Made by a program: the position numbers and the translations under genes
NCBI RefSeq assembly: GCF_003258365.1
Contig: NZ_QHKM01000001.1
Location: 372,001 to 436,000 of the forward strand
Origin: Hymenobacter edaphi
Lineage (GTDB): Bacteria > Bacteroidota > Bacteroidia > Cytophagales > Hymenobacteraceae
Direction of reading: 5' to 3'
DNA: 64,000 nt
The notes under the pieces: model-generated
The model's database searches: none
The model's input: the letters and a program-made list of their open reading frames with translations, nothing else
Told to the model about the DNA's origin: nothing
Part shown: piece after piece, positions 1 through 64,000 of the stretch
How positions within the stretch are numbered: the stretch's first letter is position 1
Layout: the number at the start of each line of letters is the position of its first letter

Positions 1-49
1 GGAGCGGGCGAATCATGCGGCGAAGGTACTGCCCCGCCTGATTTGCCGC

Positions 50-478
50 CTAGGCCACCGCCGCGTCGTGGCTGGCGCAGAGCTGCAGCCAGCGGCGGGC
101 CTCGGCTTCGCTGGTGAAGCGGGCCAGCTGGTAGGGGCGCCGGTCGTAGTGCGAGAGGTCGGCAATGCGCAGGTCGGCCAGGGCGCCGGCCAGCTGGTGC
201 GGCGCCATGAGCAGGGCCAGGTAGGTGATGCCGCCGAGGGTGGCCGGCAGCTGCGGCAAAAACTCCTCGCGCATCCACTGCACGTCGCCGGCGTCGAGGC
301 CCACGCGGCGCGGGGAGGTGTCAATCAGCCAGTAGCGGCACAGGTGCTTGGTGGCTACGTCGAGCAGGCGGGCGTAGCCGCGGCCCAGCTCGAAGGGCAT
401 CACCATGCGCTGCCAGCGGCCGGTGAGCACACCGGTTTCGGCGTCGTAGTTGACGGTGAGGTAGTCGGACGTGGGCAT
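50..478 (-). CDS. STAS/SEC14-like hypothetical protein
   Basis: A 142-residue soluble protein without a signal peptide or membrane segment. The central pattern (YWLIDTSPR, then VQWMREEFLPQL, then ITYLALLMAP) resembles the small STAS/SEC14-like proteins common in Hymenobacter and relatives, whose role is unknown. I start it at the Met of MPTSDYLTV, because the longer in-frame start adds a Cys-rich stretch unlike the family. It is transcribed toward the window edge and is separated from amn by about 120 bases. The family assignment is recognition by pattern only; the reading frame itself looks sound because of its regular composition and lack of a better frame on either strand. Confidence 0.65.
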   Translation of the reverse strand: MPTSDYLTVNYDAETGVLTGRWQRMVMPFELGRGYARLLDVATKHLCRYWLIDTSPRRVGLDAGDVQWMREEFLPQLPATLGGITYLALLMAPHQLAGALADLRIADLSHYDRRPYQLARFTSEAEARRWLQLCASHDAAVA

Positions 479-597
479 GAGCAGGCTGACGAGAGAACGG
501 CAAAAATAGCAAGACCCCGGCAATTTTGCCGAGGTCTTGCGGTAAATCAGCCAACAAAAACCGCGTTCAGTACCACGCGGCTCCGGCAGGCGCGGGC

Positions 598-1371
598 CTA
601 TTCGAAGCGCATGTGCTTCACCGATTCGCCCGAGTTTTTCAGCTCCAGCAAGGACTCAATGCCGATCTGCAGGTGCGAGGTAACGTAATCGGAGGTGACT
701 TTCTTGTCGCTTTCGGCCGTTTTCACGCCCTCCGGCGTCATCGGCTCGTCCGACACCAGCAGCAGGGCGCCGTGGGGAATTTCGTTGGCGAAGCCCACCA
801 CGAAGATGGTAGCCGTTTCCATGTCCACGGCCATGGCCCGGATCTGGCGCAGGTAGTCCTTGAAGCCCTCGTCGTGCTCCCACACGCGGCGGTTGGTGGT
901 GTACACCGTGCCCGTCCAGTAGTCCTTCTCGTGCTTCTTGATCATCGACGACACGGCCCGCTGCAGGCGGAAGGAGGGCAGGGCCGGAATTTCCGGGGGC
1001 AGGTAGTCATCCGACGTACCCTCGCCGCGGATGGCGGCGATGGGCAGGATCAGGTCGCCCACGCGGGTGTTGTGCTTCAGGCCGCCGCACTTGCCCAGAA
1101 ACAGGGCCGCCTTGGGCTTGATGGCCGAGAGCAGGTCCATCACGGTGGCGGCCATGGCCGAGCCCATGCCGAAGTTGATGATGGTGATGCCATTGGCCGT
1201 GGCCGTCTGCATGGGCTTGTCGAGCCCGCGAATCGGCACGCCGAACTGCTGGGCAAACATTTCCACGTAGTTGATGAAGTTGGTCAGCAGGATGTACTGG
1301 CCAAACTCCTCCAGCGGCACGCCCGTGTAGCGTGGCAGCCAGTTCTTGACGATGTCTGGTTTGGTTTTCAT
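598..1371 (-). CDS. amn: AMP nucleosidase
   Basis: Hydrolyses AMP to adenine and ribose 5-phosphate in purine salvage and adenylate control; cytoplasmic. The 257 residues form a nucleoside phosphorylase-type fold: GKCGGLK near residue 93 and the MAVDMETATIF segment with its substrate-binding Met-Glu pair are both visible, followed by VSDEPMTPEG. The length matches the short Bacteroidota form; the E. coli enzyme is about 480 residues because it carries an extra N-terminal domain. It stands alone, and its upstream side is occupied by an octamer-array inverted repeat that begins about 25 bases before the start codon. Confusion with another member of the PNP/UDP phosphorylase family is possible but less likely. 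Confidence 0.88.
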   Translation of the reverse strand: MKTKPDIVKNWLPRYTGVPLEEFGQYILLTNFINYVEMFAQQFGVPIRGLDKPMQTATANGITIINFGMGSAMAATVMDLLSAIKPKAALFLGKCGGLKHNTRVGDLILPIAAIRGEGTSDDYLPPEIPALPSFRLQRAVSSMIKKHEKDYWTGTVYTTNRRVWEHDEGFKDYLRQIRAMAVDMETATIFVVGFANEIPHGALLLVSDEPMTPEGVKTAESDKKVTSDYVTSHLQIGIESLLELKNSGESVKHMRFE

Positions 1372-1397
1372 GTATTGTGGGAAGGGGTCTTGGCTAA

Positions 1398-1503
1398 ATT
1401 GTTGGATTGTTGCATTGTTAAATTGTTGACTAGTTGAAGTTTAGGTGCGGGCTTACAGAACAGCCAGCAATTTGACAATTCAACAATGAAGCAATGCTAA
1501 TTG
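1398..1503. repeat. Octamer-array inverted repeat (ATTGTTGN type)
   Basis: The left arm reads as successive 8-base units ATTGTTGG, ATTGTTGC, ATTGTTAA, ATTGTTGA. The right arm carries complementary 8-base units AGCAATTT, GACAATTC, AACAATGA, AGCAATGC. The arms are separated by about 35 bases of ordinary sequence. It lies between the divergent amn and HsdR-N genes and is strikingly AT-rich against its GC-rich surroundings. It shares its architecture, but not its sequence, with the elements at 6950, 7702, 16857, 41096 and 56739. Confidence 0.75.
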
Positions 1504-1515
1504 GGTACAAAAAAA

Positions 1516-1540
1516 CCGTCGTGCATGTGCTGAACGACGG
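1516..1540 (-). terminator. Orphan hairpin with minus-strand T tract
   Basis: Seven-base arms CCGTCGT/ACGACGG are followed on the minus strand by seven T. It looks like an intrinsic terminator for leftward transcription, yet no leftward gene lies upstream of it; the next gene to the right is transcribed rightward. It may be a relic or may stop transcription escaping leftward from the HsdR-N promoter. Confidence 0.35.
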
Positions 1541-1583
1541 CTCTGCGAAGCGAAAAGCGGGTGCAGGAGCCTGACTTGTGCCG

Positions 1584-1591
1584 TACCTTTG
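1584..1591 (+). promoter_or_regulatory. Bacteroidota -7 box (TACCTTTG)
   Basis: Matches TAnnTTTG and ends six bases before the ATG at 1598, so the transcript would be nearly leaderless. No convincing -33 TTTG is seen at the usual spacing. Confidence 0.4.
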
Positions 1592-1597
1592 GAGGTG

Positions 1598-2077
1598 ATG
1601 CAAGCGTTGAACCTGCCGCCTTTCGCCCACAAACTTACGCAATCCGGCGCAAATCTGCTGATCTGGGACGCGCTGCGCCGCCGCCACGTGGTGTGCACGC
1701 CCGAGGAATGGGTGCGCCAGCACGTGGTCCATTACCTGGTGGAGCACCTGGGCTACCCCCGCGGCCTGCTCAGCCTGGAGCGCGGCCACACCTACAACAC
1801 CCGCCGCAAGCGTACCGACCTGCACGCCCTCGGCCCCGACGGCCAGCCCCTGCTGCTGGTGGAGTGCAAAGCCGCCGCGGTGCCGCTGACGCCGGCCGTG
1901 ACCATGCAGATTGCCACCTACAACCAGACCGTGGGCGCCCCGCTGATGCTGGTGACCAACGGCGTGCAGCACTACTGCTGGCGCGTGCACCCGCTGGCGC
2001 GCACCACCCAGGCCCTCACGTTCATTCCCACCTACGCCGAAGCCTTGGAGCTGCTGGCCGTGGCCCGGCCGCAGTAA
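1598..2077 (+). CDS. Type I restriction HsdR N-terminal-like (PD-(D/E)XK) protein
   Basis: A 159-residue stand-alone protein matching the HsdR N-terminal domain family found as a single-domain protein across Bacteroidota. The nuclease-fold signature is visible as Asp74 in RRKRTDL, then Glu89-x-Lys91 in LLLVECK. In real restriction enzymes this fold cleaves DNA, but no helicase, specificity or methylase subunit lies nearby, so its role here is unknown and it need not be a restriction enzyme. The ATG at 1598 is chosen over a TTG three codons upstream because the -7 box overlaps the latter. The archaemetzincin-like gene starts three bases after its stop, so the two probably form an operon. Confidence 0.8.
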   Translation: MQALNLPPFAHKLTQSGANLLIWDALRRRHVVCTPEEWVRQHVVHYLVEHLGYPRGLLSLERGHTYNTRRKRTDLHALGPDGQPLLLVECKAAAVPLTPAVTMQIATYNQTVGAPLMLVTNGVQHYCWRVHPLARTTQALTFIPTYAEALELLAVARPQ

Positions 2078-2080
2078 CCC

Positions 2081-2665
2081 ATGCTGGTTCGGCTGCTGCT
2101 CACGGCGCTGCTGCTCGGCGCGGCCACGGGGTGCCGGCGCGGCCCCGAGGTGGTGTACCTCACCGCTTTCGAGGGCGTAACGCCGGCGCAAGTGACAATG
2201 GTCCAACGCGCTATCGGTGCGTTTTACGGCCGGTCGGTGCGCCTGCTGCCTGTGCAGCGCCACCGCCCGGCTAGCCTCTGCCCGGTGCGCCACCGCCACC
2301 GCGCCCGCCTGGTGTTGGAGCAGCTACAGGCGCTGCTGCCCGACAGCACCGACGGCAAAATCCTGGCGCTGACGACCCGGGACGTGGAAATCGAGGAGGG
2401 GCCGCGGCGGCCGCACTGGGGCGTGTTCGGGCTGGCCAATGAGCTGGGCGGCAATGCCGGCGTGGTGTCCACCTTCCGCCTGCAGGGCCGCGCCGACCGC
2501 CTGCGCAAAGTCAGCCTGCACGAAATCGGCCACCTGCTGAGCCTGCCGCACTGCCGCTCGGGCCTGGCTACCTGCGTGATGCAGGACGCCCGCGGCCGGG
2601 GCGCCACCGTCGACCGCACGCGGGCGCGGCTCTGCGCCGACTGCCGGGCCCGGCTGGCGTGGTAG
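2081..2665 (+). CDS. Archaemetzincin-like zinc metalloprotease, probable lipoprotein
   Basis: A 194-residue protein with a short hydrophobic leader ending at Cys18 (ATGC), a weak lipobox that suggests a lipid anchor. It contains the archaemetzincin zinc signature: HEIGH at 147-151, a third His at 157 followed directly by Cys158, then Cys165-x-Met167 and Cys185-x-x-Cys188. In archaemetzincins the HExxHxxxxxH part binds catalytic zinc and the four cysteines bind a second zinc. Physiological substrates of bacterial archaemetzincins are not known. The N-terminal membrane anchor would place it outside the cytoplasm, which is unusual. The gene follows the HsdR-N-like gene with a three-base gap, suggesting co-transcription. 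Confidence 0.82.
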   Translation: MLVRLLLTALLLGAATGCRRGPEVVYLTAFEGVTPAQVTMVQRAIGAFYGRSVRLLPVQRHRPASLCPVRHRHRARLVLEQLQALLPDSTDGKILALTTRDVEIEEGPRRPHWGVFGLANELGGNAGVVSTFRLQGRADRLRKVSLHEIGHLLSLPHCRSGLATCVMQDARGRGATVDRTRARLCADCRARLAW

Positions 2666-2786
2666 GGTGCCGGATTGGTACCGAACCACGGACCGGCGGG
2701 ATTATTTTGTGCCCAGCGGAGGCCAATCAGCGCCAAAATCGGCTACCTTCCGGCTAGGTGCCGCCGCAACCACTGCACCCCCGCTT

Positions 2787-4634
2787 ATGGTCGAAAGCGA
2801 CGTCACTCCCCTCGGGGCGCCACCGGCCGCCCTGGTTTACCTCAACGGCCAGGGCGAATTCGTGCACGGCAACGAGGCTTTTGCGGCCCTGACCGGCCAT
2901 TTGCCAGCCGGCCTGCCCGGGCAATCGTTGCTGGCACTGGTCGAGCCCGCGGCGGCCGCGGCCGCACTGCCGGTGCTGCGCCGCGGCCTCGGCGGCGAAA
3001 CGCTGACCTGCGAAGTGCCCCTGCGCACGGCGGCCGGCCGCTACGAGCGGTTTGCCCTCACCATGTTTCCGCTGCACCCCACGGCCGCGGCCGGCACCGG
3101 GGCCCTGGTGCGCCCGGCCGGCGCGCTGCCCGCGGCGGCCGTGCAGGAGCGCGAAAAGCAGCTCTCCATCATCTTCGAAACCATTGCCGACGTGATTTTC
3201 GTGCTGAAGGTGGAAGGCTCCGGCCAGTACCGCTTTCAGTTCGTGAACCACGCCTTCACGCGCATCACCGGGCTCAGCCCCGAGCTGGTGGTGGGCAAGC
3301 TGGTGACCGAGGTCATTCCCGAACCCTCGCTGAGCCTGGTATTGGGTCATTACCAGCAGGCCGTGCAAACCGGCCAACCCGTACGCTGGGTCGAAACCTC
3401 GGACTACCCCTCGGGCCGGGTGGTGGGCGAGGTGAGCGTGAAACCCGTGTTCGACGCCCGCGGGCAGTGCAGCCAGCTGGTGGGCGTAGTGCACGACCTA
3501 ACCGAGCAGCAGCAGGCCGAGCACGCCCTGCGCGACAGCAACGAGCGGTTTCGCTACGCCCTCAAGGCCACCACCGACGCGCTCTACGACTGGGACGTGG
3601 CCGCCGACACGCTTTTCTGGGGCGAAGGCTTCGAGGAGTTGTTTGGCTACCACCTCGCCCAAAACCCGACGCCCTTCCACCAGTGGTCGGGGCACGTACA
3701 CCCCGAGGATGCGCCGCGCACCGTCGACGACCTGCGCCACACGGCCCTGCACACCGCGCGCACCCGCTGGCAGCAGGAATACCGCTTTCAGCGCGCCGAC
3801 GGCAGCTGGGCCGCCGTGTTCGACCGCGGCTACCTGCTGCGCGACGCCGCGGGGCAAGCCGTACGCATGATCGGGGCCATGCAGGATATTTCGGAGCGCA
3901 AGGAGGCCGAGCGGCGGCAGCAGCAGCTGGCCCAGGAGCTGTTTCAGCACAACGCCGACCTGCAGCAGTTCACCTACGTCGTGTCGCACAACCTGCGCGC
4001 TCCGCTGGCCAACGCCACGGGCTTTGCCGGGCTGCTGAGCCGCCTGCAGCCCGGCGCGCCCGAGTTCGGGCAGGCCATCGAGCACCTGCACACCAGCCTG
4101 CGCCGCGTCGATGAGGTGCTGCGCGACCTGAACACCATCCTGTCGGTGCGGGGCCAGGCCCTGCTGGCCGAGCCCGAGCCCGTGGCGCTGACCGACGTGC
4201 TGGGCGAAGTCACCGATCTGCTGGTGGAAGACCTGGCCAACTGCGGCGGCGAAATCCACAACGAGCTGCCGGCCGGCCTGCGCGTGCTGGGCCGCCGGGC
4301 CTACTTCCACAGCATCTTCTACAACCTGCTGGCCAACGCCATCAAGTACCGGGCACCGCAGCGCGCCCTGCGCGTGATTATCAGCGCCGAGCCGCCCGCC
4401 GAGGACTTCGTCACGCTCCGCGTGGCCGACAACGGCGCCGGCTTCGACGCCGGCCGGACCGGCACCGACGCTTTTCAGCTCTACCAGCGCTTCAACAAGG
4501 CGGTGCCCGGCCGGGGCATCGGCCTGTTTTTGGTGAAAGCGCACACCGAATCGATGGGCGGCCGCGTGACCGTAGTGAGCCAAGTCGGTCAGGGTACTAC
4601 CTTTACGTTGCAGTTCCGCTTGCCCGCCGCATGA
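2787..4634 (+). CDS. PAS-domain sensor histidine kinase
   Basis: A 615-residue cytoplasmic kinase with no membrane segment. Three PAS-like regions occupy about 10-110, 115-250 and 255-385; the third ends in a typical PAC motif (RMIGAMQDISERKEAE). A helix then leads into the dimerisation domain with phospho-acceptor His401 (YVVSHNLRAP). The ATPase domain shows the N box (FYNLLANAIKY), G1 box (VADNGAGFD) and G2 box (GRGIGLFLVKA). The start at 2787 is preferred to an upstream in-frame ATG that would add a non-conserved 40-residue tail. Its end overlaps the next gene, a response regulator, by four bases (ATGA), so the two are almost certainly translated together and work as a pair. The signal is unknown. 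Confidence 0.88.
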   Translation: MVESDVTPLGAPPAALVYLNGQGEFVHGNEAFAALTGHLPAGLPGQSLLALVEPAAAAAALPVLRRGLGGETLTCEVPLRTAAGRYERFALTMFPLHPTAAAGTGALVRPAGALPAAAVQEREKQLSIIFETIADVIFVLKVEGSGQYRFQFVNHAFTRITGLSPELVVGKLVTEVIPEPSLSLVLGHYQQAVQTGQPVRWVETSDYPSGRVVGEVSVKPVFDARGQCSQLVGVVHDLTEQQQAEHALRDSNERFRYALKATTDALYDWDVAADTLFWGEGFEELFGYHLAQNPTPFHQWSGHVHPEDAPRTVDDLRHTALHTARTRWQQEYRFQRADGSWAAVFDRGYLLRDAAGQAVRMIGAMQDISERKEAERRQQQLAQELFQHNADLQQFTYVVSHNLRAPLANATGFAGLLSRLQPGAPEFGQAIEHLHTSLRRVDEVLRDLNTILSVRGQALLAEPEPVALTDVLGEVTDLLVEDLANCGGEIHNELPAGLRVLGRRAYFHSIFYNLLANAIKYRAPQRALRVIISAEPPAEDFVTLRVADNGAGFDAGRTGTDAFQLYQRFNKAVPGRGIGLFLVKAHTESMGGRVTVVSQVGQGTTFTLQFRLPAA

Positions 4635-5023
4635 CGATTTATTTGATCGACGACGACTCCCTGGGTAATTACCTGACCGAAGCCTTGCTGAGGCTGGAAA
4701 ACTTTGCCAGCCAGATTCGCACCTACGAATCGGCCGAGGACGCGCTGGTGGAGCTGCTGCGGGCCCCCGTGCCGCCCCGCGTCATCTTCTTGGACCTGAA
4801 CATGCCCGTGATGAGCGGCTGGGACTTTCTCGAAGCTCTGGCGCCCCACCGCCCCCGCCTGCTGGGCCAGTGCCACATCTACATCCTCACCTCGTCCCTG
4901 GCGTTGTCGGACATGGAGAAGGCGCGCACCTACGACCTGGTGAGCGGCCTCATCCACAAGCCCATCGACCGGGAGGAAATCCGCGCCATTCAGGCCGAGC
5001 TGACCGCCGAAGACCACAGCTAA
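4631..5023 (+). CDS. CheY-like single-domain response regulator
   Basis: 130 residues consisting only of a receiver domain: acidic cluster Asp7-Asp8-Asp9, phospho-acceptor Asp55 (IFLDLNMPVMSGW), Thr87 and Lys110 (IHKPI). No output domain follows, so it probably acts by protein-protein contact or as a phosphate relay. The start codon overlaps the end of the kinase gene, giving tight coupling. It is convergent with the sulfatase-fold gene, whose stop lies nine bases away with no strong terminator between them. Confidence 0.9.
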   Translation: MTIYLIDDDSLGNYLTEALLRLENFASQIRTYESAEDALVELLRAPVPPRVIFLDLNMPVMSGWDFLEALAPHRPRLLGQCHIYILTSSLALSDMEKARTYDLVSGLIHKPIDREEIRAIQAELTAEDHS

Positions 5024-5032
5024 AGCTAAAAG

Positions 5033-6946
5033 CTACGGCGCCGGCTGGCGGTACAGCGAGTTGTCGAGCAGGCCGGTGGTGAAGTATTGCGCCACGGCCC
5101 GCAGCTCGTCGCCGTACTGTTGCAGTTTGGCGGCCGGCGGGTTGGGCAGGGGCTGGGCGGGCAGCTGGTGGGTGCGGTAGGGGTAGAGGCGCACCTGATT
5201 ATCGGCGGTCAGCTCGGTCACGTAGTCGTGGTGCACGAGGTAGTGCGCGCCGTTGGAGAGGAACAGAGCCCGGCCGGGTGCCTGCCCATCGAACACCGAG
5301 TAGCCGAAGGGCAGCAGCTGCCGGCTGTCGGCCCCGAAGCCCAGGGCGTCGAGCACGGTGGCGGGCACGTCGGCCTGCTGGGTGATGCGGTGCGCGTCGG
5401 CCGGGGGCAGCGGGCGGCCGGGGTGAAAGAGCAGCAGCGGCGTTTTATGCTCCCCGAGCAGGTTCTGGTAGGTGGGCGCCTGGCTCTGCGAAGTGTGGTC
5501 GGCCAACAGCACAAACAGCGTGTTGCGGTACCAGGGCTGCCGGCTGGCCGTCTGGAAAAAGCGGCGCAGCGCGTAATCGGCGTACTCGATGGAGGCGTGA
5601 ATTTCCAGCGGGCCGGGCCGGAAGCGGCCCCGGTACTGCGGCGGCACCGGAAACGGGTCGTGGGAAGTGAGCGTGAAGACCGTGGAAAAAAACGGCGGCC
5701 GCTGCCGGCCGAGCTGCCCGGCAAAATACTGCAGGTAGGGCTCGTCGTAGATACCCCAGTGCCCGTCGAAATCCGGGCTTTGGGTGCCGCCGGGGTATTC
5801 TTCCAGGCCGTAGTACTGCTGCACGCCCGCCTTGCCGCTGAACACGTTGAAGCCCATCGTGCCGTTTTGGGCGCCGTGAAAGACGGAAGTGGCGTAGCCG
5901 CGGCGGCCCAGCAGCTCGCCCAGGCCGTGCAGCTCGTCGGTCTGGAAGTTGGAGGTGATAAAGGCCGACTCCATCAGCGCCGGCAGCCCCGCCAGCACCG
6001 CCGGCAAGGCCTCGATGGAGCGCTGCCCGTTGGCGTAATGCTCGCGCATGAGCAGCGCCCCCGGGCTCGTGGCCAGCGAATCGAAAAACGGCGTGTAGCT
6101 GCGCTGGCCAGGGTTTTCGACGCCGTTGTACTCCGAGGCGAAGCTTTCCACCAGCAGAATCACCACGTTGTCGGGCGTCGGGTTCGGCCGCGGGGCGGGG
6201 TAGTGGGCCGCCAGGGCCCGCTGCAGCTCGGCCGCCGAGGCAAAGTACGCGGGCCGCTCCAGCGTCTTCTGCCCGATGCTCTTGATAAAGGTGAAGGTGC
6301 TGTTCAGGGCCACGTGGCCGAGGGCGGGCGGCGTCTGCACGAAGGCGTGGCCGGGGCGCAGGGGCTTAAGCTGCAGCCCGCCACGGACGCCGAGCACCGC
6401 CAGCGCGGCCACCAGGCTCACTTCCGCCATGGCCCAGGCCATGCGCCACAGTGCCGGGCGCGGCTTGGGGGCGGGCGCCGCGCCGGGCATGGGGTAGCCG
6501 TACCACAGCAGCCCCAGCAGCAGCAGAAACGGCAGCAGCAGAAACCAGTAGTGCCCGACGAGCTGCCCGGCCTGCCGCTCAATGTCGCCGGTGATGGTGA
6601 ACAGCTCGTCGGAGGTGCGCCGGCCGATGAACTTGAAGTACTGGCTGTCGATGATGTTCAGGGCCAGGCCCGGCGCATTCAGCACCAGGTACAGCCCGCG
6701 CAGAAGCTGCTGCCAGCCCCGCCCGTACGAGGGCACGAACGAGAGCAGGATAAACGGCACGTTCACCAGCAGCAGCGCCGACAAATCGAACCGGAAGCCG
6801 TGCCAGAAGGCCAGCGCCGTCTGCCCCGCCGAGGCCTCCGCGAAAGCGCCGTAGTTGGCCGCGTAGAACCCGAGGCGCAGCAGCAGGTACGCCGCCAGCA
6901 GCAGCGAAAACCGGCGCAGCAGCAGCCAAAGCAGGGGAGAGGGCAT
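5033..6946 (-). CDS. LTA synthase-like sulfatase/phosphoglycerol transferase family membrane protein
   Basis: A 637-residue protein with about five N-terminal hydrophobic helices (roughly residues 5-190) followed by a periplasmic alkaline-phosphatase-fold domain. The domain opens with NVVILLVESFASEYNG, whose Glu is the usual metal ligand. It continues with NGQRSIEALPAVL, where Ser occupies the position of the nucleophile (Thr in LtaS), and later shows HGAQNGTMGFN and LLADHTSQSQ with metal-binding His/Asp residues. Related proteins transfer phosphoglycerol or phosphoethanolamine to envelope glycans or lipids. Bacteroidota have no lipoteichoic acid, so the acceptor here is unknown. The start codon lies three bases from an octamer-array repeat that forms its whole upstream spacer. 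Confidence 0.82.
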   Translation of the reverse strand: MPSPLLWLLLRRFSLLLAAYLLLRLGFYAANYGAFAEASAGQTALAFWHGFRFDLSALLLVNVPFILLSFVPSYGRGWQQLLRGLYLVLNAPGLALNIIDSQYFKFIGRRTSDELFTITGDIERQAGQLVGHYWFLLLPFLLLLGLLWYGYPMPGAAPAPKPRPALWRMAWAMAEVSLVAALAVLGVRGGLQLKPLRPGHAFVQTPPALGHVALNSTFTFIKSIGQKTLERPAYFASAAELQRALAAHYPAPRPNPTPDNVVILLVESFASEYNGVENPGQRSYTPFFDSLATSPGALLMREHYANGQRSIEALPAVLAGLPALMESAFITSNFQTDELHGLGELLGRRGYATSVFHGAQNGTMGFNVFSGKAGVQQYYGLEEYPGGTQSPDFDGHWGIYDEPYLQYFAGQLGRQRPPFFSTVFTLTSHDPFPVPPQYRGRFRPGPLEIHASIEYADYALRRFFQTASRQPWYRNTLFVLLADHTSQSQAPTYQNLLGEHKTPLLLFHPGRPLPPADAHRITQQADVPATVLDALGFGADSRQLLPFGYSVFDGQAPGRALFLSNGAHYLVHHDYVTELTADNQVRLYPYRTHQLPAQPLPNPPAAKLQQYGDELRAVAQYFTTGLLDNSLYRQPAP

Positions 6947-6949
6947 TAA

Positions 6950-7037
6950 GGTGAAATGGTGAAATAGGGAAATGGTGAGTGATGTTCTGGTGTGTCGAAT
7001 GTCGAACTCACCAGTTCACCAGCTCACCAAATCACCA
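6950..7037. repeat. Octamer-array inverted repeat (GGTGAAAT type), fills an entire intergenic gap
   Basis: Left units: GGTGAAAT, GGTGAAAT, AGGGAAAT, GGTGAGTG. Right units: ACTCACCA, GTTCACCA, GCTCACCA, AATCACCA. A roughly 24-base non-repetitive centre separates them. It begins three bases from the sulfatase-fold start codon and ends directly at the stop codon of the SMI1-like gene, so it is the complete spacer between two genes. It is the same sequence family as 16857 (inside rnpB) and 41096 (trpG/trpD). Confidence 0.8.
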
Positions 7038-7637
7038 CTAGTAGTCCTTGCGCAGGCGGATCTGCTGGCCGGGCTTGAGCTTGATGATCTGCTTGTAGAG
7101 GTGGGCCAGGGAGTGCAGGCGCACCTCCGTGGGCATGCGCGTCAGCTCGAAGCTTTCGTCCTCGCTCTTCACGCACACCGGCGGGTAGATGGCCAGCAGC
7201 TCGCCGGGCTGCAGCAGGGCGCCGTATTCCATGAATTGGCCCACCGGGCCCAGGTCCAGGGCCTTGTCGGGGAAGCGCTGCACGCCCTCGATGAAGCCGG
7301 AGAAGTTGACGCCCAGGGGCTGGATTTCGCCGGTTTCCGCGTCCAGGAAGATGACCTCGCCGCGGCGCATCAGAAACTGGTTGCCCACCGCGTCCTCGGC
7401 GAAGGGCAGGTCGGAGCGCTTCACGTTGCGGTAGTTGCGCCAGAAAGCGTTGGGGCCGTCCCAGGTTTCGCGGATGCTGTGCCAGAGCGGCTCCTTGCAG
7501 CAGCCGCGGATGTGCAGCGCGCCGTAGTACGCCACCAAGCCGTTATTCTGCAGCATAAACGACTGCATATCAAACGGCAGCAGCTTGAAGGTGGCCGCGT
7601 CGGATACGGGCTCCCCGATGTAGGTAATGTCTTTCAT
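7038..7637 (-). CDS. SMI1/KNR4 (SUKH)-like hypothetical protein
   Basis: A 199-residue soluble protein. The stretch from YIGEPVSDAATF through YYGALHIRG to FLDAETGEIQPLG, and then FSGFIEGV, fits the SMI1/KNR4-like (SUKH) fold, which often occurs as immunity or scaffold proteins. No toxin gene is adjacent, so an immunity role is not supported here. The ATG at 7637 is used; a TTG two codons earlier is possible. It lies downstream of alanine dehydrogenase on the same strand, separated by a terminator hairpin and an AT-rich repeat, so it is probably transcribed separately. Confidence 0.7.
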   Translation of the reverse strand: MKDITYIGEPVSDAATFKLLPFDMQSFMLQNNGLVAYYGALHIRGCCKEPLWHSIRETWDGPNAFWRNYRNVKRSDLPFAEDAVGNQFLMRRGEVIFLDAETGEIQPLGVNFSGFIEGVQRFPDKALDLGPVGQFMEYGALLQPGELLAIYPPVCVKSEDESFELTRMPTEVRLHSLAHLYKQIIKLKPGQQIRLRKDY

Positions 7638-7660
7638 AAGCAAAAGGAAAGCAGTTCAGC

Positions 7661-7698
7661 AAAAAGCCTCCCCGGCCACAATTGGGCGGGAAGGCTTT
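7661..7698 (-). terminator. Terminator between ald and the SMI1-like gene
   Basis: Arms AAAGCCT/AGGCTTT with a second CCC/GGG block, followed on the minus strand by a short T run. It probably ends ald transcription. It lies only about 25 bases upstream of the next start codon, so a regulatory role cannot be excluded. Confidence 0.5.
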
Positions 7699-7701
7699 GA
7701 G

Positions 7702-7794
7702 TAATTAACAATTAAGAATGAAGAATTAATTATTGAATCGGGCAGACGCCGAAACAGCAATTGTTAATTCTTCATTCTTAATTATCAATTGAAG
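7702..7794. repeat. Heptamer-array inverted repeat (ATTAAGA type)
   Basis: Left units of seven bases: ATTAACA, ATTAAGA, ATGAAGA, ATTAATT. Right units: TGTTAAT, TCTTCAT, TCTTAAT, TATCAAT. The centre is ordinary GC-rich sequence of about 20 bases. The element ends immediately before the stop codon of ald. It has the same layout as the octamer arrays but a period of seven. Confidence 0.75.
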
Positions 7795-8925
7795 TTAGGC
7801 TACGTACGCCGAGTCCAGCACCTTCGACACGTTGGTCAGGCCCAGGCCCCAGGCTTCGGCCACGCCTTTGTATACCACCTCGCCGTTCACCACGTTCAGG
7901 CCCAAGCGCAGCGCCGCGTCGCGGGTGCAGGCCTCGCGCCAGCCCAGGTTGGCCAGCTTCAGGGCGTAGGGCAGGGTGGCGTTGGTCAAGGCCAGCGTGC
8001 TGGTGTAGGGCACCGCGCCGGGCATGTTGGCCACGCAGTAGTGCACCACGTCGTCGATGATGAAGGTCGGGTTTTCGTGGGTCGTGGGGGTGCAGGTTTC
8101 AATGCAGCCGCCCTGGTCCACGGCCACGTCCACCACCACGGCGCCCGACTTCATGTCCTTGAGCATGTCGCGGGTGACGAGGTGCGGGGCCTTGGCGCCC
8201 GGAATCAGCACGGCGCCGATAACCAGGTCCGCCGTTTTGATGGCTTCGCGGATGTTGTAGTCGTTGGAGTACTGGGTCACCACGTTCTTGGGCATGATGT
8301 CGTCCAGCTCGCGCAGGCGGTTCAGGCTGATGTCCATGATGGTCACCTGGGCGCCGAGGCCGGCGGCCACTTTCGCGGCGTTGGTGCCGACCACGCCGCC
8401 GCCCAGGATGAGCACCTCGGCGGGGCGCACGCCGGGCACGCCGCCCAGCAGGATGCCGCGGCCTTTCAGCGGCTTCTCCAGGTACTTGGCGCCTTCCTGC
8501 GGGGCCATGCGGCCGGCTACTTCGCTCATCGGCACCAGCAGGGGCAAGGAGCGGTTGGGCAGTTCCACCGTCTCGTAGGCCAGGCAGGTGGCCTTGCGCT
8601 CGATCATGGCGTGCGTCAGCTCTTCCGACGAAGCGAAGTGGAAGTAGGTGAACAGCAGCTGACCTTCCTTGATCAGGCCGTACTCCTCCGAAATCGGCTC
8701 CTTCACTTTCACGATCATCTCAGCCTGCGCGTACACCTCTTCGATGGTCGGCAGCAGCTGGGCGCCGGCTTGCTCGTATTCGGCGTCGGAGAAGCCGCTG
8801 CCGAGGCCGGCGCTGGCTTGTACGTACACCGTGTGGCCCGCCTTGCGGAACTCAGCTACACCGGCCGGCGTCACGCCCACTCGGTTTTCGTTGTTTTTAA
8901 TCTCCTTCGGAACGCCGATGATCAT
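7795..8925 (-). CDS. ald: Alanine dehydrogenase
   Basis: NAD-dependent interconversion of L-alanine with pyruvate and ammonia. The 376 residues match the usual length. The family start [17 protein letters not shown], catalytic Lys75 (VKVKEP), His96 (TYFHFASS) and the Rossmann motif [10 protein letters not shown] are all present. A much longer open frame exists upstream, but the family N-terminus fixes the start at 8925. A TATATTTG -7 box lies about 40 bases upstream. It is monocistronic, with a terminator-like hairpin downstream. Confidence 0.94.
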
Positions 8926-8964
8926 GGGAAAAATGCTGGGATGGGTTGACGGGGAAAACGCCGG

Positions 8965-8972
8965 CAAATATA
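8965..8972 (-). promoter_or_regulatory. Bacteroidota -7 box of ald (TATATTTG)
   Basis: Read on the minus strand it matches TAnnTTTG about 40 bases before the ald start. No clear -33 TTTG was found at the usual spacing. Confidence 0.45.
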
Positions 8973-9108
8973 GGCAAGGTTTCGCGCGGGCGGGCGAACA
9001 ACAGTTAGTTTGTGGGGGCTGAGCGGCGGCCAACTCGTTGTAACAGCAGCAAGTCAGCGGCTTGCTCAGATGTTTCGGCGGCGCCTGACCACAGCCGCGG
9101 AGCGGCGC

Positions 9109-9197
9109 CATATTGGTAGTCCGGTTGGCTTAGAAGAAAATAGAGCGGCAGCGCAGCGGCACCTCTCCGCGCGGAAGGGTGTCGCTGCGCTGCCGCT
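9109..9197. repeat. Interspersed repeat with GC-rich hairpin, copy A
   Basis: Begins with CATATTGGTAG, then after about 25 bases a hairpin with 19-base arms (one mismatch) around AGCGGCAGCGCAGCGGCAC. The same ordered features occur at 27895-28018. On the minus strand the hairpin is followed by a T-rich run, so it may also serve as terminator of the lipoprotein gene. The rest of the 345-base gap between ald and the lipoprotein gene shows nothing recognisable. Confidence 0.5.
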
Positions 9198-9270
9198 TCG
9201 GTGTATTTATGCTCGCTCTAAACGACCAGTACGGCGCTGCTACGCGGCTGTATCCTGGTGCCCAGCCGCA

Positions 9271-9762
9271 TTAGAATCGGTACCGGTTGCTCGGAATTTC
9301 GATGACCCGCGCGAAGCTGCCGGCCGGCGAATACACCCGCGGGTGGTAAAACAGCTGCAGCTGGTAATCGGCCTTCGACTGGGGCCGTGTTGGGCCGCCG
9401 AAGCGGCTCAGGGGCAGCTCGTAGGTGCGCGTGACGCTGCCGTGGGCCGGCACCGTGATGCGCTGGTCCTTGCCGCGGCGCATGTGCAGCTCCCAGGGCA
9501 GGGCCTGCCCGTTTACCCACACCACCGGCAGGCAGGCCTGCGTCTGCGCCGGGTCCGATACCACGAAGGGCAAGTCGTTCTGATTGACCAGCTCCACGGT
9601 GGCGCGCACGCCTTCCAGGTCGGTGCCGGGCGCGATGGGGGGCAGGCTCACGCGCACCTGCAGGCCGTACTGCGGCGTGACGCGGGGCGAGCGGACGTTG
9701 CGGGCGCAGCCGCCGAGCAGCGCCGCCGAAAACAGGAGCAGGGCGGGTAGGGAAAAACGCAT
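9271..9762 (-). CDS. Hypothetical lipoprotein
   Basis: 163 residues with a signal peptide and a clear lipobox (LLGGC, lipidated Cys19), so it is probably anchored in the outer membrane or periplasmic face. The remainder (VRVSLPPIAPGTDL, ATVELVNQNDLPFVV, PAHGSVTRTYELPL) alternates like an immunoglobulin-like beta sandwich. No catalytic motif is visible and I do not recognise a named family. It lies downstream of the DUF1573 gene on the same strand but behind a terminator. Confidence 0.75.
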   Translation of the reverse strand: MRFSLPALLLFSAALLGGCARNVRSPRVTPQYGLQVRVSLPPIAPGTDLEGVRATVELVNQNDLPFVVSDPAQTQACLPVVWVNGQALPWELHMRRGKDQRITVPAHGSVTRTYELPLSRFGGPTRPQSKADYQLQLFYHPRVYSPAGSFARVIEIPSNRYRF

Positions 9763-9821
9763 AGCTGAAGCTTGTTGAGAGAAGAGGAGCAGAGCGCCGG
9801 GGCGCGTAAGCTGCGCCCTTA

Positions 9822-9855
9822 AAAAATGATGCCACGACCGGCGGCCGTGGCATCA
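9822..9855 (-). terminator. Terminator of the DUF1573 gene
   Basis: Ten-base arms TGATGCCACG/CGTGGCATCA followed on the minus strand by six T. It sits about 125 bases after the DUF1573 stop. Confidence 0.75.
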
Positions 9856-9980
9856 AAACTGGCAGGAAAATTCAAATGCGCGTCAGAATCAGCGGGAAAG
9901 AGTTCAGCGTAACGGCCCAGGAACAACGGGCTGAATCGTTCACCGGCCGGCGGCGCCGAAAACCGCCGGCAGCCAGCGGC

Positions 9981-10775
9981 CTACTTAAACGGCACGGCCG
10001 CGCTGCCTTCCTTCAGCATGCTCTGCTGGGTAAGGCTCTGCACGATGTTGGCTTTCAGGGTAATCTTGGGGTCCGAGCCGGTGATGTCGTTGGAGTGCAG
10101 CGTCACCACGTCGGTCATCTGGCCCACCTGGCGCTGGGCGTACTGCAGCTCCAGCGTGGCCGACTCGCCCGGTTTCAGCGCCTTGGGCAGGCTCTTCACC
10201 GTCACGCAGTAGCAGCTGGAGGTGATGGGGCTCAGCTCCAGGTTGGTTTTGCCGGTGTTTTTCACCGTAAAGCGAGCTGTGGGCTGCTGGCCGGCTTCCA
10301 TCTTGCCGAAGTCGTGGGCGGCGCGGTCCAGCGTGAGCTTGGGCGACTTGGCCAGCTCGGCCGGCGAGTAGGTCTTGGTCATCTCGCCCTTGTCGACCAC
10401 CGTGCCGCTGATGCTGAGCACCAGGGAGGCGTCCTTGGCGTTGCTGGTCACCGTCACGGTTTTGTTGAACTGGCCCGGGCGGCCGGCGCTGTTGTAGGCG
10501 GCACGGATAAAGCCGGTTTTGCCAGGCAGCACCGGCGTCTTGGTCCAGTCCGGGGTGGTGCAGCCGCAGCTGGCCTGCACGTTGGCAATAACCACGGGCT
10601 GGTTGCCGGTGTTGGTGAACTTGAACTCGTGGGTGGCCAGGGCGCCCTCGGCCACTTTTTTGAAGTCGTGGGCGGTTTCGGTGAACGTGAGCACGCCTTG
10701 CGCGGCCGCGGCCACCGAGGTCAGAAGCACCAGGGCCAGCGGGCCCAGCAGAGAAGTAAAGATGTTGCGCACCAT
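9981..10775 (-). CDS. Exported DUF1573 protein with two domains
   Basis: 264 residues with an N-terminal signal peptide (cleavage near AAAAQG). Two copies of the DUF1573 immunoglobulin-like domain follow: the first has HDFKKVAEGA...ASCGCTTPDW, the second HDFGKMEAGQQ...SSCYCVTV. The first keeps the usual Cys-Gly-Cys pair; in the second the middle Gly is Tyr. The family is abundant in Bacteroidota and assumed to act in the envelope, but its function is unknown. The start at 10775 is placed at the signal peptide rather than at a longer upstream frame. It is divergent from the E1 gene, with a TATATTTG box about 95 bases upstream. Confidence 0.83.
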   Translation of the reverse strand: MVRNIFTSLLGPLALVLLTSVAAAAQGVLTFTETAHDFKKVAEGALATHEFKFTNTGNQPVVIANVQASCGCTTPDWTKTPVLPGKTGFIRAAYNSAGRPGQFNKTVTVTSNAKDASLVLSISGTVVDKGEMTKTYSPAELAKSPKLTLDRAAHDFGKMEAGQQPTARFTVKNTGKTNLELSPITSSCYCVTVKSLPKALKPGESATLELQYAQRQVGQMTDVVTLHSNDITGSDPKITLKANIVQSLTQQSMLKEGSAAVPFK

Positions 10776-10868
10776 AGCGGAGAAGTTGAGAATCAGCGGA
10801 AGCCAGCCCGCAAAAACAGCGCCGGGCTGAGAGGCCGCGGGCAAGCTACGCCGCGCCGCCGGCCCCAG

Positions 10869-10876
10869 CAAATATA
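10869..10876 (-). promoter_or_regulatory. Bacteroidota -7 box of the DUF1573 gene (TATATTTG)
   Basis: Minus-strand match to TAnnTTTG about 95 bases before the start codon, in the divergent spacer with the E1 gene. Confidence 0.4.
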
Positions 10877-10939
10877 ACCATAACCGGCGGCCAATGCACA
10901 CGAGCGGGGCGGGCGCCGTACCCTAACGCTCGTTTTGCG

Positions 10940-10947
10940 TACTTTTG
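10940..10947 (+). promoter_or_regulatory. Bacteroidota -7 box of the E1 gene (TACTTTTG)
   Basis: Exact TAnnTTTG match 76 bases before the E1 start codon. The identical octamer lies upstream of the trp operon and phhA. No good -33 element is seen. Confidence 0.5.
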
Positions 10948-11023
10948 CCTGCCTGCCGTGCGGTCAGGCCGCCCCGCCCACCGGGCGTCTGCTCCCCCAA
11001 TCTATTCCCCCAGTATCCACTGC

Positions 11024-13444
11024 ATGTCCACCGCCGACTCGGCCGTAGCTTCGGCCGCCGCCACGCTTAGCAAGGAAGAGCTGCTCCGCGATTACCGCCT
11101 CGGCTGGGAAAGCCGGCAAGCCTCGCTCACCGGCCGCAAAGAAGTATTCATGGGCAAGGCCAAGTTTGGCATCTTCGGCGACGGCAAAGAGCTGCCGCAG
11201 CTGGCCATGGCCCGCGCCTTCCGCCCCGGCGACTGGCGCTCCGGCTACTACCGCGACCAGACCTTCATGCTCGCCACCGGCGAGCTGACCCTGCAGCAGT
11301 ACTTCGCCCAGCTCTACGCCCACCCCGACGTGGAGGCCGAGCCCAGCACCGCCGGCCGCGCCATGAACGGCCACTTCGGCACCCGCATCCTCGACGAGGA
11401 CGGGCAGTTCAAAGACCAGCTGGCCAGCAAGAATTCCTCGGCCGACATTTCGCCCACCGGCGGGCAGATGCCCCGCCTCGTGGGCCTGGCCTACGCCTCC
11501 AAGCTCTACCGCCAAAACCCCGAGCTGCACCAGTTCGCGCAGTTCTCGCGCAACGGCGACGAGGTAGCTTTCGGCACCATCGGCAACGCCAGCACCTCGG
11601 AGGGCATGTTCTTCGAGGCCATCAACGCCGCCGGCGTGCTGCAGATTCCGATGCTGATGAGCGTGTGGGACGACCACTACGGCATATCGGTGCCGGCCGA
11701 GTACCAGACCACCAAGCAGAGCATCAGCGAAATCCTGATGGGCTTCCAGCGCAACGCGCCGGGCGAGCAGGGCTTCGAAATCTTCGTGGTGAAGGGCTGG
11801 GACTACGCCGCCCTGGTCGATACCTACCAGCGCGCCGCCGAAGTGTGCCGCCGGGAGCACGTGCCGGTGCTCATCCACGTGACGGAGCTGACGCAGCCGC
11901 AGGGCCACTCGACCAGCGGCTCGCACGAGCGGTACAAGAGCAAGGACCGCCTGGGCTGGGAGCAGGAGTTTGACTGCCTGCGCCAGCTGCGCCTCTGGCT
12001 GCTGCAGGAAGGCCACGCCACCGAGGCCGAGCTGGACCAAATCGAAAACGAAGCCAAGGACACCGTGCGCCAGGCCCGCGCCGCCGCCTGGGAAGCCTTC
12101 TTCAATCCCATCAAGCAGGAGCGCGACGAAGTGGTGCAGCTGCTCAACCAGCTGGCCACCGAAGCCGGCCGCGAAAACGAGCTGCACGAGCTAATTCACC
12201 AGCTGGAGCACAACCCGACGCCCATCCGCGCCGACCTGATGCGGGCCGTGCGCCGCGCCCTGCGCCAGGTGCGCGACCTGAAGCGCAGCTTCGGCCGCGC
12301 CGAGCTGCGCCGCTGGCACGAGCAGGCCCTGGCCGACAACGCCGACCGCTACAACTCCCACCTGCACAGCCAGAGCGAGGACGCGGCCCTGCACGTGGAG
12401 GAAGTCAAGCCCGAGTACGCCGACGACGCCCCGCAGGTGGACGGCCGCGAGGTGCTGCAGGCCTGCTTCGACGCCATGTTCAGCCGCGACCCGCGCGTGT
12501 TTGCCATCGGCGAAGACGTGGGCCGTATCGGCGACGTGAACCAGGCCTTTGCCGGCCTGCAGGAGAAATTCGGCGAGCTGCGCATCACCGACACCGGCAT
12601 CCGCGAGTGCACCATCGTGGGCCAGGGCATCGGGGCGGCGCTGCGCGGGCTGCGGCCCATCACCGAAATCCAGTACCTCGACTACCTGCTCTACGCCATC
12701 CAGATCCTGAGCGACGACGTGGCCTGCCTGCAGTACCGCACCAAGGGCGGGCAGAAAGCCCCGCTCATCGTGCGCACCCGCGGGCACCGGCTGGAAGGCA
12801 TCTGGCACAGCGGCTCGCCCATTCAGATGATTCTGGGCGCCGTGCGCGGCATGTACCTCTGCGTACCCCGCGACATGACCCAGGCCGCCGGCTTCTACAA
12901 CCTGCTGCTCAAGGGCGACGACCCGGCCATCGTCATCGAGCCGCTCAACGGCTACCGCCTCAAGGAGCGCCTGCCCGCCAACGTGGGCGAGTTCACGGTG
13001 CCGCTGGGCGTGCCCGAGGTGCTGCGCCAGGGCACCGACGTGACGGTGGTCACCTACGGCTCGATGTGCCGCATCGTGCTCGACGCGGCCAAGCAGCTGG
13101 AGCAGGTGGGCGTGTCCGTCGAGGTCATCGACGTGCAGACCCTGCTGCCCTTCGACCGCGAAGGCGTGATTCTGGAGTCGCTGCAGAAAACCAGCCGGGT
13201 GGTCTTCGCCGACGAGGACGTACCCGGCGGCGCCTCGGCCTACATGCTGCAGCAGGTGCTCGACGAGCAGGGCGGCTACCGCTACCTCGACGCGCAGCCG
13301 CGCTGCCTGGCCGCCCAGCCCCACCGCCCGCCTTACGGCTCCGACGGCGACTATTTCTCGAAGCCCAACGCCGAGGACGTGTTCGACGTGGTGTACGAGT
13401 TGCTGCAGGAAGCCGCGCCGGAGCAGTTTCCGAACATCTACTAG
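11024..13444 (+). CDS. 2-oxoacid dehydrogenase E1, fused alpha and beta subunits
   Basis: An 806-residue fusion: a thiamine-diphosphate alpha domain (about 1-440) followed by a beta domain (about 470-806, GREVLQACFDAMFSRDPRVFAIGEDVG). Such fusions in Bacteroidota act as the decarboxylating E1 of a pyruvate or branched-chain 2-oxoacid dehydrogenase complex; E2 and E3 are not in this window. The cofactor motif GDG-x26-NN appears as GNA-x26-DD (residues 187-217): the spacing is exact, but the acidic residue has moved from the first half to the second. The substrate cannot be decided from sequence. The transcript ends at a strong bidirectional hairpin shared with the convergent lipoprotein gene. 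Confidence 0.9.
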   Translation: MSTADSAVASAAATLSKEELLRDYRLGWESRQASLTGRKEVFMGKAKFGIFGDGKELPQLAMARAFRPGDWRSGYYRDQTFMLATGELTLQQYFAQLYAHPDVEAEPSTAGRAMNGHFGTRILDEDGQFKDQLASKNSSADISPTGGQMPRLVGLAYASKLYRQNPELHQFAQFSRNGDEVAFGTIGNASTSEGMFFEAINAAGVLQIPMLMSVWDDHYGISVPAEYQTTKQSISEILMGFQRNAPGEQGFEIFVVKGWDYAALVDTYQRAAEVCRREHVPVLIHVTELTQPQGHSTSGSHERYKSKDRLGWEQEFDCLRQLRLWLLQEGHATEAELDQIENEAKDTVRQARAAAWEAFFNPIKQERDEVVQLLNQLATEAGRENELHELIHQLEHNPTPIRADLMRAVRRALRQVRDLKRSFGRAELRRWHEQALADNADRYNSHLHSQSEDAALHVEEVKPEYADDAPQVDGREVLQACFDAMFSRDPRVFAIGEDVGRIGDVNQAFAGLQEKFGELRITDTGIRECTIVGQGIGAALRGLRPITEIQYLDYLLYAIQILSDDVACLQYRTKGGQKAPLIVRTRGHRLEGIWHSGSPIQMILGAVRGMYLCVPRDMTQAAGFYNLLLKGDDPAIVIEPLNGYRLKERLPANVGEFTVPLGVPEVLRQGTDVTVVTYGSMCRIVLDAAKQLEQVGVSVEVIDVQTLLPFDREGVILESLQKTSRVVFADEDVPGGASAYMLQQVLDEQGGYRYLDAQPRCLAAQPHRPPYGSDGDYFSKPNAEDVFDVVYELLQEAAPEQFPNIY

Positions 13445-13467
13445 GCCCGGCCCGCGGCCGGAAACGC

Positions 13468-13506
13468 AACCGCCCCGCCATCGGCTACGCTGATGGCGGG
13501 GCGGTT
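13468..13506. terminator. Bidirectional terminator between E1 and the lipoprotein gene
   Basis: Perfect 15-base arms (AACCGCCCCGCCATC and complement) with a nine-base loop, placed between two convergent genes. The T runs are short. Confidence 0.75.
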
Positions 13507-13528
13507 TAAGTTCGCGGGAAGCGGCGGG

Positions 13529-14068
13529 TTAAGGCAGCACCAGCTCCTCGGTGGTAAGGACGTTGCTTTTGTGCTGAGCGCGGTCGTAGACGTAGATTTC
13601 GAATTTGACCTTGTTGCCGGGGCGGTACTGGGGGTAGTTAATCGGGAAGCCGTTGCCGTTGTTGACTTCGTAGGTCAGCTCGCCGCGAATGGGCTGCGAC
13701 TTAGCGTCGACGGCCAGCATGCGCCCGAAGGCCCCGTTGAACGAAAGGTCCCGCTCGAACTGCCGATTCGTAGTGTTGTACACGTACATGGTCGCGTAGT
13801 AGTTGAAATTGTACGGCGGGGCGTTGAAGGGCGCCACTTTCTTGTCGTCGTCGGAAAGGCCCAGGTCGCCGTCGCCGTCTTTGTAGTTGAGCGTGACAAA
13901 GATGCGGTTGACATCGGTTTCGGGCGAGGGTTTGTCCTCGCGCTCGGCCCGGATGCTCTTGAACTCAATCGACGGTTCGTTGGGGTAAGTAGGCGCCGGC
14001 TCGCAGGCCAGAACGGCCAGGGCCGCGGCGGCGGTGAGCAGGCCCGAAAGTAGACGTGTGCGCAGCAT
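13529..14068 (-). CDS. Hypothetical lipoprotein
   Basis: 179 residues with a signal peptide and lipobox (LAVLAC). The mature part has an acidic Asp-rich segment, NYKDGDGDLGLSDDD, that resembles a calcium-binding loop and recurs in many Bacteroidota lipoproteins, followed by aromatic beta-strand-like sequence (YNFNYYATMYVYN). Start 14068 is set at the signal peptide. No family with known function is recognised. It is divergent from the LuxE-like gene, and a near-consensus -7 box lies about 40 bases upstream on its strand. Confidence 0.78.
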   Translation of the reverse strand: MLRTRLLSGLLTAAAALAVLACEPAPTYPNEPSIEFKSIRAEREDKPSPETDVNRIFVTLNYKDGDGDLGLSDDDKKVAPFNAPPYNFNYYATMYVYNTTNRQFERDLSFNGAFGRMLAVDAKSQPIRGELTYEVNNGNGFPINYPQYRPGNKVKFEIYVYDRAQHKSNVLTTEELVLP

Positions 14069-14183
14069 AGGAACAGGGTAGGCTGGAGTGAGCAACATCC
14101 GGCGGCAAAAAGTACGCATTAATATCCTCTGAACGCGCAAGGGCCGCATTTGTTATGCTCTTTCCAAACCCGGTTTTTCCGCA

Positions 14184-15203
14184 ATGAGTTTCCGCACCGA
14201 TTACCTGTCTGACCTCGACCGGCTGACGCCCGCCACGGCCGAGGCGCTGGCCCTGCGCCTGTTTCGGCACCAGGCCGCGCACTGCGCCCCGTACCGCCAG
14301 TGGCTGCAGGCGCTGGGCTGCCGGCCCGCGCAGGTGCAGCGCCTGCTCGAGGTGCCGTTTCTGCCCATCGAATTCTTCAAAACCCAGGACGTCGTCACCG
14401 CCGAGCCGGGCGACGCGTGGCCGCCCGCGCAGGTGTTTCGCAGCAGCGGCACCACCCAGCAGCAGCGCAGCCGCCACCTCGTGCGCGACCCGGCGCTGTA
14501 CCACCGGCACGCCGCCCGCATCTTCGAGCAGCAGTACGGCTCGCTCACGGGCTGGACGTTTCTGGCCCTGCTGCCCTCGTACCTGGAGCAGGGCGAATCC
14601 TCGCTGGTCGACATGGTGGAGTACTTCGTGCGTGCTTCCGGGCAGCCCCAGTCGACGGCGTTTTTCCTGCGCAACCACGCCGCCCTGCTGGCGGCCATGC
14701 AGCAGGCCAAACGGGAGCAGCCCGCGCGGAAGCTGATGCTCATCGGCGTGACCTACGCCCTGCTCGATCTGCTGGCTGCCTACCCCGACCACCCCGCGCT
14801 GCCCCTGCCCGACGCCGTGCTGGAAACCGGCGGCATGAAGGGCCGGCGCCGCGAGATGATCCGCGAGGAGCTGCACGCCGAGCTGATGGCAGGTTTCAGC
14901 CAAGCGGTTATTCACTCCGAGTACGGCATGACGGAGCTGCTCTCGCAGGCCTACAGCCCCGGGCACGGCCGGTTCTACGCCCCGCCGGCCCTGCAAATTC
15001 TGCTGCGCGAGCCGACGGACCCGTTTAGCCCCAGCTTCGAGCGGTCGGCCGGCGCCATCAATGTGGTCGATCTGGCCAATATCGATAGCTGCGCTTTCCT
15101 GGAAACCCGCGACCTGGGCCGCCGCCACCCCGACGGCTCCTTCGAGGTGCTGGGCCGCCTCGACAACTCCGATATTCGGGGTTGCAGCCAGCTGGCTTCC
15201 TGA
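14184..15203 (+). CDS. LuxE-like acyl-protein synthetase (adenylate-forming family)
   Basis: 339 residues resembling LuxE/acyl-protein synthetases, the short adenylate-forming enzymes that activate a fatty acid with ATP. Visible core motifs are the phosphate loop FRSSGTTQQQ (about 90-99) and the HSEYGMTELL motif (about 246-255), equivalent to the A3 and A5 motifs of the superfamily. The C-terminal half-domain of full acyl-CoA ligases is reduced to GRRHPDGSFEVLGRLDNSDIRGC. No luciferase, reductase or acyl carrier gene is adjacent, so bioluminescence is not implied; Bacteroidota homologues are generally uncharacterised. The gene is monocistronic, with a strong terminator after it. Confidence 0.82.
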   Translation: MSFRTDYLSDLDRLTPATAEALALRLFRHQAAHCAPYRQWLQALGCRPAQVQRLLEVPFLPIEFFKTQDVVTAEPGDAWPPAQVFRSSGTTQQQRSRHLVRDPALYHRHAARIFEQQYGSLTGWTFLALLPSYLEQGESSLVDMVEYFVRASGQPQSTAFFLRNHAALLAAMQQAKREQPARKLMLIGVTYALLDLLAAYPDHPALPLPDAVLETGGMKGRRREMIREELHAELMAGFSQAVIHSEYGMTELLSQAYSPGHGRFYAPPALQILLREPTDPFSPSFERSAGAINVVDLANIDSCAFLETRDLGRRHPDGSFEVLGRLDNSDIRGCSQLAS

Positions 15204-15224
15204 TTCGTTTATTCGCGAGTACCA

Positions 15225-15264
15225 GCAAAAAGGCCCGCCGTCGTCCGACGGCGGGCCTTTTTGC
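15225..15264. terminator. Bidirectional terminator
   Basis: Perfect 19-base arms starting GCAAAAAGGCCCGCC with a two-base loop; five T on one strand and five A on the other, so it works for both convergent genes. Confidence 0.9.
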
Positions 15265-15290
15265 GGCATGATGATTCGAGCCCCAAACTC

Positions 15291-16448
15291 CTACTTACCG
15301 GCGTAGCTGCGGGCGTCGTCCTCGGTTATCGGGTCGCCGCCCATGATGACGAGGCGCTCCACCACGTTGCGCAGCTCGCGGATGTTGCCGCGCCAGTCGA
15401 GGCGTTGCAAGTAGGCCATGCCTTCGGGGCTCATTTTCTTGGGCTTGGTGCCGTAGTCGTTGCCGATATCGGCCAGGAACTTCTCTACCAGCGCGGGAAT
15501 ATCGTCGCGGCGGTCGTTGAGGGCGGGCACCTGGATGAGGATAACCGAGAGGCGGTGGTAGAGGTCTTCGCGGAAGTTGCGGTCGGCAATTTCCTGGAGC
15601 AGGTTCTTGTTGGTGGCGGCCACCACGCGCACGTTCACGCTGATTTCCTTTTCGCCGCCCACGCGGGTAATCTTGTTTTCCTGCAGGGCGCGCAGCACTT
15701 TGGCCTGGGCCGAGAGGCTCATGTCGCCGATTTCGTCCAGGAACAGGGTGCCGCCGTCGGCCTGCTCGAACTTGCCGATGCGCTGCTTCACGGCGGAGGT
15801 AAACGAGCCTTTCTCGTGGCCGAACAGCTCCGACTCAATCAGCTCCGACGGGATGGCGGCGCAGTTCACCTCCACCAGCGGGCCGCCTGCGCGGTTGCTC
15901 AGCTCGTGAATCTGCCGGGCCACCATTTCCTTGCCGGCGCCGTTGGGGCCGGTGACCAGCACGCGGGCATCCGTAGGAGCTACCTTTTCGATGGCGGTGC
16001 GCACCGTTTGCAGGGCCGCCGAGGTGCCCACCATTTCCGAGCTTTTGGCAATCTTCTTCTTGAGCGTCTTGGTTTCCGTCACCAGCTTGGTGCGGTCCAG
16101 GGCGTTGCGCACGGTGACGAGCAGGCGGTTCAGGTCGGGCGGCTTGGGAATGAAGTCGAAGGCGCCCTTCTTGGTGGCGTCGACGGCCATTTCGATGTTG
16201 CCGTGGGCCGACACCATGATAAAGGCCGTGTCGGGCGCAATCTTCTGGGCGCGCTCCAGCACTTCGAGGCCGTCCATCTTGGGCATTTTTACGTCGCAGA
16301 GCACCACGTCGTACTTGTCCTTGATGAGCATGTCGAGGCCGGCGGGCCCGTCTTCGGCCTGGTCGACGGTGTAGCTTTCAAACTCCAGGATTTCCTTGAG
16401 CGTGTAGCGGATGGCTTTTTCGTCGTCGATGATGAGGATGCGGGGCAT
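15291..16448 (-). CDS. NtrC-type response regulator with AAA+ domain but no DNA-binding domain
   Basis: 385 residues. The receiver domain has Asp52 ([13 protein letters not shown]) and Lys102. The AAA+ domain has Walker A GPNGAGKE (167-174), Walker B TLFLDEIG (234-241) and sensor [14 protein letters not shown] (355-366). The loop that contacts sigma-54, GAFTGA in true activators, is GSFTSA (214-219). The protein ends about 20 residues after sensor II, so the Fis-type helix-turn-helix is absent. It either activates without binding DNA or works through partner proteins. The start codon is fixed by the receiver domain ([10 protein letters not shown]). The upstream spacer holds a near-perfect inverted repeat. 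Confidence 0.87.
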
Positions 16449-16467
16449 AGGGCAGGAGGAGTGGATG

Positions 16468-16559
16468 GTAGAGACGCATAGTTGCGTCTCACTCGTGGCT
16501 GACGTTGGGAAGGCCCCAACCTGGTCGTTCAGCGACGAGACGCAAATATGCGTCTCTAC
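16468..16559. repeat. Palindromic element, GTAGAGACGC type
   Basis: Two 23-base terminal arms (22 of 23 pair) beginning GTAGAGACGCATA surround a 46-base centre with its own small stem (GTTGGG/CCCAAC). The layout resembles a miniature inverted-repeat element. It lies between rnpB and the NtrC-like gene, 19 bases before the latter's start codon. Confidence 0.75.
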
Positions 16560-16615
16560 GCTGATAAACGAACCGGCCGCCGCTGCGGGTTGCAACGACG
16601 GCCGATCTGAAGTTA

Positions 16616-17073
16616 GGTGATGCGCCTGTAAGCCGGGTTCTGTCCGCCCCCGAAGGAGCGGCCCCACCATTTATCTAGGCCCGAACTCGCGCGCGGGCTC
16701 CATCAGCCTACCCGCCGACCGGACGAGCCGCCCGTTGCCAAGCCTTGCGGCCTGGCGTGCCGGCCTATTTGGCCTTTCAACCCCTGAGGTTTACCCAGCC
16801 GGACGGTCACCCGCCCGCTGGTGCGCTCTTACCGCACCTTTTCACCCTTACCGGAAGGTGAGATGGTGAAATTGTGAAATGGTGAGTGTCGTTGGACGAT
16901 TGACTCACTAGTTCACCAATCACCATTTCACCGCCCGGCGGTAGTTTTCTGTGGCACTGGCTGTCCGGCGGCCGTTCCCAGCCGCCGTCCTTCCCGTTAG
17001 GAAGCAGGGTGCTCTGCGTTGCCCGGACTTTCCTCTCCGCCCTTGCGGGCGCAGCGGTGGGGCGGCGCATCAC
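16616..17073 (-). ncRNA. rnpB: RNase P RNA (bacterial type A) with a repeat inserted in P12
   Basis: The catalytic RNA of RNase P, which removes 5' leaders from pre-tRNAs. On the minus strand it has the signature GAGGAAAGTCCGGGC near the 5' end, CCACAGAAAACTACCGCC, GGTAAGGGTGAAAAGGTGCG, GGTAAGAGCGCACC, and near the 3' end AGATAAATGG and ACAGAACCCGGCTTACAGG. The ends pair as helix P1 (TGATGCGCC with GGCGCATCA). The length of about 455 is roughly 70 more than usual, and the excess is one repeat element at the tip of P12. A TACCTTTG -7 box lies directly upstream. The exact ends are inferred from P1. Confidence 0.95.
16857..16932. repeat. Octamer-array inverted repeat inside rnpB (P12 arm)
   Basis: Left units: GGTGAGAT, GGTGAAAT, TGTGAAAT, GGTGAGTG. 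Right units: ACTCACTA, GTTCACCA, ATCACCA, TTTCACCG. It lies between the two conserved strands of the P12 base and would extend that helix in the RNA. It is clearly the same family as the intergenic elements at 6950 and 41096 (shared core GAAATGGTGAGT). Confidence 0.88.
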
Positions 17074-17080
17074 TTGCGGG

Positions 17081-17088
17081 CAAAGGTA
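17081..17088 (-). promoter_or_regulatory. Bacteroidota -7 box of rnpB (TACCTTTG)
   Basis: Minus-strand TAnnTTTG match ending eight bases before the inferred 5' end of RNase P RNA, which is the expected distance. Confidence 0.6.
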
Positions 17089-17118
17089 GGGAATGTATTG
17101 CCTTCGTTCCCGTTCAAG

Positions 17119-17421
17119 CTAATATTCGGCTCTGGCGTAGACCAAAGTTGGGTAGTGCCCTTGTTTGCAATAAACCGGATTTGAGCTTATAAAAGAGACA
17201 TTGTGGGATTTCATGTGTACAAAGTCGCCGCTCACTTCGCCCGCTGCTTCGCTGCACATATCGATGTCATCCTGGGTTGGCTCCTTGTCGAACTGAAAGC
17301 ACATAAAGAACTCATTGCTGTCAGACAAGAGGATTGAAATACATACTACAGAAGGACGGATGTTGAACAGCAAGGCCCGCTGTACAGAAGCTCTCAACTC
17401 ATACCAATCAATTAGCTTCAT
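17119..17421 (-). CDS. Small hypothetical protein of lower GC content
   Basis: 100 residues beginning MKLIDWYELRASVQRALLFN and ending YPTLVYARAEY. No signal peptide or membrane helix. Segments FQFDKEPTQDDIDMCSEAAGEV and FVHMKSHNVSF give a mixed alpha-beta pattern reminiscent of small proteins that accompany polymorphic toxins, but I cannot name a family and no toxin is nearby. Its base composition is clearly less GC-rich than its neighbours, hinting at recent acquisition. It starts six bases after the end of the M1 peptidase gene on the same strand, so it may be the last gene of that transcript. Confidence 0.65.
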   Translation of the reverse strand: MKLIDWYELRASVQRALLFNIRPSVVCISILLSDSNEFFMCFQFDKEPTQDDIDMCSEAAGEVSGDFVHMKSHNVSFISSNPVYCKQGHYPTLVYARAEY

Positions 17422-17426
17422 ACCGA

Positions 17427-19307
17427 TTACTTCCCCGTCCACACGTTGTCCTGCGGGTAGCTGTCGGGCACCAGGGTGCTGCCCAGCTTCACTTGCTTCA
17501 CCGGTTTGTCGCCGGGGATGGTGACAGTGACGCTGCGGGCGCCGGTTTCCCAGACGGCCACCGAGCGGTGGGCCTGCTGGGTCGAGCCGTCGGCGTAGGT
17601 GACGGTGAGGTCGACGGGGACGGGCTTCGTGCCTTTGGCTTCGACTACGATGTCGTGGCCGGCGCCTTGCTTGGTGACGCTCTGGATGCTGAGGTCGGGG
17701 TAGCCGCCGTCGAAAAACCAGCGCTGCCAGAACCAGTTCAGGTTGCGGCCGGCGCCCGCGTTCATCGAGTTGAAGAAGTCGAAGGGCATCGGGTGCTTGC
17801 CGTGCCAGGTCTGAATGTAGTGGTGCAGGGCCTTGGTGAACAGCTCGTCGCCGAGCATGTCCTTCACGTAGAGGTAGCCCAGGCCGGGCTTGGGGTAGGA
17901 GTTGAGGAAAAAGGCCCGGTCGGTCTGCTGGGTGCTGAGGGTGGTGATGGGCAGGTCGATTTCGGTGGCGGCCATACCGGCGTAGGGCGCAATGCCGTAG
18001 TCGTCCTGCAGCTTGGGGTCGATGATGCTCGAAATCAGCCACTCGCCGATGGTGGCCCAGCCCTCGTCCATCCAGCCGTATTTCGTCTCGTTGGTGCCCA
18101 TGTAGAAGGGAAACATCGTGTGGAAGATTTCGTGGTCGGTGAGGGTAATGGCATCCTCGCGGGTTTCCACCGGGTTGTCGTTGACCATCATTGGGTACTC
18201 CATCTGGTCCAGCCCGTCGAACACGGTGATGTGCGGGTAGGGGAAGGGCCACCGGGGGAAGGTGTAGCTCATGGCTTCCACCGTTTTGCGCCCGAACTGC
18301 ACCACCTCCTCGAAATCCTTGTGCTTGGGGTTGTACACGGCATCCACCCGGGTGCGGCGCTTGGTCTTGGGGTCGACCACCAGGCTGGTGGCCTGCCACA
18401 CGTAATGATCCGACGTGGCAAAGGCGAAATCCGTCACGTCCTGGGCCTCGAAGTGCCAGGTGTTCTGCGCATTCGGGGCGGTGATGCCGCGGCGCTGGGC
18501 TTCCTGGGCGCTGACGATGGTCTGGTAGCCGTCCTTTTTCTCCGCCTCGCGCAGGCGCTTTAGGTAAGGCTTGGTCAGCACCTGCTCGGCGTTGGTCAGG
18601 TCGCCGGTGGCCCACACAAGGAAGTCCCGGGGCACGGTCACGTCGGCTTTGAAGGAGCAGAAGTCGTTGTAGAACTCCTGCTGGCCGTTGTAGCCGAACT
18701 CGTTCCAGCCGTCGATGTCGTCGTAGACGGCCACGCGGGGGAAGAAGTAGGCCACGAAATCGGCGCCCGGCTCCACCTCGCCGGTGCGCATGTGGGAGCC
18801 TTTGTTGAGCGTATACGCGTACGCAACGGACAGCTTCACCGCCTGCTTGGTGGCCAGCGGCTGCGGCAGCGGCACCGACATATTGGTGGCCTGAATGCGC
18901 AGCTTCGCCACGTCCACCGCCTGCCCGTTCACCGTCAGCTGCTCGATTTTCACGCCCTCGTTGATGTCCTCCGGGCTCATGCGGCCGGCGCGGGGTGCCC
19001 CCTTCTGATACAGGTTCGGGTAGAGCTTGAGCAGCAGCCGCGGCAGCTCGTCGGGGCTGTTGTTCTGGTAGCTGATGTCGACGGTGCCCTTCACCAGCCG
19101 CGTGGCGGGGTCGAAGTTGACCTTGATAACGTAGTCAGCCGTGTTCTGCCAGTAGTTCGGGCCGGGCTGGCCGTCGGGGCTGCGGGTGCCCTTGGTGTAG
19201 GTGGCCTGCAGGTTGCGCGGCACGGGCAGCGGGGGCGCCGGGGCGGCTTGCTGGGCGAAAGAGGCGAGTGGGCTGAGGGTGAGAAGGGCGAAAAGCAGTG
19301 CGCGCAT
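17427..19307 (-). CDS. Exported M1-family zinc metallopeptidase
   Basis: A 626-residue secreted aminopeptidase-type enzyme. A signal peptide ends near SFAQQ. The M1 zinc site is complete: His392-Glu393-x-x-His396 (HEIFH) and the third ligand Glu415 (MDEGWA) exactly 18 residues on; the exopeptidase loop GxMEN is represented by LDQMEYPMM. Substrates are probably peptides in the periplasm. Start 19307 is chosen for the signal peptide; a longer frame adds 32 non-signal residues that would cover the terminator hairpin. Two unusual upstream features are a strong terminator hairpin and, further out, an exact TACTTTTG box. Confidence 0.9.
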   Translation of the reverse strand: MRALLFALLTLSPLASFAQQAAPAPPLPVPRNLQATYTKGTRSPDGQPGPNYWQNTADYVIKVNFDPATRLVKGTVDISYQNNSPDELPRLLLKLYPNLYQKGAPRAGRMSPEDINEGVKIEQLTVNGQAVDVAKLRIQATNMSVPLPQPLATKQAVKLSVAYAYTLNKGSHMRTGEVEPGADFVAYFFPRVAVYDDIDGWNEFGYNGQQEFYNDFCSFKADVTVPRDFLVWATGDLTNAEQVLTKPYLKRLREAEKKDGYQTIVSAQEAQRRGITAPNAQNTWHFEAQDVTDFAFATSDHYVWQATSLVVDPKTKRRTRVDAVYNPKHKDFEEVVQFGRKTVEAMSYTFPRWPFPYPHITVFDGLDQMEYPMMVNDNPVETREDAITLTDHEIFHTMFPFYMGTNETKYGWMDEGWATIGEWLISSIIDPKLQDDYGIAPYAGMAATEIDLPITTLSTQQTDRAFFLNSYPKPGLGYLYVKDMLGDELFTKALHHYIQTWHGKHPMPFDFFNSMNAGAGRNLNWFWQRWFFDGGYPDLSIQSVTKQGAGHDIVVEAKGTKPVPVDLTVTYADGSTQQAHRSVAVWETGARSVTVTIPGDKPVKQVKLGSTLVPDSYPQDNVWTGK

Positions 19308-19335
19308 GAATAATACTACCGGTAGGCAAGAAAAA

Positions 19336-19380
19336 GGCAGCCGGCTACCGTGGGGTACTACCTCACGGTAGCCGGCTGCT
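19336..19380 (-). terminator. Terminator hairpin upstream of the M1 peptidase gene
   Basis: 17-base arms (16 pairing) with an 11-base loop, then five T on the minus strand. The simplest reading is the terminator of the upstream S74 protein gene, about 120 bases before it. However, an exact TACTTTTG box lies between the two genes, which would place this terminator in the M1 5' leader. Confidence 0.75.
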
Positions 19381-19400
19381 CTGCGGTAGCGGGCCACCGG

Positions 19401-19408
19401 CAAAAGTA
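19401..19408 (-). promoter_or_regulatory. Possible -7 box of the M1 peptidase gene (TACTTTTG)
   Basis: Exact TAnnTTTG on the minus strand. If functional, transcription would start about 15 bases before the terminator hairpin, so it could be a chance match. Confidence 0.35.
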
Positions 19409-19499
19409 GGCCCTGCGGAAGTATGGCCCCGCGCTAGCCCCTAAATATCCCCGCCAAGGAAGGCCGCAGACGCTGAGCCCGGCCGCCGCTCTGCCGCCG

Positions 19500-22070
19500 C
19501 TACCGGGCCCGGGCCTGGGGAGCGGCGGCGGCGGCCTGCTGCAGCAAACCGGCTACCTGCTCCTGAAGCTGCCGCAGGAGGGCGTGGTCGGCCTGGGCCT
19601 GGGCGGCTAGCGCCTCGGCGGAGGCCTGGGCCTGAGCGGCGCGGGCTTCCAGGGTTTGGTTGCGGGCCTGCAGCTGCTCAATCAGCGCCTGCTGCTCCTG
19701 CACGGCCTGCACCAGCGGCACCACGAACTGGCCGTAGTTCAGGCCGTAGATGTCGCGGGCGTGGGCCGGCTGATGCACCCCGTCGAAGGTGTAGCCCACG
19801 GCCGCCGCCGCCGCCGCCACTTCCTGGGCCAGAAAGCCGGTGCGCCGCGGGCCGGCTGCGGCCGGGTCGGCGGCGGGCGGGGGGGCACCGTGCTGGAAAG
19901 CCGTTTGCGCGGCCGCGTCGAGGTGGTAGCTGACCGGGCGCAGGCGTTGGATAAAGGCCAGGCCCGGCACGTCGGCCCGCACCTGGCGCTTGAAGCGCGC
20001 GTCGGAAGTCACCGTCAGGCCCACCTGGCAGCGCAGGGTCGTCACCGCGCTGTTGCCCAGCTGGATGGTGTTGCTGGTCGATACGGTGGCGGCGTAACCC
20101 AGGGCCGTGGTGTTGGTCAAGCTCCCGGTGGAGGGGCCGCTGCTCAGGCCCAGCGCCGTGTTGTTGTCGCCCGTCGTATTATTGAGGCCGCTGTTGGCGC
20201 CATAAAACGCATTGCCGTCCCCGGAAACGTTGTTGAGGCCGCTTAAAGAGCCCGTAAACGCGTTCAGATGGCCGGCAATATTAATGCTCCCGCTGGCGCG
20301 GCCGATGAACGTATTATCACTGCCGTTATCGTTGCCGTGGCCGCTCCTGTGCCCAATGAACACGTTACTGTTCCCGTCGGTATTCTCGTAGCCACTCTCC
20401 ACCCCGCTAAATACATTGCGGGCGCCGGTGGTATTGCCGAAGCCGCTGCGGTAACCCGTGAACACGTTGTCGGTGCCGGTGGTGGTGGCCTGGCCGCTGA
20501 AGGCGCCGGTGAACGTGTTGCCCGTGGCCGCGGTGTTGCTGAAGCCGCTGCGGTAGCCCGCAAACACGTTGTAGTCGCCGGTGGTGTTGGCCTGCCCGCT
20601 GCTGGTGCCCGTAAACACGTTGCGGATGCCGGTGGTGTTGTCCTGCCCGGCCAGGTAGCCCGTAAACACGTTGCTGGTGCCGGTCGTATTCGCCTGCCCG
20701 GCCTCGTAGCCCGTAAACACGTTGAAACCCCCGGTGGTGGTGGCTTCGCCGGCGCGCGTGCCCACCATCACGTTGAAGCCTCCGGTGGTGTTGGTCCGCC
20801 CGCTCTGGTAGCCCACAAACACGTTGTTGCCACCGGTCGTATTCGCCCGCCCCGCTTCGTAGCCCGTAAACACGTTGTCGGCGCCGGTGGTGGTGGCCTG
20901 GCCGCTGAAGGCGCCGGTGAACGTGTTGCCCGTGGCCGTGGTGTTGCTGAAGCCGCTGCGGTAGCCCGTAAACACGTTGTAGTCGCCGGTGGTGTTGGCC
21001 GGCCCGCTGCTGGTGCCCATGAACACGTTGCGGATGCCGGTGGTGTTGGCCTGCCCGGCCAGGTAGCCCGTAAACACGTTGCCGTACCCGGTGGTGTTGA
21101 ACTGCCCGGCCTGGTAGCCCGTGAACACGTTGCCGTAGCCGGTGGTGTTATCCTGCCCGGTGACGGCCCCGGTGAAGACGTTACGGTCGCCGGTGGTGTT
21201 ACCTGAGCCCGCTTGGAAGCCTACGAACACGTTGCCCGTGCCCGTGGTGTTGTTCAGGCCGCTGCCGCGTCCGGCAAAGGTGTTGCTGCTGCCGGTGGTG
21301 TTCACCAGACCGGCCAAATAGCCCGTGAACACGTTGCTGTTGCCGGTGGTATTGGCCTCGCCAGCCTGTGAGCCGGCAAACACGTTATAGCTGCCAGCGG
21401 TGTTGGCCAGGCCGGCCCGCGCCCCGGTGAATACATTTTCCGCACCAGTGGTGGTGACTAGGCCGCTGCGGTACCCCACGAACACGTTGTTGTCGCCGGT
21501 GGTGACCCGGCCAGCCTGGTAGCCGGCGAAGGTGTTGCCCAGGCTCAGCCCAGTCAGGGCCTGCCCGGCTTCGAAGCCCAGCACCACGCCGTTGCCAGCC
21601 GTGTGCTGCCCCAGGTTTAGGCCGCCATCGGCGCGCACGCCTACGCCCACGGTGCCCGCTGGCAGGCTGGCGCCGCTGCCCACCAGCGCCTGGCTCTGGA
21701 GGTTCAGCGCCTGGGTGGCCGCGTGGCTACCCAGGTTGTCGCCCGCGCCGCCCACGGGGTTGAGCTGCTGCCAACTAGGGGAGGCAGCGGTACCGGCATT
21801 GTAGTAGAAGCCACTCGGGGCGTCGGTTTGGTACACCAGCAGGCCGGGGGCCGGCTGCCCGATAGCCGCCCGCTGAGCGGCCGTCAGGCGGGGCACAAGC
21901 ACGCCTTTACCGGAACTGACGATGTCAAGGGCGGCCGAGGCATCGGGGGTAGTGGTGCCCAGGCCCACACCCTGGGCGCTGGCAGCCGGGGCGGCCCCCC
22001 CCAGCAGCAAAGCCAACAGCAGAACGGCCGGCAGCAGGCCACGCCGGGTAAGCGAGTAGGTGTGGTTCAT
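19500..22070 (-). CDS. Repeat-rich surface protein with C-terminal S74 intramolecular chaperone
   Basis: 856 residues. A signal peptide (to about 33) is followed by a module common in Bacteroidota surface proteins (GLGTTTPDASAALDIVSSGK...LVYQTDAPSGFYYN). Next come 27 tandem 17-residue units of the form TTGxxNVFTGYxAGxxN (190-648), likely forming a YadA-head-like beta roll. An S74 peptidase/chaperone-of-endosialidase domain starts at 689 with the self-cleavage motif SDARFK, and the protein ends in an Ala/Gln-rich coiled coil (about 785-845). In phage tail fibres S74 directs trimerisation and then cuts itself off. No other phage gene is present, so this is probably a cellular trimeric adhesin-like protein. 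Confidence 0.88.
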   Translation of the reverse strand: MNHTYSLTRRGLLPAVLLLALLLGGAAPAASAQGVGLGTTTPDASAALDIVSSGKGVLVPRLTAAQRAAIGQPAPGLLVYQTDAPSGFYYNAGTAASPSWQQLNPVGGAGDNLGSHAATQALNLQSQALVGSGASLPAGTVGVGVRADGGLNLGQHTAGNGVVLGFEAGQALTGLSLGNTFAGYQAGRVTTGDNNVFVGYRSGLVTTTGAENVFTGARAGLANTAGSYNVFAGSQAGEANTTGNSNVFTGYLAGLVNTTGSSNTFAGRGSGLNNTTGTGNVFVGFQAGSGNTTGDRNVFTGAVTGQDNTTGYGNVFTGYQAGQFNTTGYGNVFTGYLAGQANTTGIRNVFMGTSSGPANTTGDYNVFTGYRSGFSNTTATGNTFTGAFSGQATTTGADNVFTGYEAGRANTTGGNNVFVGYQSGRTNTTGGFNVMVGTRAGEATTTGGFNVFTGYEAGQANTTGTSNVFTGYLAGQDNTTGIRNVFTGTSSGQANTTGDYNVFAGYRSGFSNTAATGNTFTGAFSGQATTTGTDNVFTGYRSGFGNTTGARNVFSGVESGYENTDGNSNVFIGHRSGHGNDNGSDNTFIGRASGSINIAGHLNAFTGSLSGLNNVSGDGNAFYGANSGLNNTTGDNNTALGLSSGPSTGSLTNTTALGYAATVSTSNTIQLGNSAVTTLRCQVGLTVTSDARFKRQVRADVPGLAFIQRLRPVSYHLDAAAQTAFQHGAPPPAADPAAAGPRRTGFLAQEVAAAAAAVGYTFDGVHQPAHARDIYGLNYGQFVVPLVQAVQEQQALIEQLQARNQTLEARAAQAQASAEALAAQAQADHALLRQLQEQVAGLLQQAAAAAPQARAR
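20127..21503 (-). repeat. 27 tandem 51-base coding repeats with a nested 408-base duplication
   Basis: Encodes residues 190-648 of the S74 protein. Units 9-13 and 17-21 are nearly identical to each other in order (IRNVF, DYNVF, ATGNTF, DNVF), eight units or 408 bases apart, showing expansion by blocks as well as by single units. Confidence 0.85.
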
Positions 22071-22267
22071 AGAGGGCGGGGAGCGGAAATGAAAGCCAGG
22101 ACCAGTTATGGCAACGGCGTCGCGCCGCCATAACTAAAGGTCCCGTTTCCGCCGCCGCCGCGCCACCACATGATGATGTGATGAGCGGCTCCGCCCGGTA
22201 TACCTGGCCCGCTGCCCGTCTGAGGCCACCAGGCCGGGCTTGTAAACCAGCCTGGTGGGGCGTGGGC

Positions 22268-23395
22268 CTACTTCAGCCGCACCAGCGTGGCGCCGTAGCC
22301 GAACTTCTCCTTGCGCGCCTCCTCGAAGAACTTGATGTCCCGGTTGCGGCTCAGGCGCTTGTGCAGCTCCTTGCGCAGCGTGCCGTTGCCCACGCCGTGG
22401 ATGAACACGATTTCGTGCATGTTGGTGGCCAGAGCGCGGCTCAGAGCGTCCTCGAAAGCGGCGGTTTGCAGCTCCAGCACGGCCGTATTGCTCAGGCCCT
22501 CGATGCCGCCTTCGGGCTGCAGGGCTTCCAGGTGCAGGTCCACCTCGTGGGGCGGGGGCACGATGGCCTTGGCCGGCTCCTGCTTGGGGGCGGGCACCAC
22601 GGTTTTGGCGTCGCCGCGCAGCTTATCGGCAATCTGGTCGCGCAGCTTCGTGGGGTCCACGGCGGGGGCGGGCTTGGGGGCCTCGTCGGTGAGGGGCACG
22701 GCAATGGGGGCCACCGGCTTCTCGTCGAGCTGAAACAGGTAGGCCTCGCGCTTGATAACCGGGGCCTCGCGGCGCGAGGAGTAGAACGAGCTGGCCTTGA
22801 ACGAGACGCGCTTGAGCAGCGTGTCGTAGAGCGTGGGCGCGTTCAGCTGGGAGGGCAGCAGCTGCACCACGGCGGTGGCCCACTGGTCGAAGTCCTTGAG
22901 GTGGCGGTGGCCCAGGGGCTGGCTCACGGTTTTGGGGGCCAGCTTGTCGGCGGCCAGGGCCCGGTACTGCCCGCCGCGCTCCTCCCCGAAGGTGAAGAGC
23001 ACGTCGGCGTCGGTATTATTAATGAGGTGGGCCACCAGCAGCTCCGAGGTCTGCTGCACCAGGGCCAGGTACAGGCCCTTGGGCGCGGGCGGGGCGGGGA
23101 CGGCTTTGGCGGGCGTGCTGGTGCTGCCGCTGGGCGTGGTGGTAGTGGTGGGCGCGGCGGCTTTGGGAGCGGGCTTACCGGGCTTGAGCGGGCGGGCCTG
23201 CGCTACCTGCGAAGGGGCCAGCTCGCTGCCGCCGAAGGCCTTAAACTCTTCCGCGGCCACCAGCACCAGCTCCGAGCGCAGCACCGGCACCGGGAAGTCG
23301 TCGATGGTCACTTCCACCAGGTTTTGGTCGAGGATGCGGGTAACGATGCCTTCTTCGCGGCCCGACATGAGGCGCACACGGTCTCCGATATTCAT
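22268..23395 (-). CDS. DUF2027 / Smr domain protein
   Basis: 375 residues. The N-terminus MNIGDRVRLMSGREEGIVTR is a small KOW/SH3-like barrel; a Pro/Thr/Ala-rich linker (about 72-105) follows, then a DUF2027 beta domain, and a C-terminal Smr domain (about 290-375) with EVDLHLEAL, IVFIHGVGNGTLRKEL and YGATLVRLK. Smr domains bind or cut branched DNA or RNA, as in MutS2, but this protein has no MutS ATPase. The architecture is typical of Bacteroidota and of unknown function. The start is fixed by the conserved N-terminus; an upstream open extension of 113 residues is Arg/Pro-rich noise. Confidence 0.85.
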   Translation of the reverse strand: MNIGDRVRLMSGREEGIVTRILDQNLVEVTIDDFPVPVLRSELVLVAAEEFKAFGGSELAPSQVAQARPLKPGKPAPKAAAPTTTTTPSGSTSTPAKAVPAPPAPKGLYLALVQQTSELLVAHLINNTDADVLFTFGEERGGQYRALAADKLAPKTVSQPLGHRHLKDFDQWATAVVQLLPSQLNAPTLYDTLLKRVSFKASSFYSSRREAPVIKREAYLFQLDEKPVAPIAVPLTDEAPKPAPAVDPTKLRDQIADKLRGDAKTVVPAPKQEPAKAIVPPPHEVDLHLEALQPEGGIEGLSNTAVLELQTAAFEDALSRALATNMHEIVFIHGVGNGTLRKELHKRLSRNRDIKFFEEARKEKFGYGATLVRLK

Positions 23396-23727
23396 AGTAG
23401 TTGCGTGGGTGAGTGGTCCTTGCATACGCTGATTGGGGCTGAAAAAGTGCCGCCGCGGCGCCAGGCAAGGGGGTAAAGGTCGGCAGAGAATCGGGAATGT
23501 TGCCTGGGCCGCTGCTCGGGGCAGGTCGCTCGGGGCATTGCCGCCCGGGCGGCCGCCATTACCACCCCCACGGCAAGGCGCCGCACGCTGGAAGGGAGCG
23601 GGCAGCAGCAGCCCGGCTAAGCGCTTCGCCCGTTGAGCGGTCCGGCTGCGCGGCGCCCGGCACGACGGGCTTGCGGCTTGCGGTCCACACGGCCCGGCGG
23701 CAGGCAGAGCGCCCGCGCCGAGCACTT

Positions 23728-23756
23728 CCGGCAACGGCCCCGGGGGCCGTTGCCGG
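23728..23756 (-). terminator. Hairpin after the DUF2279 gene
   Basis: Perfect 14-base arms CCGGCAACGGCCCC and complement, nearly loop-free, just downstream of the DUF2279 stop. The T tract is weak. The rest of the 366-base gap up to the Smr gene shows no recognisable feature. Confidence 0.55.
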
Positions 23757-23761
23757 ACGCT

Positions 23762-24796
23762 TTAGTAATACAGCCCGTGCAGCACCAGCCCGCGCTTGCG
23801 GTTCAGTTCCAATGCGGGGGCGGGCAGGTGAAAGATGCTGGCCACGTAGAACACCGTGCGCAGGGCCTTGCTGCGCGTTGGGATGCGGCGCAGGTCGAGG
23901 TCGAAGGAGAGGTAGTACTGCCGGTAGCTGTCGAGGCCGGCGGCGCGGTTGGTGGCCGCATCGTTGTACACCATCTGCTGGGCGCCGTAGCCCAAGGCCG
24001 GCTGCAGCCAGCGCGGCCAGCGGCTGCCCTGGGGCAGAAAGGCACCCACGTCGGCGCACAGCCAGTAGGTCTGCCCGTTGTAGTCCTTCAATAGCCGCTC
24101 CCCAAAGCTTTTACCGAGCACGTTGGGCCGGTAGGCGGCGTAGCGGGTGCGGTGAAACGACACCTTGGGCATCAGGCGCACTTCGCCCCAGGCCAGCTGC
24201 TGCCCGATCAGGCCCGCCGAGCCCAGGAAGTTGGCCGCCAGGTCGGTGGCCGAGGCGCCGTAGGCCGGGTCGCGCCCGTCGAAGTACTCGATGGGGCTCT
24301 GCAGCAGGAAGCCCACGAAGCCGCCGTACCACAGGGCTTTGCGGGCGGGCAGACCGGCCCAGCGCAGCAGATCCACCGCGCCCCGGCTTTCGTGAAAAGC
24401 ACCCCAGAAATGCCCGGCTTTGTCGAGCTGCTTCCACTCGGGCAGGTCGTTGAACCAGTGAAACGAGCTGCGCGGGCCGGTGTACCAGCCCGCGGCCAGG
24501 GCCGAGTAGGTGCCGGCGTAGCCCGCCGCGAAGGTGCCGATGACCAGCGGCAGGCGGTAACGGGGCACGGTGGAGTCGGGCGGCACGGGCGGCAGGCGCA
24601 ACGGCCGGCGAGCTGCCCGCACCGGGTGGCCCAGGCGCCCCCGCAGCGCCTCGGTATCGGGCCGGGCGGGCGTCGATGACTGCGCTGAGTCCAGGGCTGG
24701 GGTGCCGCTTTGAGCCGCGGCTGAGTGAGTACTCAATCCATTAAACAACATTAATAAACCACACAAATAAAAACCGGAGTAACTTAGAGCCGCCAT
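23762..24796 (-). CDS. DUF2279 family exported protein
   Basis: 344 residues with an N-terminal signal peptide or anchor (YSGFYLCGLLMLFNGL) and a low-complexity Ser/Ala/Pro region to about 80. The conserved part has YRLPLVIGTFAAGYAGTYSAL, then FHWFNDLPEWKQLDKAGHFWGAF, then an apparent membrane-associated segment ending in SPIEYFDGRDPAYGAS. This fits DUF2279, predicted periplasmic or membrane-associated proteins of Bacteroidota without known function. The start at 24796 gives the better signal peptide; an ATG six codons earlier is possible. It is divergent from the GH13 gene, about 120 bases away. Confidence 0.78.
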   Translation of the reverse strand: MAALSYSGFYLCGLLMLFNGLSTHSAAAQSGTPALDSAQSSTPARPDTEALRGRLGHPVRAARRPLRLPPVPPDSTVPRYRLPLVIGTFAAGYAGTYSALAAGWYTGPRSSFHWFNDLPEWKQLDKAGHFWGAFHESRGAVDLLRWAGLPARKALWYGGFVGFLLQSPIEYFDGRDPAYGASATDLAANFLGSAGLIGQQLAWGEVRLMPKVSFHRTRYAAYRPNVLGKSFGERLLKDYNGQTYWLCADVGAFLPQGSRWPRWLQPALGYGAQQMVYNDAATNRAAGLDSYRQYYLSFDLDLRRIPTRSKALRTVFYVASIFHLPAPALELNRKRGLVLHGLYY

Positions 24797-24914
24797 AGCC
24801 CGAAAAGTACGCAAAAACGCTCGAAACGCTTAATTCGAGCGCAGCGGAACAAGCACCGGGTCGGGGCGCGTTGCTCTCGAAAACGATTTTTCCCTAACCA
24901 TTCCCACTCATTAA

Positions 24915-27746
24915 ATGAAAGCACTTCGACTCCTGACGGTGCTGCTGCTGGCGCTGACCGGCGTGGCGCGGGCGCAGGTGGTAACCACCAACCCCCCGTT
25001 CTTCACCGCCGCCGACGCGGTGACGCTGACCTTCGACGCCGCGCAGGGCAACCAAGGGCTCAACAACTTCGCCGGCGACGTGTACGCCCACATCGGCGTC
25101 ATCACCAACCTGAGCACCTCGCCCTCGGACTGGAAATACGTGAAGTTCACCAACTTCAACGTCGCTGATCCGTCGGTGCAACTGACGCGCACCGGCACCA
25201 ACACCTACACGCTGAGCATCACCCCGAGCGTGCGCGCCTGGTTCAACGTGCCCGCCGCCGAACAGATTCTGAAGCTGGCCATGGTGTTCCGCAACGCCGC
25301 CGGCACGCAGGTCGGCCGCGCCACCGGCGGCGGCGACATCTTCGTCGACGTGGCCCAGACCAGCGCCCTGGCCGTGCGCATTACCGCCCCGACCACGGGC
25401 CAGAACCCGACCTTCATCAGCGCGGGCGCCACCGTGAACGTGACCGGCACGGCCTCGCAGGCCGCCACGCTCACCCTGCGCCTCAACGGCACGCAGATCA
25501 GCCAGCAAACCAACGCCACCGCCTTCACCGGCAGCGTGACCCCGACCCAGGCCGGCCGCAACGTCATCCGCCTGACCGCCACTCAGGGCACCACCGCCGT
25601 GTCCGACTCGGCCATTGTGTACGTGCGCCCGGCCGTGACCACCGCCGCCCTGCCCACCGGCATGCGCGACGGCATCAACTACCTGGCCGGCGGCACCTCC
25701 GCCGTGCTGGTGCTGACGGCCCCGAGCAAGCAGTTCGTGTACGCCATCGGCGAGTTCAACAACTGGCAGCCGACCACGGCCGGCTACATGAACAAGACCC
25801 CCGACGGCAACCAGTGGTGGGTGCAGCTCAACGGCCTGACCGCCGGCCAGGAGTACGCCTTCCAGTACCTGGTCGACGGCGACCTGCGCGTGGCCGACCC
25901 CTACGCCGAGAAGGTGCTCGACCCGAACAACGACCAGTACATTCCGACCGTCACCTACCCCAACCTGAAGGCCTACCCCACGGGCCGCACCACCGGCATC
26001 GTGTCGGTGCTGCAAACCAACGCCCCGGGCTATACCTGGCAGGTGACCAACTTCCAGAAGCCGGCCAAGACCAAGCTGGTGGTGTACGAGCTGCTGCTGC
26101 GCGACTTCATTGCCCGCCACGACTACCAGACGCTCATCGACACGCTGGGCTACCTGCAGCGCCTCGGCGTGAATGCCATCGAGCTGATGCCGGTGGGTGA
26201 GTTTGAGGGCAACGAATCGTGGGGCTACAACCCCTCGTTCCACATGGCCCCCGACAAGTACTACGGCCCGAAAAACGAGCTGAAGCGCTTTGTCGACGCG
26301 GCCCACGCCCGCGGCATGGCCGTGATTCTGGACATGGTGCTCAACCACGCCTTCGGCCAGAACCCGATGGTGCAGCTGTACTTCTCCAACGGCAACGTAA
26401 CCGCGGCCTCGCCCTGGTTTAACGTCACGCCCACCCACCCCTTCAACGTGGGCTACGACTTCAACCACGAAAGCACCCTCACCCGCAACTACTGCAAGCG
26501 CGTGATGGAGTACTGGCTGCAGGAGTACCACATGGACGGCTACCGCTTCGACCTCTCGAAGGGCTTCACCCAGGTCAACTCCGGCTCGAACGTGGGCCAG
26601 TGGGGCCAGTACGACCAGTCGCGCGTCAACATCTGGACCGACTACAACAACTACATCAAAACGGTTGATCCGAACGCGTACGTTATCCTGGAGCACTTTG
26701 CCGACAACTCGGAGGAAACTGTGCTGGCCAACGCCGGCATGATGCTGTGGGGCAACCTGAACCACAACTACGCCGAGGCCACCATGGGTTGGGTGAGCAC
26801 CTCCAACCTCAGCTGGGGCTACTACGGCAGCGGCAACGGCGGCCGCGGCTGGTCGCAGCCCGGCCTGGTGACCTACATGGAAAGCCACGACGAGGAGCGG
26901 CAGGTGTTTAAGAACCTCACCTACGGCAACCAGTCGAACCCCAACCACAACACGCAGAGCCTGCCCGTGGCCCTGGCACGCAGCGAAGCCGCCGCGGCCT
27001 TCTTCTTCACCGTGCCCGGCCCGAAAATGATCTGGCAGTTCGGCGAAGTGGGCTACGACGTGAGCATCGACTTCAACGGCCGCGTAGGCAACAAGCCCAT
27101 CCGCTGGAACTACTACCAGGAGCCCGCCCGCCGCAAGCTTTACGACGTGTACAGCTCGCTTATCGCCCTGAAGAAAAGCCAGCCCGTGTTCGACAACCCC
27201 ACCAGCTACTCCCAGTCGCTGGCCGGGGCCGCCAAGTCGATTCACCTCAGCGACGCGGCCCAGAAGGTGACCGTAATCGGCAACTTCGACGTGAACAGCC
27301 TCACCATCGACCCGGCCTTCCAGCAAACCGGTAAGTGGTACAACTACCTCTCCGGTGACAGCATCAGCGTGACGAACGTGAATGCCCAACTGACGCTGCA
27401 GCCCGGCGAATACCGCGTCTACACCACCAGCCGCGTGCGCCGCCCGGCCACGGTGCTGGCCTCGAAAGCCGCCCAGCAGGTCGCGGCCCTCGGCCTGAGC
27501 GTGGCCCCGAACCCCGCCGCCGCCCGCGCCACCGTGCGCCTGACGCTGCCCTCGGCCTCGCCCGTCACGGTGAGCGTGCGCAACGTTATCGGCCGCGAGG
27601 TGCGCCGCGTGCAGCTGCCCGCCCGCCCGGCCGGGGCTGCCGTGGAAGTGCCGCTGACCCTCGACGGCCTGGCCGCCGGGCTGTACCTGGTGAACGTGCA
27701 GGCCGGGGCGGCCAGCGCCACCACCCGCCTCGTGGTGCAGCCCTAG
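24915..27746 (+). CDS. T9SS-secreted GH13 alpha-amylase-type glycoside hydrolase
   Basis: 943 residues. Signal peptide to about 21; N-terminal beta domains; an Ig-like domain (about 155-235); a CBM48-like starch-binding module (FNNWQPTTAG, about 280); then the GH13 barrel. The four conserved regions are DMVLNHAF, GYRFDLSKG with nucleophile Asp546, VILEHFAD with acid/base Glu593, and MESHDEER with Asp659. The C-terminal 80 residues (LSVAPNPAAARATVRL...GLYLVNVQ) are a type A T9SS sorting domain, so the enzyme is exported and attached to the cell surface or released. It probably attacks alpha-glucans and feeds oligosaccharides to the nearby Sus system. Exact specificity is not readable. Confidence 0.93.
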   Translation: MKALRLLTVLLLALTGVARAQVVTTNPPFFTAADAVTLTFDAAQGNQGLNNFAGDVYAHIGVITNLSTSPSDWKYVKFTNFNVADPSVQLTRTGTNTYTLSITPSVRAWFNVPAAEQILKLAMVFRNAAGTQVGRATGGGDIFVDVAQTSALAVRITAPTTGQNPTFISAGATVNVTGTASQAATLTLRLNGTQISQQTNATAFTGSVTPTQAGRNVIRLTATQGTTAVSDSAIVYVRPAVTTAALPTGMRDGINYLAGGTSAVLVLTAPSKQFVYAIGEFNNWQPTTAGYMNKTPDGNQWWVQLNGLTAGQEYAFQYLVDGDLRVADPYAEKVLDPNNDQYIPTVTYPNLKAYPTGRTTGIVSVLQTNAPGYTWQVTNFQKPAKTKLVVYELLLRDFIARHDYQTLIDTLGYLQRLGVNAIELMPVGEFEGNESWGYNPSFHMAPDKYYGPKNELKRFVDAAHARGMAVILDMVLNHAFGQNPMVQLYFSNGNVTAASPWFNVTPTHPFNVGYDFNHESTLTRNYCKRVMEYWLQEYHMDGYRFDLSKGFTQVNSGSNVGQWGQYDQSRVNIWTDYNNYIKTVDPNAYVILEHFADNSEETVLANAGMMLWGNLNHNYAEATMGWVSTSNLSWGYYGSGNGGRGWSQPGLVTYMESHDEERQVFKNLTYGNQSNPNHNTQSLPVALARSEAAAAFFFTVPGPKMIWQFGEVGYDVSIDFNGRVGNKPIRWNYYQEPARRKLYDVYSSLIALKKSQPVFDNPTSYSQSLAGAAKSIHLSDAAQKVTVIGNFDVNSLTIDPAFQQTGKWYNYLSGDSISVTNVNAQLTLQPGEYRVYTTSRVRRPATVLASKAAQQVAALGLSVAPNPAAARATVRLTLPSASPVTVSVRNVIGREVRRVQLPARPAGAAVEVPLTLDGLAAGLYLVNVQAGAASATTRLVVQP

Positions 27747-27748
27747 CC

Positions 27749-27773
27749 AATGACTGAATGACCGAATGATTGC
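27749..27773. repeat. Single-arm octamer array (AATGACTG type)
   Basis: Three 8-base units AATGACTG, AATGACCG, AATGATTG directly after the GH13 stop codon. No complementary arm is visible, so it may be a half or decayed element. Confidence 0.5.
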
Positions 27774-27794
27774 TGTCCGGTCCTTGTGGTGAAA

Positions 27795-27839
27795 CACGAA
27801 ACAGCCCGCCCCAAATTGCTCGGGGCGGGCTGTTTCGTG
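27795..27839. terminator. Terminator after the GH13 gene
   Basis: Perfect 18-base arms beginning CACGAAACAGCCCGCC with a nine-base loop. Internal A and T runs make it usable in both directions. Confidence 0.8.
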
Positions 27840-27894
27840 CTTGGTAGGCTGAAGAAGACGTCGGCGGTGGTCCTTGCCCGCCGCCGCGCGGCAC

Positions 27895-28018
27895 CATATT
27901 GGTAGAACCTGCGCGTTAAATTATGGCGGGCTGAGCAGCAGCGCAGCGGCCTTGCGGAAGTTGCTGCCGTCAATCCAAGAGCTGACGTCCCGGCACCCGT
28001 TCCATGCCGCTGCGCTGC
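27895..28018. repeat. Interspersed repeat with GC-rich inverted repeat, copy B
   Basis: CATATTGGTAG is followed about 32 bases later by GCAGCGCAGCGGC and, 55 bases on, by its exact complement. Same order of features as 9109-9197, but with a longer loop. Confidence 0.5.
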
Positions 28019-28091
28019 AACTCCTAACGTATCACCTCCGGCCTTCTGCCAACGTGGCTGTAGCCACGAGCGGACGGGCAATGCGTACAAG

Positions 28092-28129
28092 CCGAAGGGG
28101 CGACGCGTATACACGCGCCGCCCCTTCGG
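28092..28129. terminator. Terminator of the BadF-type kinase gene
   Basis: 17-base arms beginning CCGAAGGGGCG with one mismatch and a four-base loop, 16 bases beyond the kinase stop codon. The T run on the minus strand is weak. Confidence 0.6.
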
Positions 28130-28145
28130 TAATTATTGTAGCCTG

Positions 28146-29006
28146 CTACTCCGCCGCGGCCATTTCCACGTGGTAGTCCACCAGCGAATCGATGGGGGAG
28201 CGGATGATCTTGCCCACTTCCATGCCGTGCGAGCGGGCCACCTGGGCCAGCGCGTCGCGGAAGTTGTAGCCCACCGAGCCCACGCAGTTGAACGAGTAGT
28301 TCTGGTAGCCCGGGTACTGAATCACCAGGTTCTGGAAGAAGGCCTCGAAGCCCTCGACCACGATGTCGCGGCAGTAGCTTACGTTGTTGTGGTCGTAGGC
28401 AAACTTGCTGAACGAGGCCAGGAAGCGGTTGGGCAGCGGCTGGTTGTAGACGCGGTCGAAGATCTGCTCGTTTTCCAGGCCGTACTGCTCGCGGAAGGCC
28501 TCCTGCAGGCCGTCGGGCAGCAGGTCGCGCATGTAGTCGCGCAGCAGACGCTTGCCGATCCAGGAGCCCGAGCCCTCGTCGCCCAGGAAGTAGCCCAGCG
28601 AGTCGATGTTGTGGGTAATGTCCTTGCCGTCGTAGATGGCGGAGTTGGTGCCCGTGCCGAGGATGGCCGCGAAGCCCGGCTTGTTGCCCAGCAGCGCCCG
28701 GGCCGAAGCCAGCAGGTCGTGGCCGACGAAGATGTTGGCCAGCGGAAACACCTGGCGCATGGCCTGCTCCACGATGGCCACATTGTGCTCGGTGGAGCAG
28801 CCCGCGCCGTAGTAGCTCACTTCGCGCACCGCCTGCCGGTTCAGCGTGTCGGGCAGGCTGGCATCCAGCGACGCCACGATGCCGGCCGTGTCGATGAAGT
28901 AGGGGTTGTAGCCTTCCGTGTTGAAGTGCACGCGCTGCTGCGGGTCGGCCAGATCAAGTTGGCACCAGCTGGTCTTGGTGGAGCCGCCGTCGGCAATCAG
29001 GATCAT
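28146..29006 (-). CDS. BadF/BcrA-family ATPase, probable N-acetylglucosamine or related sugar kinase
   Basis: 286 residues of the ASKHA fold. The phosphate-1 loop is ADGGSTKTSW near the N-terminus, phosphate-2 is AILGTGTNSA (about 122-131) and there is an adenosine-motif segment FNCVGSVGYNF. Proteins of this length in Bacteroidota are usually annotated as N-acetylglucosamine kinase-like; the true sugar is uncertain, and other BadF ATPases have unrelated roles. ATG 29006 begins the beta strand before the phosphate loop; a start nine codons earlier is also open. It sits inside the glycan region, so phosphorylation of an imported sugar fits the context but is inference. Confidence 0.82.
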   Translation of the reverse strand: MILIADGGSTKTSWCQLDLADPQQRVHFNTEGYNPYFIDTAGIVASLDASLPDTLNRQAVREVSYYGAGCSTEHNVAIVEQAMRQVFPLANIFVGHDLLASARALLGNKPGFAAILGTGTNSAIYDGKDITHNIDSLGYFLGDEGSGSWIGKRLLRDYMRDLLPDGLQEAFREQYGLENEQIFDRVYNQPLPNRFLASFSKFAYDHNNVSYCRDIVVEGFEAFFQNLVIQYPGYQNYSFNCVGSVGYNFRDALAQVARSHGMEVGKIIRSPIDSLVDYHVEMAAAE

Positions 29007-29291
29007 AGAAAGGGAGAGGTTGCGGTAAGACATATCCGCGACACCGGGGCGGCACGGGGCGGCTAAGTTACGGGCCGGCGCGGAAGTTGGCGCGGATTCC
29101 GCATTTCCAGGTCGGGTTTTTTCAAGCCCGTAAGTGAGCCTTTACACACGGCGGTCAATGAGTTAGGAATAATGCAGCTTTTGGTGAAAAAAACGCGCAA
29201 CTTAAATGGGGCATTTTTGCGTAATATTTAACATCTTTCCTGCGTCATTACTGCATTTTCAACATTTCCCACCTCACTTCACACTACTCAC

Positions 29292-30482
29292 ATGAAGTAC
29301 ATCTCTACCCTGCTTGCAACCGGCGCACTGGCTACGATGGGCCTTGGCGCCCAAGCACAGGCCCCGATTACTGTCAACGGGCAACTGGCGGCCACGGAAG
29401 TAACCACCAGCGGCTACCAGCTGGTAGGCCGTTTCACCAACACGCGCGGCTTCGGCGACGCTGGCCTGCTGGCTCTTTACGCCGCCTCCGACGCCAACAA
29501 CGTTTACTTCTTTCTCGCCGGCACGCTGGAAAACGGCGCTGGCGGCGTGAGCAACTCCCTGCAGCTTTACATCGACCGTCCCGGTACCACCACGGGCGTG
29601 CCGGTGGGCACCTCGCTGCCGGCCGGCACGGGCTCCTTCGCCGGCTCGACGTTCAAGCTGGACTTTGCCCCCGACATGGCCATCGGCATCCGAGGCACGG
29701 GCACGGCCAACCAGGTGCATGTTGACGGCGTGGTGTACACCTCCGCCACGGCCGCTACGGGCGGCACCCTGACGGGCACCACCCCGCTGGCCACCAACGG
29801 CACGGCCGGCACCGTGACGGCCGCCAACGCCGGCGGCAACCTGGCTCCGTTCGTCGGCGCGCAGGTCGCTTACACCAGCAGCAGCGCTCTGTCGACCAAC
29901 CCCGGCTTTGCCAGCAACGGCAACGCGCCGAGCAACGGGCTGGAAATTGCCGTTAGCCGTACGGCCATCGGCATGCCCGCGGCGGGCGGCACGGTGCGCA
30001 TCTTCGCCCTGCAGAACAACGCCGGCGGTGACTACCTCTCCAGCGACTTCATCCCGCAGAACAACGCCCCGATTCCGGCTTCGACGGGCTACCCGCTGCC
30101 CAACCTGGGCCCGGCCGGCGGCACCAACGGCGTGAACTTCGCCAACGTGCCCGGCACCCAGGCCGGCGTGCTGAACGTAACGACCACCTCGCTGACGGTA
30201 ACCGGCAACCGCGCCGCCGCCGAGGCCGTGGCCCTGAGCGTGTACCCCAACCCGGTGCAGGGCGAGGCCACCGTGTCGTACCGCGTGCAGAACGCCCAGC
30301 AGCCCGTCAACATCGAGCTGACGGACCTGATGGGCCGCCGCGTGAGCACGGTGTTTGCCGGCTCGCAGAGCGTGGGCGTGCAAAGCCAGAAGCTGAACTC
30401 CGGCAACGTAGCCGCCGGCACCTACCTCGTGAAAGTGCGGGTGGGCGAGCAGGTCGCCACCCACAAGGTGACCCTGCTGTAA
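29292..30482 (+). CDS. T9SS-secreted hypothetical protein
   Basis: 396 residues. Signal peptide ending near GAQAQA; a Gly/Thr/Ala-rich beta domain (about 25-300) with YAASDANNVYFFLAGTLEN and LQLYIDRPG, resembling the carbohydrate-binding CBM9/DOMON-like sandwich; and a type A T9SS sorting domain from about 318 (LSVYPNPVQGEATVSY...GTYLVKVRVGEQVATHKVTLL). The binding role is a guess from fold-like pattern. It lies between the sugar kinase and SusE, separated from both by terminators or divergent promoters. An AT-rich region of about 180 bases upstream probably holds its promoter. Confidence 0.85.
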   Translation: MKYISTLLATGALATMGLGAQAQAPITVNGQLAATEVTTSGYQLVGRFTNTRGFGDAGLLALYAASDANNVYFFLAGTLENGAGGVSNSLQLYIDRPGTTTGVPVGTSLPAGTGSFAGSTFKLDFAPDMAIGIRGTGTANQVHVDGVVYTSATAATGGTLTGTTPLATNGTAGTVTAANAGGNLAPFVGAQVAYTSSSALSTNPGFASNGNAPSNGLEIAVSRTAIGMPAAGGTVRIFALQNNAGGDYLSSDFIPQNNAPIPASTGYPLPNLGPAGGTNGVNFANVPGTQAGVLNVTTTSLTVTGNRAAAEAVALSVYPNPVQGEATVSYRVQNAQQPVNIELTDLMGRRVSTVFAGSQSVGVQSQKLNSGNVAAGTYLVKVRVGEQVATHKVTLL

Positions 30483-30503
30483 GCCGTTCGCGCTACCGAT
30501 GCA

Positions 30504-30536
30504 AAAGCCTCCCGGGTTCGACCCGGGAGGCTTTTT
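30504..30536 (+). terminator. Terminator of the T9SS protein gene
   Basis: AAAAGCCTCCCGGG arm with its exact complement, a five-base loop and six T. Between it and the SusE terminator, about 260 bases of GC-rich sequence show nothing recognisable. Confidence 0.9.
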
Positions 30537-30800
30537 TGTGCGCCCACAGTTCCGCCCGCGGCCTTGGCAGAAGCGTGGCCGCGCCCCGGTGTAGTTTGAG
30601 GCGGCGGCCGGGCCGCGTCAATGCCCGCAGCGGCCGGTGGCAGGGGAGGACCCTGCCGCCGCTGCCCGGGGTCTGTAGGCGTTTGCAAGCGGCTGCGCCG
30701 GCCGCAGCGCAGCCGCCCGGCATGTGGCTGTGCCGTCAGGACCGCCGCCGAGCCCTTGCTGGACGACGACGCGGCCGCTCGAACGGGCGGCCAGGGGCCA

Positions 30801-30831
30801 AAAAAAGCCCCGCCACAGGGTGGCGGGGCTT
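30801..30831 (-). terminator. Terminator of the susCDE operon
   Basis: Arms AAGCCCCGCCAC/GTGGCGGGGCTT followed on the minus strand by a run of T, 22 bases after the susE stop. Confidence 0.88.
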
Positions 30832-30852
30832 GTAGGCTCGGGGGCGTTGCGC

Positions 30853-31980
30853 TTAGCGCGACACCGAATACTTGTAGTTGCCGGCGTCGTTCAGGTCCAG
30901 CGACACCTTGTAACCAGTGCCCGGGCTGACCAGCTTGATGTTGTCCCCGCTGTAGTCGAGGACACCGTCGGGGGCTGAGCTCGGCGAATCGCCGAAGTTG
31001 ATGGCCCAGTCGTTGTTGGCGCGGAATTTATACTCGTTGTTCGTGCCGGTGCCGGGCAGGTCAAACGTGCCTTCCCACTTCTTGGTCGTGACGTTGTAGG
31101 TCATCTGTTTCGAGGCGCTCCAGCCAGCCCCATCGTTGGTCGTAGCCGAGCCGACGATACCCCACACCACCGACGTGGCCTTGAAGGTATTGACGCCGGT
31201 GTTCAGGTCCAGCTCGATGCGGTACACGCGCCCGCCGGGCAGGGTGATGTCGTTGCCGGAGCCGGCCGCGCCCATCACGCCGTTCACCGTCACCACGTCC
31301 GTGCTCGACGTAGTCGGGGGGGCCAGCGAAGCAACGCCCGTCACCGTACCCGAGGTGGACGAGGTGTTCGAGAACTTAAAGGTGTTGTTCGGCGCGGCCG
31401 GCACGTAGATGTAGCCATCGTACTTGCGGGGCGTGGTTTCGCGCACGAAAGCCGAGCCGCTGCTCAGCGCGCCCAGCGCGCCGAACGTGTACAGCTCGCG
31501 CGAGTACGGCGTGGCCGAAATCGAGAGGGCGTTGGTGCTCATCACGATGCTCATGTTGTTGGCATAAGCAGCCCGCAGCCGAACCTCAGCCTGGCCCACC
31601 ACCTCCGGCGTAAGGCCGGCGCGGATCAGGGCGGAGTTGATTTCGCCGACGGTCAGGGTGTCGCGGGTGGTGTTCGTCCCCAGGTCGACGGTAGTCGAGT
31701 TGGCGAAGTTGCTGCCGCTCTTGGCCACTTCCAGCGAGTAGGTCACCGGAATGATGGTGGTGGCCGACGTATTGAAGGAGAGGGGCGTCCAGGAGTAGAT
31801 GATGCCCGGGCGAGCGGCGTTGGCGCTGGTCAGCACGCCATTGGCCGGCAGGCTGCTGGCCGCGGCCAGCGTCGGCGTGTTCGTGATGTCGGAAGTCACC
31901 TTGACCTCGTCCTTCTCGCAGGCGGCGAAAACAACGAGCAGGGAACCCAGGCTCACGAGCTTGAAGAAGCTGTTTTTCAT
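30853..31980 (-). CDS. susE: SusE-like outer-membrane starch-binding lipoprotein
   Basis: 375 residues with a signal peptide and lipobox (VVFAAC). The first domain (about 25-125) has the SusE/SusF pattern NGVLTSANAARPGIIYSWTPLSF; the second half contains tandem beta domains with WGIVGSATTNDGAGWSASK and YKFRANNDWAINFGD, the aromatic-rich starch-binding signature of SusE/SusF. It would sit on the cell surface and help hold alpha-glucan near the SusCD transporter. It is the last gene of susC-susD-susE, 80 bases after susD, and is followed by a strong terminator. Specificity for starch is inferred from the family and the GH13 neighbour. Confidence 0.88.
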   Translation of the reverse strand: MKNSFFKLVSLGSLLVVFAACEKDEVKVTSDITNTPTLAAASSLPANGVLTSANAARPGIIYSWTPLSFNTSATTIIPVTYSLEVAKSGSNFANSTTVDLGTNTTRDTLTVGEINSALIRAGLTPEVVGQAEVRLRAAYANNMSIVMSTNALSISATPYSRELYTFGALGALSSGSAFVRETTPRKYDGYIYVPAAPNNTFKFSNTSSTSGTVTGVASLAPPTTSSTDVVTVNGVMGAAGSGNDITLPGGRVYRIELDLNTGVNTFKATSVVWGIVGSATTNDGAGWSASKQMTYNVTTKKWEGTFDLPGTGTNNEYKFRANNDWAINFGDSPSSAPDGVLDYSGDNIKLVSPGTGYKVSLDLNDAGNYKYSVSR

Positions 31981-32060
31981 ATGGGAATGAGTGGGAAAAA
32001 ACGTGGAGAGAAACCAGGCCGGTCGGCCCCCGCGTAACGAAGGCCGACCGCCAAAAGGTT

Positions 32061-33698
32061 CTAGTAACCCGGGTCGTTTTGCTGCAGGTTGGGGTTAGCC
32101 ACCAGGTCCGTCGTCGGGATGGGGAACAGGTTGAAGCGTGCCGCCACGCCCTGCCCGGCCGTCGCGCCGCCCTTGAAGGGCCACACGTAGGTGCCGCTGG
32201 TGAAGAGGCCGAAGCGGATCAGGTCCGTCCGACGGTGCCCTTCCCAGTACAGTTCCCGGGCGCGCTCGTCGAGCACGGTCTGCAGGCCCTGCGCCCCGGC
32301 GGGCAGCGCGGCCAGCTGCGTGGCCCCGGCCCGGCGCCGGATGTCGTTCAGGTAGTTGAGGGCCTGGCCCGTGGTACCGCCGGTGCCGCCGCGCAGCACC
32401 GCCTCCACGTACATCAGCTCCACATCGGCGAGGCGGAACATCGGGAAGTCCGTGTCGATGAAGTTGCCTTCGCCGCCGTTCACCTTCGCGTCCGAGCCCT
32501 GCACCCCCGTCGAGGAGATGTTGCGGTACTTGGTCATCAGGTAGCCCTGGCTGAAGGTGAAGATGTCGGTGATGTCGCGCGACTGGCCGGTGGTGAAGAA
32601 CATGGCGCGGCGGTCGGAGCTGTTAGCGCCGCCGTCGAACTTGTCTACCAGGGTCGACTTGGCGCGGATGCCACCCCAGCCGCCGGCAATGCCGAAGGAG
32701 TCAGCGGCAAACACATCGAGGGCGCCGCCCACCGGGGCGTGGACCAGGAAGGTCATGCCGCCGTAGGTTTTCGTGTTGCGCCCGTCCGACGTCACCGGGA
32801 AGATGATTTCGTTGCGCGCGGCCGAGCGGTTGTTGTCGGTGCGGAACAGGTTGCGGTAGGCCGGGGAGAGCGAGTAGCCGCCCTTGGTCAATACCTCGTT
32901 GGCGTAGAACACGGCCTCGTTGTAGCGGGGCGTGCCGGTGTACACCTGCGCGTTCAGGTACAGCTTGGTGAGCAGCGTCCAGCAGGCGCCCTTGTCGGCG
33001 CGGGCGTACTCGGCCCGGGGAGCCATCAGGTCGCCCTCGATGGCTTTCAGCTCGGTCTCGATAAAGGTGAACACCTCGGCGCGGCTGCGCTGCTGGGGCA
33101 GGTCGCCGCCCACGGCGGCCGTTTCGTCGGCGAAGGGCACGTTGCCGAACATGTCGATGGCGTGCCAGTAGCTCAGGGCGCGCAGGAAGCGGGCCTCGGC
33201 GCGGTAGACGCGGATGGTCGCCTTGTCAGCGTCCGACAGCCCGCGCTCGGTCATCCGGGCATCGGTGGTCTGGCGGATAAACTCGTTGCAGAGCGCAATC
33301 TGGTAGAAAATCCGGTCGTACATGGCCCGCACAAAGTTGTTGTTGGCGTTCCACGTAAGCTTGTTGTAGTCGGGCAGGTTGCCGTCGTTCCAGGCAATGA
33401 TGGCCTCGTCGGTGGGCAGTTCCTGGGCCATCCAGTACTGGCGCAGGTAGTTGGAGAAGCCTTCGTCAATGCCCGTAATGTCGGGCTGGCCGGCCGGGCC
33501 CTGTTGGCCGCTCACGGCCAGGGTCGCGTACAGACGGGCCAGTACCTGCTTCACCTGGGCCGGGTCGCGGTAGACCACGTCCGGCACGGCGTCGAATTCC
33601 GGCGTCTGGTCCAGGTCGCCGATGCAGGAAGAAACAGCGGGGAGCAGCAGGGCCACCATGGCCAGGGCTCCCAAAGTCCGCGTGAATTTATTTTTCAT
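32061..33698 (-). CDS. susD: SusD-like outer-membrane glycan-binding lipoprotein
   Basis: 545 residues with a lipobox (AVSSC) and the RagB/SusD architecture: TPR-like helices in the N-terminal half (YWMAQELPTDEAIIAWNDGNLP, RFLRALSYWHAIDMFG) and the conserved tail FRLADVELMYVEAVLRGG...LDERARELYWEGHRRTDLIRFGLF. SusD forms the lid on the SusC barrel and binds the oligosaccharide. The gene begins 11 bases after susC ends, so the two are co-translated or at least co-transcribed. Confidence 0.95.
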   Translation of the reverse strand: MKNKFTRTLGALAMVALLLPAVSSCIGDLDQTPEFDAVPDVVYRDPAQVKQVLARLYATLAVSGQQGPAGQPDITGIDEGFSNYLRQYWMAQELPTDEAIIAWNDGNLPDYNKLTWNANNNFVRAMYDRIFYQIALCNEFIRQTTDARMTERGLSDADKATIRVYRAEARFLRALSYWHAIDMFGNVPFADETAAVGGDLPQQRSRAEVFTFIETELKAIEGDLMAPRAEYARADKGACWTLLTKLYLNAQVYTGTPRYNEAVFYANEVLTKGGYSLSPAYRNLFRTDNNRSAARNEIIFPVTSDGRNTKTYGGMTFLVHAPVGGALDVFAADSFGIAGGWGGIRAKSTLVDKFDGGANSSDRRAMFFTTGQSRDITDIFTFSQGYLMTKYRNISSTGVQGSDAKVNGGEGNFIDTDFPMFRLADVELMYVEAVLRGGTGGTTGQALNYLNDIRRRAGATQLAALPAGAQGLQTVLDERARELYWEGHRRTDLIRFGLFTSGTYVWPFKGGATAGQGVAARFNLFPIPTTDLVANPNLQQNDPGY

Positions 33699-33709
33699 CA
33701 GTGTGGGAA

Positions 33710-36700
33710 TTAGAAGCCGAGGTTCAGACCAAGGGTGAAGGTGCGGGCACGCGGGTACACCACGTTATCGATGCCGAGGTTGCCGTCGCGCACGGCTTCC
33801 GGGTCGAGGCCGCTGTAGTTGGTGATAAGGAACGCATTCTGAACAGCGAAGGAAACCCCGAAGTTCGTGTTTTCACCGGCCAGCGAACCGAAGTTGTAGC
33901 CCAGCGTCACGTTCTCCAGGCGCAGGAACGAGCCGTTCTCCAGGAAGTAGTCCGAGAGCAGCACCTGGTCGGTGCCGGCGGTGAACCCGGAGGCGTTGAT
34001 TTCCGGCGTCACGTTGTAGAGGTAGTTCAGCGAGTTCGACGAGAAGTTCGCGCCCGAACGCACGTTGTTGTACACGTAGTTGCCGAGCTGCGAGCGGAAG
34101 GTGAAGGCCAGCGAAGCCTTGCCGTAGTTCATGTTCGAGCCGAAGCCCAGCGAGGCCTGCGGGCGGGGCGACTTGTACTGGTAGCGGTCCGAGCCGTTGA
34201 TGACGCCGTCGCCGTTGCGGTCGACCACCACGCCCTGCAGCGGGCGGCCGGTTTGCTGGTCGTACACTTGCTGGTACACGTAGAACGACTGGGCGGGGAA
34301 GCCTACCGAGTTGATCTGCACCGTGTTGCCCACGCCGCCCGAGATGCCGCCCACCAGGTTGCCCACCGAGTTGGCGTTGCTCACGCTGGTCAGGTTCTTG
34401 ATTTCGTTGCGGTTGAAGGCCGCGTTGGCATTCACCGAGAGGTTGAACCGCTCGCTCTGCACGGCGTCCACGTTGGCCTGAATTTCAAGGCCGCGGTTCT
34501 GCAGCTTGCCCACGTTCAGGTTCAGCTCGTTGGTCAGGTTCACCAGGGCTGCTACCTGCGTAAAGCTCAGCAGGTCCTTGGTGTCGCGCTGGTACACGTC
34601 GACCGAGCCGTAGAAGCGGCCGCCGAAGAAGCCGAAGTCCAGACCGGCGTTGTAGGTGGTAGTGGTTTCCCACTTCAGCTGGCCGTTGTAGCCCGAGCTG
34701 CGCAGCGTGCGCAGGAACTGGTCGCCGAACTGGTACTGGGCGGTGGTGGTGCTCAACTGGTAGCGGGGCAGGTAGTCGTAGAAACCGCCGATGTCCTGCT
34801 GGCCGGTCTGGCCCACGCCCACGCGCAGCTTCAGGTCCGATACCGTCGAGTTATCCTTCAGGAAGCCCTCGTCCTTGAGGCGCCACGCGAAGGCGGCCGA
34901 GGGGAAGTAGCCGAACTTGTTGTCGGTGGGGAAGCGCGAGGAGCCGTCGGCGCGGAACGTGGCGGTGAAGAGGTACTTGCCGCTGAAGTTCAGGTTGGCG
35001 CGGCCGTAGAACGAAAGCAGGTTGTACTGCTGCCGGATCGTGGAGTCGCCGTTGTAGGCGGCCACGGCGCGCTGGAACACGGTGCGGTTGGCGCGGAACT
35101 CGGGGTAGTTGTACTCCGTGTTCTTGAACTGCTGCCAGGAGTAGCCGGCCAGCAGCTCGAGGCGGGTGGCGCCGAACTCGCGGTTGTACTTGCCGAAGGT
35201 TTCCAGCAGCAGGTTGTCGCGGTCCTGGCCGTAGTTGTTGTTGCGGCCGCCGCGGTTGAAGTCGGCCGCGGCGTCGGTGGGCACGAAGGTGGTGCCGCGG
35301 CCGCGCTGAATGTCGTAGCCGGCGTTGACGTTGGCGCTCAGGCCCTTCAGGAAGGGCAGCTGGTAATCAAGCTGAATGTTGCCGATGCTGCGCTTCACGG
35401 TGCTCCGGTCGCGGCGCTGGTTGACCAGGCCTACCGGGTTGCGCGGGGCCAGGGCCACCAGCTCGCCGTTGGGCTGCAGAAACTGGAAGTAGCCGCCGTA
35501 GGGGGCAAACTGGGCCTCGCTGGAGCGCACCGACTGGGTCGGGTCGAAGAATACGGCCCCGCCCACGGCGCCCTGGTCGGAGAAGTTGTTGTCGATCCAC
35601 GAACCCTTCACGTTCATGTCCACGCGCAGCTTGCCGTCGAGCAGCACGGGCGTGAGGCCCACCGAGCCGGTGAAGCGCTTCAGGTCGTTGTTGATCAGCA
35701 GGCCCTGCTGGCCCAGGTAGCCGCCCGATACGCGGTAGGGTACCTTGCCCATCGAGCCGGTGACGCTGGCCGTGTTGTCGTTGGTGTAGGCGGTGCGGAA
35801 GATTTCCTTCTGCCAGTTGGTGTTGGCCGTGCCCAGCAGGGATTTGGAGAGGGCGCTGCCGCGGGCGTTAACCAGGGCGCGGTACTCGTCGCCGTCGAGC
35901 ACATCCACGTACTTCACCGGGGTGGCGATGGAGTGCTGGCTCGTTACGTTCACGCGCAGCTTCTCGCCGGCCACGCCGCGCTTGGTGGTTATCAGCAGTA
36001 CGCCGTTGGAGGCGCGCGAACCGTAGATGGCGGTGGCCGAAGCATCCTTGAGCACCGTGATGCTCTCGATGTCGTTCGGGTTGATGAGGGTGAGCGGGTT
36101 GGACGCGCCCCGCAGCGTGCCGTTGTCCACGGGCACCCCGTCGATAACGATAAGCGGGTCGTTGGAGGCCGACAGCGAGGAGCCGCCGCGGATGCGGATC
36201 TGCGAGGCCGCGCCGGGCTGGCCGCTGGTGGTGGTGATCTGCACCCCGGCCACTTTGCCCTGCACCAGTTGCTCGGGGTTGGTCACCTGGCCCTTCACGA
36301 ACTGCTTCTCGGAGATTTGCTCAACCGAGCCGGTCAGGTCCTGGCGGCGGGTGGTGCCGTAGCCCACAACCACCGCTTCGTTGAGCAGGGTGGTGTTTTC
36401 GCCCAGGGCAATGTTGGTAACGCTGGCCGTCTGGCCGGCCGTGACGGTAACGGGAATGCGCTGGGTGGAGAAGCCCACGAACGAGGCCACCACGGTGCGC
36501 GGCCCGGCCGGCACGTTCTGGATCAGGTACTGCCCTTCGGCATTAGTCGAGCTGCCCAGCTGCGTCCCTTCGATGATGACAGTAACGCCCGGCAGGGGCT
36601 GCTGCTTCTCGTCGAGTACGCGTCCGCTCACGGCCCCGGTCTGGGCGGCGGCGCTCAGCGTGCAGCAAATGAGAAAAAATAGCAGAAACCAGAGTTTCGG

Positions 36701-36718
36701 CAGGTACGAGTGCTTCAT
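33710..36718 (-). CDS. susC: SusC-like TonB-dependent outer-membrane transporter
   Basis: 1002 residues. After the signal peptide (to about 26) comes a carboxypeptidase-D regulatory-like domain (GAVSGRVLDEKQQPLPGVTV, about 28-110), then the TonB-dependent plug (VVVGYGTTRRQDLTGSV, IRIRGGSSLSASNDPLIVIDG, YGSRASNGVLLITTKRG) and a beta barrel ending in aromatic NVVYPRARTFTLGLNLGF. It imports oligosaccharides with energy from TonB. The start is set by the signal peptide; an upstream extension is implausible. No ECF sigma/anti-sigma pair or hybrid two-component regulator is adjacent, so control must lie elsewhere. Its divergent spacer with the esterase (about 370 bases, AT-rich) must carry both promoters; I could not resolve them. 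Confidence 0.95.
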   Translation of the reverse strand: MKHSYLPKLWFLLFFLICCTLSAAAQTGAVSGRVLDEKQQPLPGVTVIIEGTQLGSSTNAEGQYLIQNVPAGPRTVVASFVGFSTQRIPVTVTAGQTASVTNIALGENTTLLNEAVVVGYGTTRRQDLTGSVEQISEKQFVKGQVTNPEQLVQGKVAGVQITTTSGQPGAASQIRIRGGSSLSASNDPLIVIDGVPVDNGTLRGASNPLTLINPNDIESITVLKDASATAIYGSRASNGVLLITTKRGVAGEKLRVNVTSQHSIATPVKYVDVLDGDEYRALVNARGSALSKSLLGTANTNWQKEIFRTAYTNDNTASVTGSMGKVPYRVSGGYLGQQGLLINNDLKRFTGSVGLTPVLLDGKLRVDMNVKGSWIDNNFSDQGAVGGAVFFDPTQSVRSSEAQFAPYGGYFQFLQPNGELVALAPRNPVGLVNQRRDRSTVKRSIGNIQLDYQLPFLKGLSANVNAGYDIQRGRGTTFVPTDAAADFNRGGRNNNYGQDRDNLLLETFGKYNREFGATRLELLAGYSWQQFKNTEYNYPEFRANRTVFQRAVAAYNGDSTIRQQYNLLSFYGRANLNFSGKYLFTATFRADGSSRFPTDNKFGYFPSAAFAWRLKDEGFLKDNSTVSDLKLRVGVGQTGQQDIGGFYDYLPRYQLSTTTAQYQFGDQFLRTLRSSGYNGQLKWETTTTYNAGLDFGFFGGRFYGSVDVYQRDTKDLLSFTQVAALVNLTNELNLNVGKLQNRGLEIQANVDAVQSERFNLSVNANAAFNRNEIKNLTSVSNANSVGNLVGGISGGVGNTVQINSVGFPAQSFYVYQQVYDQQTGRPLQGVVVDRNGDGVINGSDRYQYKSPRPQASLGFGSNMNYGKASLAFTFRSQLGNYVYNNVRSGANFSSNSLNYLYNVTPEINASGFTAGTDQVLLSDYFLENGSFLRLENVTLGYNFGSLAGENTNFGVSFAVQNAFLITNYSGLDPEAVRDGNLGIDNVVYPRARTFTLGLNLGF

Positions 36719-37087
36719 GATGACATGAAAAGGGTTGTGGGAAAATGGCAGGGCTTGGGGAGGGTGGCTCCGGCCGCCGAATGCGCGGCGCCAACGTTTC
36801 CGGTAGCGCCCAAAATCGGCAGTCATCAGCCAGTTGGCATTAATAAACTGCGCAAGTTAAAGTTTTGATTTCGGCAAATACAACGAAGAAAACCAGCAAA
36901 AGGCCCTGATTTTTTGCAGATCAGACCTTCGGCCGGGGTGCCATGCTGTTGATAATCAGCCGAGACGAGAAAAGAAGCCTCCAAACGATTGCGCAGCGAA
37001 TGTGAGTGAGCGTTTAATCACCGAACTCAATCGGTAGGCAAATTTCGCTGGTTTCTATCACTTTTGCGCTGTAACAACCTCGATTAT

Positions 37088-38512
37088 ATGCGTCTTTTTT
37101 TTGTCTTGCTGGCCTTGGTCGCGGGAAGCGCCCGGGCCCAAACCACTTTTCGGCTGACCAGCGTGCCCGCCAGCACGCCCGTCGGCGCCACGCTCTACGT
37201 AGCGGGCTCGTTCAATAACTGGAGCCCCGGCAGCGCCGCCCACGCCCTGACGGCGCAGCCCGACGGCAGCTACACCGTCACGCTGCCGGCCTCGGTCACG
37301 GGGGCGCTGGAGTTCAAGTTCACCCGCGGCAGCTGGGCCGCCGTCGAGTCCGACGCGCAAAACCAGGACATCGGCAACCGCCGCTACACCGCCACCGGGG
37401 CCGCCGTCACGGTGAACCTGCAGGTGGTGAACTGGAAGGACCTGGGCGGCTCGGCGCCTTGCCAGTCGACGGCCCTGCAGCCCAACGTGCAGGTAATCAA
37501 CACGGCCTTTGCCATGCCGCAGCTCGGGCGCACCCGCCGCGTGTGGGTGTATCTGCCCGCCGGCTACGCCAGCAGCGGCACCCGGCGCTACCCCGTGCTG
37601 TATATGCACGACGGGCAGAACGTGTTCGACCAGTGCACCAGCTTTTCGGGCGAGTGGGGCGTGGACGAGGCCCTGGCCGCCTTGCAGCAGAGCGGGCAGG
37701 ACCCCACCGGCTGCATCGTGGTGGCCGTCGACAACGACGGGGCGCAGCGCCTCAACGAGTATTCGCCCTGGAACAACCCGCAGTACGGCGGCGGGCAGGG
37801 CGACCAGTACGTGGAGTTCCTGGTGCAGACGCTCAAGCCCTACATCGACCAGCAGTACCGCACCCTGCCCGACCGCCTGAACACCGGCATCGGCGGCAGC
37901 AGCATGGGCGGGCTGATTTCGCTGTACGCGGCGCTGAAACACCCGGGCGTGTTCGGGCGGGCAGCCATTTTCTCGCCCGCGTTCTGGTTTGCCGAAGCCC
38001 CGCTGAAGGCCTACCTGCACCAGCACCGCGCCACCGCCGCCCAGCCCACGCGCTTCTACTTCGTGGCCGGCACCCAGGAAAGCCAGACCATGGTGCCCTT
38101 GATGCAGGCCGTGCGCGACTCGCTGCAGCGCGCCGGCTACGCCGCCTCGGACCTCACTACCCTCTCGCTGGCCGACGGGCAGCACGCCGAGTGGTTCTGG
38201 CGCCGCGAGTTCCCGGCCGCTTACCAGTGGCTGTATCGCCCCGGCACCACCACGGCCGCGCGGGCGGCGGCGGGCGCGGCCGCGTTCCAGCTGTTTCCGA
38301 ACCCGGCCGCGCACGTGCTCACGGTGCAGCTGCCCGCCGGCTGGCAGCGTGGCCGGCTGGAAATTCTGGACTCGGCCGGCCGGGTGGTGCTGCGCCGCAC
38401 CCTGCGCCAGGCAACCGAGGCCGTGAACGTGGCCGGGCTGCGCCGCGGCCAGTACGTGGCGCGGCTGCAGGGCGACAAAACTACCCTCAGCCAGCCTTTC
38501 GTGAAGGAATAG
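37088..38512 (+). CDS. T9SS-secreted esterase with glycogen-binding module
   Basis: 474 residues: signal peptide (to about 18), an AMPK/CBM48-like carbohydrate-binding module with AGSFNNWSPG (about 45), an alpha/beta-hydrolase esterase domain (esterase D-like, about 145-375), and a type A T9SS sorting domain (FQLFPNPAAHVLTVQL, from about 395). The nucleophile is Ser272 in GGSSMGG; YMHDGQNVFD precedes it as in the family, and His in ADGQHAEWFW completes the triad. It probably removes acyl groups from a glycan to which the FNNW module binds. It is divergent from susC and belongs functionally with the GH13 and Sus genes; its substrate is unknown. Confidence 0.88.
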   Translation: MRLFFVLLALVAGSARAQTTFRLTSVPASTPVGATLYVAGSFNNWSPGSAAHALTAQPDGSYTVTLPASVTGALEFKFTRGSWAAVESDAQNQDIGNRRYTATGAAVTVNLQVVNWKDLGGSAPCQSTALQPNVQVINTAFAMPQLGRTRRVWVYLPAGYASSGTRRYPVLYMHDGQNVFDQCTSFSGEWGVDEALAALQQSGQDPTGCIVVAVDNDGAQRLNEYSPWNNPQYGGGQGDQYVEFLVQTLKPYIDQQYRTLPDRLNTGIGGSSMGGLISLYAALKHPGVFGRAAIFSPAFWFAEAPLKAYLHQHRATAAQPTRFYFVAGTQESQTMVPLMQAVRDSLQRAGYAASDLTTLSLADGQHAEWFWRREFPAAYQWLYRPGTTTAARAAAGAAAFQLFPNPAAHVLTVQLPAGWQRGRLEILDSAGRVVLRRTLRQATEAVNVAGLRRGQYVARLQGDKTTLSQPFVKE

Positions 38513-38542
38513 TTGGCGGCTGATGCGGCGCGGAAGGCCACT

Positions 38543-38614
38543 GGCCGCCGGAAAAAGCAATGCCGGGCCCCGCTGCAGCTGCAGCGGGGCCCGGCATTGC
38601 TTTTTCCGGCGGCC
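38543..38614. terminator. Very long perfect palindrome acting as terminator
   Basis: Two 36-base arms that pair perfectly with no spacer between them (centre CTGCAG/CTGCAG). The right half contains five T. It lies 30 bases after the esterase stop and is far longer than a terminator needs. Confidence 0.8.
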
Positions 38615-38740
38615 GACGTTAGCAGATCCGCAAAACGAACGGGTGTTCGTCGGGGGATTTTAGAAGCAGGCAATGATTTGGGGAGCTATTTTGCGAATTG
38701 TTAAAATTTTAGCCGTTTGGTTAAAATAATTTGATTTGGA

Positions 38741-38773
38741 TTTGGCTTCTGCGGCCCGGCTACGGTACTTTTG
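38741..38773 (+). promoter_or_regulatory. trp operon promoter
   Basis: TTTG at 38741-38744, a 21-base spacer, then TACTTTTG at 38766-38773: both boxes of the Bacteroidota vegetative promoter at the expected spacing. Predicted start near 38779, 15-20 bases before the leader peptide. Confidence 0.75.
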
Positions 38774-38795
38774 CAGCGTCAACCATTCACTCACC

Positions 38796-38885
38796 ATGAC
38801 ACTCGCTTCGAACATGCATCTGCCGCTTTGGTGGTGGCCCAGCCGTTTTGCCGGTCGGGACCAGTCCTCTGCGTGCGCAGCGTAA
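38796..38885 (+). CDS. trpL: trp operon leader peptide
   Basis: A 29-residue peptide, MTLASNMHLPLWWWPSR followed by FAGRDQSSACAA. Three consecutive Trp codons (residues 12-14) lie close behind the start. Tryptophan is rare, so a triple run just upstream of trpE is a strong sign of an attenuator: when charged tRNA-Trp is scarce the ribosome stalls on these codons and changes the folding of the RNA downstream. The ORF follows the promoter and precedes an intrinsic terminator and then trpE. It was found by reading the leader; its size is below the usual gene-finding limit. The peptide itself probably has no function after translation. Confidence 0.85.
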   Translation: MTLASNMHLPLWWWPSRFAGRDQSSACAA

Positions 38886-38926
38886 TTCGGAGCAGTTGAC
38901 CCTGCTACCCTTGAATGCTTAGCAGT

Positions 38927-38961
38927 GCAAGCCCGGCCCGCCAGCCGGGCTTGTTGCTTTT
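38927..38961 (+). terminator. trp attenuator terminator
   Basis: Ten-base arms CAAGCCCGGC/GCCGGGCTTG, six-base loop, then TTGCTTTT, located between trpL and trpE. Upstream, AGCAG (38891), CTGCTA (38902) and TAGCAG (38920) can pair in alternative ways, and CTTG (38910) can pair with the CAAG that begins the terminator arm. This gives a possible antiterminator, but the competing structures were not computed. Confidence 0.7.
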
Positions 38962-38996
38962 CAGCGCCGCCGCTCCGTATTCATTTCCGCCTTCCT

Positions 38997-40478
38997 ATGC
39001 CGCCTACCATCACCCTGCGCACCCGTCACCTGCGCCTGCCCGCCGACACCGTCACGCCCGTGGGGCTGTATTTGCGGCTGCGCGACCAGTACCCCGGCTG
39101 CCTGCTGCTGGAAAGCTCCGACTACCACGCCCAGCAGAACGCGTTTTCCTACCTGGCCCTCGACGAGCTGGCCCGCTTCGAGCTGCGCGGCGCCGAGCTG
39201 CTGGAGCGCCTGCCCGGCGGCCGGGAGCAGCGCCGCACCCTGGCCGATCCGCGCCACGAGGCCCTGGACTGCCTGCGTCAGTTCGCCGGCCGCTTTTCGG
39301 CCCCCGACAGCGGGCAGCCTTTTATCAGCGGAGGGCTGTTCGGCTTCATGGGCTACGGCGCCGCCCCGTACTGCGAGGACGTGACCTTCGACGCCAGCAA
39401 GCCCGCGCCCTATCAGCTACCCGACGCGCGCTACGGCCTCTACCGCTACGTGCTGGCCCTGAACCACTACCGCCAGGAGCTGCACGTGTTTGAGCACACG
39501 CCCGAGGGGCAGGAGCCCGACGACGCGGCCCTGCAGCGCCTGCTGAGCGTGGTGCGCAGCCCGGTGCGGCCCTCGTTCAGCTTCGCGCTGGAAGGGGAGG
39601 AGGCCACCAACCAGACCGACGACGAGTTCCGGCAGGTGCTGGCCCAGGGGCAGCGCCACTGCCTGCGCGGCGACGTGTTTCAGATTGTCCTCTCGCGGCG
39701 CTTTCAGCAGCGCTTCCGCGGCGACGAGTTTCAGGTGTATCGCGCCCTGCGGGCCATCAACCCCTCGCCCTACCTCTTTTACTTCGACTACGGCAGCTAC
39801 CGCCTGCTGGGCTCCTCGCCCGAGCCGCAGCTGCGGGTGGCCCACGGCGAAGCCAGCATCTTTCCCATTGCCGGCACTTTCCGCCGCACCGGCCACGACG
39901 CCGAGGATGCTGCCCTGGCCGAAAAGCTGGCCGCCGACCCCAAGGAAAACGCCGAGCACGTGATGCTGGTGGATTTGGCCCGCAACGACCTGGCCCGCCA
40001 CGCCGAAACGGTGACGGTGCGCCGCTTCCGCGAAATCCAGTACTACTCGCACGTCATCCACCTCGTCAGCCACGTGCAGGCCACGCTGGCCCCGGGCACC
40101 GACTCGCTGCAGGTGGCGGCCGATACCTTCCCGGCCGGCACGCTCTCGGGGGCGCCCAAGGTGCGGGCCATGCAGCTGATCGACGCGCTGGAGCCCTCCA
40201 CCCGTGGCCTCTACGGCGGCTGCCTGGGCCACCTGGGCTTCGACGGCAGCTTCAACCACGCCATTTTCATCCGCTCGTTCGTGAGCGTGGGCGGCACGCT
40301 CTACTACCAGGCCGGCGCGGGCGTGGTGGCCAAGTCCGACCTGGAAGCCGAACTCAACGAGGTGCACCACAAGCTGGGCGCGCTGCGGCAGGCGCTCAGG
40401 CAGGCCGCCCGCGCCGGCGAAGAAGTGGTGGCTACCGAGCTGGGCGAGCGGGCGCCGTTTCCCACTGCGGCCGTCTGA
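38997..40478 (+). CDS. trpE: Anthranilate synthase component I
   Basis: Converts chorismate and ammonia (from TrpG) to anthranilate, the first committed step of tryptophan synthesis. 493 residues. The feedback site motif LLLESSDYH (37-45, LLES core) suggests inhibition by tryptophan. The catalytic part has QIVLSRRFQ, SPYLFYFDYG, PKENAEHVMLVDLARND and FPAGTLSGAPKVRAM. Start 38997 is chosen because the in-frame extension upstream would run through the attenuator terminator. First structural gene of the operon; trpG starts 50 bases later. Confidence 0.96.
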   Translation: MPPTITLRTRHLRLPADTVTPVGLYLRLRDQYPGCLLLESSDYHAQQNAFSYLALDELARFELRGAELLERLPGGREQRRTLADPRHEALDCLRQFAGRFSAPDSGQPFISGGLFGFMGYGAAPYCEDVTFDASKPAPYQLPDARYGLYRYVLALNHYRQELHVFEHTPEGQEPDDAALQRLLSVVRSPVRPSFSFALEGEEATNQTDDEFRQVLAQGQRHCLRGDVFQIVLSRRFQQRFRGDEFQVYRALRAINPSPYLFYFDYGSYRLLGSSPEPQLRVAHGEASIFPIAGTFRRTGHDAEDAALAEKLAADPKENAEHVMLVDLARNDLARHAETVTVRRFREIQYYSHVIHLVSHVQATLAPGTDSLQVAADTFPAGTLSGAPKVRAMQLIDALEPSTRGLYGGCLGHLGFDGSFNHAIFIRSFVSVGGTLYYQAGAGVVAKSDLEAELNEVHHKLGALRQALRQAARAGEEVVATELGERAPFPTAAV

Positions 40479-40528
40479 TTGCCGCCGTCCCTGAGCCCCA
40501 GCTTCGCTTCTGCAACGTACCTGATCCG

Positions 40529-41113
40529 ATGAATATTCTCGTTTTCGACAACTACGACTCCTTCACCTACAACCTCGTGCAGGTGCTGCGCGAGCTGGGC
40601 CACGGCGCCCGGCTGACCGTGCGCCGCAACGACCAGCTCGATCTGGATGAGGTGGCGGCCTACGACGCGGTGCTGTTGTCGCCCGGTCCCGGGATTCCCT
40701 CGGAGGCCGGCCTGATGCCCGCGCTGATTCAGCGCTACGCCCCCGCCAAGCGCATTCTGGGCGTGTGCCTGGGCCACCAGGGCATTGCCGAAAGCTTCGG
40801 CGCCGAGCTGGTGAACCTGACCGAGGTGCACCACGGCGTGGCCAGCCAGGCCACCGTCACGGTGCCCGAGGAGCGGTTGTTCCGGGGCCTGCCGGCGCAG
40901 TTCAACGTGGGGCGTTACCACTCCTGGGCGGTGCGCCCCGGCTCCCTGCCCGCCAGCCTCGAAGCCACTGCCCACGACGCCAGCGGCGAAATAATGGCTC
41001 TGCGTCACCGCCGCTACGACGTGCGCGGGGTGCAGTTTCACCCCGAGTCGGTGTTGACCGAGCACGGCCACCAACTGCTGCAAAACTGGCTCGAAGGTGA
41101 AATAGTGAGATGA
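40529..41113 (+). CDS. trpG: Anthranilate synthase component II (glutamine amidotransferase)
   Basis: Releases ammonia from glutamine for TrpE. 194 residues with the class I triad Cys80 (GVCLGHQG), His171 and Glu173 (FHPES), and the oxyanion motif SPGPGIP. Odd feature: the last five residues (GEIVR) and the stop codon lie inside an octamer-array repeat, so the repeat has supplied the C-terminus of the protein. The family C-terminus is variable, so function is probably not affected. A role in both tryptophan and folate synthesis, as in some bacteria, cannot be excluded. Confidence 0.95.
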   Translation: MNILVFDNYDSFTYNLVQVLRELGHGARLTVRRNDQLDLDEVAAYDAVLLSPGPGIPSEAGLMPALIQRYAPAKRILGVCLGHQGIAESFGAELVNLTEVHHGVASQATVTVPEERLFRGLPAQFNVGRYHSWAVRPGSLPASLEATAHDASGEIMALRHRRYDVRGVQFHPESVLTEHGHQLLQNWLEGEIVR

Positions 41114-41199
41114 TGAAATGGTGAGTTGAGGCGCCGCTTGCGCATGTAACTCTTCTTCAACATCAAACTCGCCACTTCGCCACTTCGCCATTTCACCAC
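41096..41199. repeat. Octamer-array inverted repeat (GGTGAAAT type) spanning the trpG end
   Basis: Left units: GGTGAAAT, AGTGAGAT, GATGAAAT, GGTGAGTT. Right units: ACTCGCCA, CTTCGCCA, CTTCGCCA, TTTCACCA. The centre is about 36 bases. It starts inside the trpG coding region and ends six bases before trpD. Same family as 6950 and 16857. Confidence 0.8.
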
Positions 41200-41204
41200 C
41201 TGAC

Positions 41205-42200
41205 ATGAAAGAACTGCTCACTGCCTTATTCGACCACCACACCCTGAGCCGCCCGGAGGCGCACGCGCTGATGCTGCGGCTGGGGGAGGGCGAGGTCACC
41301 GACGTGGAAGCGGCGGCCCTGCTGGCCGTCTACCGCATGCGCCCGATTACCGTACCCGAGCTGGCCGGCTTCCGCGACGCGCTGCTGGAGCTGTGCCGCG
41401 ACCCGCTGCTGGGCACCCACGAAGTGCTCGACATCGTGGGCACCGGCGGCGACGGGAAGGCCACGCTCAACATCAGCACCCTGGCCTCCTTCGTGGTGGC
41501 GGGGGCGGGCTACAAGGTGGCCAAGCACGGCAACTTCGGCGTGTCGTCGCCGGTGGGTTCCAGCAACGTGCTGGCTTACTTTGGCTACGACTTCGACGCC
41601 GACCCCGACCGCCTGCGCCGGCAGCTCGACACGGCCGGCATCTGCTTCTTGCACGCGCCGGCCTACCACCCGGCCATGCGCCGCGTGGCCCCGGTGCGCC
41701 GCGACCTGGGCGTGCGCACTTTCTTCAACATGCTCGGCCCGCTCATCAACCCCGCCCGCCCGGCGGCCCAGCTGCTAGGCGTGTACAGCCTGGAGCTGCT
41801 GCGTCTCTACCAGTACCTGCTCGAAGACGCCGGCACGCGCTACGCCGTGGTGCACGCCCTCGACGGCTACGACGAGCTGAGTTTGACCGGCGAGGCCAAA
41901 ATTGCCACCTCGGCCGAGGGCGAGCAACTGCTCACGGCCGAAGCCCTCGGCCTGCCGGTGTGCCAGGCCGAGGAGCTGGCCGGCGGGCAGTCGGTGGAAG
42001 GCTCGGCCCGCATCTTCCGCGACGTGCTCGACGGCAAAGGCACCCGCGCCCAGTGCGACGTGGTGGCCGCCAACGCCGCCCTCGGCATCCGCTGCATCAA
42101 TCCCAAGGTGTCGCTGCCCGACGCCCTCGAAGCCGCCTACGACTCGCTCGATTCTGGTCGCGCCCGCCGCGCCTTTATCGGCCTGCTGAACACGCAGTAA
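41205..42200 (+). CDS. trpD: Anthranilate phosphoribosyltransferase
   Basis: Joins anthranilate to PRPP to give phosphoribosylanthranilate. 331 residues. The PRPP-binding loop GTGGDGKATLNIST (about 79-92), KHGNFGVSSPVGSSNVL and RRDLGVRTFFNMLGPLINPA are all as in the family. Starts after the repeat that separates it from trpG. Confidence 0.96.
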   Translation: MKELLTALFDHHTLSRPEAHALMLRLGEGEVTDVEAAALLAVYRMRPITVPELAGFRDALLELCRDPLLGTHEVLDIVGTGGDGKATLNISTLASFVVAGAGYKVAKHGNFGVSSPVGSSNVLAYFGYDFDADPDRLRRQLDTAGICFLHAPAYHPAMRRVAPVRRDLGVRTFFNMLGPLINPARPAAQLLGVYSLELLRLYQYLLEDAGTRYAVVHALDGYDELSLTGEAKIATSAEGEQLLTAEALGLPVCQAEELAGGQSVEGSARIFRDVLDGKGTRAQCDVVAANAALGIRCINPKVSLPDALEAAYDSLDSGRARRAFIGLLNTQ

Positions 42201-42332
42201 GCCTTGGTAGAGCAGCACGGGCGCGTCTGCTCGCGGCAGCCGCGGACGACTATCTGCCGCTGAGACGCAAGGCTGCGGCTTTGCACCCAGCATCATTTTC
42301 CCCAAACATCAACCCCGATTTACCTCCCTTGG

Positions 42333-42381
42333 TCGTCAGGCTCCCCCTCTCCCCTTGGAGAGGGGGTCGGGGGGTGAGGCT
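42333..42381. repeat. CT-rich palindromic repeat upstream of trpC
   Basis: Ten-base arms CCCCCTCTCC/GGAGAGGGGG with a four-base loop, flanked by AGGCT and GAGGCT, ending four bases before the trpC start codon. Resembles a dispersed intergenic repeat seen in many bacterial genomes. It could hide or expose the trpC ribosome-binding region. The preceding 130 bases after trpD show nothing else. Confidence 0.6.
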
Positions 42382-42385
42382 CTTT

Positions 42386-43219
42386 ATGACAACAACCCTG
42401 AACACTCCCGACGTGCTGGCCCGCATTGTGGCCCACAAGCGGCAGGAAGTGGCCGAGCGCCGCGGTCTGCAGCCCGAAAAGCTGCTGGAGCGCAGCCAGT
42501 ACCTCGACGCGCCCACGCTTTCCCTGCGCCAGTACCTGCGCCGGCCCGAGCTGAGCGGCATCATCGCCGAGTTCAAGCGCCGCTCCCCATCCAAAGGCTG
42601 GATCAACGAGTTTGCGCTGGTGGAGCGCACCACGCTGGGCTACATGCAGGCCGGCGCCGCCGCTTTGTCGGTGCTGACGGATACCGAATTCTTCGGCGGC
42701 AAAAACGAAGACCTGACCACGGCCCGACGCTTCAACCTGTGCCCGATTCTGCGCAAGGACTTCGTGGTCGATGCCTACCAGTTGCTCGAAGCCCGCAGCC
42801 TCGGCGCCGACGCGGTGCTGCTCATTGCCAGCGTACTCACCCCCCAGGAAATCCGTGAGCTGGGCCGGCAGGCGCGGGCGCTGGGCCTGGAAGTGCTGCT
42901 GGAAGTGCACGATAAGGCGGAGCTGGACCGCTCGCTCGACGCGGCCCACGACGCCCTCGACCTGGTGGGGGTGAACAACCGCGACCTGCGCGACTTCTCC
43001 GTGTCCTTGGAGCGCAGCCTGCAGCTGGTGGAGCACCTGCCCGCCGGGCTGGGCAAGGTGGCCGAAAGCGGCCTGCGCACGGCCCAGGACGTAGCCACGC
43101 TGCGCCGGGCCGGCTTCGAGGGCTTCCTCATCGGCGAAACGTTCATGCGCCACGGCCGCCCGGAGCGCGCCTGCGCCGCCCTGGTGCAGCAGCTGCGCGA
43201 ACTATCGGCCACCCACTAG
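42386..43219 (+). CDS. trpC: Indole-3-glycerol phosphate synthase
   Basis: Closes the indole ring in the fourth step of tryptophan synthesis. 277 residues of TIM barrel with IIAEFKRRSPSKG, TDTEFFGGKNEDL, ILRKDFVVDAYQ, LLEVHDKAEL, GVNNRDLRDF and VAESGLRT, which include the usual catalytic Lys and Glu residues. Not fused to TrpF, unlike in E. coli. Start 42386 is the first ATG before the family N-terminus; a long frame upstream is an artefact of GC-rich sequence. Confidence 0.95.
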   Translation: MTTTLNTPDVLARIVAHKRQEVAERRGLQPEKLLERSQYLDAPTLSLRQYLRRPELSGIIAEFKRRSPSKGWINEFALVERTTLGYMQAGAAALSVLTDTEFFGGKNEDLTTARRFNLCPILRKDFVVDAYQLLEARSLGADAVLLIASVLTPQEIRELGRQARALGLEVLLEVHDKAELDRSLDAAHDALDLVGVNNRDLRDFSVSLERSLQLVEHLPAGLGKVAESGLRTAQDVATLRRAGFEGFLIGETFMRHGRPERACAALVQQLRELSATH

Positions 43220-43233
43220 CCCTTACCAGCGCT

Positions 43234-43908
43234 ATGACTGCCACTGCCGCATCCCGCACGCCCACCTTGCCCGCCCCGCGGCCCGACCGGCCGCTGCTGA
43301 AAGTGTGCGGGCTGAAATACCCCGCCAACGTGGCCGCCGTGGCCGCCTTGCCGGTGGATATGCTCGGCTTCATCTTCGCGTCGAAGTCGCCGCGCTACGC
43401 CCCGCCGGCCCTGGACGCGGCCCAGCTGCGGGCGCTGCCGGTGTGCAAAGTGGGTGTGTTCGTCGACGAGGCGCCGGCCGTTATCCGCCGCACGGCCCTG
43501 CACTTTGGCCTCACGGCCGTGCAGCTGCACGGGCAGGAGTCGGCGGCCGACTGCGCGGCGCTGGCCGCAGCGGGCCTGCCGGTGCTCAAGGCCGTCGGGG
43601 TGGGGGCGCAGCTCGACCTGGAGCGGCTGGCGGCGTACGCGCCCTTTTGTTCCTACTTCATCTTCGACACGGCCGGGCCGGCGGCGGGCGGCAACGGCAC
43701 CGCCTTCGACTGGGAGCTGCTGCGCGCCTACAACCTGCCCACGCCCTACCTGCTGGCCGGCGGCCTCGGACCCGCGAATGCGGCGGCCCTGCGCGGGCTG
43801 CAGCTGCCCGGTTTGGCGGGCTTCGACGTGAACAGCCGGGTGGAGCAGGGGCCAGGGCTGAAGGATATCGGGCTGCTCCGGACCTTTATCGACGAAGTAT
43901 ACGGCTGA
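43234..43908 (+). CDS. trpF: Phosphoribosylanthranilate isomerase
   Basis: Amadori isomerisation in the third step of tryptophan synthesis. 224 residues. LLKVCGLKYPANV contains the catalytic Cys, KVGVFVDEAP the strand preceding the active-site loop, and FIFDTAGPAAGGNGTAFDW the catalytic Asp region; LAGGLGPANA binds phosphate. Starts 14 bases after trpC. The first 20 residues are Ala/Pro-rich, so a slightly later start is possible. Confidence 0.94.
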   Translation: MTATAASRTPTLPAPRPDRPLLKVCGLKYPANVAAVAALPVDMLGFIFASKSPRYAPPALDAAQLRALPVCKVGVFVDEAPAVIRRTALHFGLTAVQLHGQESAADCAALAAAGLPVLKAVGVGAQLDLERLAAYAPFCSYFIFDTAGPAAGGNGTAFDWELLRAYNLPTPYLLAGGLGPANAAALRGLQLPGLAGFDVNSRVEQGPGLKDIGLLRTFIDEVYG

Positions 43909-43973
43909 GTTTTTAGCCCGCCGAGGGCGCTGAGTCGTTCAACGCCGCCTCGCAACCAACAACCAGAATCACC

Positions 43974-45161
43974 ATGAGCCAATACCACCCCAACGCCCGC
44001 GGCTACTACGGCCAGTTCGGCGGCGCTTTCATCCCCGAAATGCTCTACCCCAACGTGGAGGAGCTGCGGGAGCAGTACCTGGATATCCTGGCCGACCCCG
44101 ACTTTCAGCGGGAGTACCAGCTGCTGCTGCGCGACTACGTGGGCCGCCCCACGCCTTTGTTCAAGGCCGAGCGGCTGAGCCGGCACTTCGGGGCCACCAT
44201 CTACCTCAAGCGCGAAGACCTCTGCCATACCGGTGCCCACAAGGTCAACAACACCGTGGGCCAGATCTTGCTGGCCGAGCGCCTGGGCAAGAAGCGCATC
44301 ATTGCCGAAACCGGGGCCGGGCAGCACGGCGTGGCCACGGCCACCGTGTGCGCCCTGCGCGGACTGGAATGCATCGTGTATATGGGTGCCGTGGACATGG
44401 AGCGGCAGAAGCCCAACGTGGCCCGCATGCGCATGCTCGGCGCCGAGGTGCGGCCGGCCGTCAGCGGCTCCCAGACGCTCAAGGACGCCACCAACGAGGC
44501 CATTCGCGACTGGATTTCGAACCCCACCGACACGCACTACATCATCGGCTCGGTGGTGGGGCCGCACCCGTACCCCGACCTGGTGGCCCGGCTGCAGGCC
44601 GTTATCAGCGAGGAAATCCGGCGGCAGCTGCGCGAGAAAACCGGCTCGGAGCTGCCCGATTACGTGGTGGCCTGCGTGGGCGGGGGCTCCAACGCCGCCG
44701 GCGCCTTCTACCACTACCTCGACGAGCCGGCGGTGCAGCTGGTGGCCGTGGAAGCCGCCGGCCACGGCGTCGACACCGATAAATCGGCGGCTACCTCGGT
44801 GCTGGGCCGGCCGGGCATCATCCACGGCAGCCGCACCCTGCTGATGCAGGACGAACACGGCCAGATTACCGAGCCGCACTCCATTTCGGCCGGCCTCGAC
44901 TACCCCGGCATCGGCCCGCTGCACGCTTTCTTGGCCGACTCCCGGCGGGCGCAGTTCCTGAGCATCACCGACCACGACGCGCTGCAGGCCGCTCAGCTCT
45001 GCAGCCGCCTCGAAGGCATCATTCCGGCCCTGGAATCGGCCCACGCCATTGCCGCGCTGGAGGTCATGAACCTCAAGCCCGCCGACGTAGTCGTGCTGAA
45101 CCTCTCCGGCCGCGGCGACAAGGACCTGGAAACCTACCTGCGCGAGTTGCAGCTGGCTTGA
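43974..45161 (+). CDS. trpB: Tryptophan synthase beta chain
   Basis: PLP enzyme that joins indole and serine. 395 residues, the normal length for the TrpB1 type. The PLP lysine is Lys90 in HTGAHKVNNTVGQ; GGGSNAAG binds the cofactor phosphate; AETGAGQHGVATA and the PHSISAGLDYPGIGP segment are typical. It works in complex with TrpA, whose gene follows after a spacer holding a dispersed repeat. Confidence 0.97.
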   Translation: MSQYHPNARGYYGQFGGAFIPEMLYPNVEELREQYLDILADPDFQREYQLLLRDYVGRPTPLFKAERLSRHFGATIYLKREDLCHTGAHKVNNTVGQILLAERLGKKRIIAETGAGQHGVATATVCALRGLECIVYMGAVDMERQKPNVARMRMLGAEVRPAVSGSQTLKDATNEAIRDWISNPTDTHYIIGSVVGPHPYPDLVARLQAVISEEIRRQLREKTGSELPDYVVACVGGGSNAAGAFYHYLDEPAVQLVAVEAAGHGVDTDKSAATSVLGRPGIIHGSRTLLMQDEHGQITEPHSISAGLDYPGIGPLHAFLADSRRAQFLSITDHDALQAAQLCSRLEGIIPALESAHAIAALEVMNLKPADVVVLNLSGRGDKDLETYLRELQLA

Positions 45162-45173
45162 TTGGAGCTGGCT

Positions 45174-45291
45174 CGTCATGTCGAGCTTGTCGAGACATCT
45201 CGCGAGCTGACAGCCGATAGTAAATCCTCGTTCAACGGAACAACTTGTGGAAGTCAGCACGCGAGATTCCTCGACTGCGCTCGGAATGACG
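45174..45291. repeat. Dispersed inverted repeat between trpB and trpA
   Basis: Termini CGTCAT/ATGACG, with inner complementary blocks ATCTCGCG and CGCGAGAT. It contains the CTCGACTGCGCTCGGAATGA motif typical of a REP-like dispersed repeat in Bacteroidota. About 45 bases of centre are unpaired. It lies wholly between the two genes. Confidence 0.7.
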
Positions 45292-45321
45292 TGCTGGTGT
45301 AACGCGACACCCTCTTTGCTC

Positions 45322-46131
45322 ATGCAAAACCGCTTTGCCGACCTGCTGGCCCGCAAGCCCCAGGGCCTGCTCAACCTCTACCTCACCGCCGGCTACCCCG
45401 GGCGCCACGACACCGTGCCGCTGCTGCAGACGCTGGCCGACGCCGGCGCCGACATCCTCGAAATCGGCGTGCCTTTTTCCGACCCCCTGGCCGACGGCCC
45501 GGTGATTCAGCAAACCAGCACGACGGCCCTGCGCAACGGCATGACCCTGAAGGCGCTGCTGCAGGAGCTGCAGGGCATTCGGCAGGTGCTGCCCGATACG
45601 CCGCTGCTGCTCATGGGCTACCTCAACCCGGTGCTGCAGCTGGGCATGGAAGAATTCTGCCGCCAGGCTTCGGAAGCGGGCATCGACGGCGTCATCCTGC
45701 CCGACCTGCCGGCCGAGGAATACGCGGACTTCTACCAGGACACCTTTCGCCGCTACAACCTGCGGCCGGTGTTTCTCATCACCCCGCAAACCTCCGAGGC
45801 CCGCATCCGCCGCCTCGACGAGCTGACCGACGCCTTCCTCTACCTCGTCTCGGGCCCGGGCCTGACCGGCGGCAACCAAACCGCCGACCAGGGCGCCCAG
45901 CAGGCCTACCTGCAGCGCGTAGCGGCCCTGAACCTGCGCAACCCCCGCCTCGTGGGCTTCGGCATTGCCGATAAGGCTTCCTTCGACCAAGCCTGCCGGC
46001 ACGCCCACGGCGCCATCATCGGCTCGGCCCTGCTGCGCGCCCTCGACGGGGCCGCCGACCCGCACGCGGCCGCCCGGCAGTTTGTGCACAGCATCCGGCC
46101 GGCTCAGACTTCGACTTCCGCCATTTCCTGA
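45322..46131 (+). CDS. trpA: Tryptophan synthase alpha chain
   Basis: Cleaves indole-3-glycerol phosphate to indole, which passes to TrpB. 269 residues. Catalytic Glu47 (ILEIGVPFSDP) and Asp58 (LADGP) are present, along with GVILPDLPAEE and LVGFGIADKA. Start 45322 is fixed by the family N-terminus; an upstream in-frame extension is translated repeat sequence. Confidence 0.96.
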   Translation: MQNRFADLLARKPQGLLNLYLTAGYPGRHDTVPLLQTLADAGADILEIGVPFSDPLADGPVIQQTSTTALRNGMTLKALLQELQGIRQVLPDTPLLLMGYLNPVLQLGMEEFCRQASEAGIDGVILPDLPAEEYADFYQDTFRRYNLRPVFLITPQTSEARIRRLDELTDAFLYLVSGPGLTGGNQTADQGAQQAYLQRVAALNLRNPRLVGFGIADKASFDQACRHAHGAIIGSALLRALDGAADPHAAARQFVHSIRPAQTSTSAIS

Positions 46132-46211
46132 TTTCCCCCAGCGTTTTTCCCCGCTGAACCGGCCGGTGCTCTTCGGGGCGCCGGCCACCTTTTTCCTTCA
46201 TTCGCCGCCCC

Positions 46212-47240
46212 ATGATTATTCACCTCGCCCCCGACCTTTCCGCCGCCGACCAGGATACGCTGGTGGCCCAGCTGCGCGAGCTGCGCTTTAAAGTAACCCC
46301 GGTGCGCACCCAGCGCGCCGCTTACCTCGTGGCCCTGGGCCCCCAGGACGTCGACATCCGCCGCATCGGCGCCCTGCCCGGCGTGCGCGACGTGCACCGC
46401 GTGTCCGACGACTACAAGCTGGTGTCGCGCAAGTGGCGCGTACACCCCACCGTGCTCGATCTGGGCGACGGTATTCGCCTGGGGGAAGGCTCGCTGAGCA
46501 TCGTGGCCGGGCCCTGCAGCATCGAAAACGAGGCCCAGATGGAGGCCGTGATGCAGCACCTGGTGCAGAGCGGCGTGCGGCTGATGCGCGGCGGTGTGTT
46601 CAAGCCCCGCTCGTCGCCGTACTCCTTCCGCGGCCTGGGGCTGGAAGGCCTGCGCGACTTTTACCGCCTGGCCCGGCAGCACGGCCTGCGCATCGTGACG
46701 GAGGTCATGCAGGTGTCGCAGGTGGAGGAAATGCTCGACTACGTGGACGTGTTTCAGGTGGGCGCCCGCAACACCCAGAACTTCAACCTGCTCGACGCCC
46801 TGGGCCAGGTGGATAAGCCGGTGCTGCTCAAGCGCGGCGTGTCGGGCACCATCGAGGAGCTGCTGCACTCGGCCGAGTACATCTTTTCGGGCGGCAACGA
46901 GGACATCATCCTCTGCGAGCGGGGCATCCGCACCTTCGAAACGGCCTCGCGCAACACCCTGGACCTGAACGCGGTGCCCATTCTGAAGGAGAAAACCCAC
47001 CTGCCGGTGTTCGTCGACCCCTCGCACGGCATCGGCATCCGGGAGCACGTGGCCCCGCTGGCCCTGGCCGGCGTGATGGCCGGCGCCGACGGCATCCTCT
47101 ACGAAACCGCCCCCGTGCCCGAGCGCGCCGCCTCCGACGGGCAGCAAACCCTGAACTTCGACGAATCGGCGCGGCTGGTGGAGGCGCTGCGCCGCACCTA
47201 CGCCCTGCGCCAGGAGCTGCAGGAGCTGGAGCTGGTGTAA
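46212..47240 (+). CDS. aroF: 3-deoxy-7-phosphoheptulonate (DAHP) synthase, AroF type with ferredoxin-like domain
   Basis: First enzyme of the shikimate pathway: condenses phosphoenolpyruvate and erythrose 4-phosphate. 342 residues. The N-terminal ferredoxin-like regulatory domain (1-75) is followed by the barrel with VAGPCSIENE, FKPRSSPYSFRGLG, QVGARNTQNFNLL, LLKRG and FVDPSHGIG, the PEP, metal and phosphate sites of the beta-type enzyme. Its position as last gene of the trp operon means precursor supply rises together with tryptophan synthesis under the same attenuator. Confidence 0.94.
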   Translation: MIIHLAPDLSAADQDTLVAQLRELRFKVTPVRTQRAAYLVALGPQDVDIRRIGALPGVRDVHRVSDDYKLVSRKWRVHPTVLDLGDGIRLGEGSLSIVAGPCSIENEAQMEAVMQHLVQSGVRLMRGGVFKPRSSPYSFRGLGLEGLRDFYRLARQHGLRIVTEVMQVSQVEEMLDYVDVFQVGARNTQNFNLLDALGQVDKPVLLKRGVSGTIEELLHSAEYIFSGGNEDIILCERGIRTFETASRNTLDLNAVPILKEKTHLPVFVDPSHGIGIREHVAPLALAGVMAGADGILYETAPVPERAASDGQQTLNFDESARLVEALRRTYALRQELQELELV

Positions 47241-47282
47241 CGGGGCCGCTCCCCGGCGCGGGCCGGCGCCTATATTCGTGCC

Positions 47283-48617
47283 ATGCCGCTCTTCGTCTTC
47301 AACGCCTACAGCAGCCTGCTCCTGCCGTTTTTCGTGCAGGGCGCGGTGGTGAGCGGGCTGCTGCTGGTGCGCGGCCGGCGCCACGGCACGCCCGCCGACG
47401 GCTGGCTGGCCCTGCTGCTGCTGCTGAGCACGGCCCGGCTGGCGCAGTGGATGCTGGGCTTCGGCGGCTGGTACGACGCGCACGACGCGCGCACGACCTT
47501 CATGTTCTACTTCCCGTTCAGCAACTGGCTGGCGCTGGGTCCGGCGCTGTACTTCTACTTCCGCAGCCTTACCAATCAGGCGTTTCGCTTCGGCCGGCGC
47601 GACGGGCGCCACTTCCTGCCCGCCCTGCTCTACCTGGCCGCGCAGCTGCTGCTCTGGGCCTACGACGTGGGCTGGCAGCACCTGGCGCTGGGCCGGCCGC
47701 TGCCCGGGCACTTCGGCACCAAGGGCACCCTGGCCACCTGGCTGGACGCGTCCGCGCTGAGCCGCGGGCCCGAGCTGCTGGGCTACGTCTCGGTGCTGGT
47801 GTACGCGGGCCTGACCTTGCGCCACTACCGCGCCTACCGCCGCTACGTCAACGACCATTTCAGCGACACCGAGCGGCTGCGTTTCACCTGGCTGCGCAAC
47901 GTGCTGGTGGCCGTGCCGGCGGGTTTGCTCGTCACGTTGCTCTTCGAGGCATTGAATGCCGCCGCCGGCCCCCTCGACTACTACCAGGCCTGGTACGATT
48001 ACCTCTTCACCGGCCTGCTGATTTACTACCTGAGCCTGGCCGGTCTGCTGGCCAACCACCGCCTCACCGCGCCCCTGCACTTTCAGCCCGCCGAGCCGGC
48101 CACCGATGAAGCGCCGCCCGAGCCCGCCGCCGGCCCCGGCCCCGCGGCCCCCGAACCCGACCTGCCAGCAGCCCCGATGCTCGACCCGGCGGATGCTACT
48201 GCGCCATCTGTTGCTTCGGCGGCGCCGGCCGGAGCGGGGCTCGTCACAGCGGCCGAAGCTGCCGTGCCCGACTCGGAGCTGGTGCGCTGGGCTGAAAAGC
48301 TGCGCGCCCACATGGCCGCCGCCCGGCCCTACCTCGCGCCCGAGCTGACGCTGAGCGAGCTGGCCGCGCAGCTGCGCACCAATACCTCCTGGTTGTCGCG
48401 CGTGGTCAATACCGGCTGCGGGCAGAACTTCAACGACTTCGTCAACGAGTACCGGGTGCGGGAGGCCGAGCGGCGGCTGCAAGACCCGCAGTTTCGGCAC
48501 TACACCCTGCTGACGGTGGCGCTGGAGTCGGGCTTCAACTCCAAGTCCACCTTCAACCGGGTGTTTCGCAAGCTGCGCGGCCTGACGCCCAGCGAGGTAG
48601 CGGGGCGCAATCCATAA
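47283..48617 (+). CDS. Membrane-anchored AraC-family transcriptional regulator
   Basis: 444 residues. The first 260 carry about seven hydrophobic helices (SSLLLPFFVQGAVVSGLLLV, WLALLLLLSTARL, WLALGPALYFYF and so on). A Pro/Ala-rich linker (about 270-325) follows, then a C-terminal AraC DNA-binding domain with two helix-turn-helix segments (LTLSELAAQLRTNTSWLSRVVN and LLTVALESGFNSKSTFNRVFRKLRG). This seven-helix plus AraC layout is frequent in Bacteroidota; signals and targets are unknown. A near-consensus TATATTCG -7 box lies just before the ATG. It follows the trp operon but probably has its own promoter. A 16-base palindrome comes right after its stop. Confidence 0.87.
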   Translation: MPLFVFNAYSSLLLPFFVQGAVVSGLLLVRGRRHGTPADGWLALLLLLSTARLAQWMLGFGGWYDAHDARTTFMFYFPFSNWLALGPALYFYFRSLTNQAFRFGRRDGRHFLPALLYLAAQLLLWAYDVGWQHLALGRPLPGHFGTKGTLATWLDASALSRGPELLGYVSVLVYAGLTLRHYRAYRRYVNDHFSDTERLRFTWLRNVLVAVPAGLLVTLLFEALNAAAGPLDYYQAWYDYLFTGLLIYYLSLAGLLANHRLTAPLHFQPAEPATDEAPPEPAAGPGPAAPEPDLPAAPMLDPADATAPSVASAAPAGAGLVTAAEAAVPDSELVRWAEKLRAHMAAARPYLAPELTLSELAAQLRTNTSWLSRVVNTGCGQNFNDFVNEYRVREAERRLQDPQFRHYTLLTVALESGFNSKSTFNRVFRKLRGLTPSEVAGRNP

Positions 48618-48633
48618 GTTGGGACGTCCCAAC
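48618..48633. promoter_or_regulatory. 16-base perfect palindrome, possible operator
   Basis: GTTGGGACGTCCCAAC directly after the AraC gene stop and 75 bases before the DoxX gene. It could be a binding site for a dimeric repressor or a short stem; there is no T tract. Confidence 0.35.
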
Positions 48634-48707
48634 GCGTAATTCGGCGCGCACGGCGGGCAGGGGCGGGGCTCCTTTGGGGCATCGTTTTACCCTAGCCCCG
48701 CACTGCC

Positions 48708-49748
48708 ATGTTGCGTCCCCTGTTCCTCGCCGCCCCGCTCGGCCCCCGCCTCCTCGACTTGGTCTACCTGCTCTTTCGCCTGCATCTGGGCCTCTCCATT
48801 GCTCTTGGCGCCGGCTGGGCCAAGCTCATCAACCTGAGCACCACCCGCGACCTGGCCAAGCTTCTCTGGCATCCCGGTCAGCTCAGCACGCCCGACTGGT
48901 TTGTGCAGCAGGTAGGCGGGCTGGGCTTCACCTTTCCCTCGCCTTACTTCTGGGCCGCGCTGGCCGTGTGGGGCGAGCTGGTGGGTGGCCTGCTCATTGC
49001 CCTGGGCCTGGTCACGCGCCTGGCCGCCGTTCAGCTGGCCGTACAGTTTCTGGTCATTGCCTTCTTTTGGTACGAAACGCCCGAGCCGGTGCTGGGCATG
49101 TACTACCAACAGCTGCTGTTTTGGGCCTTCGTGCTGGTGACGGCCCTCGGCGGCGGCCGGTTTTCGCTCGATTACCGGCTGAGCCGGCCGCGTCGCACGC
49201 CGGCGGTCCGGGCCCTGGGTGCACCGGCCCTGGCCGTCATCGGCCTAGGGTTGATCGGCGCCGCCGCGCCGGTACAGGCCGCGGAACCGGCCGGCGATGC
49301 GCCCACCGTGCGCCTGGCCGACTTCCGCCCGCTGCTGCGTTACGACTGGCAGGGCACGCTCACCTACCTCGATTACCAAAGCCAGCGCCCCGTCACGCTC
49401 CTCACCCGCCTCAACGGCATGCAGGTCGGCGCCGGCGAGCTGGTGCTCGACTACCAGTACCAGGAGCCCGAAGGCGGCCTGGTGAAGGGCTTCGAGCGGC
49501 TACGCCTGCGCCCCGACGGCCGCGGCCTGGAGTGGGACGGACTGCCCATGCGCCTGCGGCAGCGCACGGCGCTGCCCGACAGCACCCTGCAATTGGTACT
49601 GGTCGGGGAGGGGCGCGACGACAACCGCCCGGCCACCATCCGGCGCACGCTGCTCCTTGGCGCCCGCCGCTGCCGCATCCGCAAGGAGGTGCGCTTTGCC
49701 GGGCAGCCCGATTTTCTCCGGCGCAACGAGTACCAGTTCACCCGGTGA
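48708..49748 (+). CDS. DoxX-like membrane protein fused to a C-terminal beta domain
   Basis: 346 residues. Residues 15-150 form a four-helix DoxX-type membrane domain (FRLHLGLSIALGAGWAKLINL, WAALAVWGELVGGLLIALGL, AVQLAVQFLVIAFFW, LLFWAFVLVTALGGG). A further hydrophobic helix near 170-185 leads to a soluble part of about 160 residues (LRYDWQGTLTYLDYQSQ, VLDYQYQEPEGGLVKG) of predominantly beta character that I do not recognise. The fusion of DoxX with this domain is unusual. DoxX proteins take part in redox or envelope functions that are poorly defined. Confidence 0.75.
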   Translation: MLRPLFLAAPLGPRLLDLVYLLFRLHLGLSIALGAGWAKLINLSTTRDLAKLLWHPGQLSTPDWFVQQVGGLGFTFPSPYFWAALAVWGELVGGLLIALGLVTRLAAVQLAVQFLVIAFFWYETPEPVLGMYYQQLLFWAFVLVTALGGGRFSLDYRLSRPRRTPAVRALGAPALAVIGLGLIGAAAPVQAAEPAGDAPTVRLADFRPLLRYDWQGTLTYLDYQSQRPVTLLTRLNGMQVGAGELVLDYQYQEPEGGLVKGFERLRLRPDGRGLEWDGLPMRLRQRTALPDSTLQLVLVGEGRDDNRPATIRRTLLLGARRCRIRKEVRFAGQPDFLRRNEYQFTR

Positions 49749-49791
49749 ATATTACCGCCGCGTGAAATTTATTGGCTGGAACCCAGTTGGG

Positions 49792-49822
49792 TTTGCACAC
49801 GTGCGAAATCCTGCTACTTTTG
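49792..49822 (+). promoter_or_regulatory. Promoter of the phhA leader
   Basis: TTTG at 49792-49795, 19-base spacer, TACTTTTG at 49815-49822: a full Bacteroidota-type promoter. Predicted start near 49828, directly before the ATG of the mini-ORF. Confidence 0.7.
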
Positions 49823-49830
49823 TAGTCACC

Positions 49831-49923
49831 ATGCTGCACCAGTCCATTAATTGCAACTTTACCATGTGCGTCCTGCCCGTCAAATGGGCCGGAGCCGTGC
49901 CGTTGCATATCGTCTGGAAATAA
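49831..49923 (+). CDS. Short leader ORF upstream of phhA
   Basis: A 30-codon frame, MLHQSINCNFTMCVLPVKW followed by AGAVPLHIVWK. It starts within a few bases of the predicted transcription start, so it would be translated as a leaderless message, and it ends 36 bases before an intrinsic terminator. The position mirrors trpL, but there is only one Phe and two separated Trp and no Tyr, so it is not an obvious amino-acid sensor. It may be a leader peptide, a small protein, or not translated at all. Confidence 0.45.
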   Translation: MLHQSINCNFTMCVLPVKWAGAVPLHIVWK

Positions 49924-49959
49924 AGCCCCGCAGCTAGTTTTTCCGACCTGAAATCAACC

Positions 49960-49996
49960 AAGCCCGGCTCCGCACCACGGAGGCCGGGCTTTTTTT
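49960..49996 (+). terminator. Intrinsic terminator in the phhA 5' leader
   Basis: Arms AAGCCCGGCTCCG and complement (one bulged base), five-base loop, seven T. It lies after the promoter at 49792 and only 14 bases before the phhA start codon, so transcription of phhA requires reading through it. Confidence 0.85.
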
Positions 49997-50010
49997 CTGC
50001 CCAATGAGTT

Positions 50011-50769
50011 ATGAAAGCCCCGCTCTTCACCGCCGAAGACCACCTCGTGTGGAAAGTTCTCTTCGACCGTCAGACTGCCCTGCTGCACCGCCGGGCCGCG
50101 GCGCCCTTTATGGCCGGCGTGCAGCGCCTCGGCCTCAGCCGCGACGCTGCCCCCGACCTCGACGCCCTGAGCCAGCGCCTGCACCGCCTCAGCGGCTGGG
50201 AAGTGGTGCCCGCCCCCGGCCGCGTCGACGACCAGACGTTTCTGGGTTTGCTGGCCGAGCGGAAGTACCCCGTCACGCACTGGGTACGCTCCATGCAGTT
50301 CTTCGACTACCTCGCCGGGCCCGACCTCTTCCACGATGCCTTCGGCCACCTGCCGCTGCTCACCAACCCCGAGTGGGCCGCCTGGCTGGCGCACTTCGGC
50401 CAGATAGCCCGCCACCACCTGCACGACGCGGCCGCCGTGCAGCAGCTGGTGCGCCTGTTCTGGCACACCGCCGAGTTTGGGCTCGTGCAGGAAGGCGAGG
50501 CGCTGCGCGTGTACGGCGCCGGCCTGCTCTCCTCGGCGGCCGAGTTGCACCACTGCCTGGCCGCCGACGCGCCCCGGCAGCCGCTCGAAGTCAGCACGGC
50601 GCTGGCCACGCCCATCGTGCGCGACGGGTTTCAGCAGCAGTACTTCGTGCTGCCCGCCTGGGCCGAGTTGGCCGACGTGACGGCCGAACTGGTGGTGCGC
50701 CTGACGGCCACCGCCGCGCCTTCGCCCGCTGCCGTGCCGCAGGTGGCCGCTGCGCGCGTGCAGCAATAA
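50011..50769 (+). CDS. phhA: Phenylalanine 4-hydroxylase
   Basis: Iron- and pterin-dependent hydroxylation of phenylalanine to tyrosine. 252 residues, the bacterial single-domain length. The iron ligands are His108 and His113 (FHDAFGH) and Glu155 (HTAEFGL); VRSMQFFDYL and the preceding GWEVVPAPG are typical. No pterin dehydratase gene is adjacent. Control appears to act through the terminator in its leader. It ends before a very long hairpin. It could serve tyrosine formation, phenylalanine breakdown or pigment synthesis; the sequence does not decide. Confidence 0.95.
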   Translation: MKAPLFTAEDHLVWKVLFDRQTALLHRRAAAPFMAGVQRLGLSRDAAPDLDALSQRLHRLSGWEVVPAPGRVDDQTFLGLLAERKYPVTHWVRSMQFFDYLAGPDLFHDAFGHLPLLTNPEWAAWLAHFGQIARHHLHDAAAVQQLVRLFWHTAEFGLVQEGEALRVYGAGLLSSAAELHHCLAADAPRQPLEVSTALATPIVRDGFQQQYFVLPAWAELADVTAELVVRLTATAAPSPAAVPQVAAARVQQ

Positions 50770-50796
50770 CCGCTTCGGCCACCGAGCCGGTGCCGA

Positions 50797-50865
50797 GCCG
50801 CCGCAAAACGTCCACCAAAAAGGCCCGCTGCTAGCGGGCCTTTTTGGTGGACGTTTTGCGGCGGC
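50797..50865. terminator. Very long perfect hairpin after phhA
   Basis: Two perfectly complementary 33-base arms separated by three bases (GCT), with internal runs of five A and five T. Acts as a terminator for phhA; far longer than required. The next 215 bases up to the convergent hydrolase gene show nothing else. Confidence 0.9.
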
Positions 50866-51082
50866 GTGAATGGCGGGAAGACCCCGCCCGGGCCGAAATG
50901 AGCAGCGGTGTCAGTAGGAGAGGGTGCAGGCACTTGACGTCAGCACCGCGCTGGTCACGCCCATTGGCCAGCGCGGCCCGGGCGGGCAGCACGAAGTGGG
51001 TTGGGCGGCCAAAGAAGATACAAGCAAAAGCCGCCGTTCCCGGCAGGGAGCCGGCGGCCTGGAGCTGCTGCGGAAGCGGAGT

Positions 51083-51943
51083 TTAGGCCTTTAGCCGGAA
51101 CTTCTTCAGCAGGTAGTTCAGCGCAATGGTATTGGCCTGGGTGGCTGCCTTGGCGTCGTACTTGGGGTTCGAGGGGTTGGCAAAGGCGTGGACGGCGTTG
51201 AAGCTGTGCACCGTCAGCTGCTTGCCGGCCTTTTTCATATCGGCCTGAAACTGCTTCACCACGGCCGGGCTGATGCCCTGGTCCTGGGTGGCAAACAAGC
51301 CCAGCACGTCGGTATTGAGGGTTTTGAGCTTGGCCACGTCCTTTTCCGGCATGCCGTAGTACATCACGCAGCCCACGGCCTGCTTGCCGGCCAGCATCGC
51401 CGCCTGCAACGACCAGCCTCCGCCGAAGCACCAGCCCAGGGTGGCTACCTGCGCCTTGGCCCCGGCGCGGGTGAGGGCTCCGCGCAGGATGTTCTTGGCG
51501 CGGTTGTTATCCACGGCCTGCACCAGGCGGCTGGCTTCTTCGGCGGTGGTGGCCAGCTTGCCGTCGTAGAGGTCCACGGCCAGCACCGTCACGCCGGGCA
51601 GCGAAGCGGCCAGCCGGTCGGCTTCGCGCTTGATGTAGTCGTTCAGGCCCCACCACTCGTGAATGACCAGCAGGTACTTGCCGTCCTTGGTGCCCGGGCC
51701 CACCTGGTAGGCGTGGGCCGTGCTGCTGTCGGGGGTGGGGTAGGTCACCAGCTTGCCGGCTTCCTGGTAGTCCAGCGGCAGGGGGGCGTCGTGGCCGCTC
51801 ATAAAGGCCGGGTCGGCGGCCAGGCTGGCAAAGGCGACCAGGGCGTCCGGCGCCGGTTTGGCGCAGCACGAAGGCGCGGCTTGCTGGGCGAAGGCGGCCG
51901 TGGCCGTCAGCAGCGCCAGCAGCGAGACAAGCAGGTGCTTCAT
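51083..51943 (-). CDS. Exported dienelactone hydrolase family protein
   Basis: 286 residues with a signal peptide (to about 19). The alpha/beta-hydrolase has the dienelactone hydrolase triad: Cys172 (LGWCFGGGW), Asp221 (FATQDQGI) and His252 (AVHAFANP). VIHEWWGLNDY is the family oxyanion segment. Members of this family in the periplasm rarely act on dienelactone itself; the substrate is unknown. A Cys-Cys pair (26-27) just after the signal peptide is unusual. Confidence 0.87.
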   Translation of the reverse strand: MKHLLVSLLALLTATAAFAQQAAPSCCAKPAPDALVAFASLAADPAFMSGHDAPLPLDYQEAGKLVTYPTPDSSTAHAYQVGPGTKDGKYLLVIHEWWGLNDYIKREADRLAASLPGVTVLAVDLYDGKLATTAEEASRLVQAVDNNRAKNILRGALTRAGAKAQVATLGWCFGGGWSLQAAMLAGKQAVGCVMYYGMPEKDVAKLKTLNTDVLGLFATQDQGISPAVVKQFQADMKKAGKQLTVHSFNAVHAFANPSNPKYDAKAATQANTIALNYLLKKFRLKA

Positions 51944-52023
51944 AGAATAAGGAGCTGAGAAGTGGGCTTGATGCCTGAATCGAAATCCGGCGCAATAGGT
52001 TGCGGGGCCGGGGCCGGGGCCAC

Positions 52024-52070
52024 CAGCCGCTGCCAGCGGGCCCAGCCGCTGCCAGCGGGCCCGGCCGCTG
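52024..52070. repeat. 19-base tandem repeat, 2.5 copies
   Basis: The unit CAGCCGCTGCCAGCGGGCC occurs twice exactly, followed by a nine-base partial copy. Each unit contains a small inverted repeat (CGCTG/CAGCG). Lies between the ABC1 kinase and hydrolase genes. Confidence 0.7.
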
Positions 52071-52096
52071 CGGCACGGCGGGCGCGGCGGGGCCGG

Positions 52097-53449
52097 CTAA
52101 GAGGGCTCCGGCCCCGCGGCGCCCGTACGCACGGCGGCCTTCAGCTCGGTCAGCAGCGCGTACAGCCCCACGTAGGTGCGGTTCAGGTAGATGAAGTGCT
52201 CCGAGCCGCGCGGCTCCCGCTGCTGGCGCAGCTCGGGTTGCTGCAGCAGGTCGTCGCCGAGGGCGTAGAGGGCCTGCATAAAGGCCGGGTCGCCGAAGTC
52301 GAAGGTGGGCTGGCGAAACGGGCGGCCCACCAGCGCCAGCGAGTCGTGCAGGGTGCGCAGGTAGAGCTGACGCAGGGCGGGCGCATCGTGGGGGCGCAGC
52401 ACGCCGGCTTGCTCCAGCAAAGCGGCCAGGCGGGCTTCATCCTCCAGGGTTTCGGGGGCGAGCAGGGCGGTGAAGAGCCGGTGTACCTCGGCCGGAATTT
52501 CCTTCACGCAGCCAAAATCGAGCACGCCCACGGTGCCGCCGTGCTCGGCGCGCAGCAGGAAATTGCCGGGGTGCGGGTCGGCGTGCACCTGCCGCAGCGT
52601 GTGCAGCTGGTGCATGTAGAAGTCCCAGAGCGCCTGCCCGAGCTGGTTGCGCACGTCCTGGCTCGGCTCGGTGGCCAGAAACTCGCGCAGGTGCTGGCCG
52701 CCGAGCCAGTCCATCGTCAGGATGCGGGCGCCCGACAGCTCCGGGTAGTACTGCGGAAACTCCAGGTGCGGCAGGTGGGCGCACCGGGTGGCAATGTGCC
52801 GGCCGCGGCGCAGCTCCAGGGCGTAGTCGGTTTCTTCCACGAGCCGCGTTTCCACTTCCTGCAGGTAGGGGCGCACGGTGGCTTCGTCGAGCCCGAGCAC
52901 GCGCAGGGCCACGGGTTTCACCAGCCGGATGTCGGAGCGGATGCTGTCGGCCACGCCGGGGTACTGCACCTTTACGGCCAGGGCCCGGCCGTCCTTGCGG
53001 GCGAAGTGCACCTGCCCGATGCTGGCCGCCTGCCGGGCCTGCGGCTCGAAGGCGTCGAACAGCTCCGACGGCGAGCGGCCAAACGCGTCGCGGAAGGCCT
53101 TGACCACCAGCGGGCCCGATAGCGGCGGCGTTTGGTACTGGGCCTGGGCAAACTGCTCGGCGTAGGCTGCCGGCAGAATGTTCTTTTCCATGGCCAGCAT
53201 CTGGGCCACTTTCAGCACCGAGCCTTTCATCTCGCTCAGGGCCCCGTACAGCTCGGCCGCGTTGGCCGCGTGCAGGTCCTCGGGGCGCACCTCGGCGCCG
53301 GCGGCCCGCTTGGCGTAGTGCTTTACGTAGTTGGCGCCCACTTTCAGGCCGGTTTTGGCAAAGCGCGCCGCCCGGGCCACCTTGGTGGTCGGCAGCGAAG
53401 CCAGCGGCTGGTTGTCGGGCCCCGGCTGGTTCAGGCCTGGCTCGCTCAT
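52097..53449 (-). CDS. ABC1/AarF family atypical kinase
   Basis: 450 residues of the ABC1 (UbiB/ADCK) family. The family KxGQ motif appears as KVAQ (GSVLKVAQMLAME), the Ala-rich loop as RQAASIGQVHFA, the ATP lysine in RALAVKVQYPG, the catalytic loop as VHADPHPGNFLL and the metal site as GVLDFGCVKE. Some relatives support quinone or lipid metabolism, but direct substrates are unclear. No C-terminal membrane helices are visible. It overlaps the preceding TetR-type regulator by four bases, so the regulator and kinase are co-translated and probably linked in function. Confidence 0.88.
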   Translation of the reverse strand: MSEPGLNQPGPDNQPLASLPTTKVARAARFAKTGLKVGANYVKHYAKRAAGAEVRPEDLHAANAAELYGALSEMKGSVLKVAQMLAMEKNILPAAYAEQFAQAQYQTPPLSGPLVVKAFRDAFGRSPSELFDAFEPQARQAASIGQVHFARKDGRALAVKVQYPGVADSIRSDIRLVKPVALRVLGLDEATVRPYLQEVETRLVEETDYALELRRGRHIATRCAHLPHLEFPQYYPELSGARILTMDWLGGQHLREFLATEPSQDVRNQLGQALWDFYMHQLHTLRQVHADPHPGNFLLRAEHGGTVGVLDFGCVKEIPAEVHRLFTALLAPETLEDEARLAALLEQAGVLRPHDAPALRQLYLRTLHDSLALVGRPFRQPTFDFGDPAFMQALYALGDDLLQQPELRQQREPRGSEHFIYLNRTYVGLYALLTELKAAVRTGAAGPEPS

Positions 53450-54087
53450 CGGCGCCGGCCTGCTTGGAGGAGAAAGCGCGCCAGGTCCAGGGCCGAGTCG
53501 AAGGTGTTGCGGCCCACCAGGTCGAAGCTCAGCGTCACGGCCTTTTCCACGGCCGCGTCGGTACGCTCGAAGTTCAACGACTCGTCTTTGGCAAAGAAGC
53601 CGAGCACGAACAGCACCTGCTGCCAGAACACGCGCGGGTATTGTTCCTGCACCAGCGGGCGACTGGCCACCTCCTCGCTCTGCCGGCCCTCGCGCAGCAC
53701 ATCCGTCACGAAGGTTTCGAAGTCCTGGCGGAAGTCGTCGAGCACCCGGGGAGTGAAGCCAGGCACCGACGGCATCGAGCGCTGCAACGACTGCAGCGCG
53801 TAGCTGCGGTGCTGCTTCAGGATTTCGAGCAGGGTGAAGTAAAACGCCAGCAGCTTTTCGCGGGCCCCGTACTCGGCCCACACCGGCTCCTGCGCAGCGC
53901 GGGTGCGGGCGTCGCGCCCGAAGTCGGCCCACAGCTCCCGGTCGATGGCCGCGAACGTGGGGTAGAAGCGGTAAAATTCGGCTTCGGGCAGTGCCAGCTG
54001 CTGCGTGAGCTGGTACACCGAGGCCGGCGGCTGGTTGTGCCGGAGTACGTAGTCGAGGTAAGCCTGCTTGATGCGGTCCTTTTCCAT
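53446..54087 (-). CDS. TetR-family transcriptional regulator
   Basis: 213 residues. The N-terminal DNA-binding domain reads MEKDRIKQAYLDYVLRH, then PASVYQLTQQLALPEAEFYRFYPTFAAIDREL; the latter holds the recognition helix and the typical F-YxxF motif. The C-terminal ligand domain is all-helical (FYFTLLEILKQHRSYALQSL, VFWQQVLFVLGFFAKDES). Start 54087 is chosen as the Met before the first helix. Four-base overlap with the ABC1 kinase gene, which it probably regulates together with itself. Confidence 0.83.
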   Translation of the reverse strand: MEKDRIKQAYLDYVLRHNQPPASVYQLTQQLALPEAEFYRFYPTFAAIDRELWADFGRDARTRAAQEPVWAEYGAREKLLAFYFTLLEILKQHRSYALQSLQRSMPSVPGFTPRVLDDFRQDFETFVTDVLREGRQSEEVASRPLVQEQYPRVFWQQVLFVLGFFAKDESLNFERTDAAVEKAVTLSFDLVGRNTFDSALDLARFLLQAGRRR

Positions 54088-54183
54088 AGCAGAAGCATAA
54101 CCGGTGGGCGGGGCGAATAGTTGAGCAATCAAAAAGTACAGCCGTAATTTTTATGTATTTAAATAATATTTTATTGAACGTAC

Positions 54184-54213
54184 TTGGTATTGTGTGCAAG
54201 CATCGTAATTTTG
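54184..54213 (+). promoter_or_regulatory. Promoter of the OmpA-like gene
   Basis: TTG at 54184-54186, 19-base spacer, TAATTTTG at 54206-54213; the ATG at 54242 follows after about 28 bases. The AT-rich stretch 54120-54190 supports promoter location. Confidence 0.65.
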
Positions 54214-54241
54214 AACAAGCGTATTTTATGTCATCCGACCA

Positions 54242-55333
54242 ATGATACATGCCCTTATCCCGCGTCCGTTGCTGTGTTGGGTGAGCCTGTTGCTCACCGT
54301 AGCGGCGGTGCAGGCCCAAAACCCCGGCAGCACCATCGCCGGCAGCGTGCAGTCGGCCGACCGACAGTCGCTTAGCAAGGCGCTGGTCACTGTGGTGCAC
54401 GTGCCCTCGGGCACCAAGCGCGCCACCACCACCGACGGCAGCGGGCAGTTTGCGCTGGCGGGCCTGACCGCCGGCGGGCCCTACGTGGTGCAGGTCAGCC
54501 AGGCCGGGTTTCAGTCGCGCCTGGCCGACAACGTGTTTCTGACCACCGACCAGCCAACCCGGCTGGCCTTCACCCTGAGCCGGCCGGGTGCCCGGCCGGC
54601 CGGCGGCGCCACCCCGCCCACCTACATCAAGCAGGTGCCGCGCCCCGAGGAAAGGCCCGCCGCGGCTACGGCCCCGGCGCCTGCTCCGGCCACCCTTACG
54701 GCGTCGGCCGCGGCCCCCGCGCCCGCAGCGGGTGAGCCCCCGCGCACCTACCGCTACAAGCCGCAGTACGCGTCCTCGGCGCGCAAGCCGGCCCCGGTGG
54801 TGAAGCCCGCCACCAGCGGCCACTACGACGCCAAAACCGGCAACTACATCTACGAAACCGGGGCTCCCGTCACCCTGAAGCTGGCCGGCGGCAGCCAGCT
54901 GGCCGGCGTGGGGCAGCTTTCCACCGAAAGCCTGCTCCACCGCTTCCTCACCGACCCGGCCGCGCAGGTCGATACCGTGGACCTGACCAAGGGCTGGCTG
55001 AATTTCGACCGGGTGTTTTTCGAGCCCGGCAAGGCCACGCTCACACCCGATTCCAAGGTGCAGCTCGGCCACATTGCCCAGATCCTGCGGGCCTACCCCA
55101 AGGTGCGCATCAAAATCGGGGGCTACACCGACAGCACGGGTACCTATAAGGTGAACCGCCTGCTCAGCGAAGCCCGCGCCCAGGCCGCCTGGGCCGCGCT
55201 GGTGGAAATGGGCGTGGGCGCCAGCCGCATGGATGCCCGCGGCTACGGCCCGCGCTACGCCATTGCGCAGAATACCAGCGAGGAAGGTCGGGCCATGAAC
55301 CGCCGCCTGAGCATTAAGGTGCTGCAGAAATAA
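54242..55333 (+). CDS. OmpA-family protein with carboxypeptidase-regulatory-like domain
   Basis: 363 residues. Signal peptide ending near VQAQN; a carboxypeptidase-D regulatory-like beta domain (TIAGSVQSADRQSLSKALVTV, about 28-118); a Pro/Ala-rich linker (about 120-190); and a C-terminal OmpA peptidoglycan-binding domain from about 245 (LNFDRVFFEPGKATLTPDSK...IGGYTDSTGTYKVNRLLSEARAQA). The Asp and Arg residues that hold diaminopimelate (YTDSTG, NRRLSIKV) are present. No transmembrane barrel is visible, so it probably links the envelope to the cell wall. Confidence 0.88.
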   Translation: MIHALIPRPLLCWVSLLLTVAAVQAQNPGSTIAGSVQSADRQSLSKALVTVVHVPSGTKRATTTDGSGQFALAGLTAGGPYVVQVSQAGFQSRLADNVFLTTDQPTRLAFTLSRPGARPAGGATPPTYIKQVPRPEERPAAATAPAPAPATLTASAAAPAPAAGEPPRTYRYKPQYASSARKPAPVVKPATSGHYDAKTGNYIYETGAPVTLKLAGGSQLAGVGQLSTESLLHRFLTDPAAQVDTVDLTKGWLNFDRVFFEPGKATLTPDSKVQLGHIAQILRAYPKVRIKIGGYTDSTGTYKVNRLLSEARAQAAWAALVEMGVGASRMDARGYGPRYAIAQNTSEEGRAMNRRLSIKVLQK

Positions 55334-55343
55334 CCTCTGGCAT

Positions 55344-55405
55344 CAAGCCCAACAGCCCGCGCCGAACTGCCGATGATGGTAGTTGGGCGCGGGCTGTTGG
55401 GCTTG
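55344..55405. terminator. Bidirectional terminator
   Basis: About 20-base arms beginning CAAGCCCAACAGCCCGCGCC pair perfectly, with an extra AACT/AGTT step above. Lies between the convergent OmpA and photolyase genes. Confidence 0.75.
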
Positions 55406-55414
55406 GGCGGCGCC

Positions 55415-56737
55415 TCAGCCGCCCGCCGCAGTCTGGTAAGCCGCCCGGTAGGTATCAATGGCCCGCTGCCGGGCCCATTTGTGCTCCACCATGGGCGCGG
55501 GGTAGGCAGGCGTGCCGAGTTCGGGCACCCAGCGGCGCACATACTCATGCGTGGGGTCGAATTTCTGCAGCTGCGAATCGGGGCTGAACACCCGAAACCA
55601 GGGCGCGGCCACCACGCCGGTACCGGCCACCCACTGCCAGTTACCCACGTTCAGGGCCAGGTCATAGTCGAGCAGCTTGTCGCCGAAGTACCGCTCGCCC
55701 CAGCGCCAGTCGATGAGCAGGTGCTTGACCAGGAAGCTGGCCGCCGCAATGCGGGCCCGGTTGGGCAGGTAGCCGGTCTGGTTCAGCTCCCGCATGCCCG
55801 CGTCGATGAGTGGGTAGCCGGTCTGGCCCGCGCACCAGCGCTGAAAGTCCGCCTCGGCGTGGCGAAACGGCACCCCGCGCAGCCGCGGCTCGAAGCTTTG
55901 CTCGGGCAGCTGCGGGTAGTGCCAGAGCAGCATCATAAAATAGTCGCGCCAGATCAGCTCGGCCAGCAGCTTGGGGTTCAGCTCCTGCGCCTGCCGCATC
56001 AGCTCCCGCACGCTCAGCGTCCCGAAGCGCAGGTGTACCGAGCGCCGCGTGCTGCTGTCGACGAGGTGCAGCTGGTCGCGGGTGGCGTGGTAGTGGCGCA
56101 CCAGCTGCTCGGCCGGCAGCTCCGCGGCGGGCACAAATTGCGCGTACCGCTCAAAACCCATCGAGGGCAGCGTAGGCCGCGGCGGCGCGGTGGGCAAGTG
56201 CTGCAGCCGGCCCCGCAACAGCTCGGCCGAAGGGGCCGGCTGCAGCATTTCGGGGCGCAGGGCCGCCAGCCAGGCGTCGCGGTAGGGGCCGAAGCTGCGG
56301 TGCGGGGTGCCGCTCTTGGTCAGCACCTCGCGCCGGTGAAAAATCACCTGGTCTTTCCGGGCCTCGAAGCCGATGCCGCGCTGCCGACACTGCTGCGCCA
56401 CGGCGGCGTCGCGGGCGGTGGCGTAGGGCTCGTAATCGGTGTTGGTGTACACCGCCGCCACGTCCAGTTGCTCGAAGAGCTGCCGGAAAACCTCTTCCGG
56501 CCGCCCGTAATATGCCAAAAACGTGCCCCCGGCCGCGGCGGTCTGCTCCGCCAGCCGCTCCACCTGATCGTGAATGAACGTGACGCGCGCATCCCGCGGG
56601 CGCGTGACGTGGTCGAGAATGTCGGTGTCGTAAATGAAGAGGGGCACGACGGGCAGGCCGCTCTGCAGGGCGGCCGTCAGGCCCGCGTTGTCGTGCAGGC
56701 GCAGGTCGCGCCGGTGCCAGAACAGGGCTACTTGCAT
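55415..56737 (-). CDS. phr: Deoxyribodipyrimidine photolyase / cryptochrome
   Basis: 440 residues with the N-terminal antenna domain (LFWHRRDLRLHDNAGL) and the FAD domain (LLAELIWRDYFMMLLWHYP, GQTGYPLIDAGMRELNQTGYLPNRARIAAASFLVKHLLIDWRWGERYF split over conserved helices, then DYDLALNVGNWQWVAGTG). This fits class I CPD photolyases, which repair UV dimers with blue light; a cryptochrome-type photoreceptor function cannot be excluded. It lies downstream of the SDR gene on the same strand; the whole spacer is a repeat element. Confidence 0.92.
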   Translation of the reverse strand: MQVALFWHRRDLRLHDNAGLTAALQSGLPVVPLFIYDTDILDHVTRPRDARVTFIHDQVERLAEQTAAAGGTFLAYYGRPEEVFRQLFEQLDVAAVYTNTDYEPYATARDAAVAQQCRQRGIGFEARKDQVIFHRREVLTKSGTPHRSFGPYRDAWLAALRPEMLQPAPSAELLRGRLQHLPTAPPRPTLPSMGFERYAQFVPAAELPAEQLVRHYHATRDQLHLVDSSTRRSVHLRFGTLSVRELMRQAQELNPKLLAELIWRDYFMMLLWHYPQLPEQSFEPRLRGVPFRHAEADFQRWCAGQTGYPLIDAGMRELNQTGYLPNRARIAAASFLVKHLLIDWRWGERYFGDKLLDYDLALNVGNWQWVAGTGVVAAPWFRVFSPDSQLQKFDPTHEYVRRWVPELGTPAYPAPMVEHKWARQRAIDTYRAAYQTAAGG

Positions 56738-56738
56738 G

Positions 56739-56821
56739 GGGTAGGAGGGTATGCGGGTAGGAGGGTGTGAGGGTTATCGTTCGGCCAACTACTAAACTCC
56801 TGCCCCCATACCCTCACGCCC
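56739..56821. repeat. Octamer-array inverted repeat (GGTAGGAG type), fills an entire intergenic gap
   Basis: Left units: GGTAGGAG, GGTATGCG, GGTAGGAG, GGTGTGAG. Right units: CTCCTGCC, CCCATACC, CTCACGCC. The element begins one base from the photolyase start codon and ends at the SDR stop codon. Same architecture as the GGTGAAAT family but different units. Confidence 0.78.
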
Positions 56822-57535
56822 TTATTTCAGCGTCGAGTAACCCCCGTCGACCCGGATAATCTGCCCGGTGATGAAGCTAGCCGCGTCGGAGAGCAGAAAG
56901 GCGGCGGTTTCGGCCAGGTCCTGGGGCTGGCCCACGCGCTGCAGCGGGTGGCGCTTGGCACCGGCCTCCTGCTTTTCGGGCGTGTTGAGCAGCGCCGCGG
57001 CCAGGGGCGTAGCGGTGAGCGAAGGCGCCAGGGCGTTGACGCGCACGCCGCTGCCGGCGTACTCGGCGGCCAGGGAGCGGGTGAGGCCTTCGAGGGCGGC
57101 CTTGGCGGCGGCAATGCTGGCGTGAAAGGGCATGCCATTGTAAGCGGCCACCGTGCTGAAGAGCACCACCGAGGCCCCGCCGGCTTTTTTCAGCCGCTTG
57201 ATGACGGCCTGCAGCACCTGCACCGCGCCCACCACGTTCAGCTCGAAATCCTGCCGAAACTGCTCGGCGCCCAGCCGCTCAAAGGGCCGCAGCAGGATGG
57301 AGCCCGGGCAGTACACCACGCCGTGCAGCACTTCGGGCAGCGCGTCCAGCGCCGCGGCCTCAAACTGGGTCACGTCCAGGCTGAGGTGCTGGGTGGCTAG
57401 CTCCGCCAGCTCGGCCGACTGGTGGCGCGAAGCGGTAACGAGGGTGGCACCGGCGGCCTGCAGGCGCCGGGCGGTGGCCAGGCCGATGCCCGAAGAGGCG
57501 CCGACGATAAAAATGGTTTTGCCGGTAAAATCCAT
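56822..57535 (-). CDS. Short-chain dehydrogenase/reductase lacking the catalytic tyrosine
   Basis: 237 residues with the Rossmann motif GASSGIG (12-18), Asn100 in FELNVVG and Ser127 in LFSTVAAY. The active-site YxxxK is altered: Lys145 is present but the position four before it is Ile141 (HASIAAAKAALEG). The C-terminal GQIIRVDGGYSTLK is typical. Without the Tyr, normal oxidoreductase activity is doubtful; a regulatory or altered catalytic role is possible. It is divergent from pyruvate carboxylase, with a palindrome in the spacer, and is followed by photolyase. Confidence 0.87.
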   Translation of the reverse strand: MDFTGKTIFIVGASSGIGLATARRLQAAGATLVTASRHQSAELAELATQHLSLDVTQFEAAALDALPEVLHGVVYCPGSILLRPFERLGAEQFRQDFELNVVGAVQVLQAVIKRLKKAGGASVVLFSTVAAYNGMPFHASIAAAKAALEGLTRSLAAEYAGSGVRVNALAPSLTATPLAAALLNTPEKQEAGAKRHPLQRVGQPQDLAETAAFLLSDAASFITGQIIRVDGGYSTLK

Positions 57536-57722
57536 GCGGTGGGAGTGGTTGCGGAACGAGGCATCAACCCGGCCGGTGCCCGAAGGTTTGCCCGCAGGCG
57601 CCCGCCCGCCGCAAATCAGCTGCTGAGCCCGGATGATACCAGCCGGCGGAACGCAGAAATATTCAGGTGTAACTAACTATCTTTTAGTCAACAACCTCTT
57701 GCCGGTGGAATATGAATTAACA

Positions 57723-57779
57723 ACGCAAAAATACTCGGCATGCCGAGTATCTGGCCAGCAGAAGCAGCTCGTTTTGCGT
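57723..57779. promoter_or_regulatory. Nested palindromes between SDR and pyc
   Basis: The perfect 20-base palindrome ATACTCGGCATGCCGAGTAT (57731-57750) is bordered on the left by ACGCAAAA and, 21 bases to the right, by its complement TTTTGCGT. CTGGCCAG follows the first palindrome. Placed in the divergent spacer, about 75 bases before pyc. It looks like an operator region for a dimeric regulator; the regulator is unknown. Confidence 0.45.
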
Positions 57780-57822
57780 AGCTTCACCACTCCCCATTCC
57801 CCAACCCCACAACCTCACTTTC

Positions 57823-60800
57823 ATGAACATCCGCAAGCTGCTCGTCGCCAACCGCGGCGAAATTGCGATTCGCGTGCTGCGCGCGGCCACTGAGCTCGGC
57901 ATTCAGACGGTGGCCATGTACACCTACGAGGACCGCTACTCGCTGCACCGCTACAAAGCCGACGAGGCCTACCAGATCGGCCGCGACGAGGACCCGCTCA
58001 AGCCCTACCTCGACATCGAGGAAATTCTGCGGATGGCCAAGGCCAACGGCGTCGACGCGATTCACCCCGGCTACGGCTTCCTCTCCGAAAACGCCGTTTT
58101 TGCCCGGCGCTGCGGCGAGGAGGGCATCACCTTCGTGGGGCCCCGGCCCGAGGTGATGGAGGCCCTCGGCGACAAGGTGAAGGCCAAGGAAGTGGCCGTG
58201 CGCTGCCAGGTGCCCATCATCGAAAGCAGCCAGCAGGACCTGACCTCGTTTGAAATAGCCCGGCAGGAAGCGCAGAAAATTGGTTACCCGGTGATGCTGA
58301 AGGCGGCTTCGGGCGGCGGCGGGCGCGGTATGCGCGTCATCCGCGACGACGAGCAGCTGGAAAAAGGCTTCTTCGAGGCCCGCAACGAGGCTCTCAAGGC
58401 CTTCGGCGACGACACGGTGTTCCTGGAGAAGTTCGTGGAGCGGCCCAAGCACATCGAGGTGCAGATGGTGGCCGACAACCACGGCAACATCATGCACCTC
58501 TACGAGCGGGACTGCTCGGTGCAGCGCCGTTACCAGAAAGTGGTGGAAGTGGCGCCTTCGCTGAATTTGCCCGACCACATGCGCCACCTGCTGTATGAGT
58601 ACTCGCTGCGCCTGGGCCGGGCCGTGGGCTACAACAACGTGGGCACCGTCGAATTCCTCGTCAACCCCGAGCTGGACCGCATTTACTTCATCGAGGTGAA
58701 CCCGCGCATTCAGGTGGAGCACACGGTGACGGAAATGATTACCGGCGTCGACCTGATCAAAACCCAGCTGCACATTGCCGACGGCCGCCACCTCTCGGAC
58801 CCCGAAATCGGGCTGGGCGAGCAGAAGCCGCTGAAAATCGGCTACGCCATTCAGTGCCGCATCACCACCGAAGACCCCGAAAACGACTTCAAGCCCGACT
58901 ACGGCACCATCGTGGCCTACCGCTCGGCGGGCGGCTTCGGCATCCGGCTCGACCAGGGCTCGGTGTACCAGGGGGTGAAGATTTCCCCCTTCTTCGACTC
59001 CTTATTGGTGAAGGTGTCGGCGCACGCGCCCACGCTGGAGGGCGCGGCCCAGAAGATGCAGCGGACCCTGGACGAATTCCGGGTGCGCGGGGTGCGCACC
59101 AACATCCAGTTTCTGCAGAACATCATTCAGCACCCGGTCTTCGTGAGCGGGCAGGCCAACGTGGACTTCATCAAGGACCACCAGGAGCTGTTCAAGTTCA
59201 AAGTCCGGCTGGACCGCGGCACCCGCCTGCTGGAGTTTTTGGGGGACCTGATTGTCAACGGCAACCCCGATGTGAAAGGCCACGTGGACGAGAAGCGGGA
59301 GCTGCCCAAGCCCCACCTGCCGTACTGCGAGCCGGGCCTTGCGGTGCCTGCCGGCACCAAGCAGAAGCTCACCGAGCTGGGCCCCGAGGGCTTTGCCCAG
59401 TGGCTGCGCGAGGACCCGCTGATTCACTATACCGACACCACCTTCCGCGACGCGCACCAGAGCCTGCTGGCCACCCGCATGCGCTCCTTCGACATGCTGA
59501 AAGTGGCCGACCGCTACGCCCGGCGCCATCCGCAGACCTTTTCGATGGAGGTGTGGGGCGGCGCCACCTTCGACGTGGCCCTGCGCTTTTTGCACGAAGA
59601 CCCTTGGGACCGGCTGGCCAAGCTGCGCGAGGCCGTACCCAACATCCTGCTGCAGATGCTCATCCGCGGGGCCAACGGCGTGGGCTACAAGGCCTACCCG
59701 GATAACCTGACGGAGCGCTTCGTGCAGCAGGCCTGGGAAACGGGCGTCGACGTGTTCCGCATCTTCGACTCCCTGAATTGGATGAAAGGCATGGAAGCCT
59801 GCATCGGCTTCGTGCGCAACAAGACGCAGGGCCTCGCGGAAGCCGCCATCTGCTACACCGGCGACATTCTGGACCCCAAGCGCAACCAGAAGTACAACCT
59901 CGACTACTACCTGCGCCTGGCCAAGCAGATCGAGGACGCGGGCGCCCATATCCTCTGCATCAAGGACATGGCCGGGCTGCTCAAGCCCTACGCGGCCACC
60001 GAGCTGGTGACGGCCCTGCGCGCCACGGTGAAGCTGCCCATTCACCTGCACACCCACGACACCTCGTCGTTGCAGGCCGCTACCTACCTGAAGGCCGTGG
60101 AAGCGGGCGTCGATGTTATTGACGTGGCGCTGGGCTCGTTGTCGGGCCTGACCTCGCAGCCCAACTTCAACTCGGTGGTGGAAATGCTGCGCGGCACGCC
60201 CCGGCACCGCGAGTTCGATCAGCTGAGCCTGAACGAGTTCAGCAATTATTTCGAGACAGTGCGCGACTATTACTACCCCTTCGAGTCGGGGCTGAAGGCG
60301 GGCACCTCAGAAGTGTTCCAGCACGAAATTCCAGGCGGGCAGTACTCCAACCTGCGCCCCCAGGCCGCCGCGCTGGGCCTCCTGGACAAATTCGAGCTGA
60401 TCAAGAAGACCTTCGCTGAGGTCAACCAGCTATTCGGCGACATCGTGAAGGTGACGCCGTCCTCGAAAGTCGTGGGCGATATGGCCCTGTTCCTGGTGTC
60501 GAACAACCTCACGACCGAGGACGTGCTGACCAAGGGGGACAGCATCGACTTCCCGGAGTCGGTGCGCGAGCTGTTCCGCGGCGACATCGGGCAGCCCGAG
60601 GGCGGCTGGCCCAAAAAGCTGCAGAAGCTGATTCTCAAGGACGAGAAGCCCTTCAAGGACCGCCCCAACGAGCACCTGCAGCCCATCGACTTCGAGCGGG
60701 AGTGGCCGAAGTTTCAGGAGAAGTTCGGGCCGGGCGCACGCTTCACCGATCTGTTGTCCTGGCTGCTGTACCCCAAGGTATTCGAGCAGTACTGGGCGCA

Positions 60801-61269
60801 TTTGCAGCAGTACGGCGACGTGTCGGTGGTGCCTACGCGGGTGTTCTTCTACGGCCTGCGGCCCGGCGAAGAAACCATCATCGACATTGCCCGCGGCAAG
60901 AGCATCATCGTGCGCCTGCAGTCCATCGGGCAGGTGAATGACGACGGCTGCCGCACCATCTTCTTCACCCTGAACGGGCAGACGCGCAACTTGGAAATCC
61001 GCGACCGGTCGGTGGAAGTCAAGACCGTGTCGAACCCCAAGGCCGACAAGAGCAACACCCGGCAGATCGGGGCGCCGCTGCAGGGGCTGCTTTCCCGGGT
61101 GCTGGTGGAGAACGGGCAGAAGGTGAAGCGCAACACCCCCCTGTTTATCATCGAGGCCATGAAAATGGAAACCACCATCACCGCCCCGGCCGACGCGCTG
61201 GTGCAGGCCGTGAACCTGAGCGAAGGCACCCTGGTGAATGCCGACGACCTGGTGCTGACGCTGAACTAA
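57823..61269 (+). CDS. pyc: Pyruvate carboxylase
   Basis: Biotin enzyme converting pyruvate and bicarbonate to oxaloacetate, replenishing the TCA cycle. 1148 residues, the full-length single-chain form. Biotin carboxylase domain (1-450: KLLVANRGEIAIRVLRA, GGGGRGMRVI, FIEVNPRIQVEHTVTE), carboxyltransferase barrel (about 530-830: FRDAHQSLLATRMRS, HTHDTSSLQAATYLKA), tetramerisation region, and a C-terminal biotinyl domain with Lys1114 in EAMKMET. The gene is monocistronic with a strong terminator. Confidence 0.97.
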   Translation: MNIRKLLVANRGEIAIRVLRAATELGIQTVAMYTYEDRYSLHRYKADEAYQIGRDEDPLKPYLDIEEILRMAKANGVDAIHPGYGFLSENAVFARRCGEEGITFVGPRPEVMEALGDKVKAKEVAVRCQVPIIESSQQDLTSFEIARQEAQKIGYPVMLKAASGGGGRGMRVIRDDEQLEKGFFEARNEALKAFGDDTVFLEKFVERPKHIEVQMVADNHGNIMHLYERDCSVQRRYQKVVEVAPSLNLPDHMRHLLYEYSLRLGRAVGYNNVGTVEFLVNPELDRIYFIEVNPRIQVEHTVTEMITGVDLIKTQLHIADGRHLSDPEIGLGEQKPLKIGYAIQCRITTEDPENDFKPDYGTIVAYRSAGGFGIRLDQGSVYQGVKISPFFDSLLVKVSAHAPTLEGAAQKMQRTLDEFRVRGVRTNIQFLQNIIQHPVFVSGQANVDFIKDHQELFKFKVRLDRGTRLLEFLGDLIVNGNPDVKGHVDEKRELPKPHLPYCEPGLAVPAGTKQKLTELGPEGFAQWLREDPLIHYTDTTFRDAHQSLLATRMRSFDMLKVADRYARRHPQTFSMEVWGGATFDVALRFLHEDPWDRLAKLREAVPNILLQMLIRGANGVGYKAYPDNLTERFVQQAWETGVDVFRIFDSLNWMKGMEACIGFVRNKTQGLAEAAICYTGDILDPKRNQKYNLDYYLRLAKQIEDAGAHILCIKDMAGLLKPYAATELVTALRATVKLPIHLHTHDTSSLQAATYLKAVEAGVDVIDVALGSLSGLTSQPNFNSVVEMLRGTPRHREFDQLSLNEFSNYFETVRDYYYPFESGLKAGTSEVFQHEIPGGQYSNLRPQAAALGLLDKFELIKKTFAEVNQLFGDIVKVTPSSKVVGDMALFLVSNNLTTEDVLTKGDSIDFPESVRELFRGDIGQPEGGWPKKLQKLILKDEKPFKDRPNEHLQPIDFEREWPKFQEKFGPGARFTDLLSWLLYPKVFEQYWAHLQQYGDVSVVPTRVFFYGLRPGEETIIDIARGKSIIVRLQSIGQVNDDGCRTIFFTLNGQTRNLEIRDRSVEVKTVSNPKADKSNTRQIGAPLQGLLSRVLVENGQKVKRNTPLFIIEAMKMETTITAPADALVQAVNLSEGTLVNADDLVLTLN

Positions 61270-61287
61270 GGCGGCGCCGACCGGCCG

Positions 61288-61338
61288 ACCGGTGGGGCCG
61301 CGGGGCAAACAGCCCGGCGGCCCCACCGGTTATTTTTT
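61288..61338 (+). terminator. Terminator of pyc
   Basis: Perfect 14-base arms ACCGGTGGGGCCGC and complement, a 15-base loop, then TATTTTTT. Confidence 0.9.
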
Positions 61339-61385
61339 GGCAGAATATTGGCTATGTTGCGTCGGTTTATCCCTGCTCTACTTCG

Positions 61386-62129
61386 ATGAATACCACGTTT
61401 CAGCACCGCTTGGGGCGGCTTCTGCTGCTGGGGGCCAGCCTGACGGCCACGCCGGCCCTGGCCCAGCAAACCCCGGCCAACAGCCAGCCGCCCAACTTCA
61501 ACAAAACCAACATCACGCCGGGCGAATTTCAGGCCTACAACACCTTCGACTACCGCTACGAAGGCCTGGTGGGCACGCCTTACCTGGAAAAAGGCTGGAC
61601 GCGGGCCAAGCTGACCCTGGCCGACCAGCGCAAACTGGAAGGCACCCCCGCCCGCTACGACGTTTTCCGGCGTGTACTGGTGGTGCAGCCCTACGCCAAC
61701 AAGAAGGATTCCGTGTGGCTCGATGCCAGCCGCATGCGCGAATTCACACTCGCGCCCGTTGTGCCCGGGCAGCCCGAGCGGCATTTCGTGCCCTTCGCCG
61801 AGGCGCCCGACGCCGACAAGCGCACGGCCTTCGTGGAGGAGCTCTACCGCGGCGCCAGCGGCTACGCGCTGCTGAAGCTGCCGCGCAAGGTGATGGTGAA
61901 GGCCAACTACCAGGGCGCCTACGCCGCCGACCGCCGCTTCGACGAGCTGGTGGACCGCACCGAGTACTACCTGCGCCGCCCCGACGGCTCGGCGGTGGAA
62001 GTGAAGCTCTCCCAAAAGTCCATTGCCGGCGCCGCGCCCGCCCTGTCGGCCTTGGGCCAGAGCAAGCGCAGCGTGAAGACCGAGCAGGAAGCCGTGGAGC
62101 TGCTGCGCTCGGCCGACACGGCCAAATAA
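61386..62129 (+). CDS. Exported hypothetical protein
   Basis: 247 residues with a signal peptide ending near ALAQQ. The mature part (FQAYNTFDYRYEGLVGTPYLEKGW, FVPFAEAPDADKRTAFVEEL, YQGAYAADRRFDELVDRTEYYLRRPDGSAVEVKL) is soluble and mixed alpha/beta, and resembles exported proteins of unknown function that recur in Hymenobacter. No catalytic motif is visible. It starts about 50 bases after the pyc terminator and ends before a strong bidirectional hairpin, so it is probably monocistronic. Confidence 0.75.
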   Translation: MNTTFQHRLGRLLLLGASLTATPALAQQTPANSQPPNFNKTNITPGEFQAYNTFDYRYEGLVGTPYLEKGWTRAKLTLADQRKLEGTPARYDVFRRVLVVQPYANKKDSVWLDASRMREFTLAPVVPGQPERHFVPFAEAPDADKRTAFVEELYRGASGYALLKLPRKVMVKANYQGAYAADRRFDELVDRTEYYLRRPDGSAVEVKLSQKSIAGAAPALSALGQSKRSVKTEQEAVELLRSADTAK

Positions 62130-62139
62130 GCCGCCCCGG

Positions 62140-62196
62140 CCCCACAGCACGAAGGCCGCCTCCCTGCGCAGGGGGGGCGGCCTTCGTGCTGTGGGG
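62140..62196. terminator. Bidirectional terminator
   Basis: Perfect 21-base arms around a 15-base loop, with arm core CAGCACGAAGGCCGCC, between two convergent genes. Confidence 0.8.
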
Positions 62197-62207
62197 CGGT
62201 TCAGGCC

Positions 62208-62672
62208 CTATTGGGTATACACGGCTTCGAGCCGCAGCAGGGGCGTGGTTTCGGCGGGCGGGCCGGGGTAGAGCCGCAGCGTGTCCCCGACGATGCGGAA
62301 ATAGCTGACCTGGCCCAGGGCGCCCAGAAAGCGCGTTTCGGTGTCGAGGGCCGGGCAAGCCATTCGGGTGGTAAGCAGCTTGCTGAAGCGCACCTGTTCG
62401 GGAGTGGGCTGCTCGTAGGTACCCGAAAAGCGGTTGCAGCCGGCGTTGCCCTGCACGCGGGTGTCGTCGGTGCGCAGCTGCAAGTCAACCTCGCGGCCCT
62501 CGGTGGGCGGCGGCACTGCGTCGGGGCCGAGTTGGCGCAGCACCCAGCGGGTATTGCGCAGCGAGGCGGGCGGTGTGGTCGGGCCGGTGCCGGTGAGCTT
62601 GGCGGGGCCGGCCGTCTGGCAAGCGGAAAGCAGGAGTCCGGCGGCCAGGAGGCGGAAACAAGTGGAAATCAT
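62208..62672 (-). CDS. META-domain lipoprotein (HslJ-like)
   Basis: 154 residues with a signal peptide and lipobox (LLSAC). The META domain is recognisable: LRNTRWVLRQLG, then VQGNAGCNRFSGTYE with the typical GxxGCNxxxG core, and LTTRMACPALDTETRFLGAL. Such proteins sit in the outer membrane or periplasm and have been linked to heat or stress tolerance in other bacteria; here the role is unknown. Convergent with the preceding exported protein. Confidence 0.88.
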   Translation of the reverse strand: MISTCFRLLAAGLLLSACQTAGPAKLTGTGPTTPPASLRNTRWVLRQLGPDAVPPPTEGREVDLQLRTDDTRVQGNAGCNRFSGTYEQPTPEQVRFSKLLTTRMACPALDTETRFLGALGQVSYFRIVGDTLRLYPGPPAETTPLLRLEAVYTQ

Positions 62673-62877
62673 AGCAGCAAGAGCAGGAATGAGCGCGGCA
62701 ATCGGCCTTTCTTAACGCGGCGAAGCCGGCGGAGTTGGGCGTGTTTCGGCAACTGCCTGGTCTTGATATTATTACTGAATCGGCGGCGGGGCGTTGGTAG
62801 CAGCCCGCAAAGCCGACGCCCCCGCCACCCGCTCGAAGAGGGGCCACGGGGGCGCGCAAGCGGAAGAGCGCCGGGAC

Positions 62878-63210
62878 TTAGTAGCTGCCCGAGGCAACGG
62901 GCGGCGTGCGCAGGGCCCGGACCCGGTTGGCGGGGCTGGTGGTCTGCTGCCGCTCCAGCTGCTGCAGCTGCGCGTTCTGGGCGTTGTAGCGCATCACCAG
63001 CTGGTCGTAGGCCTGCAGCAGGGTTTGCAGTTGGGTTTTCAATTCCTTCAGCTCGGCCGCCTGGGCGTAGCGTGGGTCCATGGGCTCCGGGTCGCCAAAG
63101 CCGGTGACGGTGGCCGTGGGACGCTCGGCGGGCGTTTGGGCGTGGGCAGAAGCGTAGCCGAGCAGGAGCAGGGCGAAAAGGAGCAGAAAGCGGAGGAGCG
63201 TGGCAGGCAT
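62878..63210 (-). CDS. Small exported coiled-coil protein
   Basis: 110 residues. Signal peptide (LLRFLLLFALLLLGYASAHAQ) followed by a helical segment ELKELKTQLQTLLQAYDQLV and NAQNAQLQQLERQ with heptad-like hydrophobic spacing, typical of a short coiled coil. Start 63210 is placed at the signal peptide. No family recognised. The 205-base gap to the META gene holds no obvious feature. Confidence 0.68.
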   Translation of the reverse strand: MPATLLRFLLLFALLLLGYASAHAQTPAERPTATVTGFGDPEPMDPRYAQAAELKELKTQLQTLLQAYDQLVMRYNAQNAQLQQLERQQTTSPANRVRALRTPPVASGSY

Positions 63211-63320
63211 TTTGTGTTGGATGGAGCGTGGTTTGAATGTGACAAAACTAGGTCGTCTGCATTCTGTCCACAATCACACGAACATGTGAGCCGGGCAACC
63301 GGCCGCCCCCGCCGCGCCCC

Positions 63321-64000
63321 TTAGTGCGGCAGCCGCACGCTCAGGCCCCCGCTGACCACGGCGCCGCGCTGGCCCGTAAAGGTCTGGCCCGCCCCCACAT
63401 CGAGGCGCAGACCGGGCAGGGGGCGCCAGTTCAGGCCCACCGTGCCGCCGTGGGTAAAGCCCTGCCGCCCAAAGCCGTAGGCTTCGGTAAAGAAACCGAA
63501 CTTGCCGGCCAGCGGCCCGTTCAGCGCCAGCGTGTAAAGAAACTGTCCCTGCTTGGTATCGGCGGCCCGGAAGCCGCTCTGGCTGAAGCCCAGGTTGGTT
63601 TCGAGGCCGAAGCGCTGCCCGATCTGCTGCGACACCAGGGCGCGGGCCGAGGCCAGCGGCTTGGCCAGGTGCAGGGCCTGGTCACCGGTTTTGGGCAGCG
63701 TCAGCTCGGTGAGAAACACCACCTGCGAGCGGGCATCCTGGTTGGTGGAAGCCAGCCACTTGGCACCCACGGTAAGCGGGGCCAGGCCGGCCGCCGTCGG
63801 GGCCACGTCGGCCCCGAGCAGGCGCGGGCCGGCGTGCTGGTAGCCCTGCGTGAGGCGCAGCTCCATGTGATTGAAGAAGCCCACGCGCAGCAGCCCCGCG
63901 GAAAGGGTACGGGCCTGGCCGCTGGCCGGTAGCTGCCGCTGGGTGCCCAGCTCCACCTGAAACTGGCCGGGCCGCAGCATGCTGGTCGTCACGGTCTGGC
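63321..64000 (-). CDS. Outer-membrane transporter/porin-like protein, 5' end outside the window
   Basis: At least 226 residues; the frame stays open through the window edge, so the N-terminus and any signal peptide are missing. Alternating hydrophobic beta-strand sequence (MELRLTQGYQHAGP, SQVVFLTELTLPKTG, GLETNLGFSQSGF, LRLDVGAGQTFTG) ending in VVSGGLSVRLPH matches the outer-membrane beta-barrel family related to phenol-degradation MetA. Family members are often called transporters, but the substrate is unknown. Confidence 0.72.
   Translation of the reverse strand, partial: QTVTTSMLRPGQFQVELGTQRQLPASGQARTLSAGLLRVGFFNHMELRLTQGYQHAGPRLLGADVAPTAAGLAPLTVGAKWLASTNQDARSQVVFLTELTLPKTGDQALHLAKPLASARALVSQQIGQRFGLETNLGFSQSGFRAADTKQGQFLYTLALNGPLAGKFGFFTEAYGFGRQGFTHGGTVGLNWRPLPGLRLDVGAGQTFTGQRGAVVSGGLSVRLPH

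Follow-up and report, generated by a model that had tools for sequence, protein, structure and literature searches.

Hairpin-capable inverted arrays of degenerate 7- and 8-base units change unit at shared sites in Hymenobacter edaphi and its relatives

Introduction

Heptamer repeats of the STRR kind have been noted in cyanobacteria for decades, and to our knowledge they have no accepted origin or role. The STRR repeats of heterocyst-forming cyanobacteria, which are the closest known system to the loci described here, are intergenic, usually 7 bp long, hairpin-capable and of unknown function (PMC2670836). Degenerate heptamers of Class I (TDNGATT) and Class II (NNTGAGT) make up the P6b stem of the Nostoc tRNA-Leu intron (PMC4476775). 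Intergenic GGGAATC heptamers of Xanthomonas (with GGGGA(C/T)T in Nostoc) form 70 and 75 inverted pairs in two Xanthomonas genomes, are often near stop codons, are in their majority transcribed, and are found at the same place in sister species in 83% of cases (PMC4692102). Intergenic TAACTGA heptamers are described from Beggiatoaceae, Cyanobacteria and some Bacteroidetes (PMC4679880), and REP/BIME palindromes carry GTAG or CGTC tags (PMC3733652).

We examined arrays of short units in a 64,000-nucleotide stretch of the Hymenobacter edaphi genome (the whole stretch is hereafter the window) and in related genomes. As with the STRR, tandem degenerate heptamers lie in gene gaps (68 period-7 arrays in 1.2 Mb), arrays of opposite orientation can form a hairpin, and an array lies inside the RNase P RNA gene, a likeness drawn at the level of the gene and not of the helix. 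The phylum differs (Bacteroidota), and 8-mers occur besides 7-mers; because 53 of 118 catalogued elements have period 8, the class is a variant of STRR-type heptamer hairpins rather than a plain member. Further differences are that 11 unit groups occupy one RNA helix of one family and that unit switching was counted over 0.39 Mb between close species. The Nostoc stem is similar in that the heptamer class was repeatedly replaced at one site with the structure kept, but two classes in one intron are involved there (PMC4476775), whereas the arrays here stand in helix P12 of RNase P and at numerous places between genes. For Xanthomonas, the part of the report cited here gives one G-rich unit type per genus and describes no unit switching (PMC4692102). 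In our own comparison, rotating and complementing TAACTGA brings it close to the GTTGTCA/GTTATCA units here, whereas in the main genome the cited sections record 169 direct sets and a single indirect repeat, and they describe no hairpin pairs (PMC4679880). REP/BIME-like intergenic palindromes stand in the same gaps as arrays, but the REP copies met here lacked tandem 7/8-mer arms.

Results

By direct reading and tandem rows, all seven places that the sequence-only reading had listed as inverted arrays or, at 27749, as a single arm were as described (Table 1); no opposite arm for the latter was seen at the locus. The five 8-mer loci do not amount to five unit groups, since 6950, 16857 and 41096 (all GGTGANNT) are one family. 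At a score of at least 18 the finder listed 1398, 6950, 7702 and 16857, and the filtered catalogue described below holds 1398, 6950, 7702 and 56739, with 16857 left out. The array at 41096, whose right arm is GGCGAAGT rather than GGTGAAAT, appears in neither and was identified by direct reading and two tandem rows.

Table 1. Arrays, single arm and array-carrying RNA gene in the window
Feature	Position	Strand	Details
Inverted array, 8-mer ATTGTTGN	1397..1499	.	left arm 1397-1438, right arm ~1468-1497, centre unique
Inverted array, 8-mer GGTGANNT (family A)	6948..7037	.	direct reading and finder
Inverted array, 7-mer AATTAAG	7702..7791	.	direct reading and finder
Inverted array, 8-mer GGTGANNT	16857..16933	.	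within RNase P RNA gene, helix P12 tip
RNase P RNA gene (rnpB, class A), array carrier	16613..17073	-	Rfam RF00010, 249.9 bits, E 3.5e-80
Single arm, 8-mer AATGACTG, three units	27749..27772	.	tandem rows
Inverted array, family A	41096..41199	.	left arm GGTGAAAT, right arm GGCGAAGT
Inverted array, 8-mer GGGTAGGA	56736..56825	.	tandem rows; catalogue C11 428736-428825

The 6950 array fills its gap between the start of a minus-strand gene on the left and the stop of another on the right, and the 56739 array directly adjoins two minus-strand genes, the start of one and the stop of the other. Upstream of 41096, the ORF at 40529-41113 terminates within the left arm, and the following ORF begins at 41205. 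In a close species (J), the arrays at 1398 (ATTGTTGN, one aligned piece, 88.7% over 106 bp) and 6950 (92.8% over 97 bp) are kept, the 7702 site has the unit AATTATG/AATTCTG between flanks that are ~96% identical, and the 56739 site holds an unlike array. The gap of the 6950 array contains other units in L093 and L094.

A search for inverted arrays of period 7 to 8, as the earlier reading had proposed, was run in 1.2 Mb of the contig and gave a clear excess over controls at both periods. The scan found 8 inverted array pairs at period 7, 11 at period 8, 9 at period 14, one at period 6 and none at the other periods of 5 to 13, and a Markov control returned none at any period. Period 14 is twice 7. 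Arrays in gene gaps numbered 68 at period 7 and 80 at period 8, compared with 18 to 27 at each other period of 5 to 13. An array of opposite orientation lay within 150 bp of 40/68 and 50/80 of these, respectively (14 and 0 with reversed units), and of 0 to 2 at each of periods 9 to 13; the test does not discriminate at periods 5 and 6. Across the 6.04-Mb genome, GGTGAAATGGTGAAAT with at most two mismatches had 226 matches and its reversed pattern 2; for AATTAAG a reversed control is not valid, as the reversed pattern is itself a member of the same array family. Array hairpins are therefore a real class, whose numbers at periods 7 and 8 greatly exceed chance.

The catalogue contained 133 elements, and 118 after removal of 15 with an arm GC of at least 0.62, of which the 14 in H. 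edaphi look like coding palindromes. None of 56 elements lies inside a gene, which is partly a product of this cut. At least three known arrays are missed: the one in RNase P, which J retains; C11 462245, where J has a REP palindrome; and 41096 of the window. Among viral_contigs stretches with an exact triple of AATTACG (40) or GTTGTCA (58), we found 73 period-7 inverted arrays and 2 to 9 at each other period of 5 to 13; since period-7 arrays were the basis on which these stretches were picked, the counts inform us solely about the inverted plan. An opposite array accompanied 10/43 AATTACG and 17/59 GTTGTCA arrays there (controls 0 and 1). Three GTTGTCA units in a row, with at most two mismatches, were present in 30 of 296 genomes of the phylum.

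The earlier reading had also called for a comparison of orthologous gaps, and this comparison, made for one species pair over 0.39 Mb, revealed both gain or loss and unit switching. Fifteen of the 18 catalogued H. edaphi sites compared (excluding the RNase P array, C11 462245 and 41096) held a catalogued array in J, 8 with the same unit and 7 with another. The background consisted of 131 mappable array-free H. edaphi gaps of 60-300 bp, out of 178 without an element, of which one had an array in J; the J elements 273976 and 346087 fall outside it. The contrast between 7/10 unit-changed sites and 1/131 array-free gaps gave a Fisher probability of 5e-9. Seen from J, 15 of 18 catalogued elements had a catalogued array in H. 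edaphi and 346087 a weak one, with no finder-detected array at 273976 or 278829, the latter reading as a degenerate array. The J element at 273976 belongs to family A and has no H. edaphi counterpart, showing that gain or loss occurs.

At the seven switched sites, arm identity was 0.83 within species and 0.61 between orthologous arms, compared with 0.80 and 0.86 at the eight kept sites and 0.54 ± 0.14 (SD) in random elements, each taken at the best gapless offset. Flanks of the switched sites matched J at 90.5-97.3% on thirteen sides and 82.9% on one, as at kept sites. These results show that array sites are mostly retained between two close species and that the unit can change, both arms together, in agreement with the earlier suggestion of a process that grows arrays on both arms. 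Direct reading of C11 511230 found a paired unit absent from both J arms, and an extra outer unit in J, while C11 493607 carries a double compensatory change (AAAT/ATTT to AACT/AGTT). Small steps seem to connect some of the "different" units, for example GGTAGGAG and GGTAAGAT, which occupy one orthologous site. At C11 448324 the period switched from 8 to 7, and some switched sites had no alignable centre; such period changes or lost centres look like replacement, not drift.

The helix that carries the array at 16857, which we take to be P12 from the flanking consensus, was compared in 82 RNase P genes: those of the window, of J and of ten named Hymenobacter loci, and 70 more read out of 120 matching genomes. 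Of the 70, 40 were chosen for length and 30 were the best-scoring loci, so that the proportion of long P12 inserts among them does not estimate how common such inserts are. All 54 distinct long inserts in Hymenobacteraceae were arrays, 39 of period 7 and 15 of period 8, and the plan is independent of the sequence of the unit. Greedy clustering at no more than two differences gave 11 unit groups, which, with a "no array" state, need 38 changes on the RNase P tree (least possible 11). P12 flanks were nearly invariant in the pairs shown. Between L255 and L257 the unit changed and the centre was kept, the switch between L245 and L247 changed the period, and L228 has lost a unit from one arm only relative to its relatives. 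L116 and L258, with 97.4% core identity, differ by exchange rather than interruption of the native tip.

Long P12 inserts are predicted to fold into long helices, and folding as RNA is very likely for P12 on these models. RNAalifold covariation terms were unfavorable (+1.64 and +0.94 kcal/mol), with changes on both sides in only 9/34 and 1/31 pairs. Arms were more identical in register than one unit off in 49/54 P12 inserts and 109/118 dispersed elements, the register being the best fit and the comparison hence biased upward. Five-prime arms were richer in G than C in 111 dispersed elements versus 7, as in fused telomere arrays, but in 42 versus 10 (2 ties) RNase P inserts, where whole unit types (CATTTAC, CATTTAA) have reversed polarity; strand polarity is therefore not a law.

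Families have been amplified genome by genome. Among 14 genomes, matches to GGTGAAAT ranged from 422 (G092) to 1 (G084) and to TTAGCTG from 157 (G084) to 0 (H. edaphi and two others), counts that include overlapping matches and are not copy numbers. In the five genomes whose P12 unit matches a controlled pattern, that unit was abundant (GGTGAAAT in G000, 226, G092, 422, and G120, 137; TTAGCTG in G084, 157; GGGTAGGA in G114, 87). A centre motif, chosen after looking at the copies, was common to 21/27 copies of family A (GGTGANNT) and 3/47 other elements. The 27 family-A copies of H. edaphi and J showed no target duplication (shared flank words of 3 in 3 copies, 3.8 when shuffled; of at least 4 in none). 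For a cargo form, 1.2 Mb contained no arm pairs 150-400 bp apart and 2 at 400-5000 bp versus 4 in control order, and these two results speak against a transposase origin of family A within the copies and DNA scanned. No link between 7-mer and 8-mer units was found. The possibility raised earlier, that all groups are diverged copies of one family of transposase origin, thus lacks a transposase sign in family A and a tie between the two unit lengths. The argument that a shared plan speaks against simple copying stands in that the plan is independent of the unit (54/54), but within a family copies share a centre motif.

Discussion

We read these loci as hairpins of the STRR kind, consisting of degenerate 7- or 8-mer inverted arrays around a short unique centre, between genes or at the tip of a tolerant RNA helix, whose arms change together by slippage and template switching while families also spread by copying; we put the probability of this reading as a whole at about 0.5. 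Each locus would form a hairpin in DNA and RNA, replication slippage would add, remove and spread units along an arm, and the nascent strand would switch template to the opposite arm, writing the complement of one arm into the other, whereby a new unit variant would take over both. There is precedent in RNA hairpins, which template switching can both generate and preserve (PMC8794818). No mutation in the act was seen in the one species pair compared (0.39 Mb). Because family-A copies share a centre, copying must also occur, and it would carry families to other loci. Arrays within coding sequence would be lost, while a hairpin that stands between genes or on P12 would do no harm, or bring a small benefit in RNA stability or spacing, and for that reason keep its place. 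The two options offered by the sequence-only reading, an arm-growing process or several families under structural selection, each fit in part.

The most serious alternative, which we regard as possible but clearly the weaker account, is that many non-autonomous mobile families (MITE- or REPIN-like) repeatedly displace each other at permissive sites, and that the common plan is a hairpin recognized by one type of transposition machine. The inner motif of family A, the amplification genome by genome together with the P12 unit abundant in its own genome, and the REP-type palindromes that share an orthologous gap with arrays all point this way. One machine would, however, need to accept many unlike units, family A showed no target duplication in 27 copies and no cargo form in 1.2 Mb, the native tip of RNase P was exchanged and not interrupted, and G108, rich in GGTGAAAT (287) and TTAGCTG (138), has another P12 unit. 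Import of alternative arrays from other strains or species by homologous recombination through conserved flanks seems improbable: near-invariant P12 flanks would allow exchange and the unit groups lie dispersed over the RNase P tree, with 38 changes where 11 would suffice, but flanks of switched sites are as similar to J as those of kept sites, each of the five genomes compared is rich in its own P12 unit, and recombination moves variants without making them.

We consider it very improbable that the arrays are sequence-specific functional sites, such as protein-binding arrays, terminators or three-frame stop cassettes at gene ends. Elements commonly span from stop codon to start codon and often include the stop, and three-frame stops occurred in 73/177 five-prime arms against 53.9 ± 4.9 (SD) under permutation of unit positions. 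This excess is weak, comes from family members that are not independent, and is also present in untranslated RNase P arms (46/104 against 34.3 ± 4.4), on which grounds stop cassettes were rejected; the unit, moreover, changes at a site. An operon-specific function was likewise set aside, as the orientation of neighboring genes is unremarkable (40 tandem, 8 convergent and 8 divergent of 56, compared with 469, 123 and 144 of 736).

A broader reading is speculative and, in our judgment, unlikely: a period-dependent, sequence-independent process in several phyla may build and rewrite hairpins simultaneously on both arms in steps of 7 or 8 bases, with products surviving in P12 and operon gaps and a step length that depends on the machinery (polymerase, nuclease or an unknown factor) rather than on unit sequence.

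Since the unit changes between close species while hairpin and place often stay, these loci offer a way to study the evolution of poorly understood DNA repeats. Helix P12, where 11 unit groups occur across one family and arrays are often gained, lost or switched, serves as a natural experiment that separates plan from sequence, and it makes the origin of the arrays testable. The arrays would also be a case in which a mutational mechanism, and not selection alone, preserves the pairing of RNA stems at many loci at once.

Inverted arrays across the contig

The seven places that the sequence-only reading had listed as short-unit arrays all proved real on direct reading of the sequence and of tandem repeat rows; three of them share one 8-mer unit, GGTGANNT, and are referred to as family A.

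Array loci in the window (an exact match to bases 372001-436000 of contig C11, genome 6.04 Mb) and compared sites elsewhere on C11
Feature	Position	Unit	Remark
Array	window 1398	ATTGTTGN	
Inverted array	window 6950	GGTGANNT	family A
Array	window 7702	7-mer AATTAAG	
Inverted array	window 16857-16933	GGTGANNT	family A; inside RNase P RNA gene
Single arm	window 27749		
Inverted array	window 41096	GGTGANNT	family A
Array	window 56739	GGGTAGGA	
Switched-unit sites	C11 282564, 379697, 428736, 442012, 448324, 464047, 476888		H. edaphi versus H. jeollabukensis
REP-type palindrome sites	C11 348394, 462245		H. edaphi coordinates
REP-type palindrome	L119 (a compared locus)		1398-type gap

Arrays of this class follow a period rule, with units of 7 or 8 bases. 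A strict scan of 1.2 Mb of C11, pairing inverted tandem arrays no more than 200 bp apart, found such pairs at four periods: 7 (8 pairs), 8 (11), 14 (9) and 6 (1). It found none at periods 5 and 9 to 13, and none in Markov sequence of equal length. Gene gaps held 68 arrays of period 7 and 80 of period 8, and 18 to 27 at each other period from 5 to 13; an opposite array lay nearby for 40/68 and 50/80, respectively (14 and 0 in a reversed-unit control). The pattern GGTGAAATGGTGAAAT matched 226 times in the genome versus 2 for its reverse.

After removal of 14 GC-rich candidates, none of 56 H. edaphi elements lay inside a gene, as called with a simple purpose-made gene caller, and the list showed that they commonly fill the interval between one gene's stop codon and the beginning of the following gene. 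Their neighbors were tandem in 40 cases, convergent in 8 and divergent in 8, close to the gene-orientation background (469, 123 and 144; n = 736).

Two other repeats were observed in the window. A 188-bp stretch at 9083-9271, where H. jeollabukensis has 24 bp, and a place near 27890 (about 27880) both carry CCATATTGGTAG and similar sequence, perhaps another dispersed repeat. Tandem repeats of 51, 102 and 153 bp occupy 20403-21354, within a long minus-strand ORF (19500-22070).

Persistence of array sites between species

Most array sites persist between H. edaphi and Hymenobacter jeollabukensis, which, with 97% identity in the protein of one gene, was the closest named relative encountered. An alignment chain joined C11 209-600 kb to 0.4 Mb of the relative, and 18 of the 19 catalogued elements there had orthologous flanks. 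At 15/18 the relative bore a catalogued inverted 7/8 array, of the same family at eight sites (with the center changed in some) and with a different unit at seven; reading of the remaining three showed a palindrome of REP type at one, a run of repeats on one side only at another and terminator-like hairpins at the third. Viewed in reverse, 15 of 18 elements of the relative met a catalogued array and a sixteenth met a weak one; the finder detected no array for the remaining two, including element 273976, where H. edaphi clearly lacks an array. Among 131 array-free H. edaphi gaps of 60 to 300 bp that mapped to the relative, one held a catalogued element, and there H. edaphi reads as a degenerate array. 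Since arrays occurred at 7/10 unit-changed sites versus 1/131 array-free gaps (Fisher, 5e-9), a site mostly remains an array site although its unit may change; why it does so, we infer rather than observe.

At the switched sites both arms were altered together: arm identity was 0.83 within one species and 0.61 between orthologous arms (n = 7; random pairs 0.54, sd 0.14). Kept sites gave 0.80 and 0.86 (n = 8).

REP-type palindromes (GTAGCGCG..., CGTCATGCTGAGC...) were also seen filling orthologous gaps where the sister species bears an array, and one lies within an array.

Arrays in RNase P RNA

The family-A array at 16857-16933 sits in a stem-loop bounded by ACAGAAA..ACCGCC and GGTAAGGGTGAAA, which we take to be helix P12 of the type-A structure. 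The surrounding RNase P RNA gene matched RF00010 at 249.9 bits and was present in all 120 sampled Hymenobacteraceae genomes. We extracted 82 P12 inserts: those of the window and H. jeollabukensis, ten from named Hymenobacter loci and 70 from among the 120 genomes. With 40 of the genes picked for length, the inserts comprised 26 short ones of 8-20 nt and 56 long ones of 49-104 nt. Among distinct long inserts the best repeat lag between 4 and 12 was 7 in 39/54 and 8 in 15/54, when about 12/54 would be expected at the two lags combined after shuffling. Because location and size, and not repeat content, decided which inserts were taken, they are the least biased proof of the array class.

Greedy clustering gave 11 unit groups. 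On a tree, with unsettled bootstrap, built from 80 RNase P cores, these groups and 'none' together require 38 changes, where the minimum would be 11 and shuffling gives 49.6. In L116 and L258, two genes whose cores are 97.4% identical, a native 20-nt tip stands against an 81-nt array, and no remnant of the tip was visible. In another two (L255 and L257) the centers are identical and the units different.

Spread of families

An inner motif, picked after inspecting copies, was present on at least one side in 21/27 family-A elements of both species versus 3/47 others, so family A has spread as a unit; its left form (TTGATGTTC or GTCGTTC) and right counterpart each occurred in 14/27. No target duplication was found at the 27 family-A copies of the two species, and no cargo form of the family in 1.2 Mb. 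Families are genome-specific: across 14 genomes, matches ranged from 1 to 422 for GGTGAAAT, 0 to 157 for TTAGCTG and 2 to 87 for GGGTAGGA. In the five genomes whose P12 unit matched one of these three, that family was abundant in the genome concerned; in genome G108 two are plentiful, yet the P12 unit is another.

Genome G006, of the genus Hymenobacter, has 17 matches to GGTGAAAT read in reverse, which may represent a further 8-mer family. Nine perfect GGTGAAAT units stand in tandem at G008:C22:243600-243671, a recent slippage-like expansion. Inverted 7-mer arrays with this layout also occur on contigs classed as viral (L261-L358), and transfer between hosts by phages or prophage edges is conceivable.

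Known relatives and proposed mechanism

Cyanobacterial STRR heptamer hairpins (PMC2670836), the Nostoc tRNA-Leu intron stem, with two repeat classes replaced repeatedly (PMC4476775), Xanthomonas inverted GGGAATC pairs (PMC4692102) and TAACTGA repeats (PMC4679880) are of the same kind. A search of mainly open-access literature yielded no report of such arrays from the Hymenobacteraceae, nor of octamers arranged in this way; within that scope the kind is known, and its occurrence in this family and its octamer form are apparently unreported.

We favor a reading in which the arrays are hairpins, presumably so outside RNase P as well, whose two arms get rewritten together. Repeat units would move within an arm by slippage, and the complement of one arm would be copied into the opposite arm by template switching; creation and maintenance of RNA hairpins by template switching has been reported (PMC8794818). 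Covariation lends this little direct support: both-sides changes numbered 9/34 pairs in one P12 set and 1/31 in another, and the covariation terms were unfavorable. Period changes and unalignable centers at some sites indicate that, besides joint rewriting of the arms, replacement of whole arrays probably also happens.
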